Below, piece by piece: positions 1 through 64,000 of a stretch of 64,000 nucleotides of DNA. A model generated the notes under the pieces. It did no database searches. It was not told the DNA's origin and saw only the letters and a program-made list of their open reading frames with translations. The stretch is taken from NCBI GenBank assembly GCA_031213475.1, contig JARUPZ010000020.1, forward strand, positions 4,947,858-5,011,857, in the 5' to 3' direction. The DNA comes from Nereocystis luetkeana (taxonomy: Eukaryota; Sar; Phaeophyceae; Laminariales; Laminariaceae). Made by a program: the position numbers and the translations under genes. Position 1 is the stretch's first letter, and each line of letters starts with the position of its first letter.

Positions 1-840
1 CGACGCGGGTGATGGGGAGTTGTCCGAGGGAGCTGATGGCGTTGAGCTTCTTGTAGTTGATTGTGATGCGAACACCTCCGTCTTTTTTTGGGGATGGCGA
101 CCATAGGGCTGGAGTATGGCGACGTGGAATGCTGGATCAGGCCGGCAGCCAGGTACTGGTCCAATACGGCGTCGGCCTTTTCGGCGAGGATGGGGTTGAT
201 CCTGTAGGGGCGGGAAGTGACTGGTGCGCTGTCCGGAGGTACCGTGATCTTGAACGGCATTAGCGAGCACGAACCGAAGTCGGTCTTCGACGTGGAGAAC
301 ACGTCCTGGAATTCGCAGAGTACGTCGCCCAAGTTGTTGATCACCGATGGGGTCCATCCAGAACCGTGAAGGTCGAAGTTGACGTCGCGTAGGTGCAACG
401 GCAGGCGTTCCCAGAGGTCGAGGAAGCTTTTGCGCTGGTCGGCGTCGAGGCGTGCAAGGAGCTGTGGGCACGGGGCTTTTAGTGCGGTAGAGGGGTCGGC
501 TGTTGGTGGACTCTGGTCGGCCACCGGGATGTTGTTGTGGAGGGCATGTACGTCCGGAAATAGAGGGGGGAGCGGCGGGTTTAAGGAGGGATGCCCAAGG
601 GTGGCGAGCGGTACCTGACCAGTGGGGAGCAGGAGGTTCCGAGGAGGTCACCCGGCTCGAGTTCGGTAGATCCAGATAGGGGGACCGTTTGGTACCCGTC
701 GGAGACGAAAATCGCCGTATCGGAAAGGGGGTTCTCGCGGGGGAGCATGTTCACCATGTAATTCCCGGCCAATGCTGGAGCGCCTGACTGGCGCACCAGG
801 TTGACCTTGGCGAGCTGTCCTGCCGACGACGCCAGATGTG
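1..840 (-). mobile_element. Ty3/gypsy-type LTR retroelement fragment (fossil)
   Basis: Read on the minus strand, positions 1-270 encode the start of a gypsy-type reverse transcriptase, with the family's RPYRINP and SPYSSPMVAIPKK stretches. Positions 300-800 look like the region upstream of it (protease or linker), but no clear protease motif is visible. The element is cut by the window edge and looks broken in more than one place. It may belong to the same broad group as the larger gypsy element at 16.4-25.2 kb, but the two preserve mostly different parts, so I could not compare them closely. Confidence 0.75.
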
Positions 841-1320
841 AAGATATGGCCGAGGTAAGGGTAAAGGACGCAGGTGTTTTCTGGCAGCTGGGAAGCAGTG
901 CTTCGCTTCTTCTTATATAGATCTTTTTTATTGATGACTAGAGCTGAGGAGGTGCTCTGGTAGAGAAGTGAGAGGTAGGGGGGTGGGACTCGACGCTCAG
1001 ATATACTCGTCCCACCCCACGCTAAGAGCTCTCCTAAACTCCTCTTATCTAACGTACTCCTAAATAACTTTCCTAGGGCTACCGATTGTTCTTCTGCTAA
1101 TATAAGAACTTCTCACTTTATGGTCCTATCTGCGTTAAGGAACATTACTCTTGTCTAACGGGCTATCCGCCCGAGAGAACATTCCTGAAAGACGGTTACT
1201 CTCAACTACCGGAATATCCGCCGGGTTAATCCATTCTTTGGATTATTCTCGTATTCCTCGGGCTACGAAACTGCCGACTATATTATCTATATCTATAGCC
1301 CATGAGCACTCGATTCATAT
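841..1320. other. Intergenic stretch, no gene seen
   Basis: No supported coding region or known repeat. The sequence is AT-richer than its flanks, with a TATATAGAT stretch near 915, and probably belongs to decayed repeat sequence. Confidence 0.4.
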
Positions 1321-1385
1321 CACACTGTGCTGGGTATCGGCGGGTAGAAAAAACGGTTGAATGTGAAGAACGCGCACACACATAT
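1321..1385 (+). mobile_element. LINE-A 3' terminal remnant
   Basis: About 60 bp match the extreme 3' end of LINE-A at 4600-4662: GTGCTGG, then CGGGTAGAAA, AACGGTT and TGTGAAGAAC, ending in a CACACA run. The rest of the LINE is absent. Confidence 0.65.
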
Positions 1386-1395
1386 TATATTCCCA

Positions 1396-1512
1396 CGGGT
1401 TAACCCCTTCATTACTACTACTAATGCAGTCCCGATTTGGGGACAAACCTCTCTAATTCCAAGGGTTTTGCCCCCAAAACGAGACTGCAGTACTGACTGA
1501 AGGGGTTAATGA
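1396..1512. mobile_element. MITE-B copy, piggyBac-like hairpin
   Basis: A long inverted repeat. The left arm starts TTAACCCCTTCA and carries GCAGTCCCG and GGGGACAAAC. The right arm mirrors it and ends TGAAGGGGTTAA. TTAA at both ends and a CCC(C)TT start match the piggyBac pattern. Related copies lie at 43241-43340, 59757-59859 and 62050-62096. There is no coding capacity. Confidence 0.75.
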
Positions 1513-1854
1513 AGCAGAGTCTGTTATTGCGTGTCTACAAGCCTGGTGCTACACATATTACCACTGCTGGGCGTGTGGGCGCGTGTACTGTCGCGAGTAA
1601 AAAAGGCATTAGATAGAGTGAGGGGTATGCATGCGTATTTTACACGTCGGTTTTCTGCTTTTTGTATCAAACGTGGTGGACGATATACATGCGTACGTAC
1701 GTGTGGATGTCCACGCACCACGCACGCCTATTATCCACGAGTGAGTACAAATAAATGTGATAAAAGTAATGCTACCTGCTGTTGCGTGTCTGTACGAGCG
1801 CCGGGAGCACACCTTACTATCCCCGACCCTGTCATCTATTATTACTACCGTCTG
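1513..1854. other. No gene recognised
   Basis: Overlapping open frames on both strands have no recognisable domain. The sequence is rich in ACGTACGT and GCATGCAT simple motifs. I support no gene here. Confidence 0.35.
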
Positions 1855-1997
1855 GGGGCGTTCTTCTACGATAGAGGTTCGCCCTTGATTTTCTGAGGCT
1901 CCTCATTTGACCTTAATTTAAGGAGTTCCACACCTCACCCGGGAACTGACTTCAGCCCTAATCAATTGTATCCCCATGAATAACCCCATGGCCCGAC
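1855..1997 (+). mobile_element. MITE-C left part, cut by LINE-A
   Basis: Matches 42072-42210: a GCGTTCTACGATAGAGGT-like terminal repeat, then TTTTCTGAGGCTCCT, an AAGGAGTTCCA-type block and CCATGAATA..CCCCATGGCCC. The match stops at about 1997, where LINE-A begins, so the LINE appears to have inserted into this copy. Confidence 0.65.
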
Positions 1998-4662
1998 AGG
2001 AGAAGTCCCTCAGAAATGGAAAGATGCGATCATCAAGGTCCTTCACAAAACGAAGGATCGAATTGACTGCAACAACTATAGAGGGATTTCGCTTGTTGCC
2101 CACGCAGGCAAAGTGTTGTTGAAAATCGTCGCGTCCCGCCTCAGCAACTACTGCGAAACCGAGGAACTACTCCCCGAGGAACAGTGCGGCTTCCACCCCG
2201 CACGATCAACGATTGATATGTTGTTCGTCGTGCGCCGGCTGCAAGAGCTCGGACGACAGAGGAAAATCCCCTTGTACGTGTGCTTCATCGATTTGCAGAA
2301 AGCGTACGACTCTGTCGACCGAGAGCTGTTATGGAAGGTACTCACACGCTTTGGCGTACCAACCAAGATAGATGCTGAGAATTATCCGTCATTTCCACGA
2401 TGGCATGCGGGCTCGCGTGCGTACTGATGACGGCGAGCTCTCGGAATGGTTTGATGTCACGCAGGGGCTGCGGCAAGGCTGTGTACTATCACCGTTACTG
2501 TTCAACGTGTTCTTCGCTGCTGCGTTACACGTCGTACTAGTACGCTTCAGCCAAGACGAAGCCATTGTAAGGGATTTGGTCCAACTCAGTGAAGCTGGAA
2601 TAGTTCGAACAGGGAAGGAGGAGCCATTGGCATGCGTGCGAAGGTCTGTATGGGGCATGTTGTACGCCGATGATGCAGGAATTGTCTCGAAGTCGGCTGA
2701 AGGGCTCGCCAAAATGATGACAGTCATCGTGACTGTCTTCGAAGCAGCGGGCCTCACGGTGTCGGAAAAGAAGACTGAGACAATGGTCCTCCAAACACCA
2801 GACCGGACAACCCTCGCACCACCGCTCGTCATCGAAGCGGCAGGTCAGAGGTATAAGCAGACGACCCAGTTCTTATACCGAGGCGGCGTTATCCACGAAA
2901 ACGCTGCGCTCTCGCTCGAAATCGACCGACGGATCCGCCTCATGCGAGCATGCCTCAAACGGTTCGGCCCGGAGTTGTATCATAGGACGACCGCCCCCCT
3001 TAGCCTTAAAGCCCGAATGCTGAAGGCCGAGGTGATTGAGACCCTGCTGTACGGGTGTGTGACGTGGACCCTCAGAGCGGAGCACTTTGCCAAGCTTCGA
3101 ACGGCTCACCACCAAGTCCTGTTGCGAGTCATTGGCTTCCAGCGCCGACTTCGTACTGACCATGCCACCCTCTCGTACGCGAAGGCCCTCAAGATGACAC
3201 GTTGCGAGAGCATCGAAACGACCATTCGTAAACGGCGGCTCTTCTTTGCGGGGGGCGTGGCACGGCAAAGCAAGGAGCGATTACCCAGTCGGGTAATGTT
3301 CGGGACGATAGCTGGTGGGGAGAACCCGAGACCAGGCGGACAGTGGAAGACTTGGCATAGATGCATAGTCGAAGACCTTAGGGAGTTCCGAGCCACCGAA
3401 GGGTCAACGGAAGTTGCCCCCTTGGTGTTTGGAGTTGAGACCGCGTTGTGGTCCACTGCAGCCAAAAAGGCGGGGAAGTGGTACCGGGGGATCCTTGAAG
3501 CAGCCGAACGGTTCATGATGAGGTGGCACGAGGCTGAAGCTGAGATGAGTAGGCAGCGCCGCGCATCCGCCGTGGATGGTGCCCAAGGGGATGAGGGGGG
3601 AGGGGGCAACAGGAGAAGTGGCAGAAAGCCCGACCAAGGGAATGCGGGGAGGGGGGGGAACAGGAGGGGTAGAAGGGAAACGGCGGTAGACGAAAGTAGG
3701 AAGGAGATGGCAGACAGGGTAGCAAGGCACCAAGTCGACTAGGAAGTAAAACATGACCATACTACTAGTAGTGCTACCAACTGGTGCAGCTGGTTCGAAC
3801 GTGGTCTTCCTTTGTCTTCTCTTTTTGTTGTGTTTTTTTTATTTTGTTTTTCTTCTTTCTTGCGCTGACTCTCCGTGATTTTCATTTTATTTTTTTCGCT
3901 TCCTTTTCTGATTGATAAGCCGTACTGAAGGAGCCGTGTGGCATGGTTGGATGACGAACCTGCTCTGCTCGTTTCGTATTGTCTGACGCCAAGGGGTTGG
4001 GCATAGTTGACGAACGCAGGGCGGAGACGGCAGTCTGGGTAGCAAGGTACCAGGCGGATTAGCAGGGAGAACCTGGCTATACTACTCGTACCACAAGCTG
4101 CTGCCGCCACATGGAAGGTGCTTTGGGCTTTGGTCTGCCTGTTATTTCCCCTTTGTTATTTTTCCTTGTTACTTTTTCCCTTGGTTCTTCGTCTTACTCT
4201 GTTTACAAGCAGTGGTGTTTTTTCTTATTTTTTTTTATTTTTTCTTATTTTTTTTTATTTTTTCTTCTTTTTTTCCCGCTCGTTCTTTTTCAAGTATTGG
4301 CCACCTCGCCTGCGGGGGGGGGGCACGACAGATTGTTTCTCCTTGATTTTGCTTTCATTTCTCTTCTTTTTCTCTTTCGATTTGTCTACCTTGTTTTTGT
4401 TTTCTCTTTGATTGTTTCTTTTCGTTTCACTATTTCATAGATTGCGTATGTCGTGCCTGTCGTATCTAGTATGATGACATGGCTTTGCATTGCCCACTGC
4501 AATGCATACTGCACACGTGGCAACGTAGTATCTCTGTGGCGTAGCTTTGTGACCACAGAACTTGTATCTCTTCTAGGATTGAAGAATCGGCACGGACACT
4601 GGTTGTGCTGGATGTCGACGGGTAGAAAGAACGGTTTGATGTGAAGAACACACACACACTAT
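1998..4662 (+). mobile_element. LINE-A copy 1: non-LTR retrotransposon with RT and 3' UTR
   Basis: The most complete copy of LINE-A in the window, truncated at the 5' end (no endonuclease visible). It holds a reverse transcriptase ORF to 3742 and then a 0.9-kb 3' UTR with T-rich stretches, a GGCCACCTCGCCTGCGGGG block and a terminus ending GTGAAGAACACACACACAC. The (AC)n tail recurs in the copies that keep their 3' ends (A0, A2, A4, A5) and defines the 3' end. Other copies or pieces: 1321, 5565, 6937, 7641, 9489, 14812 and 16009/25154. Confidence 0.88.
1999..3742 (+). pseudogene. LINE-A reverse transcriptase ORF, 5'-truncated and frameshifted
   Basis: The reading frame begins near [15 protein letters not shown] and contains the RT core: palm motif [18 protein letters not shown] (about 2283-2335), motif [16 protein letters not shown] (about 2463) and the catalytic YADDAGIV (about 2663-2686). 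About 340 residues of C-terminal region follow, with a Gly/Arg-rich tail and a stop after HQVD at 3742. One frameshift lies near 2367, where this copy has four extra bases (ATAG-type) compared with the copy ending at 26816, which reads AAGATGCTGA. The downstream 456-codon frame is otherwise open, so the copy is fairly young. It would copy its own RNA by target-primed reverse transcription; lacking its 5' end, this copy is presumably dead. Confidence 0.88.
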
Positions 4663-5354
4663 AAAAAATGAAGAAAATGCCAAAATCAGGTATGTATACC
4701 TGATCCGTTTGAACCTAAATCAGGAACCAGGTACATTCTAAAACCGGGTAAAAAACGCGCGCCACGAGCGGTGTACGTCCATGAAAATCCGATTCAAAGA
4801 TAAAGCGCATTATTAAGCGTGCCACATGGCCTCCACAATCTGACTTATTTTGTCTTATATAGGGTGTAGGTACCACGGGCTCCATTCGGACCTGCAGAGT
4901 CACTATCAAAGAATATTTGCTCTGGCACCCCCCCCCCCCGTTGACAGCTTCATCGTTTCTTGACTGTCCTCGCGAAACCACCTGCTCCGAAATTATATTT
5001 TGCCGGACCGAACTTGAGACCACCTCAGCGCACGGTGGTGCAGACAAAATGTCGTGTGACCATGGTACAACTGTAGTATGGACTGCTGCGACCATTTTAT
5101 TTATTTCTCATCCCATTTATTATCTTCGCACATCTTCTTCTCCCTCTCCTTCCAACTCGTAACTCAGATCCGGGGTCACATAGCAGGCTCTTCTACCCCC
5201 TTCCCGCTACGGTACGTGCCTTCATTTAGATCGCGAGAAGATTTCAGCCTTTTCTTCCCTCGTCGACTCGCATCGAATTGTGCCTACCCACGCTGCAAGG
5301 CGCTCTCAACAATTGAATCCTTTTTTATTTTTATTTTTGCAAATAAAGTCAAAG
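4663..5354. other. No gene recognised
   Basis: No supported CDS. There is an imperfect palindrome with 9-bp arms at 4685-4704 (ATCAGGTAT..ATACCTGAT), a C10 run near 4930 and a TC-rich tract at 5100-5160. A 126-codon minus-strand frame (5095-4715) has no recognisable domain. Confidence 0.4.
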
Positions 5355-5432
5355 TCCGACCCACCTGGGGCTCGAACCCAGGACTCAAACAAGTAGAATT
5401 CGAGGTTAACCACTTGAACCACCGGGGCGACC
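5355..5432 (-). tRNA. tRNA-like sequence (degenerate tRNA or SINE head)
   Basis: On the minus strand, an A-box-like TGGTTCAAGTGGTTAACC is followed by a B-box GGGTTCGAGCCCC with a perfect 5-bp T-arm stem (CTGGG/CCCAG). The anticodon arm forms a TCGAA/TTTGA stem, but the loop is longer than seven bases and the acceptor stem pairs poorly. This is therefore more likely a tRNA-derived SINE head or tRNA pseudogene than a working tRNA. I do not assign an anticodon. Confidence 0.5.
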
Positions 5433-5564
5433 ATAGAAAACAACAGAGAACACATAACAACTACCAGGTATTAAGATTAATATAAATAATTAATAACTGA
5501 AACTGGAGCAAATCGCATACTCGCACACCCTACGTAAAGAAGAAAAAGTGAAACCGGCGTACGC

Positions 5565-5975
5565 ATGCGTGTGTGTGCGTTCTTGCTACCCGCCGACATC
5601 CAGCACAACCAGTGTCCGTGCCGATTCTTCAATCCTAAAAGAGATACGTATAATACAAGTTATGTGGTCACAAGGCTAGGCCACAGGGATACTACGTTTC
5701 CACGTATGATACCAGGTATACACTAAGCCCAGCAGTTGGCAATGCAATGCCATCATACTGGGTACGGCAGGCCCCACATACATACACATTATATGGAACA
5801 GAGAAACGAAAGAAAACAAAGAAAAAACAAAAACAAAAACAAGGAAGACAAATCGAAAGGGAAAAGGAAAAAAAGAAAAAGTAAAAGAAACAAACTGTCG
5901 TGCCGTCCCGCAGGGGACGTGGCAAAGACACTTATAACGAGCTGAAAAAAATATAAGACGAAAAAAAAAAAGTTC
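5565..5975 (-). mobile_element. LINE-A copy 2: 3' UTR only
   Basis: Reverse-orientation match to 4270-4662: the GTGTGTG end, CTACCCGCCGACATCCAGCA, ATTCTTCAATCCTA, then the purine-rich UTR and the CGCAGGGGACGTGGC block. It carries TACCAGGTA at 5710-5718, where the copies at 9489 and 7641 lack it. Confidence 0.8.
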
Positions 5976-6179
5976 CTGCATTGCGACCGGTTTGGGCTAT
6001 TCGCCATCGGGGCGCGGCCATATTCGGAAGCATTTTCGGAATTAATCCGAATAAGTTCCGAATTGTCTATAAAGTCAGGTTGGCAAAGCATTGCCACCCA
6101 CTCAGCACGTACACGTGCTAGCGCGCCCTAGAGAGCACGCGACGGCACCCCATGCATCCCAAAGTAATGTGTAGTGAGG

Positions 6180-6935
6180 ACACCCCCCGAGGTACGCGCG
6201 CAAAAATGAACTCAAATCGGCCACGAGCAGCGCTCGCACGAAGCATCTAAAAAAAGGGGGGGGGGGTTTGGGCTCCGAAAAGAGTTCAAAGGGTACGAGT
6301 AACAATTCTGCAAGACGAATCTCGTTTCGACGGGTTTTAGCTCAACTCCAACTCCTCGGACACGGGACGAAGAAGGCCTGCTGCACGACGTAGGGAGAGC
6401 GCGCGACAGCGCCGCACGCGCACCAAAGTGTAGCCTGTGTGCACACCGTGCTGCTGGCGCAAAGACGGGCTTAATCGGCGGCGAGCAGCGCACACACGGC
6501 GCTTGTAAAACAGTGTATATTTTTTCTAGGCACGCAAAAGTGTCGAGATTCTGCAAGATGAACGTCGTCGTTTGGACGGGTCTTTGAGCTAAAGTCCAAC
6601 TCCTCGTACACGCGACGGAGAAGAACTGCGGCACGAAGTAGGGAGAAGGCGCGACAGGGGGGAACGCATACCAACGTGTAGGGTGTGTACAGTCCGTGCC
6701 GTTCGCGCAAAGACGGGCTTGATCGGCCGCGAGCAGCGCTCACACGAAGCTTGTAAAAAAGGGTATGTTTTTTTTTTGTCGACACCGAAAATTGTAGCAA
6801 ACGGTGGATTCATCCTGCAAGATGAAGGTCGTTTCGACGTGTTTGAGCTCAACTCCAACTCCTCGGACATGGGACGGGGAAGACCTGCTGCACGACGTAG
6901 GGAGAGAGCGCGACAGCGCCGCACGCACACCAAAG
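6180..6935. repeat. Satellite-like tandem repeat, period about 250 bp, about 3 units
   Basis: Three diverged units share CTGCAAGATGAA, CAACTCCAACTCCTCG, ACGTAGGGAGAG, GCGCAAAGACGGGCTT and CGAGCAGCGCTCACAC. They start near 6180 (partial), 6310, 6549 and 6809. The last unit stops at the boundary with LINE-A copy 3. Long open frames across it are a product of the repeat, not a gene. Confidence 0.8.
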
Positions 6936-6936
6936 C

Positions 6937-8478
6937 ACAAATAACCAAGGGAAAATAACAGGCAAACCAAAACACAAAGAACCCTCCAGGTGGCAGCAGC
7001 AGTTTGGGGTTCGAGTAGCATAGCCAGGTTCTCCCTGCTAGTCCTCCTGGTTGGTATCTTGCTACCCTGACTCTCGGTTCCGCGTCCTGCGTTCGTCAAC
7101 TATGCCCAGCCCCTTGGCGTCAGACAATACGAAACAAGCAAGCAGGCTCGTCATCCATCCACGCCACACGACTCCTTCAATAAATAAGGCTTATCAATCG
7201 AAAAGGAGAAATAAATACTAATAAAGTGAAAATCACAGAGGATCACAGCGCAAGAAAGAAAAAAACAAAACAAAAAGAAGAGAAGACAAAGGAACACCAC
7301 GTTCGAACCAGCTACACCAGTTGGCGGCACGAGTAGCATAGCCATGCACTACTTCCTAGTCGGTCTGGTGCCTTGCTACCCTGTCTGCCATCTCCTTCCT
7401 ACTTTCTTTCGTCCACCGCAGTTTCCCCCTTCTACTCCTCCTGTCCCCCCCCCTCCCCGCATTCCCTTGGTCGGGCTTTCTGCCACTCCTCCTGTTCCCC
7501 CCCCCCCTCATCCCCTTGGACAACACCCACGGCGGATGCGCGGCGCTGCCTACTCAGCTCAGCCTCAGCCTCGTGCCACCTCACTATGAACCGTTCGGCT
7601 GCTTCAAGGATCCCCCGGTACCACTTCCCCGCCTTTTTTGCTGCTGCTGTGTCTTTTGTTATTTCTTCTTTTTTCCAGCTCGTTCTTTTTCAAGTGTAGG
7701 CCACCTCGCCTGCGGGGGGGGGGGCACGACAGATTGTTTCTCTTAGATTTTGCTTTCATTTTTCTTCTTTTTCTTTTTCGACTTGTCTACCTTGTTTTGT
7801 TTTCTCTTTGATTGTTTCTTTTCGTTTCACTATTTCATAGATTACGTATGTCGTGCCTGTCGTATCTAGTATGATGACATGGCTTTGCATTGCCCACTGC
7901 AGTTCACACTGCACACGTGGCAACGTAGTATCTCTGTGGCGTAGCTTTGTGACCACAGAACTTGTATCTCTTCTAGGATGGAAGAATCGGCACGGACACT
8001 GGTTGTGCTGGATGTCGACGGGTAGAAAGAACGGTTTAATGTGAAGAACACACACACACACAGCGCGATCTCAACTCCAAACACCAAGGGGGCAAGTTCC
8101 GTTGACTCTTCGATGGCTCGGAACTCCCGATTAGGTCTTCGACTATGCATCTATGCCAAGTCTCAAACTGTCCGCCTGGTCCCGGGTCCTCCCCACCAGC
8201 CATCGTCCAGAACATTACCCGACTGGGTAATCGCTCCTTTTGCTGTGCCGTGCCACGCCCCCCGTAAAGAAGAGCCGCCGTTTACGGGTGGTCGTTTCGA
8301 TGCTCTCACAACGTATCATCTTGAGGGCCTTCGCGTACAAGAGGGTGGCATGGTCAGTACGAAGTCGGCGCTGGAAGCCAATGACTCGAAACAGGACTTA
8401 CTTGGTGGTGAGTCGTTCGAAGCTCAGTGACACACCCGTACAGCAGGGTCTCAGTCACTTCGGCCTTCAGCAATCGGA
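6937..8478 (-). mobile_element. LINE-A copy 3, interrupted by a second LINE-A insertion
   Basis: On the minus strand it matches LINE-A from the middle of the 3' UTR (6937) into the ORF C-terminal half (8478, matching about 3017 of copy 1). It is interrupted at 7641-8062 by a plus-strand LINE-A 3' end. Removing that insert joins CCTTTTTTGCTGC to CAGCGCGATCTCAAC, as seen intact at 15912-15950. The ORF portion is disrupted by several frameshifts. Confidence 0.85.
7641..8062 (+). mobile_element. LINE-A copy 4: 3' end nested inside copy 3
   Basis: A 5'-truncated 420-bp LINE-A 3' UTR on the plus strand, very close to 4250-4662 and ending in GAAGAACACACACACACAC. It lies within copy 3 in opposite orientation, so it is younger. 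A short truncated insert with a microsatellite tail is typical of target-primed LINE insertion. Confidence 0.85.
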
Positions 8479-9488
8479 CTTTTATGCATGTCTAAATACC
8501 AGGTGCGTGCTTTTACGTATGACAGTACAGAGTTGATACGGCAATACAGAAGAAATTCAACTGAGGGAGGACAGACGCATACGGAGAGAAAAAACAGACA
8601 GTGTACGTATGACCTCTCTGATTGCTTATAATAATTTGGCGAAAATCACTTCCGATGCCAGCCTGGCCAATAGCAGGGTTCCTGGGGTGTGTTTTGTACT
8701 TGTTTTCAGCATGTGAACGACTTTGGCCGAAAAGTGGCCAGGTGTTATACCTAATTTTGGCTAAAACCCATATTATTAAGAAAACGTCATTTTTTCGAAG
8801 CAAGATTCGCATTCCAGCGAGCTTGTGCCCCGCCATTTAGAAACCAGAAAACGTTTTTTTGGCGAAAAAGTCTCTAGCGTAGAACGCGCCGTCTACTGCG
8901 TGTGCGTATCATACGAGCGCCGGACGTTCACATCACCTCCTTTCGTGTGCTGGTAGCCAGATTGTGCGCACATATATATGCTCGGGCGGTTGACCATGAC
9001 ATGATGCAACCCCCCCTCAACCATATCACTAGTGCACCCGAGAGACAGCCAGATAATTCAGACTGGGTATGGTATGCTGCCAGTACATACACTGGTTATC
9101 GGGCACGTTTGCCACGCCCGACAGGCGGGCTTACATAGCGCACGACAAACAGACTCGCGTAGAGAATAGGACCGCCAATAAGAAGTAAGTGTCCAATAAG
9201 CCAATACAAACATAATGCTCACTTTTTGGAGAACGCTTAAGAAAATTGGGTCACCTATGCTCACGGTTGTTCGAAGATGGCGCCCCAACAAGAATCTCAG
9301 GCTTGCCCAGATTAGGTGTTTTTGTTGGCGGGCCCATGCTGTATGCGGGCGAGAGCATCGAGCAGGCGTGCGATTATGAGCGGCAACATGCTCGCGGATG
9401 AGGGCAAAATCAAGGATTTTTGGTGGGATAGGCTGCGCCACCAGCTCTAGAATGTTATCCTCCGTCTCATTTACCTCCCGGGGGATGT
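8479..9488. other. No gene or known repeat recognised
   Basis: About 1 kb of apparently unique sequence. A near-match TACCAGGTG lies at 8495. Open frames here are under 130 codons with no domain. It has moderate AT content and no long homopolymer. Confidence 0.4.
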
Positions 9489-9680
9489 GTGTGTGTTCTT
9501 CGCATCAAACCGTTATGTCTACCCGTCGACACCCAGCACAACCAGTGTCCGTGCCGATTCTTCAATCCTAGAAGAGATACAAGTTGTGTGGTCACCAAGC
9601 TACGCCACAGAGATACTACGTTGCCACGTATGCAGTAAGCACAGCAGTGGGCAACGCAATGCCATGTCGTCATTCCGTTC
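9489..9680 (-). mobile_element. LINE-A copy 5: 3' end only
   Basis: About 190 bp matching the terminal 3' UTR in reverse orientation, from the GTGTGTGTTCTTC end to CAATGCCATGTCGTCAT. At 9628 it reads CCACGTATGCAG with no CCAGG, so it serves as the empty reference for the insertion seen at 14958. Confidence 0.82.
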
Positions 9681-10845
9681 CCCTCGCTGCCTCGGCAAGG
9701 AATGCTGCGAGGCATGCCCTATCAGCCTAATTGCGAGTGGGGTAGGTCTTTCTGGCGGGTGTAAGGCCGGACTCACCCTCAAGGAGTGATACCTTCTTGC
9801 TGCTGCCTGTGGCCGCGAGGCTCAGGCGGCAGTAGAGTTGGGTCGTACGTGGTGCGTCAGGCACGGAGACCTACGATTCGCGCGTCTATTGTTAGGCAGC
9901 TGCGGCAGAGCAGCAATGCTCAATCGGGGTGTCCGTGCGCGGAGGCAGGCGCCACCACAGGCCACACTACGGCACAGTCTATTGCGCCGGTAGGAGGCTG
10001 GATTCGACGACGAGGGAGGAGGGAGACTGAGCGTCGACGTGCGGGGAAGAGACGGATTGGCCTCCCCCTGCGCGATAATTTTTATTTTTCAGATCAGAAC
10101 CGCAAGTGCGAGGAGCATTTTGTTTTTCAGGATGACGGAGAAAGGGAATCGACTGGAAGGGAATGGCAACGAGTGCACGCGCAAAGGAGCGGGTGGATTG
10201 GGCCAAGGCGATGAGGCGGCCATGAAGAGCGGCAGGAAGGCGGTGCACGGAGACCCATGATCTGCGCGCACACTATCATCACGAGAGAAGCAGTCATAGT
10301 TTGTTTTTTCCTGGTATTGTTTTTCACGAGGCAGAATAGTATCTACCGGTACTTGTTATAAACGTCGTCACTGGTTTTTGTAGTTTAACGAGTTGTATAC
10401 CCTTCATGGGGAATAACCTACGCAATTATCGGGGACGTGGTATCATAACTGTGCTGCACCTTTTTGTGTCAGACAGTCCAGGAAGAGATGGCGATCGTTG
10501 ATATTCGTGTGGTAGTAAGGTTCGATTGCTCCCTTTTTCACTGCATATCCGCGAGTCCTCACTCTGACAGCACTCCAGATAGCTGGCAGGTGTGTTCCTC
10601 TTTCGTATTCACGACTACCGTGCGTTTCGTACGGTGCAGGCAGCACTTCAGACAGCATCCGCTGTAGTCAGCAGCCGCGAGTTGGTTAGTGGTGGGAACG
10701 GTACTCTATGTTATAGTTGAGAGGATATACCCGCGGCCGTGTTAGTTCAGTTTGCACATTGGTTTTAGCTCGTGTGCGCTTTCTTCGTCTCGTGTATTTT
10801 GAGGCAGCCGAATTTTCGTTTTTTTTTGTTTTTCGGATCTTCCTA
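9681..10845. other. No gene supported
   Basis: A 142-codon plus-strand frame (9786-10214) has no recognisable domain, although two acceptor-like sites (TTTTATTTTTCAG and TTTGTTTTTCAG) lie near 10090 and 10130. This might be remains of a host gene, but nothing is recognisable. Confidence 0.3.
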
Positions 10846-10930
10846 GGGCTCCAGCACCTTTGTGTGACCACGGACTCCTTCATCAGAGAGTTAATGTGAG
10901 AACAACAACAACAACAACAACTAGATACGA
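10846..10930 (-). repeat. Dispersed repeat, partner at 45127-45215
   Basis: On the minus strand, (GTT)n, then TTCTCACATTAACTC, about 15 variable bases, AGTCCGTGGTC and GGAGCC. The same order occurs on the plus strand at 45127-45215. Identity and origin are unknown. Confidence 0.5.
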
Positions 10931-10949
10931 CAGGCACGACATACACATT

Positions 10950-13900
10950 CTATGAAATAGAGAAACGCCCCAACAGTATAATTGGAGTCCGTTCTTCTCC
11001 TCAGTAGTTTGGGATGAACCAGGCGGTCTCACCTCCCGCGAGGCGCCACCCGTCGCGAAAAGGGAGCTAATGATCATGCATTTATTCAGCCTTGATGAAT
11101 AGGATCATACCTCTCTTCCGAGACGTGGGTACGTGAGAAGAACTTACTTGTCGTCTTGCTGGCAGCAGCCAGATCTGTTGTAGGGGTGGGTGGGTGGGTG
11201 GTCTTTCACAGCTTCTCGCCCCTTATCTCTGTTTTTCTCGGCGAAGCTGCAAATATTTTTTCAAGACAGAGCTCGGGTCGGCTCCCTGGTAATACCGCTT
11301 CTCCGGTAGAACAGGGGCTAGGGGATTTCGAGACCATTCCTTGCACCAGTTCTGACAATAAAACAGTATAGTTGGAGTCCGTTCTTCTCTTCGGTAGTTT
11401 GGGATGAACCAGGTGGTCTCACCTCCCACGGCTGGTGATTCCACCCTCCCTTACTCTAGGCCAGGGTCTGGACTCTCCTTACCTTAGGTATATATATGAA
11501 GGCCTTATCCCACACTACTCGCAGACGGGTTTCCACACTTCGTCTTCGTTATAGTAACGGTTGGTTTCCGAAGGCGGCCCATGACTTGCTGTGGTCGCTG
11601 AGCGGAAACTCGTTGAATTCTCGGTATTGGGCTTCCGAAACTCTCCCTTGATCATACCTTCGCCTCCTGAGCCGGGCGCTACTACCTCGAGCAGCCTCAT
11701 GTACCGTCATGCCGTCTTGGGATTTTTCCAGTACGCCTTCTGCACGATGGTCGCCAAAGACTCTCGTGCTAGGGGGCGCGACACTGTTCCGCCTGACTTA
11801 AACGAGTGCATCGAGAATGCCTGTACCTCGCCTATCTCCTTAGAAATACTTCTTCAGAATAGCTGTCATCTGCTTTGCTGAAATAGGTTCCGAGCCTCTT
11901 ACCAACGTTTCTCCTCGTCGTGTGATTGTTTGAAATAGACAACCCTTCGACATGTCCCTTCCCGCGTAGCGTCCGACTTCGACTAACTGCTCTACCGTTC
12001 GAACCGGGCAAGTCGCCACACACTCCTCTCCGTATGGACCTGTGATGAGGTGATCTGAACCGTCTCGCAGAGTTTTGCCCCACTGAAAAGTAAACATAAG
12101 ACCGCTGCGGTTGGGCAGTCGTAGTATGCGCTGCATGAGCGTCCATGTGAGCTCGTCACCCCTTGTTGTCGTGCTAAAGGCGACGGTAAATAGGGCGATG
12201 TTGCGTGCTAGCAACAGCGTGTTAAGCGTAGACGTTGCTCGTTGTAAGCGCGCCTGGAGTGGGCATACGATTTCGCGCAGATGGCCCCGGAGCAGGGTCG
12301 GCGCTTGCTTAACTAGGACACCGGCCTGCTTTTGTTCTCTCCTTGTGAAATGCATTTACTGGTCTACAAGCTGACACTGCGAACGGGGTTTCCGGTGAGG
12401 CGGGCGTCGCTTCATTCCCCTGTTACGCCCAGTTCCTTTTCGAACACCCCTGGCCGCTTGGATAGGTGATTCGTCCTAAGCGACTCGTGTGCGTTTCTGA
12501 TTGCACTCTCTCCTGTGGACGAGGCTGAGCATGATGACAAGTTTGACGTGCCGACTGCCTCACAGTCTCGCGCATGTACCACCGCCCTCCGACGCAAGCC
12601 GCTTGTATCCCGCCAGCAGAAACATTGTACTGCGGCTTGTGGTTGTGTCTGTTCGATATGTGCGGCACCTCCTGCTCTGCGGCAAGCCAAGAAATTGCTA
12701 AATTGTACTGCTGTGGCACTTCTACTCTTGGTCGAAGCTTGGGCTGCTGCGGCTGTCTCAAATTGTGCCAAATGTTTTGCTAGTGCTACTTCGTTGATGA
12801 GCAACGTGGCTAGTCCTGAGTGTGCCTGGTTTTGCAGGTCCGGCCTGTTCCTACTGCACCATTGGCAATGGCGAAATTGCTCCTCGTTTTCGCCGTGGCA
12901 TCTCGGGCATAACACTCGGGCTCGTGCTGACGATACCTTCACCAGAGATCGCGATGCGCCTTGGATGTCTTCGACGTGCACGCGCGGCTTGAGCTTGCTC
13001 AGTATGCTCACGACGACGCCCAGGGCCGAAAGCATGACGTGCAGTGCCTCCAGATGAGGGGCTTGGCCCGTGTGGGCTGACGCCGGGGTAGCCATCAAAT
13101 CCATGTCAAAGGGTCCTACCCATGACCACAGCTCCGCAAATTTGGAGGGGTCGAGCCGGACGTATTCGCTTACTTCTGGTTGTGACAGATCGTCCTCTTC
13201 GGCGTTGTCTGCGGACGCCACCCATCTGAGTTTCAACGTGAAATCCCCCTCCGCCTGCACCCGAAGCAGACTGGTGATGACCTCGTGCCTGGTCGTGTCC
13301 TTCGCCCGCCCCTTGTTAAATGCATAGAACAACGTTTCGTTGCCTACATCTAGGACGATCGAGGAAATCCTGCGATCTGGGAAGGGCGGTCATGGCAGAA
13401 TAAACGCAAAACCTCTAGTAGTGCGTACGCTTCTTGGGCATTGATGTGCTTTCCCGCCCGTGTTCGTCTGGGAGATTACCTGCCGCTTGGAAAGGGTCGT
13501 GGTCAAGGCTCCGGATTAGACCTCCCCATCCACGGCATGAGGCATCAGTGACCCCTCTCAGTGTAATTCTCGGGTGGGCTGCTTGATACCACGATGCACC
13601 ATTCGACCTGTGGCGCGCTTCTAACCACTTGTCTAGCTCAAATCTGAGGCCACTGTTCGGGGTTACACTGATATCAATATTGGATTTCTCCCCCCCCCCC
13701 TTCCTCTTGGAAATCCGCAATGCGTTTGTACATGTGGTGCCGTGTACAAACCTGCCACCGGAACCGCTACTGTCGTGCTCGTAGATTTCCCGGCTAGTTT
13801 CTCAAGCGTCGTGGACGTGATGTGTTTCTTGCAGATTAGATGGCTTCGTACAGGATGGCTTCCAGTTTCACCAGCTTTGCTTTCGGTACTTCCAAACGCC

Positions 13901-14140
13901 GTAGGATCGAGTCACACACAATTCCCAGGAACACTAAGGGGGTGGATGGCTCCAGTTCGCACTTATCTACGGACATGAAGTAACCTGCCCTGTCAAAAAC
14001 ACTCAAGGCCAGGTATGTCGCTGCTTCGCTGGCGGCCAGCTGCAGTGCCGACGTGAGTCGCCTAGTGGACCGGAAGTTGCACAGGTAAAAATCATCAATC
14101 CAGACGAAGACCGGCATTTTTTCGCGACATGCCGAGGCAT
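10950..14140 (-). mobile_element. DIRS-like (tyrosine-recombinase) retroelement fossil
   Basis: Parts are seen in minus-strand order. A reverse transcriptase segment contains a WIDDFYL-type catalytic box (about 14105-13840). An RNase H-like segment (DASCRGWGGLIRS, then VDNKTLFYAFNKGRA-type) runs about 13720-13140, followed by a linker with CPRCHGENEEQFRHCQWC. A tyrosine recombinase (about 12355-11515) carries FSTTTRGDELTWTL and an HSFKSGG-type box. This combination is the hallmark of DIRS/Ngaro-like elements, which move by recombinase rather than a DDE integrase. The element is broken in several places. Two copies of a 75-bp direct repeat (10965-11040 and 11361-11435) lie at its 3' side. Confidence 0.8.
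10965..11435. repeat. Pair of 75-bp direct repeats at the 3' side of the DIRS-like element
   Basis: AACAGTATAATTGGAGTCCG..GATGAACCAGGCGGTC at 10965-11040 recurs almost unchanged at 11361-11435. Split direct repeats at the ends are known for PAT/Ngaro-type YR elements. Assigning these to that role is inference. Confidence 0.55.
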
Positions 14141-14486
14141 GCCATGGCACCACCTGCGGCAAAACCTTCCACGGCATCTTCCACGGCATACCACGGAACC
14201 TTCCACGGACCTCCACGGCATACCATGGATTCCTAACCCTAGCCCAAACCCTACCCCTAACCCCAACCTAGGCGCCGTGGGCATTGGGGTGCCGTGGGGG
14301 TTGCCATGACATGACGTGGAGTTACCATGGAGTGTCGTGGCGGTTGTCGCGGGGGTTGCCAAGGTACCACCCATGGCATGCCACGGTACCCCCCACGGCA
14401 CCCCTGCCATGAAACCCTATGCCACACCATGGGATGCCGCGGGGATGCCATGGTATGCCATGGGTGGTACCATGGCCATGCCACGA
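14140..14486. repeat. CCATGG / CCACGGCAT degenerate palindromic array
   Basis: About 350 bp built from short variants of CCATGGCAT, CCACGGCAT and GCCATGG, with GC-rich spacers. The same motif occurs on both strands because it is near-palindromic. It lies beside the RT segment of the DIRS-like fossil. No coding function is proposed. Confidence 0.7.
14232..14271. repeat. Short telomere-like CCCTAA tract
   Basis: CCTAACCCTAGCCCAAACCC, then TACCCCTAACCCCAACCTA: about 40 bp of degenerate CCCTAA units inside the CCATGG array. It is consistent with an interstitial telomeric remnant, but too short and impure to be sure. Confidence 0.45.
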
Positions 14487-14689
14487 AAATTCATTATAGT
14501 GTGGAACCCTGTCCCGCTCTCTCACCTCCCCAGACCCCTCGCTGCAAGCGCTCCCTAGCGTTGTTGCCGCCATGCCTATATTTCCTCTCTAATTTAGTGG
14601 ATATTTTTTTTTGTTGCTCGCGATGGTTTCGTTTAGCCCCAATTGGTCACATCGTCGAGCTGCGCACTGGCAGTCGGTGCTAAAACGTA

Positions 14690-14812
14690 TGGTTTACCGT
14701 ATGACAGTAGTCTCGTGGCGTGCATGTATCAGTTCTGGGAGAGCAGTCACAACTCCTGCATGCAAAGCACTCATAACAGGAGCCACCGCTCGGAGGTCCT
14801 TTCGGCACGATG
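14690..14812 (+). repeat. Dispersed repeat F, partner at 37020-37150 (minus)
   Basis: TCTCGTGGCGTGCATGTATC, AGTTCTGGGAGAGCAGTCAC, CCTGCATGCAAAG..ACTCATAA and CCTTTCGGCAC occur in the same order, reverse-complemented, at 37150-37020. No coding capacity was found. Confidence 0.65.
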
Positions 14813-16008
14813 TTTATGTGTTCTTCACATTAAACCATTATTTCTACCCGCCGACATCCAGCACAAGCGGTGGCCGTGCCGGTTCTTCAATCCTATTAAT
14901 AGAACTTACAAGTTCCGTGGTCACAAAACTACGCCCCAGAGGTACTACGTTGCCACGTACCAGGTATGAAGTAAGCCCAGTAAACAACGCAACGCCATGT
15001 CATCATACGGATACGACAGACACGGCATGAATATTCGATGAGTAAGAGAAACGAAAGAAAACAAAGCAACACAAAAACAAAGAAGAGAACTCAAAAGAAG
15101 AAAAAAAAAAAATAGAAGAAACAAACTGTCGTGCCCTCCCGCAGGGGATGTGGCAGACATTTAAAAAGAACGAGCTGGAAAAAAAGGCAGAGGAAAAAAA
15201 ATCACCACTACGAACTTAAGACTTGTAAACAGAGTAAGACTAAGAACCAAGGGAAAATAACAGGTAAACCAAAGCACAAAGCACCCTCCAGGTAGCGGCA
15301 GCAGTTTGTGGTAAGAGTAGCGTAGCCAGGTTATTCCCGCTATTAATAGTCCGCCTGGTACCTTGCTACCCTGTCTGCCGTCTCCGTCTTGCTTTCGTTA
15401 ACTATTCCCGCCCCTCGGTGTCAGATAATACGAAACAAGCAATGCAGGCTCGTCATCCACCCTCGCCAGACGACGACTCCTTTCATACGGCGTATTAACA
15501 GAAGAAGGGAAGAGAAGGAAATAAAATGAAAACTCACAGAGGATAAGCGCGAGAAAAAAAAGACAAACATACAAAGAAAGACACCGTTCGAACCAGCTGC
15601 ACCAGTTGGCGGCACGAATAGGCATGTCCTACTTCCTAGTCGGCCTGGTGCCTTGCTACCCTGTCTGCCATCTCCTGTCTACTTTCGTCCACCGCAGTTT
15701 CCGTTATACTCTTCCTGTTCCCCCCCCTCCCGGCATTCCCTTAGTCGGGCTTTCGGCCACTCCTCCTGTTGCCCCCCATTTTCCCTCCCATTCCCTTGGA
15801 CACCACCCACGGCAGATGCGCGGCGCTACCAACTTAGCTCAGCCTCATCCTCGTGCCACCTCACCATGAACCGGTTGGCTGCTTCGAGGATCCCCCGGTA
15901 ACACTTCCCGGCCTTTTTTGCTGCAGTGGATCAGAGCGCGGTCTCAACGCCAGACACCAAGGGGGCAAGTTCCGTTGACCCTTCTGTGGCTTGGAACTCC
16001 CCAAGGTC
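14812..16008 (-). mobile_element. LINE-A copy 6
   Basis: Reverse-orientation LINE-A from its 3' terminus (14812) through the UTR into the ORF C-terminus. The CACCTCACCATGAACCGGTT block near 15860 matches 3500-3520. The 3' end tail is mutated (TGTGTTCTTCACATTAAACC). TACCAGGTA is present at 14958-14966, where copy 5 has plain TA. Confidence 0.85.
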
Positions 16009-16453
16009 TATGCAATGTCGTGTAACCATACTGGATACGACAGGCACAATATACACATTCTATGAAAAGGAAGAAAACGAAAGCAAACAAAGAAACACAC
16101 AAAGAAGACGAGTCGAAAGAGAAAATGAAAAACTTAGAAATAGAAGAAAAAAACTGTCGTGCCCCCCACAGGGGATGTGGCAGTCGCTTGGAAAAAACGA
16201 GCTGAAGAAGAAGAAAAAATCACTACTTGTAAACAGAGTAGGACTGAGAACCAAGGGAAACTAACAGGCACCCGAAGCACAAAGCACCTTCCAGGTAGCC
16301 GCAGCATTCTTTGGTACGTAGCATAGCCAGGTTGTCCCTGCTAGTCCGCCTGGTACCTTGCTACCCTGTCTGCTGTCTCGTCCAGCGTTCACCAACTATG
16401 CCCCGGCCCTCGGCGTCAGACAATACAAAACAAGTAAAGCAGGCTCGTCATCC
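16009..16453 (-). mobile_element. LINE-A copy 7, left part
   Basis: Starts abruptly at AATGTCGTGTAACCATACTG without the last 190 bp of the LINE and runs to GGCTCGTCATCC, where the LTR element begins. The continuation of the same LINE resumes at 25154. Confidence 0.82.
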
Positions 16454-16957
16454 TTTGATGTGGGAGATATGGTAAGGGTGCCAGAGATGACGACCCACAG
16501 AAGAAGTGTGACACAGGTGTCTGTGCTTGGCCAAACTCAGACGCAGTTCGTATAGACGTTCTCTTACAGTATTGACGCGCGGCTTGCTCTAAGGGGCAAG
16601 AGACGAGTGAGCAAGGAGGGAGGGGGGAAGCAGCTGGATTTTGAAGACCGAAGTATTATCTGTCTTCAACCGGCTATAATCTACTGGCAAGGGAACACAT
16701 GTCACCCTCAACTTCAATAGTGCAACATCCCGTAAAACCTGACGTATGAACATACTACGTAGTGCAACACCCCGTGAAACCTGTATGAGCATACCATATA
16801 GTGCACCACCCCGTGAAACCTGCATGAACATAGCACGTGCGTATATCGCTGTCTCCTCGGCTACTTAGATACTAGACTGCGTATCCTTTCTGCAAAGACA
16901 ACTATATTATCTACTGATGGTTGGTCTACATACTATAAGCCAATGTACTCTATCACA
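16454..16957 (-). repeat. LTR (3' LTR of the gypsy-type fossil)
   Basis: Matches 24598-25153. It contains a 38-bp tandem motif in three copies (TAGTGCAACACCCCGTGAAA.., 16717-16840). The terminus CTATCACA pairs with TGTGAT at the other end. Confidence 0.85.
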
Positions 16958-17691
16958 TTAGCCCACCCTGAATTGCCGTAGATGCAGATCCCACGACGAT
17001 ACAGAGATGGCTACTTAGACATCAGAAAATCGAAAGAGCGGGTCGAAGATACTGCTATTCAAAACAACCAACAGCCCATTTGAGACCATAGACCACACAC
17101 CTCGTAAATGAGGCTAAGACGCATCTGGTAGGGGCAGCATTCGTGCTAGAGAAATAAATGAAAGAGTGGCGACACAAAAGGATGTCCGCCATGGTAGAAT
17201 ACGAAACTAGAGATGCCAAGGGGCGGCCGGCAACCGTAGGCCCGATGTACCACGTCGTGGCTATCCGCGGTGTAGGCCTACGAGAAAGGCGTGAGAAACC
17301 GAGCAAAGTAAGGCACAAACTTGGAAGCTGACGAACAAGCCGGCAATCGCCTTGATCTAGGGCGAAGTCCACATGAAGCTAGAGCGCGAAGGACGCAACA
17401 GGGTCCCTACGAGTTTTTAACCAAAACGAAACGAAAAAAAGGAACAAAGGAGCAAGGAAAGAAAGAAAAGAAAGAAAGAAGGAAACAAGAAGAAGGGAGA
17501 AAAAATAAAGACCGAAGACCGAAGACAGCCCCGAATAAAAGGAAAAAAAGAAGGTTCAACAGAAAGGTAGACCCTGGAGGTACAATAGCGCTTTTTGTTG
17601 CGTATTGCGTCCTAGCGAAACAAAAGAAACGTGAGGTGCTAGATGGAATCAACACACAGAGCGAACGCGTGTCAAAGACAGCGGACGCACA

Positions 17692-17849
17692 GAATATACC
17701 GGTCCCGAAACTAGTATACGACAATCTAACGCATCCGCCGACCATCAGCTACTGTTAACTGGTGAGCGCTCGGAATATACCGGTCCCGAAACTAGTATAC
17801 GACAATCTAACGCATCCGCCTACCATCAGCTACTGTTAACTGGTGAGCG
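17692..17849. repeat. 77-bp tandem duplication in the gypsy-type fossil
   Basis: Units at 17692-17768 and 17773-17849 differ at about one position (CCGCCGACC versus CCGCCTACC). The near identity suggests a very recent duplication. A G-run follows at 17859. Confidence 0.9.
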
Positions 17850-20619
17850 GACGAGTGGTGGGGGGGGGGGGGTGCATTAGCATTTCGTAGTACACCGCGT
17901 GCTAGTCCTCCAGCCTGATGACGCTGAAGGTACCAAGATCCTCGGGTCGCGCTCCGTCAAGTGGTGTACAGGGACGGAAGTAGAGTAATCTTGATCAGGC
18001 CCGGGTCGTCGAGGGAGCGGACGATGTAGGAGTCAGCGGAGGAGGTGTTCGTCGAGCCGTGGGGGGCAACTTTGCCCAACCACCAGAGACCATCGCGGAC
18101 CTTGTACCCGAGGTGCGCCCCGGCGGGTAGAGGTGAAGAGCTGAAGCGATGAAGCCAGAGGGTGCATGGTACGAGGTTGTACCCGGGAGCGAGGAAGATT
18201 TCACCTCGGGGCCGCGATAGTTCGCGGTGAGCGGCCCCGATGCGCATCTGGCGGTATAGACCGTTGGTATGGCGATGCTGTGAAGGGGGGCCCGAACAAT
18301 AGCGGGGGGTGTGAGATCGGTGGAGCTGTAGGTCTTGTTCGTGTTCCCAAGAAGAGCTAAGGAGTCCGGCCCAGTGTGTTTCGTACATCACGGCAAGAAC
18401 GCCTCCCCGGCCACGCATGAGTTGGTGTACAGAGATCTGGTCAACCTCGAGGCGTTCGAGCGGTGGAGAGATGTCGCCGAGGGTGACGTGGAATGGCGGG
18501 GACTTGGTGGAGAAGGAGCTGAGCACGTACTTAGTCAGGTCGGCCTGTACGTGTTTCGGGAGATCGTCGATGTCGTCGGGGGTTCCGGCGGGGCTTGCAG
18601 CGGAGAACGGAGACGCGGTGCTTGGAGTCCCGGCCCGGCATATCCGAGGGAATGTCCAAATACAGGAGCTTGTCGTGATGGGCCGTCCATCCGGAACGGC
18701 TGAGGGTGGTGCTGGGCCCATGGCAAGGATCCTGAACGTGTCAATCCAGTTGAAGGAGAGTTTGGTCTTGAGAACGGTGGCGTCGATGCCATTCTTGGCA
18801 CCCTAGCGGATAGTGGCAGAGGTGTTGTAGATCCATGCCCAACCACCGACAGAAAACGGAGGGGACAGGCGGAGGGCGACCATGATGGGGGCGTTGCGGC
18901 GGCCAAGGCGCGAGATGTAGACAGCGTGGAGTTCCCGGGACAGTGCGGTAGGCGCGTTGCTGGCGAGCAGTGGCGAGGTCAATGTAAGCGAGCTGGTCCC
19001 GGTTGAGGCTTTGATGTCCGCCGATGCTGGGAGAGTCGAACACGGTGAGGGGGAGGCGAGGCAGCCGGCTAATGTGTACTTCGTTGGGGGCCATCCCAGT
19101 AGGCGAGGCAGCCGGCTAATGTGTACGTCGTTGGGGGCCATCCCGGTCGCCGCGCTGACGGAGTTGTTGTAGGCGTTTTCGGTGTGAGGAAGATGCAAGT
19201 CCCAATCGTTTTGCAATTCGTTTCCGACCATGGCGAGCATCAGGGCCATGGTGTGGTTGACGCGTTCGACGCGGCCGTTGGTGCAGGGATGGTACGAGCT
19301 CGTGGAGATTTTGTTGGTGCCGAGGCGCTCATAGAGGGCGCGAGAGAGTTTGGCGCAGCATTGAAGACCGTCGTCGGGAAGGAGAGTAACGGGGCATCCC
19401 CAGAGAGGGATGTAGCGATCGACCAGTATATCGGCCGTGCCGAATGCGGCGAACTCGGCCTCAGTAGTGGCGTATATGTCGGCGCGGGGGCTGAACTGGT
19501 CGGTGAAAAGGAGAATATAAGGCGTTGCCCCGAGGCGTGATGGGGCAAAGGCCCAAAATAGTCGACGCTGACGAGAATACCGGGGCCGTTTGGTAGTGGC
19601 AGGGAGAGAGTGGGCCAACGAATTGTTTGGCGCGAAAACTTTCGCGCCTGGCACTTGAGGCAGCGGCGGATCCATCAGCGGGTGGACATGTCCATGCCAA
19701 TCCACCAGTAGAAGCGCATAACCATGCTGGGTGTCCGAGCAACATCCAGGTGGCAAGAGGTGGTGGAGTGGCATGTGTGTAGGACCCACGGTCGCATCAA
19801 CATTGGGACGTAAATGCGAGGTGGCGATGTGAGGGGCTGCGGTGTAGTCGAACGAGGTTGGCCCAGAGGAGCCGTATGTGTTCGGTGAACGAGAAGGACT
19901 GTGTCGTCGTCGGTTGTATGTCGCTCATATTTCGCGGCGAGGGCGAGGACCTCCGAGAGAGGTGGGCGACAGGTCGAAGGAATGTAATCCAAGAGGTCGC
20001 CCGGTGGCGGTGAAGATGAGCCCAAGGGAAGGTATCGCATGGTAGCGGAGCAAAGAGATTCGGTGCGTTGTTCGCGCGCCCAGTCGGTGTAGGTGTAACG
20101 CCCAACGCAGGAACTAAGGTGGGGGTCGTCAGCAGACCGGACAACGGGTTCAAGGTAGCGGGGGTGGTTGAATAGCGGAGGGCGGGGGAGAAGGCCCTGT
20201 TGTGGAGGACCGTGGTGGTGGCAGGAACGCTGGTGAGGTAGCGCCGGCTGGAGTCGCTGGCGAGGGCGAGTCTTGGTCGGCGCTGCGGCGAGTTGCGCTC
20301 GGTCGTCGAGGTAGTGGTCTGCGCGCTACGGCAGGCGGACGGCGGTGGGTTGGTGGTGGTCTTGAGACTGCCGTGTAGCTGACGTTCGCCGGCCAAATCC
20401 GTAGCTTGTCGGAGTAAGGGGAGTCCCAGCGGCAGCGACAGAACGGCGACGGGCCCGAGAAGAAATTAAGCCCGACGAGGAACGAGGAGTGGCCGAAAGT
20501 GAGACGCCCAAGGTGGGCGATGGAGAGACTAAGGTTGGCCTGGAAGCCACACCAGCAGGAGCGACAGCGATCACGGCGACTTTCACGGAGCTGGAAGGCG
20601 TTTAGGCGATGGGGTCCAG

Positions 20620-21060
20620 GATCGAGAGGTGACCGACGAAGACGCTGCGAGGCGAGGCGACGGTGGGGTCTCGGGCAAAGCGGGGGGCGGCGGGAAGGCT
20701 GCGAGGCGGTCCAGCGGCGGGATCTTGAGCAAGGCGGGGGCCGGCGGGAGGGTTGCGAGGCGATCCAGCGGCAGTATCTTGGGCAAAGCGGGGGCCGGCG
20801 AGAAAGAAGTCTGTGAGGTGGTCCAGCGGCGGTATCTTGAGCAAGGCGGGGGCCGGCGGAAGGGCTGCGAGGCGGTCCAGCGGCGGTATCTTGAGCAAAG
20901 CGGGGGGCGGCGGGATGGCTGCGAGGCGGTCCAGCGACGGTATCTTGGGCAAAACGGGGGCCGGCGTGGAGGCTGCAAGGCGGTCCAGCAGCGGTATCTT
21001 GGGCGAAACGGGGGCCGCCGTGGAGGCTGCAAGGCGGTCCAGCAGCGGGTTCTTGGACGG
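20620..21060 (-). repeat. Coding minisatellite in the gypsy-type fossil
   Basis: About seven 60-bp units encode a repeated AAGPPCSLHAGPRFAQDT-like peptide on the minus strand, between the RNase H and integrase zones. The unit keeps its length as a multiple of three. Confidence 0.8.
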
Positions 21061-22849
21061 CGGCAGAAGCCACAATAGGGTAACGGGTATAAACCAAGTC
21101 CGAGATGTCCATACGTGGTCCGAGGCGGCGGAAATCACCGAAGTCATCGTCGGTGCAAGGGAGTGGTGGGATGGTGTCGCACGGAACGGGTGAGGATGGG
21201 ACGAGCCCACCCAAACCGATGCCCGGGGTGGAGGGGTCGATCGGAGTAAAACCACAGGCTTGGATAAGGTAGATGCCGACGGTGTCGGGAGTGGTTAGGC
21301 GGTTGGGTCCGGTGCGGTCGAGGTCGGCGGCTGGTTGTGGAAGTCGAGAAAGAAAATCGGCATTGCCATTGGCGGAGCCTCTCCGGTATTCCAGGGTGTA
21401 GGAGTAAGCGGAGAGAAACTCCAGCCAGCGTTGGACGCGAGCGTTGTGTTCGCCGACCTTAGTGATGCTCTCAAGCGCCTTGTGGTCAGAGTAGATGCGG
21501 AACTTGGTGGACCAGAGGTGACCGCGGAGACGTTTGATGGCCCAAACGATGCTGCCGGCTTCGAGGTCAAGAGGGGTCCAGGACCGTTCGTTGTCGTGGG
21601 TGGTGCGGCTGATAAAGACGATGGGACGGACAGAGCCGTCGGGTTGTTCTTGTTCGAGAGTCGCGCCAAAACCGTCGATGCTGGCGTCGCAGTGAAGGCG
21701 AAAAGGTCGGGAGTTGTCGGCAACGTCCCAGCCCGGGTAGACCAAGATCGGGGGAGTAGCGAGTTCGTGAAGGATCTGGCGGACAATGGTTTCCATTTCT
21801 GAGGTGAAAACGAACTTAACACCTTGTTTAAGCAGGGCGTTAATGGGTCGGAGCCGAGTGGAAAGGTTCTTCAGGAAATTCCGGTAGTATCCGATGCCTC
21901 CAACAAGTGAGCGCACCGGCTTGGTGTTCTTAGGCATGGGCATCTGAGTTAGTGCGGCGACCTTGTCGGCATTAGGGTTAACGCCAGAGGAGGAAATCAT
22001 GAGTCCCAAGAAGTCAGCGCTGGTAGCACCAAGTTTGGCTTTCGAGGGAGAAAGCTTGAGGTTGTGTTTTCGAAGGCATTCACAAAGGGAGCGGATGTTG
22101 GCGACGTGAGCCGCGGGGTCAGGGTCAAAAACTATGACGTCGTCGAGGTAGGCCGCAACACGGTCAAGGTCTTTGATGACCTCGTTGATGACCTTGACGG
22201 AGCATCCAGGCGCGGCGCTGCTTCCCTGAGGCATGACGAGCCACTCAAAGAGTCGGGTGGGTGTGCAGAAGGCAGTCAGCGGTATAGTGTCCTTGTCGAT
22301 GGTGATTTGGTGGAACGAAGACACGAGATCGAACAAGGAGAAGGTGTGGCCCTTTCCGAAAAAGACCGGTTTGGGAGGGCGGGAGTCATTTACTCGAGGG
22401 AGGAAGGGGGGGGGGGAAGCCGAAAAATAATCGAAAATAAGGCAAACATCCGGAGGAAGGTGGACACGGGAACATGGTGCCCGTCGAACGGGTGGAAGAG
22501 GGTACCCTACCAACCATGTACTCGACTCGCTTGGTGACTCAAAAATAAAGCTCTTGGTAAATTCATCTTCCAATTCTTCATTCTGTAACTGAAGACCGCT
22601 GTCGGTTGCTGTCAGATGAATACTGCTGGTGTTTGCGTCTTCTACGTCGCAAAATGTGTTTCTGTTCGTCGGAAGTTCGACAGATTGTTTATCCAGAAAA
22701 ACGTTACCATCAGCACGGCCCAAAATCCCAGTGTGCCGTTTAAAATTCCGTCACATTTATTCAAGGTTACAATAGTGTGCAATTCTCGAAAATAAAAATG
22801 CGATTATGCCTGTCCAAAATTACTCGTGAATCGTCGACAATTTGGCCAT

Positions 22850-23525
22850 AGCTATCCAAAGCCGCAAAAGTGTGCAGATCCGGGGGAAAAAATGCTATTA
22901 GCACGGCTGGAATTTACGTATGTTTCGTCGGAAAGTGCATCACCCGAGGGACTTGCATGTTTTGGCAAATCTGAAAAAAATAATCCGATTAGGACAAGTA
23001 GAATTCACGTATGTTTCGTCAAAAAAATCACCACTCACGAGACCTGCGCATTTTGGCAAATCCAAAAAGAAGTGCTATGAAGACGACTGGAATTTACGTA
23101 TGTTTCGTCGAAAAATTCATCACTAAAGGGACCTGCGTATGTTGGCAAATCTGAAAAAAGTGCGATTACGATGAGTAGAATTTACGTATGTTTCGTCAAA
23201 AAATCATCACTCACGGGGCCTGCCAATTTGGCAAACCCCAAAAAAAATGCGATTACGACGAGTAGAATTTACGTATTACCTGGTATATGTTTCGTCGCAA
23301 ACTTCATCACTCACGGAACCTGAGCCTTTTGGCCAATCCGAAAACAAAATGCGATTACGACGAGTAGAATTTACGTATGTTTTGTCGAAAAGTACATCAC
23401 CCGGGGGACTTGCGTGTTTTGGCAAATTAAATCTGAAAAAAAAAATGCGATTACGACGAGTAGAATTTACGTATGTATGTGTCGTCCAAAACTTCATCAC
23501 TAACGGGACCTGTGTCCAACAGTAC
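22850..23525. repeat. 84- to 90-bp minisatellite, about 8 units
   Basis: The unit reads GCGATTACGACGAGTAGAAT, TTACGTATGTTTCGTC, then a variable AAAATTCATCACTCACGGGA block and CCTGCGTGTTTTGGCAAATC. Array identity is high. One unit (about 23271-23290) has TACCTGGTA inserted in ACGTATGTTTCG. The array lies in the gag-side part of the LTR fossil. Confidence 0.88.
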
Positions 23526-24597
23526 ACTCTCATTGAGAAGTGAAAAGCAGAGAGAGTGGTAGTAGTATTTTGCGAAAGCGTCTCAGACGGGTCATCGGTG
23601 CAAAATTTTCTCTCTAAAACGTCACGCTCGTGAGGCTCCACTAAATTGGTGAGGGAGGTTGGAGCGCTGCGTGTTAGGCTTCTTCTCTGAGACGCAGTAC
23701 GTACGAGGTCCAGGTATTTTCAAGCTCATCAGGGCTTAATGGGGACCAATGAACTGCGTGCTCTGTCCGAGGGAAATCTGACAAAAATTCAGCATCGCCA
23801 CACTGTACGTGATGCAACTCATCATCCGTGAACGGAGCGATTAGGTCCGTGGGCGGTAGCGGGTGGGGTAACTGCAACCTGTTCATTACACGCGCAAAAG
23901 GACTGTATGGTGAAGGACGAGAGGCTGGGCGCCCGCAAACGTTTTCATACAAGGCCTCATCGCGAGGATACGTTATATGAAAATCGTAAGGGCTACAAGC
24001 GACGGTCGACTCTGCGGGTGTGTACGGCTGAATATTTTTGGGTTTTCAACCGTGATAGTTGGAGCGAGTAAGCGTTCAACGCAGCGACAGTCTCTGTTGG
24101 TCTCGACATGAGCGTCTCCGCGTCAGCAACAGAGATGTGCCTTTCAGCGGCTTCTGGTTCGTCATTGGGGTCCACACTATAAATAGCTTCATGAAAAAGG
24201 ATTATATGTATGTGGGGAAATCACTACGGAAGGCTCGTCGGACGGGTCGGTCATGGGGAAAACACGGTCGCGAAGACGAAAGTTGCTTAACAGACGCGCG
24301 CGCTACGGCGGTTGTCTCTACAGGCGGGCGCAATGCGCGCGCGTTGCGCTACGTTGCGGTGCTACCCAAGGAGAACGCGAACGCTGATAGACAGAAAGAC
24401 GAAGACAAAAAAACAACAAAAAAACAAGGACAACAAAAAAGGGAGAAAGACGAAGTACTCTGAAATACAGTGACTCGAATCATGCCAAAATAAAAACAAA
24501 AAAGAGGAAGGCACACACCTAAAGGTAGGAGAAGGCTCGAAAAACAGGTCGAGGCGACGGCCACGAGCAGAGATGTAGTCCTTTAGACGCCGCCAAT

Positions 24598-25153
24598 TGT
24601 GATGTGGGAGATATGGTAAGGGTGCCAGAGATGATGATCCTCAGAAGAAGTGTAACACAGGTGTCTGTGCTAGGCCAAACTCAGACGCAGTTCGTATAGA
24701 CGTTCTCTTACAGTATTGACGCGCGGCTTGCTCGAAGGGGCAGGAGACGAGTGAGCAAGGAGGGGGGGGGGGAGCAGCTGGTTTTTGAAGACAGAAGTAT
24801 CATCTGTCTTCAACCGGCTATAATCTACTGGCAAGGGAGCACATGTCACCCTCAACTTCAATAGTACAACATCCCGTAAAACCTGACGTATGAACATACT
24901 ACGTAGTGCAACACCCCGTGAAACCTGTATTAACATACTATTCAGTGCAACACCCCGTGAAACCCGTATGAACATACCACGTGCGTATATCGCTGTCTCC
25001 TCGGCTACTTAGATACTAGACTGCGTATCCTTTCTGCAAATACAACTATTAATATCTTATTTACAGATGGTTGGTCTATATACTTACTGATGGTTGGTCT
25101 ATACACTTATTGATGGTTGGTCTATATACTATAAGCCAAGGTACTCTATCACA
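24598..25153 (-). repeat. LTR (5' LTR of the gypsy-type fossil)
   Basis: Begins TGTGATGTGGGAGATATGG and ends GTACTCTATCACA (plus-strand reading), giving 6-bp inverted termini TGTGAT/ATCACA. Compared with the left LTR it carries extra copies of a GATGGTTGGTCTATATACTT unit near its right end. Confidence 0.88.
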
Positions 25154-25249
25154 ATCCATCCACGCCACACGACTCCTTTTATAAGGCTCATGAAGGTACT
25201 ATATCACTATCCATCCACGCCACACGACTCCTTTTATAAGGCTCATGAA
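25142..25249. repeat. 54-bp tandem duplication across the LTR/LINE junction
   Basis: LTR end (GTACTCTATCACA) plus 41 bp of LINE flank (ATCCATCCACGCCACACGAC..) is followed by a second copy of both, with GTACTATATCACT as the LTR-end part. The duplication happened after the LTR element inserted. Confidence 0.8.
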
Positions 25250-26816
25250 TAAGAAGAAAGGAAGATAAATTTATCAAATGAAAATCACAGAGGATCAAGC
25301 GCAAGGGAGAACACAAAAAAGCCAAAGGGAGACCACGTTCGAACCGGCTGCACCAGTTGGCGACACGAGTAGTATAGGTATGTTCTACGTTCTAGTCGGC
25401 CTGGTGCCTTGCTACCCTGTCTGTCATCTCCTTCCTAACATCGTCCACCGTAGTTTCCGTTCTACTCCTCCTGTTACCCCCCCTCCCCGCATTCCCTTGG
25501 TCGAGCTTTCTGCCACTCCTCCTGTTACCCCCCATCTCCCCAATTCCTTGGACACCACCCACGGCGGATGCGCGACGCTGTTTACTCAGCAGTGTCTCAT
25601 CCTCGTGCCACCACACCATGAACCGTTCCGCTGCTGAGAGGACCCCCTGGTACCACCTTCGCGCCTGTTGGCTGCAGTGGACCACAGCGCGGTCTCAACT
25701 CCAAACACCAAGGGGGCAACTTCCGTTGACCCTTCGGTGGCTCGGAACTCCCTAAGGTCTTCGACTATGCATCTATGCCAAGTCTTGAACTGTCCGCCTG
25801 GTCTCGGGTTCTCCCCACCAGCCATCATCCAGAACATTACCCGACTGGGAAACCGCTCCTTGCTTTGCCGTGCCACGGACCCCGCAAAGAAGAGCCGCCG
25901 TTTACGAACGGTCGTTTCGATGCTCTCGCAACGTGTTATCTTGAGGGCATTCGCGTGCGAGAGGGTGGTATGGTCAGTACGAAGTCGGCGCTGGGAGCCG
26001 ACGACTCGCAACAGGACTTGGTGGTGAGCCGTTCGAAGCTCGGCAAAGTGTTCCGCTCTCAGGGTCCACGTCACACGCCCGTACAGCAGGGTCTCAATCA
26101 CCTCGGCATTCAGCTTGTGCGGATTTTCAGGCAAAGGGGGGCGGTCGTTCTATCATACAAATCCGGGCCGAACCGTTTGAGCCATGCTCGCATGAGACGC
26201 ATCCATCTGTCGATTTCGAGCGAGAGATCAGCATTTTCGTGGATATTGCCTCTTAGGTATAAGAACTGGGTCGTCTGTTTATTACTCTGGCCTGCTGCTT
26301 CGATGACGAGCGGTGGTGCGAGATTTGTCTGGTCTGGCATTGGTAGAAGCATTGTCTCTGTCTTCTTTTCCGGTACCGTGAGGCCTGCTGACCTTCGAAG
26401 ACAGTCACGATAAAATGTCATAATTTTCGCGGGGCCTTCAGCCGACTTCGAGACAATTCCTGCGTCGTCGGCGTACAAGATGACCCATACAACCCTTCGC
26501 ACGCACGCCAATGGTTCCTGCTCCTCTATTCCGGCTATTCCATAATCACCGAGCTGAACCAAATCCCTTACGATGGCTTTGTCTTGGCTGAAGCGTACTA
26601 TTACTAGTGCATACGACGTGTAACGCAGCAGCGAAGGACACGTTGAACAGTAACAGTAACGATGATAGCACGCGGCCTTGCCGCAGCCCCTGCGTGACAT
26701 CAAACCATTCCGAGTGCTCGCCGTCATCCGTGCGCAGGCGAGCCCGCATACCTTCGCATGGGAACTACGGATAATTATCAGCATCTTGGTTGGTACGCCA
26801 AAGCGTGTGAGTACCT
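25154..26816 (-). mobile_element. LINE-A copy 7, right part, with decayed RT
   Basis: The continuation of the copy split by the LTR element, running from the 3' UTR into the RT region and ending at 26816 (matches 2340 of copy 1). The minus strand encodes [19 protein letters not shown] and the downstream C-terminal domain, but in several overlapping frames (26784-26110, 26134-25586, 25685-25392), so it has at least two frameshifts. It keeps the ancestral AAGATGCTGATAATTATCCG sequence that dates the 4-bp insertion in copy 1. Confidence 0.85.
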
Positions 26817-26970
26817 AGTGTGGTCCCAGCTTGGTGTGTGCCTCGGAACGAAGAAACAAAGAAAGGTGCTTGATTACTGACAGACTCCCAAGTCAGGTTT
26901 GATGGTGTAGAAGTGGAGTGAGCTCAAAGGCGGGGCGAGGGTACGCTGTGCCCACCTTTCTAACGAAGAC
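26817..26970. other. Short unassigned spacer
   Basis: Nothing recognised between the LINE-A end and the TTCnnGAA-rich array. Confidence 0.35.
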
Positions 26971-27183
26971 GTCTAGAACACTTCAAGACTGGTCTGGAAA
27001 CGAACGTTCCAGAACCAAAGATATTCCTTTGCTAAACCGACTGCCGCTTCTGGAAATATATCCCACAAGTTCTAGAGATTCTGGAGTTATTCCACTGATT
27101 CTGGAAATGTTCTAGAAACTGTTCCAGAGTATGTTCCAGAATCTGTTTTAGGAGCTGGTCTAGAAGATGTTCTAGAAACATTT
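26971..27183. promoter_or_regulatory. Cluster of TTCnnGAA palindromes (heat-shock-element-like)
   Basis: About a dozen TTCTAGAA, TTCCAGAA and TTCTGGAA variants in 210 bp, for example starting at 27110, 27122 and 27134 with 12-bp spacing, and again at 27170. The core matches the HSF half-site pair nTTCnnGAAn, but the gaps between pairs are 4 bp rather than 2, so this may equally be a degenerate minisatellite. No adjacent gene was found. The copia fossil lies 0.8 kb to the right with its 3' side facing this cluster. Confidence 0.45.
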
Positions 27184-27321
27184 TCTACTTAAACGGACTA
27201 GAGGGCAGTACTTGTGTCTACTAGACGAATCCTATAGCATACCTGGTACTGCGCTATATCTCGACACATACATGTTGTGTGCGCACATACATGCACGTGC
27301 AATCTCGCTGTGTTGCTGCAA

Positions 27322-27862
27322 TCGAACACAGAGGGAATGCGCCACATGATACTACTGCTGATACTCATGCACGTGATGCGCATCCCCGACACGCCCCCTC
27401 GATCAAGTAACACGGCAAGAAATATCAAGACCTAATCGAAATTTGAAACAACAAATATATGACTTGCTGCTTTGCGGGAAGGGCAAAACTCCCGTACGTA
27501 TCAGCTACTTCTTCTGCTGCACACGCAACCCCACCGTTCATTGTGTGAACGAGAAGGCCCCTCTGATCTCATATCCCTCAGCTTCGGATCGAACACAGAG
27601 GGGATGCGCCACATGATGCTACTGCTGATACCCAAGCACATGACGCGCATCCCCAACGCGCACGACCCCTCGACTAAGTAACACGGCAAGGAAGACCAAG
27701 ACTTATCGAAATTTGCATCAACAAAATATCTGACCTGCTACTTTGCGGGAAAGGTAAAACTCCCGTACGTATCAGCTACTTCTTCTTGCTGCTGCACACG
27801 CAAAACCCACCTTTCGCTGTATGAACGATAATGTCCTTCTGATCTCATATCCCTCAGCTTCG
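27322..27862. repeat. Two-unit tandem repeat, period 266 bp
   Basis: Unit 1 is 27322-27587 and unit 2 is 27588-27862, both starting TCGAACACAGAGG(G)ATGCGCCACATGAT and ending CTGATCTCATATCCCTCAGC. It borders the copia fossil on its 3' side and may derive from that element's terminal region (inference). Confidence 0.8.
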
Positions 27863-27949
27863 GACGAGCTGCAGATACCGGAACTATTTATGTTTCGAAA
27901 ACAAATATGCCCTGGGAAATTCTCCCAGTTCTTGTTCTTGCTGATGCCG

Positions 27950-30900
27950 GCGCCAATCCATCTCATGCCGATCCGGCCGTGGGCTGATCGCTGTCGCCGG
28001 CTCTTAGCACTCGAAATCTTTGTTTTGTTGGAGGATGGAGCTGGACTTGTGCTTGTCCAAGTGCTCGGTCGCGATGTCTGCCAACATCGCCTGGGTTGGA
28101 ACGTGATGAACCGTGATACGGCGTCGCTTGGTCAGCTCTCGTAGAAAAAAGCAGCGGAAAGCAATGTGCTTGGTCCTCGAGCTGAACACGAAGTTGGCGG
28201 CGAGGCGTAGAGCTCCCGAGCTGTCGCTGATGATGGTGATCGGCTTGAAGTTGTCGAACTTGAGCTCCAGCAGAAGGTTGGAGAGATATACGGCTGCACG
28301 AAAAAAAAACCTGAGCGGGACTGCTGCACGCCCTTGTCAGCTGGTTGGTCGCATAGCTTAGGTCGTACCTTGTGCATTGGGTCAGGTACAGCAGGCTGCT
28401 TGTGATGGACTGGTACATCTTGGATTCGGCTGCTCCAAGTAGCTTGTCCGCTGGCTGACCCGTCGAGAGTTCCGGTCCGTACCCTGGAGTGCTGACGAGG
28501 CTGCAGTTCTCCCTTCCGTACCTTTCCAGGATGCTCTTGATGTAGTCCTTCTGCGAAACGGCCAGATATCCGTCTTCGTAGTTGCGCGTGACCTCCATGC
28601 CTAGAATTAGGCTGACTTCTACCATGTCCTTCTTTTCGAAGCCGTCTTGGAGCTCTTTTTTCAGGTAGGCGACGAGCTCGGGGTCCTTTCCGCTGATCAG
28701 GATGTCGTCGACGTATAGCGTCAAGATGACGAGAGTGTTGCCGCTTCCGTGTACGTAGACGCAGGGGGTCGGACTGCGTGGGCCTGAATCCGATCGCCAC
28801 TAGCGCTTCATCGATGGTGTCGTACCAGAGCGCTGGTGACTGCGCGAGCCCGTAGAGGCTGTCGTTCGAGCTTTGTAGACCATGATTTCCCCTGTCGCGG
28901 GGTCCTTCGTGTCGTGTCCTGGGGCGGGCTTGACCCACACGTCCTTGTCGATCGAGGACTGCAGAAATGCCACGGCCACGTCCATCTGCCATACTGGTCA
29001 TCCGTGTTCGCACGCTATGGCGAGTATTGTGCGGACGCTCCCGATGCGGCACACCGGTGCGTAGCTTCTTCCGTAGTCGATGCCAGATTCCTGCACGTGA
29101 CCTTGAAACACCAGCCTGGCCATAAAGCTTCCGTCGGCCTTTTGTTTGAATGCGAACCTTGTGCCGAGGATCTTCTCTCCCTTGGAGATGCTGGTGATTG
29201 GGACAAGCTTGTAGACCTTTCGACCAGGCTCGTCAACTCATTTCCCATAACTGCGTTCCACTGCTTGGCTTGGGGCGAGTTGATGGCGTCCTTGAAGGTA
29301 TTCGGGGATTTTGATGGCTCTGTACTCCTCCTCCAAGAATCCTCGCTGGATCGGGATGCCTGTGGCGGCGAACACATAGGCCCGCGATTTTGGGGGTGAT
29401 TCTTCCTCTAGATGAGCAAAATTCGGAGCAATGCCGGCGTGATCGCGGACGGTCGCGCTGGAGATGCCTAGTAGCTGGGCGGTCGTGAGCGCGCTCGGGT
29501 CGGGCCGCATGTGGGTGGCGGTCGCGCATGCACCGCCGCTGTCGTCCATGTCGATCCTCAGAGAGCTGGGGGCATGAACAGGGCTGACGGCGTCTGAGGC
29601 ATTCGGCATTCTCCGGGTGGCGGCGGGGGTCACTTCAAGCGACCGCGAGACCCCTTGGGGTGGTACCGGCTCGACCCCGGATTCTTCTCCTGCCTGGCCG
29701 GCATTTGGGTCGCTTTTGCTCTGGTCCATATCGGAGTTGTCTTCGGCTGAATTGCTTCCGCAGTTGACAGCTTGTTGCTGCAGCTCCTCGTGAATCACGT
29801 TGTTGTGTCGCATTCGGCGGATCTCTTCCCGGAGAAGGGGATTCTCGGATTGGTCGTCGATGGTGTCGCTCCGGAAGTTGAGATGCCCAAGTCGCCTGTG
29901 CCAGGTGTTCGCATCCACCGCGGCGGCGAATGCGACCCCTGGGCTATCGGCACACGGTGCAATGTCTGGCTTGCCGAATGCCACATACCCCGAGCAGGCG
30001 CGAAGTGTTGGCGTCGTGAGTGTTCCCTTTTCCCTGGGGAAGGCTTGAAATTCGGTGTCCAAAGAGCACATCAAGCACATGCCAGAGTCGCGCGGGTCTT
30101 GCTTCAGCGGTATGATGTGGTCACCGGCCGCCAGGTGTGGGTTGCCGGCCTCGATGACGAGCCTGACCCCCTTTTTCATCTGCGAAGTAGGCGAGAAGAT
30201 GTGCCGTCCTAGACCGGGGGCAATTAGCCCTCGAAAGCGCACGATCTGTTGTTTTCCGCAGCTGTCTTATACGGTGCAGTGGACGAGTCCGGTCGCTGTC
30301 CCTTTCAGCTCGCGGTTACCGCCGACCGTGATGGCCTTCGACTTCGCGAGGCCCCTGTACTCCTGCATGATCACCTTCAGCCCTGGGATGAGGCGATTGT
30401 CGAGCATGGTCTCCGTTGCTCCGGTGTCTACGAGTAGAGTGGCTCCCGTAGAGGTGGGCATGGTATTCTCTTCGGTGTGAATGGTGGCGTACATGAATCC
30501 TTCGTCTGAATCGTCGTCGTCCGCACTGAAATCGAGTGCGGCTTTCGTGCTGCTCGCCCCTTTTGCCGCGGCCGGCTCCTTTTTGTCGCTGGCTGAAGAG
30601 CAGTGTGCGCAGCGCGCGCACGCCGAGAAGGCCTTGCCCGTGTCGTTAGATTTGTCAGGTCGCTTCGCTCCATGCTGGTAGCATTCTTCATCGGAGTGTT
30701 TGGTCGTGAAGTGGACTGAACATCACTTGGTAGCTCCTGCTGGCTTGGCCTTTTGCATCCTCCCCTTGCCTCTCTTCCGGGGGCACTTCCTGCGGATGCG
30801 TCCGCTCTCGCCGCATTCGAAGCAGGTCACTTGTGTGCTTGTAGCCATGGCGAAGACCTTGCCGGCGATACCGCCTTTGGATGCTTTGCGAGATTGTTCT

Positions 30901-31524
30901 TCCAGGTGCATGTGTCGCATCGTGGTCTGCATCTGGTCGACGCTGAAGACTCGATCGCGGTACATGATCCTCTTCACGTCCTTGTACTCGTCGGTAAATC
31001 CCGTGACGCATATGTCCTTGAAGTAGCGGTCCGAGATTGTCTCCCCCATCTTCTCGGCCTTGGGTCGGAGGAAGTGCTTCCGATTGAAGTAGTCGTCCGG
31101 GTTCTGTCCAGGCTCCATGGGCGTGCTGACCAGTTCCTCCATGGTGGCTCGAATCACCTCATCCGAAACCTTGTTGTAGGTGAGATTCAGTTCCCTGAAG
31201 GCCGCCTGTCCGTCTCCGCTGATCTCGTTGCCGTCCTCATGCTTTTGGACCGAAACAACCGCCGGTAGTTCCACTAGTAGGTATAGTATGGCGTACAAGT
31301 CCTCGTTCGACTTGCAGTAAGCGACGTAAGCATCACTGTCCTCAGCAGGCCTACGTTCGTCCTTAAGCAGCGGGAGAATGTCTCTGCGCGTAACCCCCAG
31401 AACGACGCAGAGCTTCTTCATCCAACCTTTGAATTCGACTGGATTCCTTCCGTCGAACTTGTTCAGTCCTCGAATGGTGTTGGCGAGGTTGGTGGTGTTG
31501 CCGGCGGGAGAGTGATCAACCATG
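27950..31524 (-). mobile_element. Ty1/copia-type LTR retrotransposon fossil
   Basis: Parts in minus-strand order: a Gag ORF of 266 codons (31523-30723) with a zinc knuckle CFECGESGRIRRKC, protease with LLVDTGATETMLDN (about 30440), a GAG-pre-integrase segment NTWHRRLGHLNF (about 29890), and RT with MDVAVAFLQSSI (about 28985) and the catalytic YVDDILISGK (about 28710). A SSLLYLTQCTRYDLSYA segment toward RNase H lies near 28380. The element is broken in several places. No clear LTR pair was found: the flanks hold different tandem repeats (27322-27862 and 31783-32115). Confidence 0.85.
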
Positions 31525-31782
31525 TTGATGTGTCTTTCCAGTCGCGATGCGCTCCTCTTGCCTTGTGGTGTACAGGACGATGCTGATGATGCTCCCTGCT
31601 GTCGCGGCGGTCCCTCCTGTCGCAGGGGTTATTAGCTTGTGGCGTGAGCCCAAGACCTCCGATGCAGTCCCGATACCGTGTGGTGTACGGGAAGGTGCTG
31701 ATGTTGTTGATGTTCCCTGTTGTCGCAGCAGTCCTTGCTGTCGCAGAAGTTCTTTGCTCGTGGTGTAAACTCGAGGCTTCCC

Positions 31783-32115
31783 GACCCCGCTTCAGCTCAA
31801 ACGGATTACGGTTGTAGGTCGTATTTTCCCGGCCCCGCTCCTGCTTACCCGCTCCTCGCGGACGAGTGTGTAGGACTACGGTGCAGACCGTCTCGACCCC
31901 GCTCCTGCTCGAAAGGACTATGGTTGTAGGTCGTCTTTCCCCGGTCCTGCTCCTGTTTACCCTCTCCTCGCGGACGGGTGTATAGGACTACGGTGCAGAC
32001 CGTTTCGACCCCGCTCCCGCTCAAAAGGACTACGGTTGTAAGTCGTCTTTTCCCGGCCCCTCTCCTGTTTACCCTTTCCTCGCGGTTGGGTATATAGGAC
32101 TACGGTGTGGACCGT
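31783..32115. repeat. Tandem repeat, period 112 bp, three units
   Basis: Units start GACCCCGCT at 31783, 31895 and 32007, with shared GGACTACGGTTGTAGGTCGT and TACCC(T/G)CTCCTCGCGGACG blocks. It flanks the 5' side of the copia fossil and may belong to its leader or LTR. Confidence 0.85.
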
Positions 32116-32424
32116 CTCTGCTGTGGTTACAGCAGCAGTGCTTTTCTCGATGCGCGCGCCAGCGAAAGTGCCGGTAAAGTTAGCACGAAAGGATTCCTTC
32201 CACTATCCAACTCGGTGCGTGTCGTCAAAGCCCTGTGTGTGTGCGTGAAACCTTACTCCGCTTACTTGTGCCTTCCTTAGTCGAAGTCGTCTGTCCTGGC
32301 TCGACCGTATGTTCTTGAAGATCTCCGAACCGAAACTTGACCCTCCGCCCGTTTCTCCCCCGCTGTTGAAAGCACAGAAGTCCAGTGTAGCTGGGAGGTC
32401 CAGTTGCCGGCCAGGGAGGAGAAG

Positions 32425-32592
32425 AATCCGGGGTCGAGCCGGTACCACTCCAAGGCGCCTCGCGGTCGCTTGAAGTGACCCGCGCCGCCACCCGGAGGAG
32501 GCTGAATGCCTCAGGCGCCGTCGACCCTGTTCATGCCCCCAGCTCTCTGAGGATCGACATGGACGACAGCGGCGGTGCATGCGCGACAGTCA
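32425..32592 (+). mobile_element. Inverted copia-type fragment
   Basis: Matches the reverse complement of about 29515-29665 inside the copia fossil, including GGGGTCGAGCCGGTACCAC, GCCCCCAGCTCTCTGAGGAT and GACATGGACGACAGCGGCGG. It is a second, opposite-strand fragment of the same family. Confidence 0.8.
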
Positions 32593-34250
32593 GTAATCAA
32601 ATACCTTTCTTCGTTTCTTCGTTCCGAGGGACACACCAAGTTGTGACCACACTCGTAGTGTGACCTCTGTGTGTAGGCTGCTGTACCGAGAACAGTCCAC
32701 GAAGCGACCGCAGCACACAGCACACACTCGCTGCTGCTGAAACGCTTCTCTTCGACAATCGACACAACATATTTTTCGGGATTATCGTACGTAATTTCAG
32801 TACCGAAATACCTCCACACATGACGGGGATTTACTCGACATCGTCTTTCTCGGCGACATCAACTCCGATTCCAAACGTTCGAACGACTGGAAATGCGCTG
32901 CAGCCTTTCGAAACGCACCTGCCAAATTTGGAGTCTCAATACTTCCAAACGGTTACGAAAACGCCTCTCAAGCGAATTTCAGCCCTATACTCGTAGTCGG
33001 ACCGACTGAGTGGCGTGATTAGGCATACTTCGACGGGGAAAGGAAGGGTTGGAGCTCGCATGGCGATAAAAAGGCAATACACACACCGTAGTAAGGAGGG
33101 CTAAGAAGAGCCTACATAGTGTAGTGACCCCGGGTCTGAATCAAGACCATTAAGAAAAGGGAGGAAGAGCGAGAAGGGCGGGATAATAAATGGGAAAAAG
33201 AGGAGCAAACGCACAACAACTATGAATACAAAAAAGAAAGAAAACATGAGAGACCGACCTGAAAGTCGAGCGGCTATTCCCTGCTCCAAGCCCAGTACTA
33301 CATATTTTGGGCATAACTGTTTCCCCAAGGAGGAACAAGCGCAAACAGTGAAATAAAAAGAGAGAGAGCTACTGGACCTCCGGTGGTCTGCTGTCACCCC
33401 GGAGGTCGAGCGGCTGCCCCCAGCCCAACCCCACCTGTTCTGGGCATCGTTGTTTCATAGAAGGCTTGCATAGTCACCTTGGCGGCAGTCGATGGTCTCG
33501 GTTGCGTCGTGGTGTTGTGTCATTGTTCGCTTTGACTCGTCTGTGGCATTTCCCAGGGTGTGTTTTTATCTCCTCTGATGTCGGAAATTGCTAGCGTGCG
33601 TGTCGTGCCTTTCACATCGAGGCATGTACGATTCCATGATATTCCTGCCTCCACTCTTTCTTTGGTGCTATGCTGCTGTATTGAATGGAGTGCATACAAA
33701 TATGTCGCGGTCCCGCGACCACAACGCTTGTATCTAATACAGACGGGCAGGGGGGGGTAGAGTCAGAGTACTACCGGAGGGGCGTTGATAGGCATGCATG
33801 GAGGCGCGACGCTCTTAGTTCTTGGTCTGATATTCACCGTGCCTGCTCATCTGCAGTAATATTCGCAATGTATGAGTAGACCTTACGTATGGTATATTGA
33901 CTCAAGGCCCATTGATACAGACAAATAAATGGCGGCTGTTTGATGGTCATGAATGTTGGACGCCCATCAAAACTGGTGCGGAGATATCTACAGCAACTGG
34001 TAAGAGTATGCATACATACATCGAATGCATGTACCTGGCATGCCCAATGCCCGTGCAGACCTTTTAGGAGGCCTGATCTGTCTACATGGATCGCCAGTTA
34101 GTTAGGTGTACAATACACTGTCTATTAAGAATCGGAGATCCTGTAGGTTTATTTGAAGGGTTGTTGTTCAAGGTAACAACAGGCCGCAAGTCAGCGGAAG
34201 GAACTACTAATGTGTCATGGAACTCGTGAATAGCCGTAGCGATAGGATAC
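32593..34250. other. No gene supported; imperfect 58-bp repeat pair
   Basis: There is no recognisable CDS in 1.6 kb. Two related blocks, GTCGAGCGGCTATTCCCTGC.. (about 33263) and GTCGAGCGGCTGCCCCCAGC.. (about 33403), each end in TTTTGGGCAT or TTCTGGGCAT. The rest appears unique. Confidence 0.4.
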
Positions 34251-34279
34251 AAACAAACAAACAAACAAACAAACAAACA
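34251..34279. repeat. (AAAC)n microsatellite
   Basis: About seven perfect AAAC units. Confidence 0.95.
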
Positions 34280-34439
34280 GCCGATGGCTGTCACGTTGTT
34301 TCGGCGGACTCACGGGCGTGCTGGGTGCTACGCTACGTTCCTACTCGGGGACGGATGGGTTGAGCCAATGGGCCCCTCAGCCCTGGGCGCAGGTGCCGCT
34401 CCGGTGTAAAATGAGAGCAGGGGGTGTTTCGTCGAGGTC

Positions 34440-35480
34440 AACCGCTTGGTTGCTCATGATCAGGGGCAACTCCAATCAACCCTGTGGTTGCCTCCGATCA
34501 CGTTGAAGATATTTCCTCGGGGACCAAAACAGTCTGAGTGGCGTTTGATTCTACTGACTACACCCACGTTCACCCGGGGCAAACAAACACCACATTTCCG
34601 TGTGTGATCTGATCATCGCATGCTTGCTCTTTGCTATATCAACCCTGTGCTTGCTTGTGATCAAGCTGGAGGCGGTCGCTAGTGATCACACCCATGTTTA
34701 CCCGTGGTCAAATAAACGCCATGATCCCGTGTGACCATGGCACGCCGGTTCTTTGCAATCGAGTCCAGAGTTGCTGGTGATCAACGTGGAGGAGTTCGCT
34801 AGTAGTCACAGCCACGTTTTGCCGTGGTCTAGTCAACTCCACGCTTGCTCGTGATCAAGCTTTAGGCGTTCAAGTAGTGAGCGCACCTATGTTTTTCCGT
34901 GGTCAAAATCAATCCGTGATCCCGTGTGATGGTCGCACGCATGCGATTTTCTATCAACTCCATGCTTGCTTGTGATCAAGCTGGAGGTGGTCACCGAATC
35001 AACGCTGTGTGGCCGTACATTTAAGGCTTGCCTGCTCTTTGCTATCAACCCCACGTTTGCTTGTGATCAAGCTGGAGGCGTTTCATGGTCACGACACCCA
35101 TGTTTACCCGTGGTCAAACAAACGCCATGATTCCGTGTGACCATGGTACGCCGGTTCTTACAATCAAATTCAGCGTTATATGTGATCAACCCGGAGGTAT
35201 TCGCTACTGTAGTAGTCACACCCATGTTGCGCCGTGGTCCAATCGACTCCACGTTTGCTTGTGATCAGGCTAGAGGCGTTTAAGTACTGACCGCAACTAT
35301 GTTCTTCGGCGGTCAAAAAAAGAAATCAATCCGTGATCCCCTGTGATATCGCACGCCTGCGATTCGCCATCAACTCCGTGCTTGCTTAGTGCTTGCTTGA
35401 GTACAAGCTGGAGGCGTTCGCCAGTGATCACACCCTGATTTGCCCGTGGTCGAATAAATGGTACGTTCCCGTACATTTAT
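34440..35480. repeat. Higher-order minisatellite rich in TGATCA
   Basis: Degenerate monomers of about 100 bp built on CTTGCTTGTGATCAAGCTGG, AGGCGTTCGCTAGTGATCAC and CCCATGTTTACCCGTGGTCA. Sets of about four monomers recur with a period near 410 bp: CTTTGCTAT..CAACCC at 34628 and 35038 starts matching blocks, both with GTGTGACCATGG..ACGCCGGTTCTT. This looks like satellite-type evolution (homogenised higher-order units). Confidence 0.85.
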
Positions 35481-35990
35481 GGCTTGCCTGCTCTTTTCGT
35501 TTGGTTTTCGTCCTTTTTACTGTTCGGAGTTTGGATGTCTTCTTTTGGGTGACGAGTTATTCTGGCATGGGGGCACAGACGCCGGTGGGATGTCGTGGTC
35601 CGCCTTCCCGCGTGGTTTGTGTTGTTTCGCGGAAGCAGCAGCAGCTTACCTCCCGGTGTTTTTTTTTCCTTTTTATTTTTCCTTCTGTGCGATCGCCGCC
35701 TGGGTCACGAGTTCGAGCTGCCGAAGGCAGGGGGGGTTGCTCCCTACCAGCAGCACTCACCCTCGTACCATGTTTATTCCTCGGAGGTCGAGGGCCAGGG
35801 CGGCGCCGTGCCTGCGAGGATGACAGCAGTGAACGTGCAAGTGTTCGCCCGAATCGACTCATGCGTACTGACTTCGGCGGTTCGGCTTGATGGTTGAACG
35901 GATCTCCCACAACGAACTGGGTGTTATGGAGACGGGTTGGCGCGGTTCGGCGTAAGAGAGCGTACATCGATTCCCTTTTTTCATTTTGAT
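35481..35990. other. No gene recognised
   Basis: A 165-codon plus-strand frame (35393-35890) starts in the minisatellite and has no recognisable domain. GC is moderate. I cannot support a gene. Confidence 0.35.
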
Positions 35991-35994
35991 CTTA

Positions 35995-36705
35995 CGGGGG
36001 GATTTACAATTAATTCTGGAGTCTGGCGGGGTTGACTGGATTTCACGTTCTGTCCATACACGAGGCGAGAGCCGTCTGTTCGCGATCGCAACCGGGGAGG
36101 CTCCGTAGAGAAGCCGCACGGTGGGCGCCCAGGAAGGTCCTCATCTTAATGATTGGAGGACATACTGTAGCGTATCTCGGATCCACCGCTTGGGATATAG
36201 TGTGACTGCCCTCGTCCGGCCAATCAGCCGGGGGGGGGTGTTGTTGCGGTTTTTCTAAGGACCCGAGGGTTTCCACAGGAGTGGCTTGGCCTATAGGGTT
36301 GATTCGTTCGTTCTTTGTTTTTTATCTTGCGCGTGTTTTCACAACTCTGGAGTTTGGCGGGGTCGACTGGATTTCGTGTTGTGTCGCTGCCCGAGGGCGG
36401 AAGCCCCCTATTGGCGATCACAACCGGGGAGGCTCCGTAGAGAAGGCGCGCGATGAGCGTCCAGGAAGGTCCTGAACTTAAGAGGGCATCCCGATCACCG
36501 CGTTAGTGAGTAAGGCGGCGCAGGACTCTGTGCGTGCTGGGGAGGGGTTCTTCTATCGGAAAGGCCAGGCTCTCTCCTCTGGTTGGCATAGTGTATCTCG
36601 AATCCATCGCTTAGAATATCGCATGACTGTCCTCGTCCGGCCAATCAGCTGGGGAGGGTGTTACAGTGGTTTTTTCGAGGGTCCGAGAGTTTCCAGAGAA
36701 GTGGG
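35995..36705. repeat. Two-unit long tandem repeat (about 350 bp)
   Basis: Blocks TCTGGAGT(C)TGGCGGGGT, AACCGGGGAGGCTCCGTAGA, CAGGAAGGTCCT and CTCGTCCGGCCAATCAGC occur in the same order at 36015-36280 and 36343-36690. The second unit is longer by an insertion around 36490-36580. Confidence 0.8.
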
Positions 36706-37019
36706 TGCGCGTAGTAATCGAAGGGGGGTGATGTGACCACACCCGGAGATAAACGCCTGCCCGCACGAAAGGATGTGCGGCCGATGCAGCCCATAACCTC
36801 TCGTAGCTCCCTACATAGCCTTGTATATTACCCTCGGCTCTATCCTACTCCAAAAGAGCACCGGCCAGTATAGCGCTTAGGATGGCGCTCCAGCAAGGAC
36901 CGCAGGCTGCTTGGTACATCGGTCAGTCTGTGCATGGACTCGGGCAGAGTGTGAGCGTGGCATGTACGTCCAGCATAGAGCGAGCTAGAATTCTGGGAAA
37001 TAATTTAAACCATGGTGTG
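36706..37019. other. No gene recognised
   Basis: Unassigned sequence between the tandem repeat and repeat F. No domain-bearing frame. Confidence 0.35.
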
Positions 37020-37150
37020 AAAACAGGCGCTTGTTACATGGTGCCGAAAGGCCCCGGGAGCGGTAGCTCTCATTATGAGTACTTTGCATGCAGGAATTGT
37101 GACTGCTCTCCCAGAACTGATACATGCACGCCACGAGACTGTGAAAGTAC
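37020..37150 (-). repeat. Dispersed repeat F, minus copy
   Basis: Reverse complement of 14690-14812 (see that entry). TACCTGGTA follows at 37155 and a MITE-A copy at 37169. Confidence 0.65.
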
Positions 37151-37168
37151 CATGTACCTGGTACTCGT

Positions 37169-37279
37169 TATATTCCGGGGGGCCATGGTTAATAGGACTA
37201 AATATTGATGGTAACAATGGGTAAACATATAGGTTTTTATGTATACAACAGGTCCTATGAACTATGGTCCCCCGTAATA
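37169..37279. mobile_element. MITE-A copy 1
   Basis: About 110 bp with arms like TTACGGGGGACCATAGTAAA / TACTATGGTCCCCCGTAA flanked by TA, and a core containing AATATTG. This is the leftmost of eleven copies. Confidence 0.85.
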
Positions 37280-37504
37280 GAATTTTTAGTGGGGGTTGTA
37301 TACTGACTGTATAGTACCACACATGTAGGTAACGTTGATAAAATGGTTGGAGAATGTCTGTTCATACTATCTATCTGTAACATGGCCCACCCAACCTAGT
37401 GTAACCCTAACCTCGACCCGTCCCGCACAAGTGCATTGGTTGGTTGTGCCTGGGCAGATCGGCATGGATTGAGTCGAGTTTGGGCAAGACGCGTGCCTTT
37501 ACTA

Positions 37505-37765
37505 CAACAGGTGTTGCGTGCCGGGGAGAGGCCTGATACCTTACGAAGTTCTCGGGTAGCGTTTCCTGTGACCGGGGAGACCCGAGGGCTTGGAAAAGTG
37601 CTCGGGATGTGCTTTCAGTGTGGTCCAGGAGGCCTGAGAGCTTAGGAAAACTCTCGGAATGGATTTTCGGTGTGCCCGAGGAGACCTGAGAGCTTTACGA
37701 AAGGTTTCGGAACGATTTTCGGTGTGGCCGAGGAGCCCTGAGAGCTTAGGAAAATGTTCTCGGAA
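37505..37765. repeat. 58- to 62-bp minisatellite, about 4.5 units
   Basis: Unit GAGGAGACCTGAGAGCTTAG, GAAAA..CTCGGAA..GATTTTCGGTGTGG. Two further units lie at 38382-38470, so the array is split by about 600 bp of other sequence that includes the tRNA-like element at 38051. Confidence 0.85.
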
Positions 37766-38050
37766 CGAGTCCAATGTTTGATAAGGATTACCCTAGGCCC
37801 ATATTACTACATTTGCACTTAAAAGTCGGGGGAGTACAGTAGTGTTGGACCATTGGGTGTGTCAGTCGTCCGAGAATTCGTACAGAATAACCCAGACAGC
37901 GAAGGGAGGGAAATAAATGCGTTTATGAGCAAAGACGTGTGGGGAAGACACCGAGTTCGATGATTGATGCGGTAGACATGTCTGCCATCTGCTCTCCCTT
38001 CCAAGCCACAGAAACTGATAATAAACAAGGAAATAATCGATCGATCTCTA

Positions 38051-38135
38051 TACCCCGATAGCTCAGAAAGTAGTAGGTGACACCTTCGCACTTGGCGTCG
38101 TCGGCAGGACAGGGGTTCGAATCTCACTTCGAACG
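38051..38135 (+). tRNA. tRNA-like sequence (probable SINE head)
   Basis: A-box-like TAGCTCAGAAAGTAGTAGG and B-box GGTTCGAATCT, 56 nt apart. The T-arm pairs poorly and the 3' acceptor strand does not match CCCCGAT, so a functional tRNA is unlikely. It sits in the insertion that splits the 58-bp minisatellite, which fits a SINE-like insert. Confidence 0.45.
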
Positions 38136-38381
38136 TTTCTTTTACAGAAACCCTTGCGCGTGCCTCCCTAAAAAACAATCTGCCTGCTTCCCCAGGTAGG
38201 TACTGAAACGAAGCGGGTGGGTCAACGTGCGGCCGTACACGGCGGCACCGTTACGTCCCAAAGACCCCGCCGTTCAGAGAGCGGGGATACTGTTGTAAGC
38301 CTTTACCCGGAGCTGGGTGACCGACCGACCGATCAATCAATCGATCGATCGATTTTCTGCCCCTAAGGTCGGGGGGTTACA

Positions 38382-38470
38382 CCGAGGAGGCCTGAGAGCT
38401 TAGGAAACGCGTTGCCGGAGTGGGTCCAGCCGTGGGGCCGAGGAGACCTGAGATCTTAGGAAACTCAATC
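38382..38470. repeat. 58-bp minisatellite, detached part
   Basis: Two units of the array at 37505-37765 (GAGGAGGCCTGAGAGCTTAG and GAGGAGACCTGAGATCTTAG). Confidence 0.8.
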
Positions 38471-38585
38471 TGTGTGCGTTTGTGCCGAGCATTTCGTGCA
38501 TTAGTATGTGCATATTCAAAACGGCCACAACATTTTGTGGCAAAACGAAGAATGGAAAGAGCGGCAGACAAAGCAGCCGACAACT

Positions 38586-38643
38586 CAGCAGCAGCAGCAG
38601 CAGCAGCAGTAGCAGCAGCAGCAGCCACAGCAGCAGCAGCACC
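38586..38643. repeat. (CAG)n microsatellite
   Basis: About 18 CAG units with a few variants (TAG, CCA). The run is open in several frames. It lies 150 bp downstream of the WDR31-like gene stop. Confidence 0.9.
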
Positions 38644-38798
38644 AAGGAGAAGCAGAAAACGTTTGTACCACAGTAGTACGAGTCCTGCAGGGGAAAAAAA
38701 AAAAAAAAAATGAAATAGTTACGTAGTTTCAAATAGTTTGTGCCCGAAAATGTTCGAGGATGCGGATCTAAGGGATTTGCCGGCCACTATCAGAGTGG

Positions 38799-41700
38799 TC
38801 ACAAAATCGGGTACCCTTGAACGAAGCCCACGCAGCGCAGCGCCAGCCCGTTTACCCCGCCCCCCCTACCGCGTCCCTCATCCCCTCCTTGTCCCTCCCC
38901 CGCCCCCTTCCCTCCGTCCCCGACTGCTTCCGTTTCCCCCCTTAGCACGTACAGCCCCCCAGTGATGGTGGCGGCGTAAAAAGCGGGACGATTTGTTGCA
39001 GGATCGTGGTGAATGGAGAGCCCAGTGTAACCGCCACTTTCTGGTTCGATGTGGTCGAGGATTATCTTTCCTGGATCCGGTGGCAGGTGAACAAAACACG
39101 GTAAAAAAAAAAAGGCGGCGGTGGGGGTGCGCGAGGGGGGGGATCGCGGGGGGGGGGGGGGGGGGGTAAGAGGGGGTAGGGGTAGGGGGGGTGTACTCGA
39201 TAGGAGAGATGTACTCGATCGCATGCATGGCCGTAGTCGTATGGCCATGGACCCTTGCATCCCTACAATGCCCGGACGGAACGTGTCGGGTTTTCACCGA
39301 CCAGGCAGGCATTGCTTGCACCAAGCGCGAAGCGCCGTGAGGTGTCTGGCGAGTCGCATTAAGGGTGAGCTGCATCCTACTAAGAGCCGCTTGTGAGGCG
39401 GACTTGTATATGGATGACTGCTACAACGAGTTAATTAATTTCCGGTGTAGGCGATTCCAGAGCCAGCAATGGGAGTACTATGTAACTGCCTCTTGGGTGC
39501 CTTACCTTGAACACTACGTGATACGATCATTCCCACTTGTGCGGAGAAAAGGTTGTCTACCTCGTACAAATGATCTAACTCGACAACCAGCTATGGGCGA
39601 CCGCCCCCAAAACAAAAACGGTACCCTGGTTGTCTAGCTCACGTAGTGAGCGGCATGTTTTACTGTGTCGTTGCCAACCGACGCCAATCCAACCTATAGA
39701 ACATAGGGGGGAGGGGGGGAGGGGATATTTATGTCATGAATGGCCGTAGTCTTATGACCATAGACCTTTGCATCCCTACAATACTGGAGCGGAGCACGTC
39801 GGGTTTTCACCGACCAGGCAGACATTGCTTGCACCAGGCGCGAAGCGCCAAGGTGTATTCGGCGAGTTGCAGGGGGGGGGCGGCGAGGGCACGCGGACAA
39901 AAATATTGTTGTCATTGTTGATCTCTTTGCTGCTGCCGATTCTGGTATCGTAGTAGTAAATTGTTCTGCTGGAAACATGGAAATACGTTCGTGTACGTGG
40001 CACCGACTGATACCTCTGTTTCCTCAGCTTTTCCTGCTGCTGCTGCTGATTTTACTGCTACTGCCACTACTATCCTACAACAGTACTGAAGCGTTCGGGA
40101 AACATCGGAACACCCCTGAAAGCCCCTCGCGCGTGGGTACTGGGGGGGCCGTCTCGTGGCCACGACCGGTCACTATCGTGTCACCAACACTATCACCAAC
40201 GAAATCAAATCAACATTCACCACAACCATAACACCACAGCTGAGAATCGAAGCCACCCCTACCCACCGGTCGCCCGGTCGAATATCTTGATTGTGCCATC
40301 TTTCGACGCTGTAGCGATCATGGGGAAGGCGCACCGATCAGCCGGCTCCGTGCCCCCCCCAGCCCCTCCCCCGCCGCCTCCTCTCTCTGCCCCCCCCCCC
40401 CCCCCCCCCCCCCCCTCCTCCTCCTCCTCCTCCTCCTCTTCCTTCTCCTCCCCCTAAGTCTCTACCTTCTCCTCCTGCCCCTCCCCTCCCTCCTCCTCCG
40501 CCTTCCCCCTCCCCTCCTCCTCTTCCTTCTCCTCCTCCTCCTTCTCCCTCCCCCCCTCTTCTGCTTTCTTCTCCTCTCCCCCCTCCGCTCCCTCCCTCTC
40601 CGCCTGCAGCGAGATTTCCAAACCCGTCAAGAAATACGCAGGCAGTGGTGTCCTGGGTGTGCCCGGTATACTCCATCAGGGAAGAGTCTGGTTTTCGGAG
40701 GTCCCACAGCTACTTAACGGTCGCGAGAGAGGTGGGATGCACAGGGGGGGGGGGGGGGGGGCACAGGAGTGGGGGGATGAGAGGGGTTGGTGAGGTGTTG
40801 GGGCGGGGGGGGTCGGGGGTCGCGAATACCTTCTTCCCCCTGGTCTGGGGTCTAAAACTAGACCGGTCTAGCCCTGCTTTGAATGAAGAGGAGAGGGGGG
40901 GTGGGCGGGGGGGGGGGGGGGGGGGGGGTACTCATTTGTTGATTGCCTTAGTCATTTGAGCATTGACCACGCATCGCTTTCAAGATGGAGCAAGGAGAGG
41001 GGGGGGGGGGGAAGGGGGGGGGGGAAGGGTAGCGCGAAACGAACTCTCTGAAAACCATCCGCAGGGCTATAGTCTGTAGAGCTAGAGCTGGGAGACCCAC
41101 TGGCCCACTACCGATTGCTACCGAAAGGACGGCAATTGCAGTTGGGAGGGTGAGGGTGAGGGTGAGGGAACGCACATGTTCAATGGGCAACCAGCCACCG
41201 GCATCAAGAAGGGATATTCCCTGTAGTGTGGCCATGTGTTTCTTCTGTCGTGGTAGGATATATCGTGAAAGCAGGCCCTTCCAAAATATCATGCTCAGAT
41301 CCCCGAAATATGCGGATACAAATCTACGCACAGGTACTACTACATGGGAAAGACGCGGTTTTGGCGGATACACTTGCGGAACGTCGTTTCTAGTCAAGCC
41401 CAACGTCAAGTTTAAAGTATAGCCGAAAATCTAGTTTATAGACTATTTTAGAGTCAAGCCAGGCCGAGCCAAGCCAAGCCGAGCCAAGCAGAACCAAGCC
41501 AAGTCGAATCCCCCCAAAATCAAGTCAAAAGCGGGGCAAGTTGCTGACTGTAGGATTTAACAGTGAAGACCAACATCGGAGCCACGTAAACGCGCCAGTC
41601 GGATGGAAAGACGCACACGCAACTCCGCGCGAATTTTCTCTGCGCGCAACTAGCTTGTCACATCTATAAAGAAAGGCGTTCTACGATAGACGTATCACAT

Positions 41701-44700
41701 TTTGGGGGGAAAAAAGTTTATGAGCCACCACGTGTCGACACTTGAAGGAGCCATCCCACAGTATGGGTGCACCAGACGTTCCTGAGCCCCCCTCGCTTTA
41801 GGAGCTCGACATCTCACCCGACACAATACTTCGAAGAATTCGTTCGTGCCACCCGACCGGCACTTGTATGCGCTAGTCCTAAAACGGATATACGAGTAAA
41901 ATTTTCATCCTTACTGCTAGTTAGTTCCTCACTTGACGAACTCCATTCGTCAAAAACCGTTGGGCCAAAAAGTGCAGCCCCTGCCGTGGGGTGACTCGAA
42001 GGAGGTACAGCAATACCGCAGATAGTGGGGATATATGTATCTAAGTATTGGAGGTGCGCACCCCACACTTAAGAGGCGTTCTGCGATAGAGGTTCACCCT
42101 AATTTTTCTGAGGCTCCTTCCTCCCTTAAGGAGCTCCATACCTCACCCGAAAACTGACTTCTTCCGAAAAAAAAAATCAAATTGCTTCCCGATGAATAGC
42201 CCCATGGCCCAAGTATACGCGAACGTCCTTTTTTCGAAACAAGATTATTGTCATTCCGACGATTTTGGGTTAAGGAACCCCGTCAATACAGAAAATATTG
42301 TAGCGGAATTGGGCTACCTCTATCGTAGAACGCGTCACATCCCAAGCATCAGTCGTATTCGTACGTTTGTCCCCGTTTAACTCCGCGTTATACCTTGGGG
42401 GGGTACACAGTAGTAGGAGCCTCAGAACAGTGCGGGTGAGCCATAATAACGCCTCTGTAACAGTCAACCAAAAAACTAGTCGGCGACGTTTATTCAACCA
42501 AACTCACAGACAGCCCCAAAGGCAAGGCACGCCTCGAGGAAGGTCGAGAGCCAAAGGGAAAATCCATGAAATCCATGGCACGTTCTATAATCAAGCCAAC
42601 CGAAAAAAACAAAAAAACACCTCAGCCCAGGGCAAGCCACCTCAAAACGCCACAAGCCAAGTCACGACAAGCCGAATTCAAGCCCGACTCAAAGGTGGCT
42701 AGAGCCCTCAGGTCGCAAGCGCCTGTTGTCAAGACAGGCTGGGCGACGAGGCCGTCATCGCGCATCGTGTGTGGGGGTCTGACTGTCAGACCTTAGTTTC
42801 GCAACCCGCTCCTTCCACTCCCTTGCAGGACGTCAGGATTTGCTGCCCGTCCGAGGCAACGTCCAGACACAGCTGGGTGGTTTTCACGAGATGGAGGCGG
42901 CACCGACGGGGGGAAGGGGGAAAAGGGGGGGGAGATAGGGGGGCGCGCCGTGTCATGGACAATGTTTACTGTTGACCCCTTTCTCGTCATCGCCGCAAAC
43001 GCGTGCCAATTTATTTCTCAAGCAAGTTAGGGCCGCTGCTTGTCGAAAAACGTTTTGTCCAAAATAATCCCGACTTCCCTGGTGTTTTCTGTCTTTCCTT
43101 GTTCCATTTGTTTTTGAAGCGATTCTGTTTTTTTATTTCCCTCTCCGTTCAACTTCCTGATTTCAGGATTTGGTTTCCCCTCTTTGTTCCTGTTTTCTCC
43201 TGGTGTCTTTTCACAAGAAAAAGGGGGGGGGGGCAGATCGATAGTAACCCTTTCAGAACTGCAGTCCCGTTTTAGGGACAAATTACTCAGAAATTGACTG
43301 GTTTGTCCCCAAAACGGAACTGCAGTCCTAGAAGCCTCACTGTAGTGTCCGAAACATGGGGTGGGTGCAGTGCTGAAGAGGTTGGATCACCTTTGTTGAA
43401 CGTAGGCCTGTGACTTGGCTGACGAAAAAAACGCCGCCGACTAGTCAGTAGTTGGCTACGATCTACGACGAACTGTATTGCGGCAGTGATCAGGACCCAT
43501 CATATCCACAAAAAAGAGCTATACTGTACATTCCAGTATTTTGACTGTCAATAAGCACATTCGTTCCTGATTACTATGTTTCTCTCGTGATAGGCATTGC
43601 AGGCTAGTCGGCGTGCTGGGATTTGGGGTGCTTCGGCGTCTCTGCGTCTGACTGGGCGCATTTATCGCTCGAAAAAGGTGCCCTTGCTATTTGATGTAGA
43701 CTTGCAGCCAGGTAGTTGCCGTATTACGCCACCCGACGACAGCACCACTAATACGGGGGTCCATATTACATAGGACCTACGGTACACACGAAAGCTATCT
43801 AGTTCGCTTTTTTTTTTAACACAATATTTGGTTCCTATTTACTATGACCCCCGCAATAAGTAGCCGTGACGTCCATTCGAGACATGCCTTACTCACGGAC
43901 CAAGCACAAGGCGTGCCTTTTTTTGTGCAGTCAAACCTGAACGAAAAAAAACACGTGAAGGTGGCTCGGCGTCGCGGGATCACGGGGACAACAGGGAGCT
44001 TCGGCAAGCATTCGACTCGCCGTTCGACGACTATTATTCGTTATGTCCTCCTTGCCGTCCGTAATAGTGTGAAACATGAGGTTCAGGGGGTTTTTTTGTT
44101 ATCACTCACGAACATTCCCCGAAAAAAAAAAAAACGAAGGTAAGCCAAAAATAAAATAAAAAACAGAAGAAAACCTATCTATACACAGAGTTTAATCGTA
44201 ACTCCCTTCCCTACAGTACCTACTATTGCGGGGGGCCATAGTAAATGGGATCAAATATTGTCAGTAAAAATAGGTACATACATACACGAAGTATAGGTTT
44301 TTGCGTTGACCGTAGGTTCTATTTACTGTGGTCCCCCGTAATACAGGCCTAACCTCAACCCTGGACTACGTTTTGTCGCAGGGTCATCACCGAAAGGGAA
44401 CGAGAAACGCAGCGAGCGTGAACGCTCCGCGGTCGTCTTCGACGGGTTCAGCCTCGCCTGGACCATGAAAGGACTGTCTCCATCTCAGGTTTCCCTCCTA
44501 ACCAGGGTCCGTTGTTCCACTCTCGGAGCGGCGCAGGTGTGCTGTTCGCATTAGAGCAGCAGGGTTACATTCTTCAAACACACATGCCCCCGATGAAACT
44601 TACGACCGCGGGGCTCGGCTGGTAGGCCTCGCCACGACCCCTGACCCCCTGTGCATGACTAGGTGTTCACAAAGTACAGTACCATATACACCATAATTTC

Positions 44701-47700
44701 CCGTATCCCTGTTACGGGCGACCATAGTTAATAGGACCAAATATTGTTAGTAAGAATGGTTAAATATATAAGTTTTTATGTATACCATAGGTCCTATTAA
44801 CTATGGTCCCCCGTAATAGTCCTGCCCTGTTTCAAGCCTCCGAGGGCAAAGCCGTATATCGACACGAGGCGTGCTATGCAGGTGATTCCAAAAGACACCC
44901 GCGAGTGCTCTCGTTCGAGTTTTCTTTTTGGCTCGTGGTGGCGGCGGCGGTGACGGTGGTGGCAGTTCCCACCCCCACTCCCCATAATCCAAACATCCAC
45001 CCACCCACCCACCCACCCACCCACCCATCCCCCAACTCCCAACTCCCCCTCGTCCCCACCCACCCACTAACCCACCCACACCCCACACGCCTACTCACTC
45101 CCCCCCCCCCCCCCCCCCCCTCCTCCAATATTGTTGTTTGTTGTTGTTCTCACATTAACTCACAATTCAATGCAGTCCGTGGTCGCAGGACAGGCTCCAA
45201 TAACTCTGGAGTGGAAGAAATACCTCAAGTAAAAACAGAGGCAAAAACAAAAAACAAGCGTACGCACTCCACCACTGCGGACACCAGGGAAGCAAAAAGG
45301 GGACTAATAATAATAGCAGACAAAAACCTAAAAAAGAAGATGAAGCTAAGCAAAAAAAACAAAACAAAACAAAAACAGAAGCAGATAGCAAAACGCAAAA
45401 AAAAGGCAATATAAAGTATTGGGTGCCAAACGGTGGAGGTGTCTCTAATAGGGGTAGGAACGGTGCTCCGTCTCGAAAGGGATGCGTGGTCAATAATAAA
45501 ATGACGAAGGCAAGCAAAAAATGAGTACCCCCCCCCCTGTTCCTCCCCGTGCCCCACCCATCCACCCACCCACTCACCTCTCCGCCCACCTTTCCACCCA
45601 ACCTCCCGCCCTAAGAAGCACAGTGGTATTACGGGGGACCTTAGCAAATAGGACCCAATATTGATAATAAAAATAGGTAAATACATACCTGGTAGGTGTT
45701 TGTGTGTACCTATTTACTATGGTCCCCCGTAATAGTTGTACAGTATTAAGAGCAGAACTGGGAATGCACCCACTCAAGACAAACAGAGATACGAGAAAGT
45801 TGAAATGGCAACATAAAGTAAGAAACATGCCAAAAAAGAAGTTGCCAGCCATACCTGATGGGACTGCATGGGAGAAAGTAACAAAAGGGCGAGCTGGAAT
45901 AAGGTGGGATAGCGTAGTTGAGAAAGTTTGGAAGGATATAGGGGGGAACCAGGGAGAGGCGGTGTCCGCCGGGAAGTTTGGGAGGTACAGGGCAGAAGTA
46001 GAAGAAAGGATAGAAAATAGGAGAAGGGCTAGCGCTAAGAAACGAGGTGGAATCGGAAAACACACATGGAGATATACGGGGGGTAAAAAGAAGGAAAAGG
46101 AATGAAAACGTATTTGCACGGCCCAATGGACTTCGCGAAAACGCTGAAACTGCGCTTCCGTGTAGGTGACCTAAACCTGCCAGAAAGAAGAAAGAGGTAT
46201 AGCCAGTAGCCGGGAGGAGGAGGAGGAAGCAGATGCGCAGATGTGCCCGTGTGGCAAAGCAATAGAGTAGAACTCACATAGTATTACGGGGGACCATAGT
46301 ATATAGGACAAAATATTGTTAGTAAAAAAAGGGCAATGTAGATGTTTTTGTGTGTACCGCAGGTCCTATTTACGATGGTTCCCCGTAATAGGAGAATGTG
46401 AAATGTACAAGGAGGAACGGGATGTGTTAGAAATGAAGATGAGGGAAATAGACGAATGTGACATGGAGGAGTTCGGTACACTAGATGGCAGCGAGGAAGC
46501 GGTCGCTATCCTAGGAGATAGATGGTGGCCACGGGCGGCCAAACAGGAAGGGGATACGATCAGGCAAAATTTTCTATGTGATATATGGAAACAACTTAAT
46601 GAGCGCCCAATTGTTGGAGGTGTCTCTATTAGGAGCAGGAACGGTGCTCCGTCTCAAAAGGGATGCGAGATCGATGGCCAAATGACTACGGCAAGAAACA
46701 AATGAGTACGCTTCCCCCCCCCCCCGCCCCCTCACCCCCCCCCCTCCCCCTCCCCCACAAGTTTTTCGTAGTAGGATGCAGCTCCCCCTTCAGGCGACTC
46801 GCCGAAAACCTCACGGCGCTTCGCGCTTGGTGCAAGCATATGTCTGCCTCGTCGATGAAAACCCGGTGTATTCCGAACCGACATTGCAGGGATGCGATGG
46901 GTCTATGGTCATACGACGACGGCCATGCATGATAATGAGTGCACCCCTCCACCCACCTACCCCCATCCCCTTCCTCACTCACTCCCCTCTCTCCTTCCCA
47001 ACTCCCATTGACCCACCTACCCGCCCCCCCCTACTCACCGGAAAAAACGTGTATCCTTCGATAGTCAGCGACGGTCGTAGCCGCCCCGCTTCCCTCACAT
47101 CCCACACCCGCAGCCTCAAGTCCTCCCCTCCCTGCGCTACCGGGGCCAGCGGGCCCTCCTTGAGGTGCTTGAGGCATGTCACCAGGTTGCGAGGCACACT
47201 GGAAGATGCGATGCACACCCCCGTCTCCGTGTCCCATGTTCTCACGCTGGTGTCGCGAGATCCGGAGCAGAGTGTGCTCTCATCTGGGGCAGAGCCGACC
47301 CCCGATTCGATTCGATTCGATTCGATTCGAATCGATGTGAGATAGTTGTTGCATTAGGGAGGGAGGGAGGGAGGGAGGGAGGTACAGAGGGACGGAGGGA
47401 GGGAGGGGGGGGAGGGAGGGAGGAAGGGAGGGAGGGAGGGAGAAAGGGAGGGAGGGAGGGAGGGAGGGAGGGAGGGAAGGAAGGAGGGAGGGAAGGAAGG
47501 AAGGGAGGGAGGGAGGGAGGGAGGGAGGGAGGGAGGGAGGGAGGGAGGGAGGGAGGGAGGGAGGGAGGGAGGGAGGGAGGCATAGCGGGTGAGGTTCGCC
47601 CGGAAGATAAGTGTGAAGGCGCTTCCTTTCTTTGCTGCTGCTGGTCCTGATGCTGCTTGCAACCACATGAAATACTCGGGTAGCACTGAGGGAAGCGCGA

Positions 47701-50700
47701 TTCGCCCGAACAGTGTTCAACGGGGGGGGGGGGGTGGCACCTTGCCCTTGGAAGGCGGGCAGGACCAATGGAAACGAGACGAGATGCGCTGCAGTGGGAT
47801 ATTTACGCAGTTCGAATCCATGCAATGCGAGCCAACTCAATGCGATGGTGCTTCAGTCAGCAAAACACAAGCCCAGTGAACCCCGTTCGCTGCGAAAAAT
47901 CCAAAGAGTGTTATGATTGCTGAAACAAAGCGGGCTGCCACGCACGTTTATGGATACGGGGTAAAGCAAACAACGAAAAACGTGAGAAAGAAAGAGACCA
48001 TAAACAATACCACGAATAAAGAAACAATACGAGATCAACACACGTGACAAAAATGGCGAAAGCTGTGTACAACAATGACAACCACACCACACCAACGAAA
48101 AACAACAGGGCGTATTCTATGACAAGGTTTCCCCTCGGAGGCATTCGGATGTGGGCGTAAAGCAAGGAGAATTCCAATAACGCTTTGCGCGGCTCAAAAA
48201 AGCGAAAGGCCTACCAGCCGTTCAAACAGCCCGAAACACGAAAAGCTCAACGACCAGCGAAAGGAGTAATCGGTACAAATATCTACCACCGATTGTTGTG
48301 CACTGAAGAAGGCGTGGCATACACCCTACACGCCTCCCAACCCCCCGTAAGTTACTCGTTGAAGCTGTCGTCCATGCGCCAGTCCGCCTCAAAAGCGGTT
48401 CTCAGTAGGATGCAGCTCACCCTTCATGCGACTCGCCGGACACCTCACGGCGCTTCGCGCTTGGTGCAAGCAATGCCTGCCTGGTCGGTAAAAACCCGAC
48501 ATGCTCCGTCCCGACATTGTAGGGATGCGAGGGTCCATGGCCATATGACTGCGGCCATGCATGAGATCGAGTGCATCATCTCTCCTATCGAGTACACCCC
48601 CCCCCCCCCCCTCCCCGCAAGCCACGGTCCGTCTCGAAAGATTTGCGTAGTAGTCAATGGTCAAAATGACTAAGGCAAGCAACAAATGAGTACGCCCCCC
48701 CCCCCCCCCCCCCCCCCCCCCCCGCCTCCTACCCCCCCTCAACCCCCACCTCTCTCTCCCAACCTCCACCCCTCCCCCCAATCCCCAACCCCCCCCGTGC
48801 CCACATGCCTACCTGTGCTGAGCGACAAAGCCGTGCAGGCGAGGGTGTGGCCCTCGTAAGCCCTCAGGGGGATCACGTCAGCCCTTTTCCACTGTCGAAG
48901 AGTCGTGTCCCGGGAGCAGCTGTAGAGTAGTCGACTTGCGGCGCCGTATGAGGCACGAACGACCGGCTTCGAGTGCCCGACGAAGGTTATCTGATTTCGG
49001 AGAGCGCCGGAAGCGTCCACCTTGTGGATGCGCAGGGTCTATGCGCGGAAGAAAGGAGGCGGGGGGCGGGGGGGGGGGGGGGGGGGGGGGGGAAGGGAGT
49101 TGTCTGAAGATGGTGGTGGTAGTGGTGGTGTTGGGGGTAACGGTGGTGTTGGTGTTGGTTTTGGTGGTGTTGACGGTATCTATGAAGAGGGTGCAAATGT
49201 ATGTCGATGCTGGATAAGGCACGCTGCTCGTACTTCACTCTTTCTGTATTGTTTCTCCTCAAGTGAGTTGAGAGAGAGAGAGAGAGCGCGAACTCGATGA
49301 ACGAGGATGGGCTTCGTCGGTGAGCACAACTCAGCCCAGGCGTCGACCAAAACGAACCTGGTGTGCAGATGCGAGTGTTTTCCAAAAAAAGAAAATCCCC
49401 AAAGCGCTACGCACACGTGTAGCCATATAAGATTCGCATACGGGTGTATTCTCAAACGCTGCGCGTAGCCGCACAAGAGTCGAAAACGGGTATGTACGTT
49501 CCTATACGGTGGGTGTGCTTCTCCATCTCATACCGGTATTGTTGGTGGTGGTGTTAGCGATGGTGGTGGTGGTTGTGCGGTGGTGATAGGGAGCTGTCGC
49601 TCGGTTTTTCTAAACCCTATTGGTAAGAAAACCACAGTTCCCAGAAATACATACTGGCGTTTAGGGAGACAAGAAATTTGGAGAGGCTTTCCACCTGGTG
49701 ATTGAAGTTGGTGCAGAGCGCACACGTGCCCAAAATCAAGAATCCAGCCTTGGGTCAGCAGTCCTTTTTCTTGATAGTACTACGCATGAAGTAAAAATTG
49801 AATTACAACCGCAAGGTTAACCTATTGTACGCACAGTACCGCAGTAGCTCTGGTTCAATCTTACGTTCGTTCTCGTATCGCATGGCCTTTCAAGCTTTGA
49901 CAATGTTTACCGTATCACCTTGTCTTCGCCGCACGTCACGAACTCGCCGACCTCAGCACTGGCGAGTGGAACCAAGGGTCGTCGAGGAGGGAGATAAACC
50001 ATGCGGAGGAGGCGCGGTTAGTTATAACTCTCGAGCTCAATTCGCGTACACCAGTACGAAGCTCGTTTAGGGTCATTCTTATCGGAGAGTTTTTTTTCCC
50101 CAAATTCTCGACATTTTTTTCGCGCAATTTTTCAATCTTCCATATTTTCCTGTTTTTTTTTTCCCCAAATATTAGAATGTTGGCGAACTCGATATTTTTG
50201 CTTCTGGAGAATTTCACGAATAGTGACAGAATGCCTCCGTATATTGATACATATCTCCAACTACTTCCAAGCTTTAGAAAAAATGGAAAAAACGCTCTCC
50301 GATAAGAATGAACCTTAGTAGGCGACCTTGCGGATTTTTTTGTGAACCCCAGCAACTATACTGCACTGCTGTGCAGCGTGTACTAATATCAACACTATTC
50401 ATGGGGTACTTTAGGCTGCAATGTCACTCCTGTAAAGTTCCCGTTTGTACCGCTGCAGGTTCTGATCAGCAGTTTTTTCGTACACTATTGCGGGGGGCCC
50501 TAGTAATTAGGACTAAATATTGCTGGTTAATTAAAATAGGGAAATATATACCTGGTAGGTTTTTGTGCGGTCTATGGGTCCTATTTACTATGGTCTCCCG
50601 TAATACAATACTGACCGACGACCACTGAACCATCGGTACTCTGCGTAGCGCATTCTCCATTTATGTACCGTACACAAGTACGGGACACCTACTGTACGTA

Positions 50701-51395
50701 CGAGTATAGTAAGAAGAAACAGGAAAGCCGGTCGAGGCTGGATTTCTTATTAAATTACGGTTGCGTTGCACGTTATTAATAACTTAAGTTTGGAACGACT
50801 GCCGGATTTCTGGTGTTCCTGGAAGTCTCATCCTGAGGTTCTACTTGCGCACGTAGAACACGTCGGAGAGCTCAACCAGGACATCGCTAGACTGGGTGGT
50901 GACGGCCGGCGTCAAAGCAAGACCATGCAAAGCAAACACGATCTCGCACAGGGGGATGCCCTGGCGGAGGTCGTACGGTATCATGGCTACTCGTCGGACT
51001 CGCATCACAGCAGCCAGTCATCGCGAGTACGACAGGAGATATGCACGAGGATCCAACGATATTCATAACAATAACACGCGACACGGCCTCGCAGATCGAT
51101 ACCATGCCCCTCTTTACAACAGGGTGGTTTTGCGATTTTTCATCGGGAGGCAAATCCATAAACACTCCGCCTACAAACCAAACCGCCATCCGCACCTCGC
51201 AATCCCTAGGATCGCACCCTGGTGGGCGGCACGATTCTCAACGGCCCCATCCGCACGTTTTCGCAAGCCCTGGGGTGGAGTTGATAATGGTTTGTCTTCG
51301 TTGCCGGGACCTTGTTTCTCTATGCTCGACGGCTTGTAAGCGGTCCAGTTGTTGTCTTCTTCCCTTCTATCTTCGTGCGAGCCGCAGGACCCCAT
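38799..51395 (-). CDS. WDR31: WDR31-like WD40-repeat protein (ciliary trafficking factor), 8 exons
   Basis: Exons: 51196-51395, 49919-49958, 48813-49038, 47039-47283, 42792-42872, about 40638-40709, about 40267-40345 and 38799-39070. Splice sites are GT-AG and the phases add up to about 404 codons (human WDR31 has 367). The start is the first ATG of exon 1. MGSCGS at the N-terminus suits N-myristoylation plus palmitoylation. WD repeats follow, with SRDTTLRQW, SGSRDTSVRTWDTETG, EDLRLRVWDV, GCETKLWDLRKP and TASKDGTIKIFDRATG. Matches to WDR31 as I recall it: SRNLVT/PRNLVT, a GFGGEGCEATLWDLR-like box in its own exon, CVFL, and the C-terminal LYVLRG. In animals WDR31 acts with ELMOD and RP2 in IFT/BBSome traffic at cilia. 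The exon 6 to 7 boundary is doubtful: homology favours an end after CVFLD, phase favours 40638. The Gly/Glu-rich C-terminal tail is odd. Confidence 0.85.
39195..39715 (-). mobile_element. Rep-D, near full-length copy in WDR31-like intron 7
   Basis: About 520 bp matching 57228-57770 in reverse. On the minus strand it starts near CCAACCTATAG.. and TTGGCGTCGGTTGGC, runs through GGCGGTCGCCC..AGCTGG, GTGTTCAAGGTAAGGCACCC and CTTCGCGCTTGGTGCAAGCA, and ends CTCCTATCGAGTAC plus poly(C). No ORF or terminal inverted repeat was seen. The class is unknown, but the poly(C) end suggests a retroposed element. Confidence 0.75.
39716..39895 (-). mobile_element. Rep-D partial copy
   Basis: Matches the 3' half of Rep-D (GCGCTTCGCGCCTGGTGCAA.. 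to CATTCATGACATAAATA), directly behind the near full-length copy. The end with GAGTAC is replaced. Confidence 0.65.
40928..40995 (-). mobile_element. LINE-B 3' end with poly(C) tail, in intron 5
   Basis: On the minus strand, GCGTGGTCAATGCTCAAATG, ACTAAGGCAATCAACAAATGAGTAC, then C18-type runs. It matches the LINE-B coding end at 46660-46707 and the stop codon context AACAAATGA. Confidence 0.7.
41001..41683. other. Intron 5 sequence, no gene supported
   Basis: A 150-codon minus-strand frame (41409-40948) has no domain. A short GCCAAGCCGAGCCAAGC-type repeat lies at 41455-41510. Confidence 0.35.
41684..41830 (+). mobile_element. MITE-C terminal fragment
   Basis: AGGCGTTCTACGATAGACGT matches the MITE-C end, and a GGAGCTCGACATCTCACCCG block follows as in the other copies, but the right arm is not adjacent. 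Fragmentary. Confidence 0.5.
42072..42338. mobile_element. MITE-C copy with both terminal inverted repeats
   Basis: GGCGTTCTGCGATAGAGGTT at the left and GCTACCTCTATCGTAGAACG at the right form an 18- to 20-bp terminal inverted repeat around 265 bp with no ORF. Related sequence is at 1855-1997 (left part), 55384-55690 and 55845-56150. The superfamily is not clear because the target duplication could not be defined. Confidence 0.72.
42339..42791. other. Intron 5 sequence beside exon 5
   Basis: GCATCAGTCGTATTCGTACG.. (42345-42415) matches 55570-55630 beside another MITE-C copy, so the repeat family extends beyond the short inverted-repeat unit. The rest is unassigned. Confidence 0.45.
43241..43340. 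mobile_element. MITE-B copy 2
   Basis: GTAACCCTTTCAGAACTGCAG, CCCGTTTTAGGGAC, then TTTGTCCCCAAAACGGAACT and GCAGTCCTAGAAG: a hairpin of the MITE-B family, with the right end degraded. Confidence 0.7.
43749..43858. mobile_element. MITE-A copy 2
   Basis: TAATACGGGGGTCCATATTA .. ACTATGACCCCCGCAATA. In WDR31-like intron 4. Confidence 0.8.
44224..44343. mobile_element. MITE-A copy 3
   Basis: TATTGCGGGGGGCCATAG .. TGTGGTCCCCCGTAATA. In intron 4. Confidence 0.85.
44344..44709. other. Intron 4 spacer between two MITE-A copies
   Basis: No gene or repeat recognised. Confidence 0.35.
44710..44818. mobile_element. MITE-A copy 4
   Basis: GTTACGGGCGACCATAG .. CTATGGTCCCCCGTAATA. In intron 4. Confidence 0.85.
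44960..45122. repeat. (CCCA)n/(C)n tract with G-quadruplex potential on the minus strand
   Basis: CCCACCCACCC repeats from 44962 to 45090, then a C17-C20 run. On the transcribed (minus) strand this reads as many GGG tracts within WDR31-like intron 4. Confidence 0.85.
45127..45215 (+). repeat. Dispersed repeat, partner at 10846-10930
   Basis: TTGTTGTTCTCACATTAACT, AGTCCGTGGTCGCAGG and GGCTCCAATAACT. See the partner entry. Confidence 0.5.
45415..45537 (+). mobile_element. LINE-B 3' end with poly(C)
   Basis: Encodes GGVSNRGRNGAPSRKGCVVN.. and stops in ..AAAAAATGAGTACC, then C9. It matches the C-terminus of LINE-B at 46610-46707. Confidence 0.75.
45627..45734. mobile_element. MITE-A copy 5 (with TACCTGGTA)
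   Basis: TATTACGGGGGACCTTAG .. CTATGGTCCCCCGTAATA. The core carries TACCTGGTA at 45686-45694. Confidence 0.88.
45735..46710 (+). mobile_element. LINE-B C-terminal half with poly(C) 3' end, split by MITE-A
   Basis: The plus strand encodes RAELGMHPLKTNRDTRKLKW, then WEKVTKGRAGIRWDSVVEKV and IGGNQGEA (45740-46105). After a frame change it continues with the K..LHGPMDF..TLKLRFRVGDL and CPCGKAIE segment to 46280. The MITE-A copy (46282-46390) interrupts the HIVGECEMYKEERD box, and the C-terminus GDRWWPRAAKQEGD..FLCDIW and SIRSRNGAPSQKGC ends at TGA 46704, followed by GTACG..C-runs. This domain follows the RT in a LINE that I recall as abundant in brown algae. No RT core is present here. Confidence 0.75.
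46282..46390. mobile_element. MITE-A copy 6, inserted in LINE-B with a TA duplication
   Basis: TATTACGGGGGACCATAG .. CGATGGTTCCCCGTAATA. Removing the element and one TA joins CACATAG-TA-GGAGAATGTG, which restores the reading HIVGEC. This gives direct evidence that the MITE duplicates TA, as Tc1/mariner-type elements do. Confidence 0.9.
46755..46945 (+). mobile_element. Rep-D partial copy
   Basis: TTCGTAGTAGGATGCAGCTC, CTTCGCGCTTGGTGCAAGCA and GGCCATGCATGATAATGAGTGC followed by C-rich sequence. In WDR31-like intron 4, close to exon 4. Confidence 0.7.
47299..47335. repeat. (GATTC)n microsatellite
   Basis: About seven TTCGA/GATTC units, 16 bp from the exon 4 acceptor of the WDR31-like gene. 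Confidence 0.9.
47356..47582. repeat. (GGGA)n microsatellite, about 225 bp
   Basis: Long GGGA run with few interruptions. On the minus strand it is (TCCC)n, a giant pyrimidine tract just upstream of the exon 4 acceptor of the WDR31-like gene. The long poly-Pro/Ser frames here come from the repeat only. Confidence 0.95.
47600..48340. other. Intron 3 sequence, no gene
   Basis: No supported CDS. A G12 run lies at 47724. Confidence 0.4.
48345..48613 (+). mobile_element. Rep-D 3' half with poly(C)
   Basis: GTTGAAGCTGTCGTCCATGC .. CGGCGCTTCGCGCTTGGTGC .. CTCTCCTATCGAGTACAC then C14. Very similar to 57505-57770. In WDR31-like intron 3. Confidence 0.78.
48620..48723 (+). mobile_element. LINE-B 3' end with about 30-bp poly(C)
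   Basis: CGTCTCGAAAGATTTGCGTA, GTCAATGGTCAAAATGACTA and AGCAACAAATGAGTACG, then C29. It sits immediately downstream of the Rep-D copy. Confidence 0.75.
49063..49185. repeat. Poly(G) and (GGT)n tract
   Basis: A G-run of about 25 with one C, then a TGGTGGTGTTGG-type repeat, beginning about 25 bp outside exon 3 of the WDR31-like gene. On the transcribed strand it forms a C-rich/ACC pyrimidine tract before the acceptor. Confidence 0.85.
50486..50605. mobile_element. MITE-A copy 7 (with TACCTGGTA)
   Basis: TATTGCGGGGGGCCCTAG .. CTATGGTCTCCCGTAATA, core with TACCTGGTA at 50549-50557. In WDR31-like intron 1. Confidence 0.85.
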
Positions 51396-53427
51396 ACCCT
51401 CTGCAGCTAGCCAGCTAGCCCTAGCCTATACGTATGTCGCCCCTCTGAGGGATGAGCGGTGTATCCTCAGAATGTAAAGATCGAACCCTCGTATCTTTTG
51501 TTCGTTTTGTAGTGCTGCCATCGCACTGCAACAAGAAGGGCTGTTTCCAGGTGCTTATATCTCTCTAACATTTACGGCGTTACTTCCTTGTGTGGAAAAC
51601 CGAAGAAACCCATGCACGAAGCGGCAGCGCTGATGGACGGGCACGTGCGCCGAGCAACAGCTACGCAGATTGAAATCGCTGTCTGCCCCGACACACAAAC
51701 GCCTGCAATACCACTGTAACTCCTTTGCTGAGCAGATAACGAGATAACGAGCCCATTGAGCAGGCCGCGTAGATAACGTGAGCAAAGAGAGAGTGCTGAG
51801 CAGCGCAGGTGGTTTTCACTGTCACACAGCGGTAAGTGAAGTACTCGTGGCTACGGGCGTGATTCATTTGTGGGGCGCACGGGCTAATAGCGTGTGTACA
51901 ACTCGTTGCAGTCTCACTCAGTTTTGGGCTTTCTCCTTTCCTACCCAACGAGGTCGACAATCGTTGTATCTCACACCCCTGCATTGCATGCTTGCATGGA
52001 CGTCGTGACGGGACTCCCTGGTATCCTAACCATGACGGTGTTGATGGCGTCTGGTGTTGCCTTCTACAGTTCAAGCGGCTATCATGTTCGCGGAGTGCAT
52101 GCAGCGCGACTCGGCAGCGAGCCGCAGCCAGTACCAAACGTAAAACGCATCTGCACGCTTGCTGTACTCACGATTAGCACGCGTTTGCATGTTTGATGTT
52201 GGACGCTGCAACAACATATCGCACACTAAATGCAAGTAATTTTTCCCTACAAAAAACGTGCGCGGAAGAAAAGTAGTCACGACTCGACACTCGATATTTA
52301 AATCATGCATGCAGCGCGACTCGGCAGCGAGCCGCAGCCAGTACCAAACGTAAAACGCATCTGCACGCTTGCTGTACTCACGATTAGCACGCGTTTGCAT
52401 GTTTGATGTTGGACGCTGCAACAACATATCGCACACTCTATGCAAGTAATTTTTCCCTACAAAAAGCGTGCGCGGAAGAAAAGTAGTCACGACTCGACAC
52501 TCGATATTTAAATCACGACCATTGATACTTGCACGGGGACATTGAGGAGTCGTCCCCGGGGTTTAGTCCTTGCGTTCCGGTTGGGGGTTAGCGTTAGCGT
52601 TGCAGAGTAGTAGGTGGAGCCCTACTGGGCTTCCGTCTCGTGTCTGCACTTGATGCACCTACCGGTACTCGTACGTATGATACTGCTGCTGTGTAACTGG
52701 TACGACGTACGACGTATGGCAGTAGGTACGCCCTGGCCAGGGGACTCGTGCTCATGCTCGTACTTGCACCTGGTGTGGCATTGCGAGCAGAGGGGGTTGC
52801 TCTGCACGCGGGTCTCGGTGACACTCACCAGAGTCACCGGGTTTTGTGCTGAATAGAATTTGCATACTCGAAAGGTGGCGTGGTAAAGGAGGCGCACGTA
52901 GACATACATCCCGTCATGCTGCAATCGTGGCACTAAATGCTGCTTCAGGTGCGTCTCATGCGTGCTGGTACTATCTGTACTGATAGTATCGTACCGCACA
53001 ATTGCCGGGCTGGTCCACCCCGCCTCCTAGACAGCACGAGTAGCTTCGTGCGAACCTCTCCCGTCTACGGCACAGGCCACAGAGTCGGAGAGGTCGTGGC
53101 GGTGCGATGTCGCTGGCCGCCGCGTAACAAACTGACGGGCCCCAATCATGCGGCGATGCCCCCCTTCCCAGCCCAGCCCACCCCACCCAACCCAACCCAC
53201 CCCCACCGCACCCCCACCGATTTTCTTAGAGCGAGGCGACTATTGATAGGAGGACAGCAGTACACCACTACCTCCCCGCGACCACAACCTTACTATTATA
53301 GAGCGGAACACCAACCAGGAACGGCAAGGGGCAGGGAAGGGCGCGAACGTCCCGCGGTTAGCTCCATAGAGAGCGAGCGAGCGAGCGGGACGCATTTTGA
53401 GACCGACTGGTCTTCCTAGCCGTGGCC
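51396..53427. promoter_or_regulatory. Shared intergenic region of two divergent genes
   Basis: About 2.0 kb between the start codons of the WDR31-like gene (minus) and the dehydrogenase (plus), so it must hold both promoters. I see no clear TATA box. It contains a 210-bp tandem duplication (52097-52516) and, near the dehydrogenase, C-rich CCCAACCCACCC-type sequence (53163-53220) and GAGC repeats at 53371-53390. Confidence 0.5.
52097..52516. repeat. 210-bp tandem duplication, nearly identical
   Basis: Units 52097-52306 and 52307-52516 both begin GCATGCAGCGCGACTCGGCA and differ at only a few positions (for example CACACTAAATG versus CACACTCTATG). A very recent event in the intergenic region. 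Confidence 0.92.
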
Positions 53428-56400
53428 ATGATTCGCGTGGGAATTGTTGGGCTGGGGAGAATGGGATCGGGGATGGCGCTGAACGTGGCGAAGGCGGGGT
53501 TTCCTTTGTCCATGTACGACGCCGAGGAAGGGCGTGTCCAGGACCTCAAGGACAGCTGGGTCAAGGACAAGCACCTCTCAGAGGGTAAGGAATACATAGC
53601 CTATGCTTTCATAAGACGTGGAATGCGACGGGGCATGATATGTGGTCAGGCATGAATACGTGGCCATTCAACATGATGCAACTTTTGTCGTTGGTTTTTG
53701 TTGCAAGAAGTGATCAAGAGGCGTTTTGAGTTGTTGAAAAATGTATTATTACGGGGGCCATAGTTAACAGGACCAAATATTGTTAGTAAAAATGGTTAAA
53801 CATATAGGTTTGTATGTATACCATAGGTCCTGTTAACTATGGTCCCCCGTAGTAGTTGATTTTATTTTCTCAGAACGGAAACGAAACGGAACGCTAGTGG
53901 CCGTCGACGTGTCTGCAGCTGCGCAGCCGCTGCCCGTTCGCGCTTGACTGATTCGAAACGCTTGCGTATATAACATATGCTCTTGCGCCTGCACAAGTAT
54001 CCCCCTTTTGCAGACTTGGGCTTGTACTTAGTCCGAATCACGCATTTTTTTCAAAAGACCACCAGATCGTGTACAAGAGCTCCGGCCGGCTCACCCCACC
54101 CCACCTCACCCCACCCCACCCCATCACCCCACACCACACCACACCACACCCCTTCCTTAGGGCCGGGAGGGCTGTCGACGCCCCACCTCCACGAGCAAGA
54201 ATCTCCCGCAGACGTGATGCTGGCGTCTGACGTGTGCCTTGTATGCGTCCAAACGGAGAAGCAGACGATTGATGTCTTGGTCGGGGAGGACGGGCTGCTG
54301 GCCGTGGGGCCGAAAGGCATGTCGGACAAGGTAGGCCGCCTGGTGTAGTTCATGGTTGCTTTCATTGCTGCCCATGGTTGGGGTAGCTGTTGTTGCTACT
54401 ACCCTCCTGCTGTTTGTTTTTTGTTGTGTTTTTAGTTATAGTTATCTTATTCTTTTTATCTCTATTCTGTTTTTTTCATGCATTTCCTCTGTGTAAGTTT
54501 CTTGGTGGTTTTTTGTGTTTTCTTGCGTGTGTTTTGGTGTAGATATTTTTTGGCGGTTTGTGTGTTCTTTGTTTTGAGTTTTATGCTACGTTTTTGTGTG
54601 TTTTGGTTTTTGGTGTCGAGTGTGTGTTTTCATGTCATGTCTTATGCCGTTGTTTTGTGTTTTGCTCTGCTTTAGGTTAGTTTTATTTGCTTTTGATCAG
54701 TTTTTATTGTGTGTTTTGTTTGTTCGTTTTTCTCTTGTTTTGTCTTGTTTCTGTCTTCGTCCCCTGTCAATGAAAACCTTTGTCTCGGAAGGAGCTTGTC
54801 TTGAGAGAGACATGGAGTATCTGTCCTACCAGTTATCTCAGCAGGGAGATGAACCACCTGCCTGCCTGCCTGCCTCTAGGTGGAGGTCTGCGGTGCTCTT
54901 GTCTCTGCGCAGAGATGGCGACCTACCCGTCTCCCTAATACCAGAAAGTCCGAGGTCCGCTCGTCTCATGTCCCAGCCGAGGGGTGGCGACCAGTCGGCC
55001 GCCCCTCTCCTTTCATCGTTCGTTTTTGTCCTCACCTGCAGCCCCCCGCTGCCCTCGCGTGCACTTGATCGCTTGGGGGCCGACACCGCGTGCTGTGACG
55101 CCCCCCCGCCCCTCCCCCCCCGTCTCTGTTGAAATACACGCCTCCTATTGACTCGCCGGGGGCGCAGTAGACGCGGACCTACCCGATGCTGAAAAAGTAA
55201 GCGGCAGGGTCAACCGAGTCGGGCTTCCTGCGATCACGGCAGGGGTAGTGCCGCAAATCGTTTTGAGTTGTGGCACGGGGGCAAGGTGCGATCGTTTTCT
55301 CAGGCGCTGGATTCCTCCGGCGCGGGAAAGTTGGTTGACAAAGCCGAACAACCATGGCGTTTTGCGGAGTATTCTATAGTCGAGAGGCGTTCTACGATAG
55401 AGGTACATACGAGTATCACGTTCGGGACGGGAAAAAAAAAAAAAAAAAAAGTTCTGAGTCACCTCGGCGCGTCCTTGCCGGGCGGCAATGTAGGGTTGGA
55501 TGAGTATGTACCTTGTGCTCTACATTTTTGGGCGTAATGCGTGCGCACACGTACGAGACGCGCGCAGCATCAGTCGTACGTAATTCGTGTGTTCGTCCCC
55601 CTTGGACTTCCACACTGCACCCTGGGGGGGGCATGAGGCGCCTCGGAAAAATTAGGGTGAATCTCTTATCGCCGTCGTAGGACGCCTCTCGAGAGCCCTT
55701 CCGACGAAAATATCAGGTTCGACTTGCTCGGTCGCCCTTGCCGTTGTTGAGGAAACAAGCTTCTGAAAAATGATCGAAACCCCTCCTTGCGCGAACTTCG
55801 GGGCGCTTTTGCGGTATACACTCCGTTTTTGTCGACGTCCTGAGGGGGCGTTCTACGATAGAGGTCCCACCTTCAGAGGCCTCTTTCCTCACTTGGGGAG
55901 CTCCATACTAATAGTAAGTCATCCGAAAACTGACTTGAGCGAAAATAAAACTGCGTCTCGGTGAATAATCCCGTGGCTCCAAGTAAACAAAATAAATAAA
56001 CATTTTCCGATACAGGATCGGCATTCCGACGGTTTTGGGACTTTTTTTTCCGATACAGGATTGGCATTCCGACGGTTTTGGGTCAAGGAACCCCTGTCAT
56101 ATTCAGAGAACATTTTAGCGGGATTGTTTTACCTCTGTCGTAGAACGCATCTCCTCTGTGCTGTGAAATCGCTTGGAACGGATGGGTTTCCCCAGCGTGG
56201 TGGTGTGCGAAGTACAGTAGTGCCGCTTGCCGACATTGTGCCGGTATTTTTTTGGCGGGTGCCTACGCCTACACTATAGGGGCAAGCGGCACCGAAGAGG
56301 ACCATTACTGTACAAGTACGCCGCGAACCCGATCGAAAAAATCCCGCGGGCTAGGCAGGTACCGTATAACACACTGGGTGATAAGATAACACCCCCCCCC

Positions 56401-59400
56401 CCCCTGGAACGATTTTCAACAGCTGGGTTTTGTCGACAAAGGGGGAGGGCGTACTGAATACGACGATCGATGCGTCTATGCAACCAACCTTCTCGACGAA
56501 ATATTTCCTAGAGCCACCATTTTCGCTTGTGTGTTTGTGCCCCCCCCCCCCCCCCCCCCGGGTTTTGGAGGAAACCGGGTCTGAATTTTTCGTCCCTAGG
56601 GGGTGTGTTATTCTATCACCCTATTACGGGGGGCCACATTAAATAGGACCTACGGTACACACAAAAACCTATATATTTTCCTTTTTTTTACTAACAATGC
56701 TAGGTCCTATTTACTATGGTCCCCCGTACTAGTGTGATACGGTACCTCTCTGGACGGCACTATAAGGGCGTTCGCGTATTGACATCAGTACCCAACGGTC
56801 CCTACAATATCTGCCCAGGGTGGTAGCCGACAGTGTGGTGTCAAACATGAATGTGATTGCGGAAAATAGTGACTCAAGTTGCGGGACAGTTATGCCTTCC
56901 CGGTCCGAGGAAACCTCGTTGGTCAGAAACAGTCGGGGCCATACCTGTCCTCCCCCCTTCGAGCGAACGTGGTGTGCCTCAGCCATCTGGCGGGGTACTA
57001 AGCAAAGGCCGTGTGGGGTTGCTGAGTTGTGGTGATGTGACTTGACAAACCGTCTGGACCTTTGCACGAAACCCATGAAGATGAATCAAGACGTCTGACG
57101 CATTATCTATACCCCCCCCCTCCCCCCCCACCCCTCCCTGCCTTCCTCCCTCTCCCCCTCCTCCCCCCCCCCCCCACACCCCTCCTCAAATGACCAAGGC
57201 AAGCAACAAATGAGTACCCCCCCCCCCCTATTATATATAGGTTGGGTTGGCGTCGGTTGGCAACGACGCTGTAAAACATGCCGCTCACTAAGTAAGCTAG
57301 ACAACCAGGGTACCGTTTTTTTTTGTTTCTTTCTTCGGGCGGTCGCCCACAGCTGGTCGTCGAGTTAGATCATATGTGCGAGGTAGAGAACCTTTACTCC
57401 GCACAAGGGAATTGATCGTATCACGTAGTGTTCAAGGTAAGGCACCCAAGAGGCAGTTACACAGTACTCCCGGTGCTGTCTCTGGAATTGCCTACGCCGG
57501 AAATTATTTTAACTCGTTGAAGCTGTCATCCATATGCAAGTCCGCCTCACAAGCGGTTCTTAGTAGGATGCAGCTCACCCTTCATGCGACTCGCCAGACA
57601 CCTCACGGCGCTTCGCGCTTGGTGCAAGCAATGTCTGCCTGGTCGGTGAAAACCCGACATGCTCCGTCCCGGCATTGTAGGGATGCGAGGGTCTATCTAT
57701 GGTCACACGACTACGGCCATGCATGAGATCGAGTACATCTCTCCTATCGAGTACCCCCCCCCTACCCCTCCCTGCCTCCCTCCCTCTCCCCCTCCTCCTC
57801 CTCCCCCCCCTCCTCAAATGACCAAGGCAGGCAACAAATGGGGACCCCCCCCCCCCCTCCGTACCTCCTTCCCTCCCTCCCCCTCTACCGTTTCCCCCCC
57901 CAAACCCCCACTTCTTCGTCTGCTGTCCGGTCCCACAGATCGTGGTGGATCACGGGACAGTCTCCCCTAGGTTTTCCAAAAAAATGGCGGAGGCGGTAGC
58001 AAAGGGGGGAGGATCGTTTCTCGACGCGCCAATCAGCGGGGGTCCCCAGGGGGCACAGGAAGGTACTGCATGTACTTTTGTATTCTGTTGTGTCGGCCTC
58101 CGGATTGTATTTTTTTTCTGCCTAAAATTTTGGGGACCCAGGAGCAGCCACCGATGCAATGAGGAGCGTGGTATTTTCAGATGTCTGTCATGGGGGGAAT
58201 ACCAGGTAGTCTTCTATTACGGGTGATCAGAGTAAATAAGACCTAATATTGTCAGTAAAAATGAGTGAATATATAGTTTTTTGTATGTGCCGTAGGTCCT
58301 ATTTACTGTGGTCGCCCGTCAGTAATATGCAGAACCCACAGAAATGCGGTGTGTAAACATGAGGGGTTACCTGGGTTTTGGGCTTTAACGTGAGTTCTGA
58401 TTATCATGCATGGCGTGTATACCGTGATATTTTGTGAGCTGCTCGGCGAAGCAAAGTAGCTGGTAGTTTTGTTGCTGAGCTGTGTGTGTCGTACGTACGG
58501 CTCGCTGCGTTTCGGTTGGAACACTCGGACGAAACTCAAGCGGTGCCGGGCTGCTTGCTCCGTGCGGGCGGGTGCTGTAATCGTTTTTTTTTTTCCCCTC
58601 GTTTTTTTTTCCTTCTAGGGTCGCTAAAGAGTCGCATCGACAGCTCATCTTCCCCCACATAGTGTTCTACTCTAGATACTTCAGGGCAGATAGATCATCT
58701 ATGTGTATGAGCTGTGTGATATTTATGATATGTATGATCTGTATGATACAGCTCATGTTACCGGGTAGGAGCTGTACAACCTGCACGATCTACAGTAGCA
58801 CGTGTTTTCTGGGTTGGATTTGTACTGTACAGATAGATAGGTCCTGCGCAACCTCTCACAACGGCAGGTTAGGAACTATCAATAGATTATCTATCTGTAG
58901 ATTATACATCTGATTTATCTGTACATGATATATCTGATATATCTGATATTTATGTAGATGATCTATCTGATACATCTGTGGATGACCTATCTGATATATC
59001 TGTAGATGATATATCTGACATATCTGTAGATGACATATCTGGTATATCTGTAGATGATCTATTTAATCCATTTGTAGATGATCTATCTGATCTATCTGTC
59101 GATGGTATATCTGTAGATGTTATATCTGATCTATCTGTAGATGATCTATCTCTGGAGGATCTATCTGAGGTGTGAATTCTTTGACTGCTGCAAAAATTAA
59201 CCTACACTAATCCTACTCTATTTCCAAGTAGGTTCCCGAACACTGTGGTCGCAGTTTTAACAACACAGCAGTTCCACAGCCGGCTGCGCCGTGTGTCGAT
59301 TCAACTCGGCGGTACAAGACAGCAATGATCCTGCCGTGACCTATATGACGGAAACACGAGTACGCACGCCCATGCATGGGGGTAAAACCTGCTGACCTTT

Positions 59401-60520
59401 ACCTTCTGTCCGCGGAGCTCAAAATCAAAAGAGCTGGATCAGCCTTCGGCCACATCTCTTCTTATGCTTGGTAAAAAAAAAAAGCAGTCCCGAAAAAAGA
59501 TCGGCCTCGATTTTGTTTTTCATGTACACGGTTCGGGGTCACGTTTTGAGTCGGAGCACGACCAATGCCAGCTTGCTCTTGTCGGAATGCCGGCGAACCT
59601 TTCAATGAGAGGCACCTGGGGCCCGTTCTTTCTCGTCTCCGGATAGCGTACGAGTAGTCCGGATTTTTTTTTTTTACGATGTTGCCACTGCCGGAGTGAA
59701 CGTTCCCAGGAATTGATTCTCAAGAGATGACGAAAAAAACGCTGATTCACTGATTCACCTTAACCCCTGTTAGAACCGCAGTCCCATTTTGGGAACAAGC
59801 CACTCAATTTTTTAAGTAGTTCGTCCCCAAAACGGGACTGCGGTCCTAAAAGGGTTAGCAAATACTGGATCGGCCACGAGCTATATAGCTACGATATACG
59901 TACGTACGTACGTCCCGGCCATCCTTCTCCAACCTGCTGCTGTCACGATTTGGCTCGTGGTACTCGCGCGTACTCGCATGTGTACCTCATCGAGAAAAGC
60001 AAAGCACAAAGAAGGCGTCGCCCTCCCCGCTCCCCCCTACCCCCCCCCCCCCGTCCGACGACATAACAGAGGTGATGCACGACTGTGTTGATTGACCGCG
60101 GGTTCGCCTCCGAAGGCAGCAGGTTTGTCTAAACCTCTTCGGGACTGCAACCCCGTTTCGCCGACGCAACCTAGCCTCAGGAAGTACAATTTCCACGTAC
60201 GTCAATCTACATAGGAGCGGCATCAAGAGGGTGGTTGTAAAAACCGTAAAGTTCCCACGAGTTGAGCTGGTTGGTAAGAAAAGCCGGCGACAACCAAATA
60301 AAACGCACCAGGTACTATTTTGTGATATGTTGATGTATGTAATGTGCGTCTTCGGCAGGGAGCCTGTCCATTATGGTCGGTGGGAAGGACCAGCACGTGG
60401 AGACCTGCATGCCTGTTTTCGAGGCCATGGGGAGCCGGATCGAACACATGGGTCACTGGGGGTCGGGGGCGGCTGCCAAGCTCGTGAATCAGGTTAGAGT
60501 AGGCGTGTTTTTGTGTGTGT

Positions 60521-60552
<32 letters not shown>

Positions 60553-62974
60553 GTTGACGGACAGGGGGGTGATGGGAATTGTTCGTGGTGTTGGTGGCGG
60601 TGGCGGTGGTGGTGGTGGTGATGGTGATGTTTTGTTCTGTTTTGTTTGTTTGTTTGGTTTTCCTTTGCGAAGCATGCGAGACACCTTTTGCCGTTATCCC
60701 CTCCCATACACGCCAATGAGCTGTCTGCCGCTCGCAAAGCTGCCTTTTTTGTTTTGTTTTTCGCTCATCCTCTCGTCTGGTGCCTTCCCTTGTCCGCCTT
60801 GTATCCGGTCCCTTCACCGATACTGATGCTGTGTGTGTGCTTGTGTGTGTTTCGCAGCACTTAGTGATTACAAACACGGTGGCGGCTTGCGAAGCATACG
60901 TTCTCGCGAGGAGCCTAGGACTGCGCGACACGAGCAAGCTCAAGGGCTTGCTGGCGGAATCATGGGGGCAAAGGTACTAAGGCAGTCTCGCTCTTTTTTC
61001 TTGTTTTTTGTTTTCATGTATTGTTTTGTGCGTTTTTCATCTGAAGCGCTCGTTTCTGTGTGTGTGTGTGTTTTTTGTTGTTGTTTTTTGTGCATTTTTC
61101 ATCTGAAGCGCGCGTTTGTTTGTTTCGCTATTTGTATAGTTTTGTGCGTTATTCATCTGAAGCGTGCATAATGTAGAGCGACGCCTTCGGTTTTCTCTGG
61201 TGTGGCGTACTCATGTCATGCATGGCCGTAATCGGGGAGGGGGGCTCATACGCATCTGTAGTTCCGCGTCCTTGTTGAGAGAACTGGTTTGTGGCGTATT
61301 CCGCGGTACCGACGAGAAACTGGCTGCCTTGAAGGTGGGTTGGACGTGCTTCCGTTTCCTCGTATGCCTTAGTGCCATCGTCATCAATGTCATTGTCCTC
61401 GGCATCAGCATGATCGTTATGGTAGACAAGCATCATACTTGCGCCTTGAGCCATCGGTCAGTGCTGATTGATTTTGCTCAGGGGCTATGTTGCATGCCAG
61501 GTGTCTAAACTAAAGCTCAACCCGGGGATTGACTGGCTGCTTATCTAACACGCTATCACCACCATCCTCATGACCACTGTCGTCACCAGCCAGCACCACC
61601 GGTACCGCCGCCGCCACCATCACCACCACAACCCGCAACCATCAGCCTCACACCATCGCCGGAATATCGGGTGATGCGCGTTTTTGTGCAGCGCTTGCGT
61701 TCGCCTCCCCATCCAACTATTAGCCCGCACGCAGTTGCTTTCTGCCAACTTCTTCCTATCTCGCAAAAGCATCCTGCGCGTGATCGTTAGCCGCTATCCC
61801 TGACTTCCAGCCTAGGGGAGAGGGAGGGCTCGGACAGACCATCGATGTCCACTATAGATGATCTAAACCCTTTCAAGGAAGACGATTTGTATGGTCTGTA
61901 CGATCTGTGTGATCTGTATGATCTAGCTCGTGTTGCCGAGTGGGAGCCGTATAATCTGCATGATCTACTGTAGCAGATGTTTCCTGGGTTGGATCTGTAC
62001 TGTGCAGCAGATAGATAGATCATGCACCGCCTCTCACAACGGGAGGGTCCAACTAGTTTGTCCCGAAAACGGGACTGCAGTCCTAAGAGGGTTAAGCTCG
62101 CCACGCTTCCACATTTTTCGCAGCTGTCGCTTTGCCGGTTCTCGTCCTCTACGAGCAACCCCTTGCTTGCATAACTGTTCACCTACCTTTCCTTGCGGGA
62201 ACAATGCTACTGATAACCACGCTAGGATGCTTGTTTCCAGTAGGACAAAAAAGCTAATCGACCCCCCCCCCCCCCCCTCCCCTCCCCTGCCTCGCCTCCG
62301 CGCGTTTGTTTATCGCGATCCTTCAAGTCGAACGCTGGACCATGTGGTGCTCCGCATCGTAGAAGAGCTCATTGACCTGTCTCCCCCCCTCGCCCCGCCT
62401 TCCGCTCCGCCTCCGAGGTTCCTGAAACCCCTTTCGGTCCCAAAGCCGGACCGCGTGATAGTTTTTGCGGTATTATGTCAGAAGGGTCGGTCGCCCCCCT
62501 CCTGGTCTCCTCTCTCGCGCGTTTTATGTACCACGCACGACTACAGTACTTCGAAAAAGCTGAAGCCGACTTTAGACCACTCCATAGCTTTTTTTCTGCT
62601 GTGCAAAAGTGTCAACCGAACCCCCCTCCTCCCCCCCCCGCCCAACCTCGCTCGTTTTAAAATTTGAACTTATCGATGTTTTTTTTGTTTCTCCTCCTCC
62701 CCCCCCCCCCCCCCCGCCCCCCCCCCCCCCCCCCCGCTCTCGCCCCGCCTCCGCCTGCACCTCCGCGCGTTTCGTCGATACCCTCTTTGAAAGTCGGATG
62801 CTGGACTACGTGTTGGCAGATCTTGTAAAGGTGGAGCAGGCGGGCGATGACGTCGAGGCTCTCCGGAGATCACTCGCGCCGGTACGCACGCTGGCTAAGG
62901 ACGCCCCCATCGTGACGCGAGCGGCGCACGAGGGAGGGGCGTCGGCGATGCTCCTGCAGTTTGCGCAGGCACAG
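53428..62974 (+). CDS. Beta-hydroxyacid dehydrogenase (3-hydroxyisobutyrate dehydrogenase family), 6 exons seen, 3' end outside or unrecognised
   Basis: Exons: 53428-53584, 54161-54330, 57939-58062, 60359-60492, 60858-60973 and 62794-62974, all GT-AG with phases that agree, about 294 codons. ATG 53428 is the first in frame after a TGA. N-terminal Rossmann motif GIVGLGRMGSGMA (residues 4-16), then SDVCLVCV, the DHGTVSP segment, substrate loop DAPISGGPQGAQEG (about 140) and the catalytic lysine region GSGAAAKLVNQ. A helical C-terminal domain runs through LAESWGQSRMLDYV. The family oxidises small 3-hydroxy acids with NAD(P), for example 3-hydroxyisobutyrate in valine breakdown or tartronate semialdehyde in reverse. 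The exact substrate cannot be told. Frame is open at AQAQ before donor GTGCGG; a last short exon is expected further right. A mitochondrial targeting peptide is not evident. Confidence 0.88.
53747..53854. mobile_element. MITE-A copy 8
   Basis: TATTACGGGGGCCATAG .. CTATGGTCCCCCGTAGTA. In dehydrogenase intron 1. Its core is close to that of copies 1 and 4. Confidence 0.87.
54400..54780. other. T/G-rich intron 2 segment
   Basis: Strongly TTTTG-rich on the plus strand (TTTTGTGTTTTGC-type). No repeat family recognised. Confidence 0.4.
55384..55690. mobile_element. MITE-C related composite
   Basis: Begins GAGGCGTTCTACGATAGAGG and ends with an inverted left end (GCCTCGGAAAAATTAGGGTG .. GACGCCTC). 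Between them are an A-run and GCATCAGTCGTACGT.. shared with 42345. It probably contains two MITE-C pieces in inverted orientation. Confidence 0.6.
55845..56150. mobile_element. MITE-C copy with both ends
   Basis: GGCGTTCTACGATAGAGGTC .. TTACCTCTGTCGTAGAACGC, about 300 bp, with an internal 35-bp duplication (CCGATACAGGATCGGCATTC / CCGATACAGGATTGGCATTC). In dehydrogenase intron 2. Confidence 0.75.
56622..56731. mobile_element. MITE-A copy 9 (empty-site form)
   Basis: TATTACGGGGGGCCACAT .. CTATGGTCCCCCGTACTA. Its core reads AAAAACCTATATATTTTC, the form without CCAGG. Confidence 0.87.
57187..57228 (+). mobile_element. LINE-B 3' end fragment
   Basis: CAAATGACCAAGGCAAGCAA CAAATGAGTAC then C11. 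It directly precedes the Rep-D copy. Confidence 0.65.
57228..57772 (+). mobile_element. Rep-D full-length copy in dehydrogenase intron 2
   Basis: About 540 bp from TATTATATATAGGTTGGGTT to CTCTCCTATCGAGTAC plus C9. LINE-B 3' fragments lie on both sides (57187 and 57810). No ORF. See 39195 for the reverse copy. Confidence 0.75.
57810..57855 (+). mobile_element. LINE-B 3' end fragment
   Basis: CTCAAATGACCAAGGCAGGC, AACAAATGGGGACC, then C-run, 80 bp before dehydrogenase exon 3. Confidence 0.6.
58215..58327. mobile_element. MITE-A copy 10
   Basis: TATTACGGGTGATCAGAG .. TGTGGTCGCCCGTCAGTAATA. In dehydrogenase intron 3. TACCAGGTA lies at 58200-58208, just outside it. Confidence 0.82.
58690..58868 (+). 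repeat. Intronic repeat, partner at 61880-62050
   Basis: GTATGATCTGTATGAT, AGCTGTACAACCTGCACGAT, CTGGGTTGGATTTGTACTGT and CCTCTCACAACGG recur in order in intron 5 of the same gene. Function unknown. Confidence 0.75.
58885..59170 (+). repeat. 24-bp minisatellite (ATCTGTAGATGATCT..)
   Basis: About 12 units of GATGATATATCTGATATATC-like sequence. The unit keeps a multiple of three and so gives a repeated SVDDLSDI frame, which is not a gene. In dehydrogenase intron 3. Confidence 0.88.
59757..59859. mobile_element. MITE-B copy 3
   Basis: CTTAACCCCTGTTAGAACCG .. GGACTGCGGTCCTAAAAGGG TTAG: both arms present. In dehydrogenase intron 3. A decayed left arm (CCTCTTCGGGACTGCAACCC) lies at 60135. Confidence 0.75.
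60524..60640. repeat. Poly(G) and (GGT)n tract beside exon 4
   Basis: A G29-type run starting about 30 bp after the exon 4 donor, followed by (GGTGGC)n. Mirrors the tract beside WDR31-like exon 3. Confidence 0.85.
61880..62050 (+). repeat. Intronic repeat, partner at 58690-58868
   Basis: Same block order as the partner (TGTACGATCTGTGTGATCTG, CTGGGTTGGATCTGTACTGT, CCTCTCACAACGG), then a half MITE-B copy. Confidence 0.75.
62050..62096. mobile_element. MITE-B right arm only
   Basis: AGTTTGTCCCGAAAACGGGA CTGCAGTCCTAAGAGGGTTAA; the left arm is missing. Confidence 0.7.
62264..62400 (+). pseudogene. Decayed duplicate of dehydrogenase exon 6
   Basis: A C16 run, then CCTCCGCGCGTTTGTTTATC, an AG acceptor-like site at 62329-62330 and a frame SRTLDHVVLRIVEELIDL. 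The true exon 6 has C-runs, CCTCCGCGCGTTTCGTCGAT, an AG and SRMLDYVLADLVKVE. The intron flank and exon start are both duplicated. The copy lacks the rest of the domain and runs into Pro-rich sequence, so it is probably dead, though an alternative exon cannot be excluded. Confidence 0.6.
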
Positions 62975-63200
62975 GTGCGGTGCGGTGCGGTACGGTTCGG
63001 TAGGGTACGGTACACTACGGTGCGGTGCGGTACGGTGCGGTACGTTTCGTTACGGCACGGTAAGGTACGGTTCTGTACGTTTCTGTACAACAACATGCGA
63101 GACGGCACGGTTTAGTCTTGGTACTGTAGGGCACGGTACGGCATCGTACGATACGGTAACAGTGTACCATACGCCATAGTACGTTACTTCACGGGACTGT
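62975..63200 (+). repeat. (GGTACG)n-like degenerate repeat
   Basis: TGCGGTGCGGTACGGTTCGG-type units run for about 200 bp from the donor site of exon 6 into the intron, so the donor itself (CAG|GTGCGGTGCGG) is made of the repeat. Confidence 0.85.
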
Positions 63201-63384
63201 GCGGTCGATCCGGCTCGGTATCGGGGGGTTACGCGTTGGGCGGTGGGTGATATCGTTGAACTTGCAAGTGGTACGATATAGTGACCAACGCCGTGATCCA
63301 AAAATGTCGGCGTTCACGGTCGGCGCGACAGGAAAGAAGGAAGGTCAACCGGGACAGAGAGGGGGGGGGGCGGGGGCGGGGGCG

Positions 63385-63600
63385 GGGGGGGGGTACTCAT
63401 TATCATGCAGAGTTAAGGTTCTTCCCGCACAAAAATGATCTAACTCGACCACAAGCCGTGGTGACCGGTGACCGTCCCCCCCCAAAAAAACAATAAAAAA
63501 ACGGTACCCTGCTTGTCTAGCTCACGCAGTGAGAGGCGTGTTTTACAGCATCGTCATCAACCGACACCAACCCACCAGGTATATCACGTAGGGGGGAGGG
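63385..63600 (-). mobile_element. Rep-D partial copy
   Basis: Minus-strand match to the 5' half of Rep-D (ACGGTACCCTGCTTGTCTAG, CTCACGCAGTGAG, CCGACACCAACCCACC), flanked by a G-run and TACTCATT. A near-match CACCAGGTATA replaces the CAACCTATATA of 57235. Confidence 0.65.
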
Positions 63601-63718
63601 GCTGGTGGTGGTGTTGGTGTCTGGTGCTAGCCTTGATTTTGTTGGTGTTGTTGCGTCGTGGTGGGGTAAAATGAACCTATTATCGCCCTGACATGTTTTG
63701 GTTCTGGTTATCGATTAT

Positions 63719-63837
63719 CATTACGGGGGACTACAGTAAATAGGACCTACGGTGCACACAAAAACCTACCAGGTATATATTTACTCACTTTTGCTAACCA
63801 TGTTTGATCCCATTTACTATGTTCCCCCCGTAAAATA
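63719..63837. mobile_element. MITE-A copy 11 (with TACCAGGTA)
   Basis: TTACGGGGGACTACAGTAAA .. TACTATGTTCCCCCCGTAA. TACCAGGTA at 63767-63775 splits the CCTATATATTT seen in copy 9. Confidence 0.85.
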
Positions 63838-63879
63838 GTGTGTTGTTCCGTCGTCATGTACAGTTGTTGGCGAGAAGGC

Positions 63880-63910
63880 GTTACTGCTGCTGCTGCTGCT
63901 GCTGCTGTTG
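63880..63910. repeat. (CTG)n microsatellite
   Basis: Eight or so CTG/CTGTTG units near the window end. Confidence 0.9.
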
Positions 63911-64000
63911 TTGTGTGCTCTCGTTATATTTGTCGGTGTTGACAGCGATTATCTTGTCGGCGGCGATTGTCTTGTTGGTGTTGTCACTCTTCCGTTCCTG

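Follow-up and report, generated by a model that had tools for sequence, protein, structure and literature searches.

TACCWGGTA, an abundant nine-base motif in the genome of the brown alga Nereocystis luetkeana, is probably the excision footprint of a TA-inserting DNA transposon

The motif TACCWGGTA, with either A (TACCAGGTA, A-form) or T (TACCTGGTA, T-form) in its centre, is very probably the footprint left in the genome of Nereocystis luetkeana by the excision of a DNA transposon of the cut-and-paste type whose insertion at TA duplicates this dinucleotide. The motif was noticed in a stretch of 64,000 nucleotides (GenBank assembly GCA_031213475.1, contig JARUPZ010000020.1, positions 4,947,858 to 5,011,857; hereafter the window). 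The excision reading put forward in the original prediction is supported by the copy number, by the insertion at TA, and by a target preference, whereas the sequences sampled contained no recognisable donor element with ends of the CC...GG type.

All ten exact copies claimed for the window are present, five of the A-form and five of the T-form on the + strand, compared to a mean of 0.34 and a maximum of 2 copies in 100 dinucleotide shuffles and to an order-4 Markov expectation of 0.5. The copies sit in differing surroundings, unlike most other over-represented 9-mers of the window, which mostly belong to repeat families, e.g., to MITE-A or to a minisatellite. The over-representation extends far beyond expectation to the entire genome (465,085,209 bases), where 182,395 copies (91,240 + 91,155; around 1 per 2.5 kb) are found versus 1,744 (861 + 883) of the reversed-letter control, such that TACCWGGTA is around 105 times commoner. 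In 17 stretches of 10 kb each, chosen without regard to the motif, 72 copies were counted (0 to 9 per stretch, at least one in 16 of the 17), corresponding to a density of around 0.42 copies per kb. Together with the window (64 kb) and stretches of contig C1 that were fetched for holding the motif, these 170 kb form a sample of 316 kb, which is partly biased towards the motif, and densities and decay were thus computed from the 170 kb only. TACCWGGTA is the commonest complex 9-mer of this sample (139 copies versus 3.1 expected under an order-3 model, and 0 of the reversed word). Concerning other contents of the window, the best named match of its gypsy polymerase is a protein of Ectocarpus (68% identity) and the best match without a name reaches 76%; the gypsy protein had no match among the viral contigs scanned.

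In those repeats that allow the comparison, the motif is a 7-bp insertion by which TA becomes TA-CCWGG-TA, with duplication of the TA. As had been claimed, the A-form in a LINE-A copy at 14958..14966 (+ strand, like all ten copies) constitutes a clean 7-bp insertion with regard to the LINE-A copy at around 9620 (CCACGTACCAGGTATGAAG versus CCACGTATGCAG), and three MITE-A copies carry the motif at the same central TA: the T-form at 45686..45694 (MITE-A copy at around 45626-45735; 7-bp indel in the repeat alignment), the T-form at 50549..50557 (around 50485-50606; a 7-bp-shorter partner), and the A-form at 63767..63775 (copy on the - strand, around 63718-63834; 7-bp-shorter partners). The MITE-A copy at 56621..56732 (- strand) is devoid of the motif and provides the empty reference site CCTATATATTT. 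Two further sites are not simple, their differences of 12 bp each being derived from alignment by eye: the A-form in the LINE-A copy at 5710..5718 sets this copy off from its LINE-A relatives by 12 bp, motif included, and the T-form at 23277..23285 is indeed found in one minisatellite unit and lacking from the neighbouring units inspected, but the net difference amounts to 12 bp and not to 7. No 7-bp-shorter partner was found in repeats for the A-form at 5462..5470, for the T-form at 27240..27248, or for the two copies situated just outside a MITE-A end, i.e., the T-form at 37155..37163 (around 7 bp away) and the A-form at 58200..58208 (around 5 bp away). As three of the ten copies share one MITE site and are maybe not all independent, 8 to 10 independent events are counted.

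The indels among repeat copies of the window include nine entries of 7 bp, six of which are the motif, at four sites (14958, 45686, 50549, 63767). Repeat alignments of the 316-kb sample include 38 motif copies; seven of these have an ungapped partner that is shorter by 7 bp (one of the seven being unclear), compared to six of 309 other TA-N5-TA words serving as control. The remaining 31 copies are without such a partner; the test is thus positive where it is possible and covers few copies. Interruption of repeats at TA, as originally described for the window, is accordingly found inside the window as well as outside.

Common to the motif sites is a palindromic target preference, rich in A and T, with the TA as its centre. 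Flank preferences are symmetric about the TA, with r = 0.84 for 135 sites against the 16,886 TA sites of the sample (500 null draws reaching at most 0.51), a set from which four of the 139 copies had been dropped for identical left flanks and whose symmetry signal is fed by many sites adjoining a second, often imperfect motif. Removal of such near-tandem cases (66 of the 139 with a neighbouring word of at most 3 mismatches, and another for an identical left flank) left 72 sites, for which r = 0.73 was obtained and 1,000 null draws did not exceed 0.52. The preferred bases in these are Y and A ahead of the TA, T and R behind it, and A/T seven bases to either side. The pattern is reminiscent of a dimeric transposase's target, and the preference presumably resembles the published target consensus of Sleeping Beauty.

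These results bear on an artefact of sequencing or assembly at CCWGG, a word that serves as a methylation motif in certain bacteria. We regard this explanation as practically negligible: base-calling error would neither add 7 bp to some repeat copies nor generate a palindromic target preference, and only 10 of the 138 CCWGG words in the window are framed by TA on both sides (the next flank classes containing 3 each). Furthermore, cytosine methylation has been reported to be missing from Ectocarpus, a related alga (PMC12477816).

A comparable scar appears to be present for a MITE that still exists in the genome. MITE-A, with 11 copies in the window, is organized as TA|TTACGGGGG...CCCCCGTAA|TA. 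The word TATTAATA, which is likely to be its footprint, occurs 71 times in the sample versus 6.2 times expected and 4 times for the reversed word; among 19 occurrences in repeats, nine have a partner that is shorter by exactly 6 bp. The two scars agree in the TA target and in the short remnant (4 nt for MITE-A) between the TAs, whereas MITE-A differs in its tips, in the persistence of its elements, and in the C and G that often border its scars. This apparent footprint also argues against a direct insertion of the 7-bp unit without a full element, be it by abortive transposition of tips or as templated filler at TA breaks made by an endonuclease. Such a process would account for the uniformity of the insert and for the fact that no donor was recognised in 316 kb despite the high density of scars, but annealing of two identical tips is what yields a symmetric insert whose centre is free to be A or T, and we judge direct insertion to be improbable.

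Under the excision reading, events recurred at the same places. MITE-A has a hot spot in its centre, where 1,212 copies genome-wide carry the motif in one exact context. Among the 100 listed of these 1,212 matches, 32 are of the A-form and 68 of the T-form in the same orientation, and in the 316-kb sample all four copies at MITE-A centres are of the T-form. The excess of the T-form suggests that some copies were inherited with the MITE; the presence of both forms at one oriented site means that not all of them descend from a single master, which would give one form. Tandem doublets make up 9 of the 130 motif runs in the sample (AA 3, TT 2, AT 2, TA 2), and the mixed ones speak against slippage. 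In the 17 stretches, 13 of 56 spacings between motifs are 100 bp or shorter, versus 2.3 expected, which is consistent with local reinsertion or with shared hot regions.

Words with one mismatch to the motif number 88 in the 170 kb, versus 25 for the reversed control. If all of these were once exact copies, this would mean a decay of around 9% per site, and the scars thus seem to have been inherited and to have built up over time. Selection for a functional site, e.g., for protein binding or replication, could explain a very frequent word that is palindromic except for its centre; however, such a site would hardly be expected to have so many one-mismatch relatives, to arise as a 7-bp TA insertion in repeats, or to form tandem doublets, and this explanation is considered very unlikely. 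We assign an equally low probability to the idea that TA-bounded elements are removed in the course of the life cycle, in a programmed or nearly quantitative manner, which would leave the sequenced cells with nothing but scars. The huge number of scars, their single dominant type, and the lack of a recognised donor would fit such a removal, but the apparent decay suggests inherited, aged scars as they result from ordinary excision. Moreover, excision at TA in ciliates is precise, and to our knowledge no programmed removal of elements is known in brown algae.

The excision footprint would also carry information on the element that left it. Footprints of 5 nt are dominant, those of 6 and 7 nt are rare. 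The six-base form TACCAGGGTA is found eight times in the sample and its mirror form TACCTGGGTA not at all, whereas this asymmetry is absent from the seven-base forms (TACCAGGGGTA and TACCTGGGGTA, two copies each). Only one TACCAGGGTA copy falls into a repeat alignment, and it is without a shorter partner. Donors still residing in the centre of MITE-A were looked for by TAAATATATA followed by the motif lacking its following T, which gave 134 matches; among the 100 of these that were listed, CCAGGG occurs 56 times versus 4 times for CCTGGG, counts that include some duplicated segments and possibly sites inherited with MITE-A. Twelve of the 134 sites were read over around 100 bp and comprise five six-base and two seven-base forms, the other five being unclear, mutated, or satellite. 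The six-base form without its mirror form suggests, from the letters of the scars, that the donor began with 5'-CCAGGG. The centre of the five-base form can be A or T freely; that of the six-base form seems to be fixed.

Both features could be produced by the following sequence of steps. The transposase would cut the element out leaving 3' overhangs of 4 to 5 nt that end in the tips 5'-CCAGG(G); the two flank ends would pair through CC/GG around a central A.A or T.T mismatch before being ligated; and mismatch repair would then yield either the A-form or the T-form. Cuts placed one or two nucleotides deeper would keep one tip whole and give rise to TACCAGGGTA and perhaps to TACCAGGGGTA, and the element would reinsert, often nearby. 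The overhang predicted in this way is longer than those of plant mariners (1-4 nt; PMC9632168, as far as the available text goes) and of Sleeping Beauty (3 nt).

The predicted transposon starting with CC and ending with GG was not recognised in the 316-kb sample, which covers 0.07% of the genome. Words of the sample not followed by TA comprise 52 TACCAGG and 84 TACCTGG, an excess of the latter for which we have no explanation, and no convincing pair of terminal inverted repeats was found at TACCWGG words of the sample. Recurrent extensions of TACCWGG were considered as element ends; they form three groups of 5, 5, and 2 rows, of which the smallest is too small to judge, and the two larger ones are conserved upstream as well (in 5 of 5 and 4 of 5 rows) and therefore lie inside larger repeats. 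A candidate of 334 bp with TACCTGGTAGATG... ends (C1 217981-220989, positions 1176-1509) turned out to be the centre of a long inverted repeat, whose arms are 91% identical over around 930 bp and both contain the motif. The 12 sites read of the 134 in MITE-A centres held no recognisable element, three of them (L053, L054, L058) resisting classification. In searches of the genome for transposases, DDE_3 gave no match among the 30 best candidates scored, which does not amount to proof of absence, and DDE_1 gave 28 matches, the best of which (the one locus read) has no CCAGGG ends within 5.3 kb and no convincing TA-flanked inverted ends. Given the small share of the genome sampled, a few thousand copies of the donor could have escaped notice; scars would probably still outnumber them many-fold, and we infer that the donor has become rare, has been lost, or has gone unrecognised.

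This kind of footprint is already known, whereas its length, uniformity, and scale appear to be new. As in the IS630/Tc1/mariner superfamily, a duplicated TA surrounds the remnant and palindromic AT-rich targets are preferred; however, the remnant described there is around 2-4 nt long, whereas 5 nt are dominant here. We do not assign the donor to Tc1/mariner, as its scar exceeds in length those reported for the family and no donor element was recognised in the sequences sampled. Footprints of piggyBac or Harbinger elements (TTAA or three-base targets, often precise excision) do not apply to a TA target at which five extra bases are left.

The following comparisons refer to the available portions of the cited articles. 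Sleeping Beauty leaves two consensus footprints, TACAGTA and TACTGTA (PMC4378557), which are identical to the 3-nt 3' overhangs left by its transposase (PMC7827188). It resembles the present case in the duplicated TA, the self-complementary tips, the A/T centre, and the two equivalent forms, and it also shows local hopping (PMC4378557, PMC7827188); it differs in that its remnant is 3 nt long and its donor known, and in scale, around 100-200 candidate sites per tumour sample standing against 182,395 copies here. In plants, mariner overhangs and footprints are varied and 1-4 nt long (PMC9632168, PMC1925063). Osmar5, Ppmar2, and the Stowaway elements of Triticeae likewise leave short tip remnants in a duplicated TA, with one TA being reused (PMC1925063, PMC9632168), but their remnants vary between 1 and 4 nt, whereas one 5-nt product is dominant here. 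The pogo-type element Passer leaves zero to four bases (PMC9976928), and in rice 8 of 94 excisions left the target duplication alone (PMC4423477); the uniform scar of N. luetkeana thus contrasts with the varied footprints of rice (PMC4423477) and of Triticeae (PMC1925063).

Concerning brown algae, a TA-target superfamily is abundant in the related Ectocarpus, with 17 Mariner-Tc1 families and 11,912 copies, and the words excision, footprint, and CCAGG are missing from the main text of that transposon study, as far as it is available (PMC12477816). Among the papers listed by literature searches, none reports genome-wide excision scars in a brown alga as judged by title and beginning of abstract, and the matches listed by a text search for the 9-mer look unrelated by their titles.

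One uniform scar thus seems to mark some 180,000 past events of insertion and excision, about fifteen times the number of Mariner-Tc1 copies given for Ectocarpus in the accessible part of PMC12477816. The abundance of the scars raises the question of the donor's fate. It is conceivable, though we consider it unlikely, that nearly all copies of a TA-bounded element lineage are removed in a brown alga, maybe through a transposase that is programmed or domesticated, and that cohesive ends of 5 nt yield the uniform scar; if this were true, scars would persist in the genome in their hundreds of thousands while hardly any elements remained. Most excision footprints lack the length and the constancy needed to spot them in a genome, and genomes read for elements alone would miss excision activity of this kind. 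With a uniform scar, target choice, local hopping, the fidelity of end joining, and the mutational burden caused by excision could be quantified over evolutionary time.

Besides TACCWGGTA, the motif regarded as the excision footprint (scar) of a TA-target transposon, the word TATTAATA is found 71 times in the 316-kb sample as against 6.2 expected, and many of its copies there have a C directly before them or a G directly after. With occurrences at positions 15341 and 25047 of the window, it appears to constitute a second scar class, fitting excision of MITE-A, a TA-target MITE of the same genome. At the central hot spot where other MITE-A copies carry TACCWGGTA, the copy at 44223 has a different insert, CACGAAG, between TA (window around 44284-44297). 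Two of the ten motif copies in the window (37155 and 58200) are situated 5-7 bp beyond a MITE-A end, a placement that looks unlikely to be due to chance.

In the assembly (G000), TAAATATATACCAGGC forms a series on contig C29 (around 3945205-4991969), whose members are, among the matches listed, mostly 83-94 kb apart and in some cases occur as pairs at a distance of 38 bp. TACCWGGTA is present in both arms of a near-palindrome of around 930 bp (L030; C1 217981-220989, around 896-1827 within that stretch), which is 91% identical to its own reverse complement, and 98% in its central 334 bp.

An open frame at C1:8320630-8321181 (L051) contains a DDE_1 domain (E 3.4e-28); inspection of the locus revealed no element ends, and the frame may be a host gene that arose from a pogo-like transposase.

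Two further words, noted at window position 35205, are in excess in the 316-kb sample: TACAGTA/TACTGTA (119 vs 49 expected) and TACGAGTA (51 vs 14 expected). Within repeats of the sample, a matching shorter partner exists for 4 of 30 and 1 of 14, respectively. Both may represent scars of further TA-target families.
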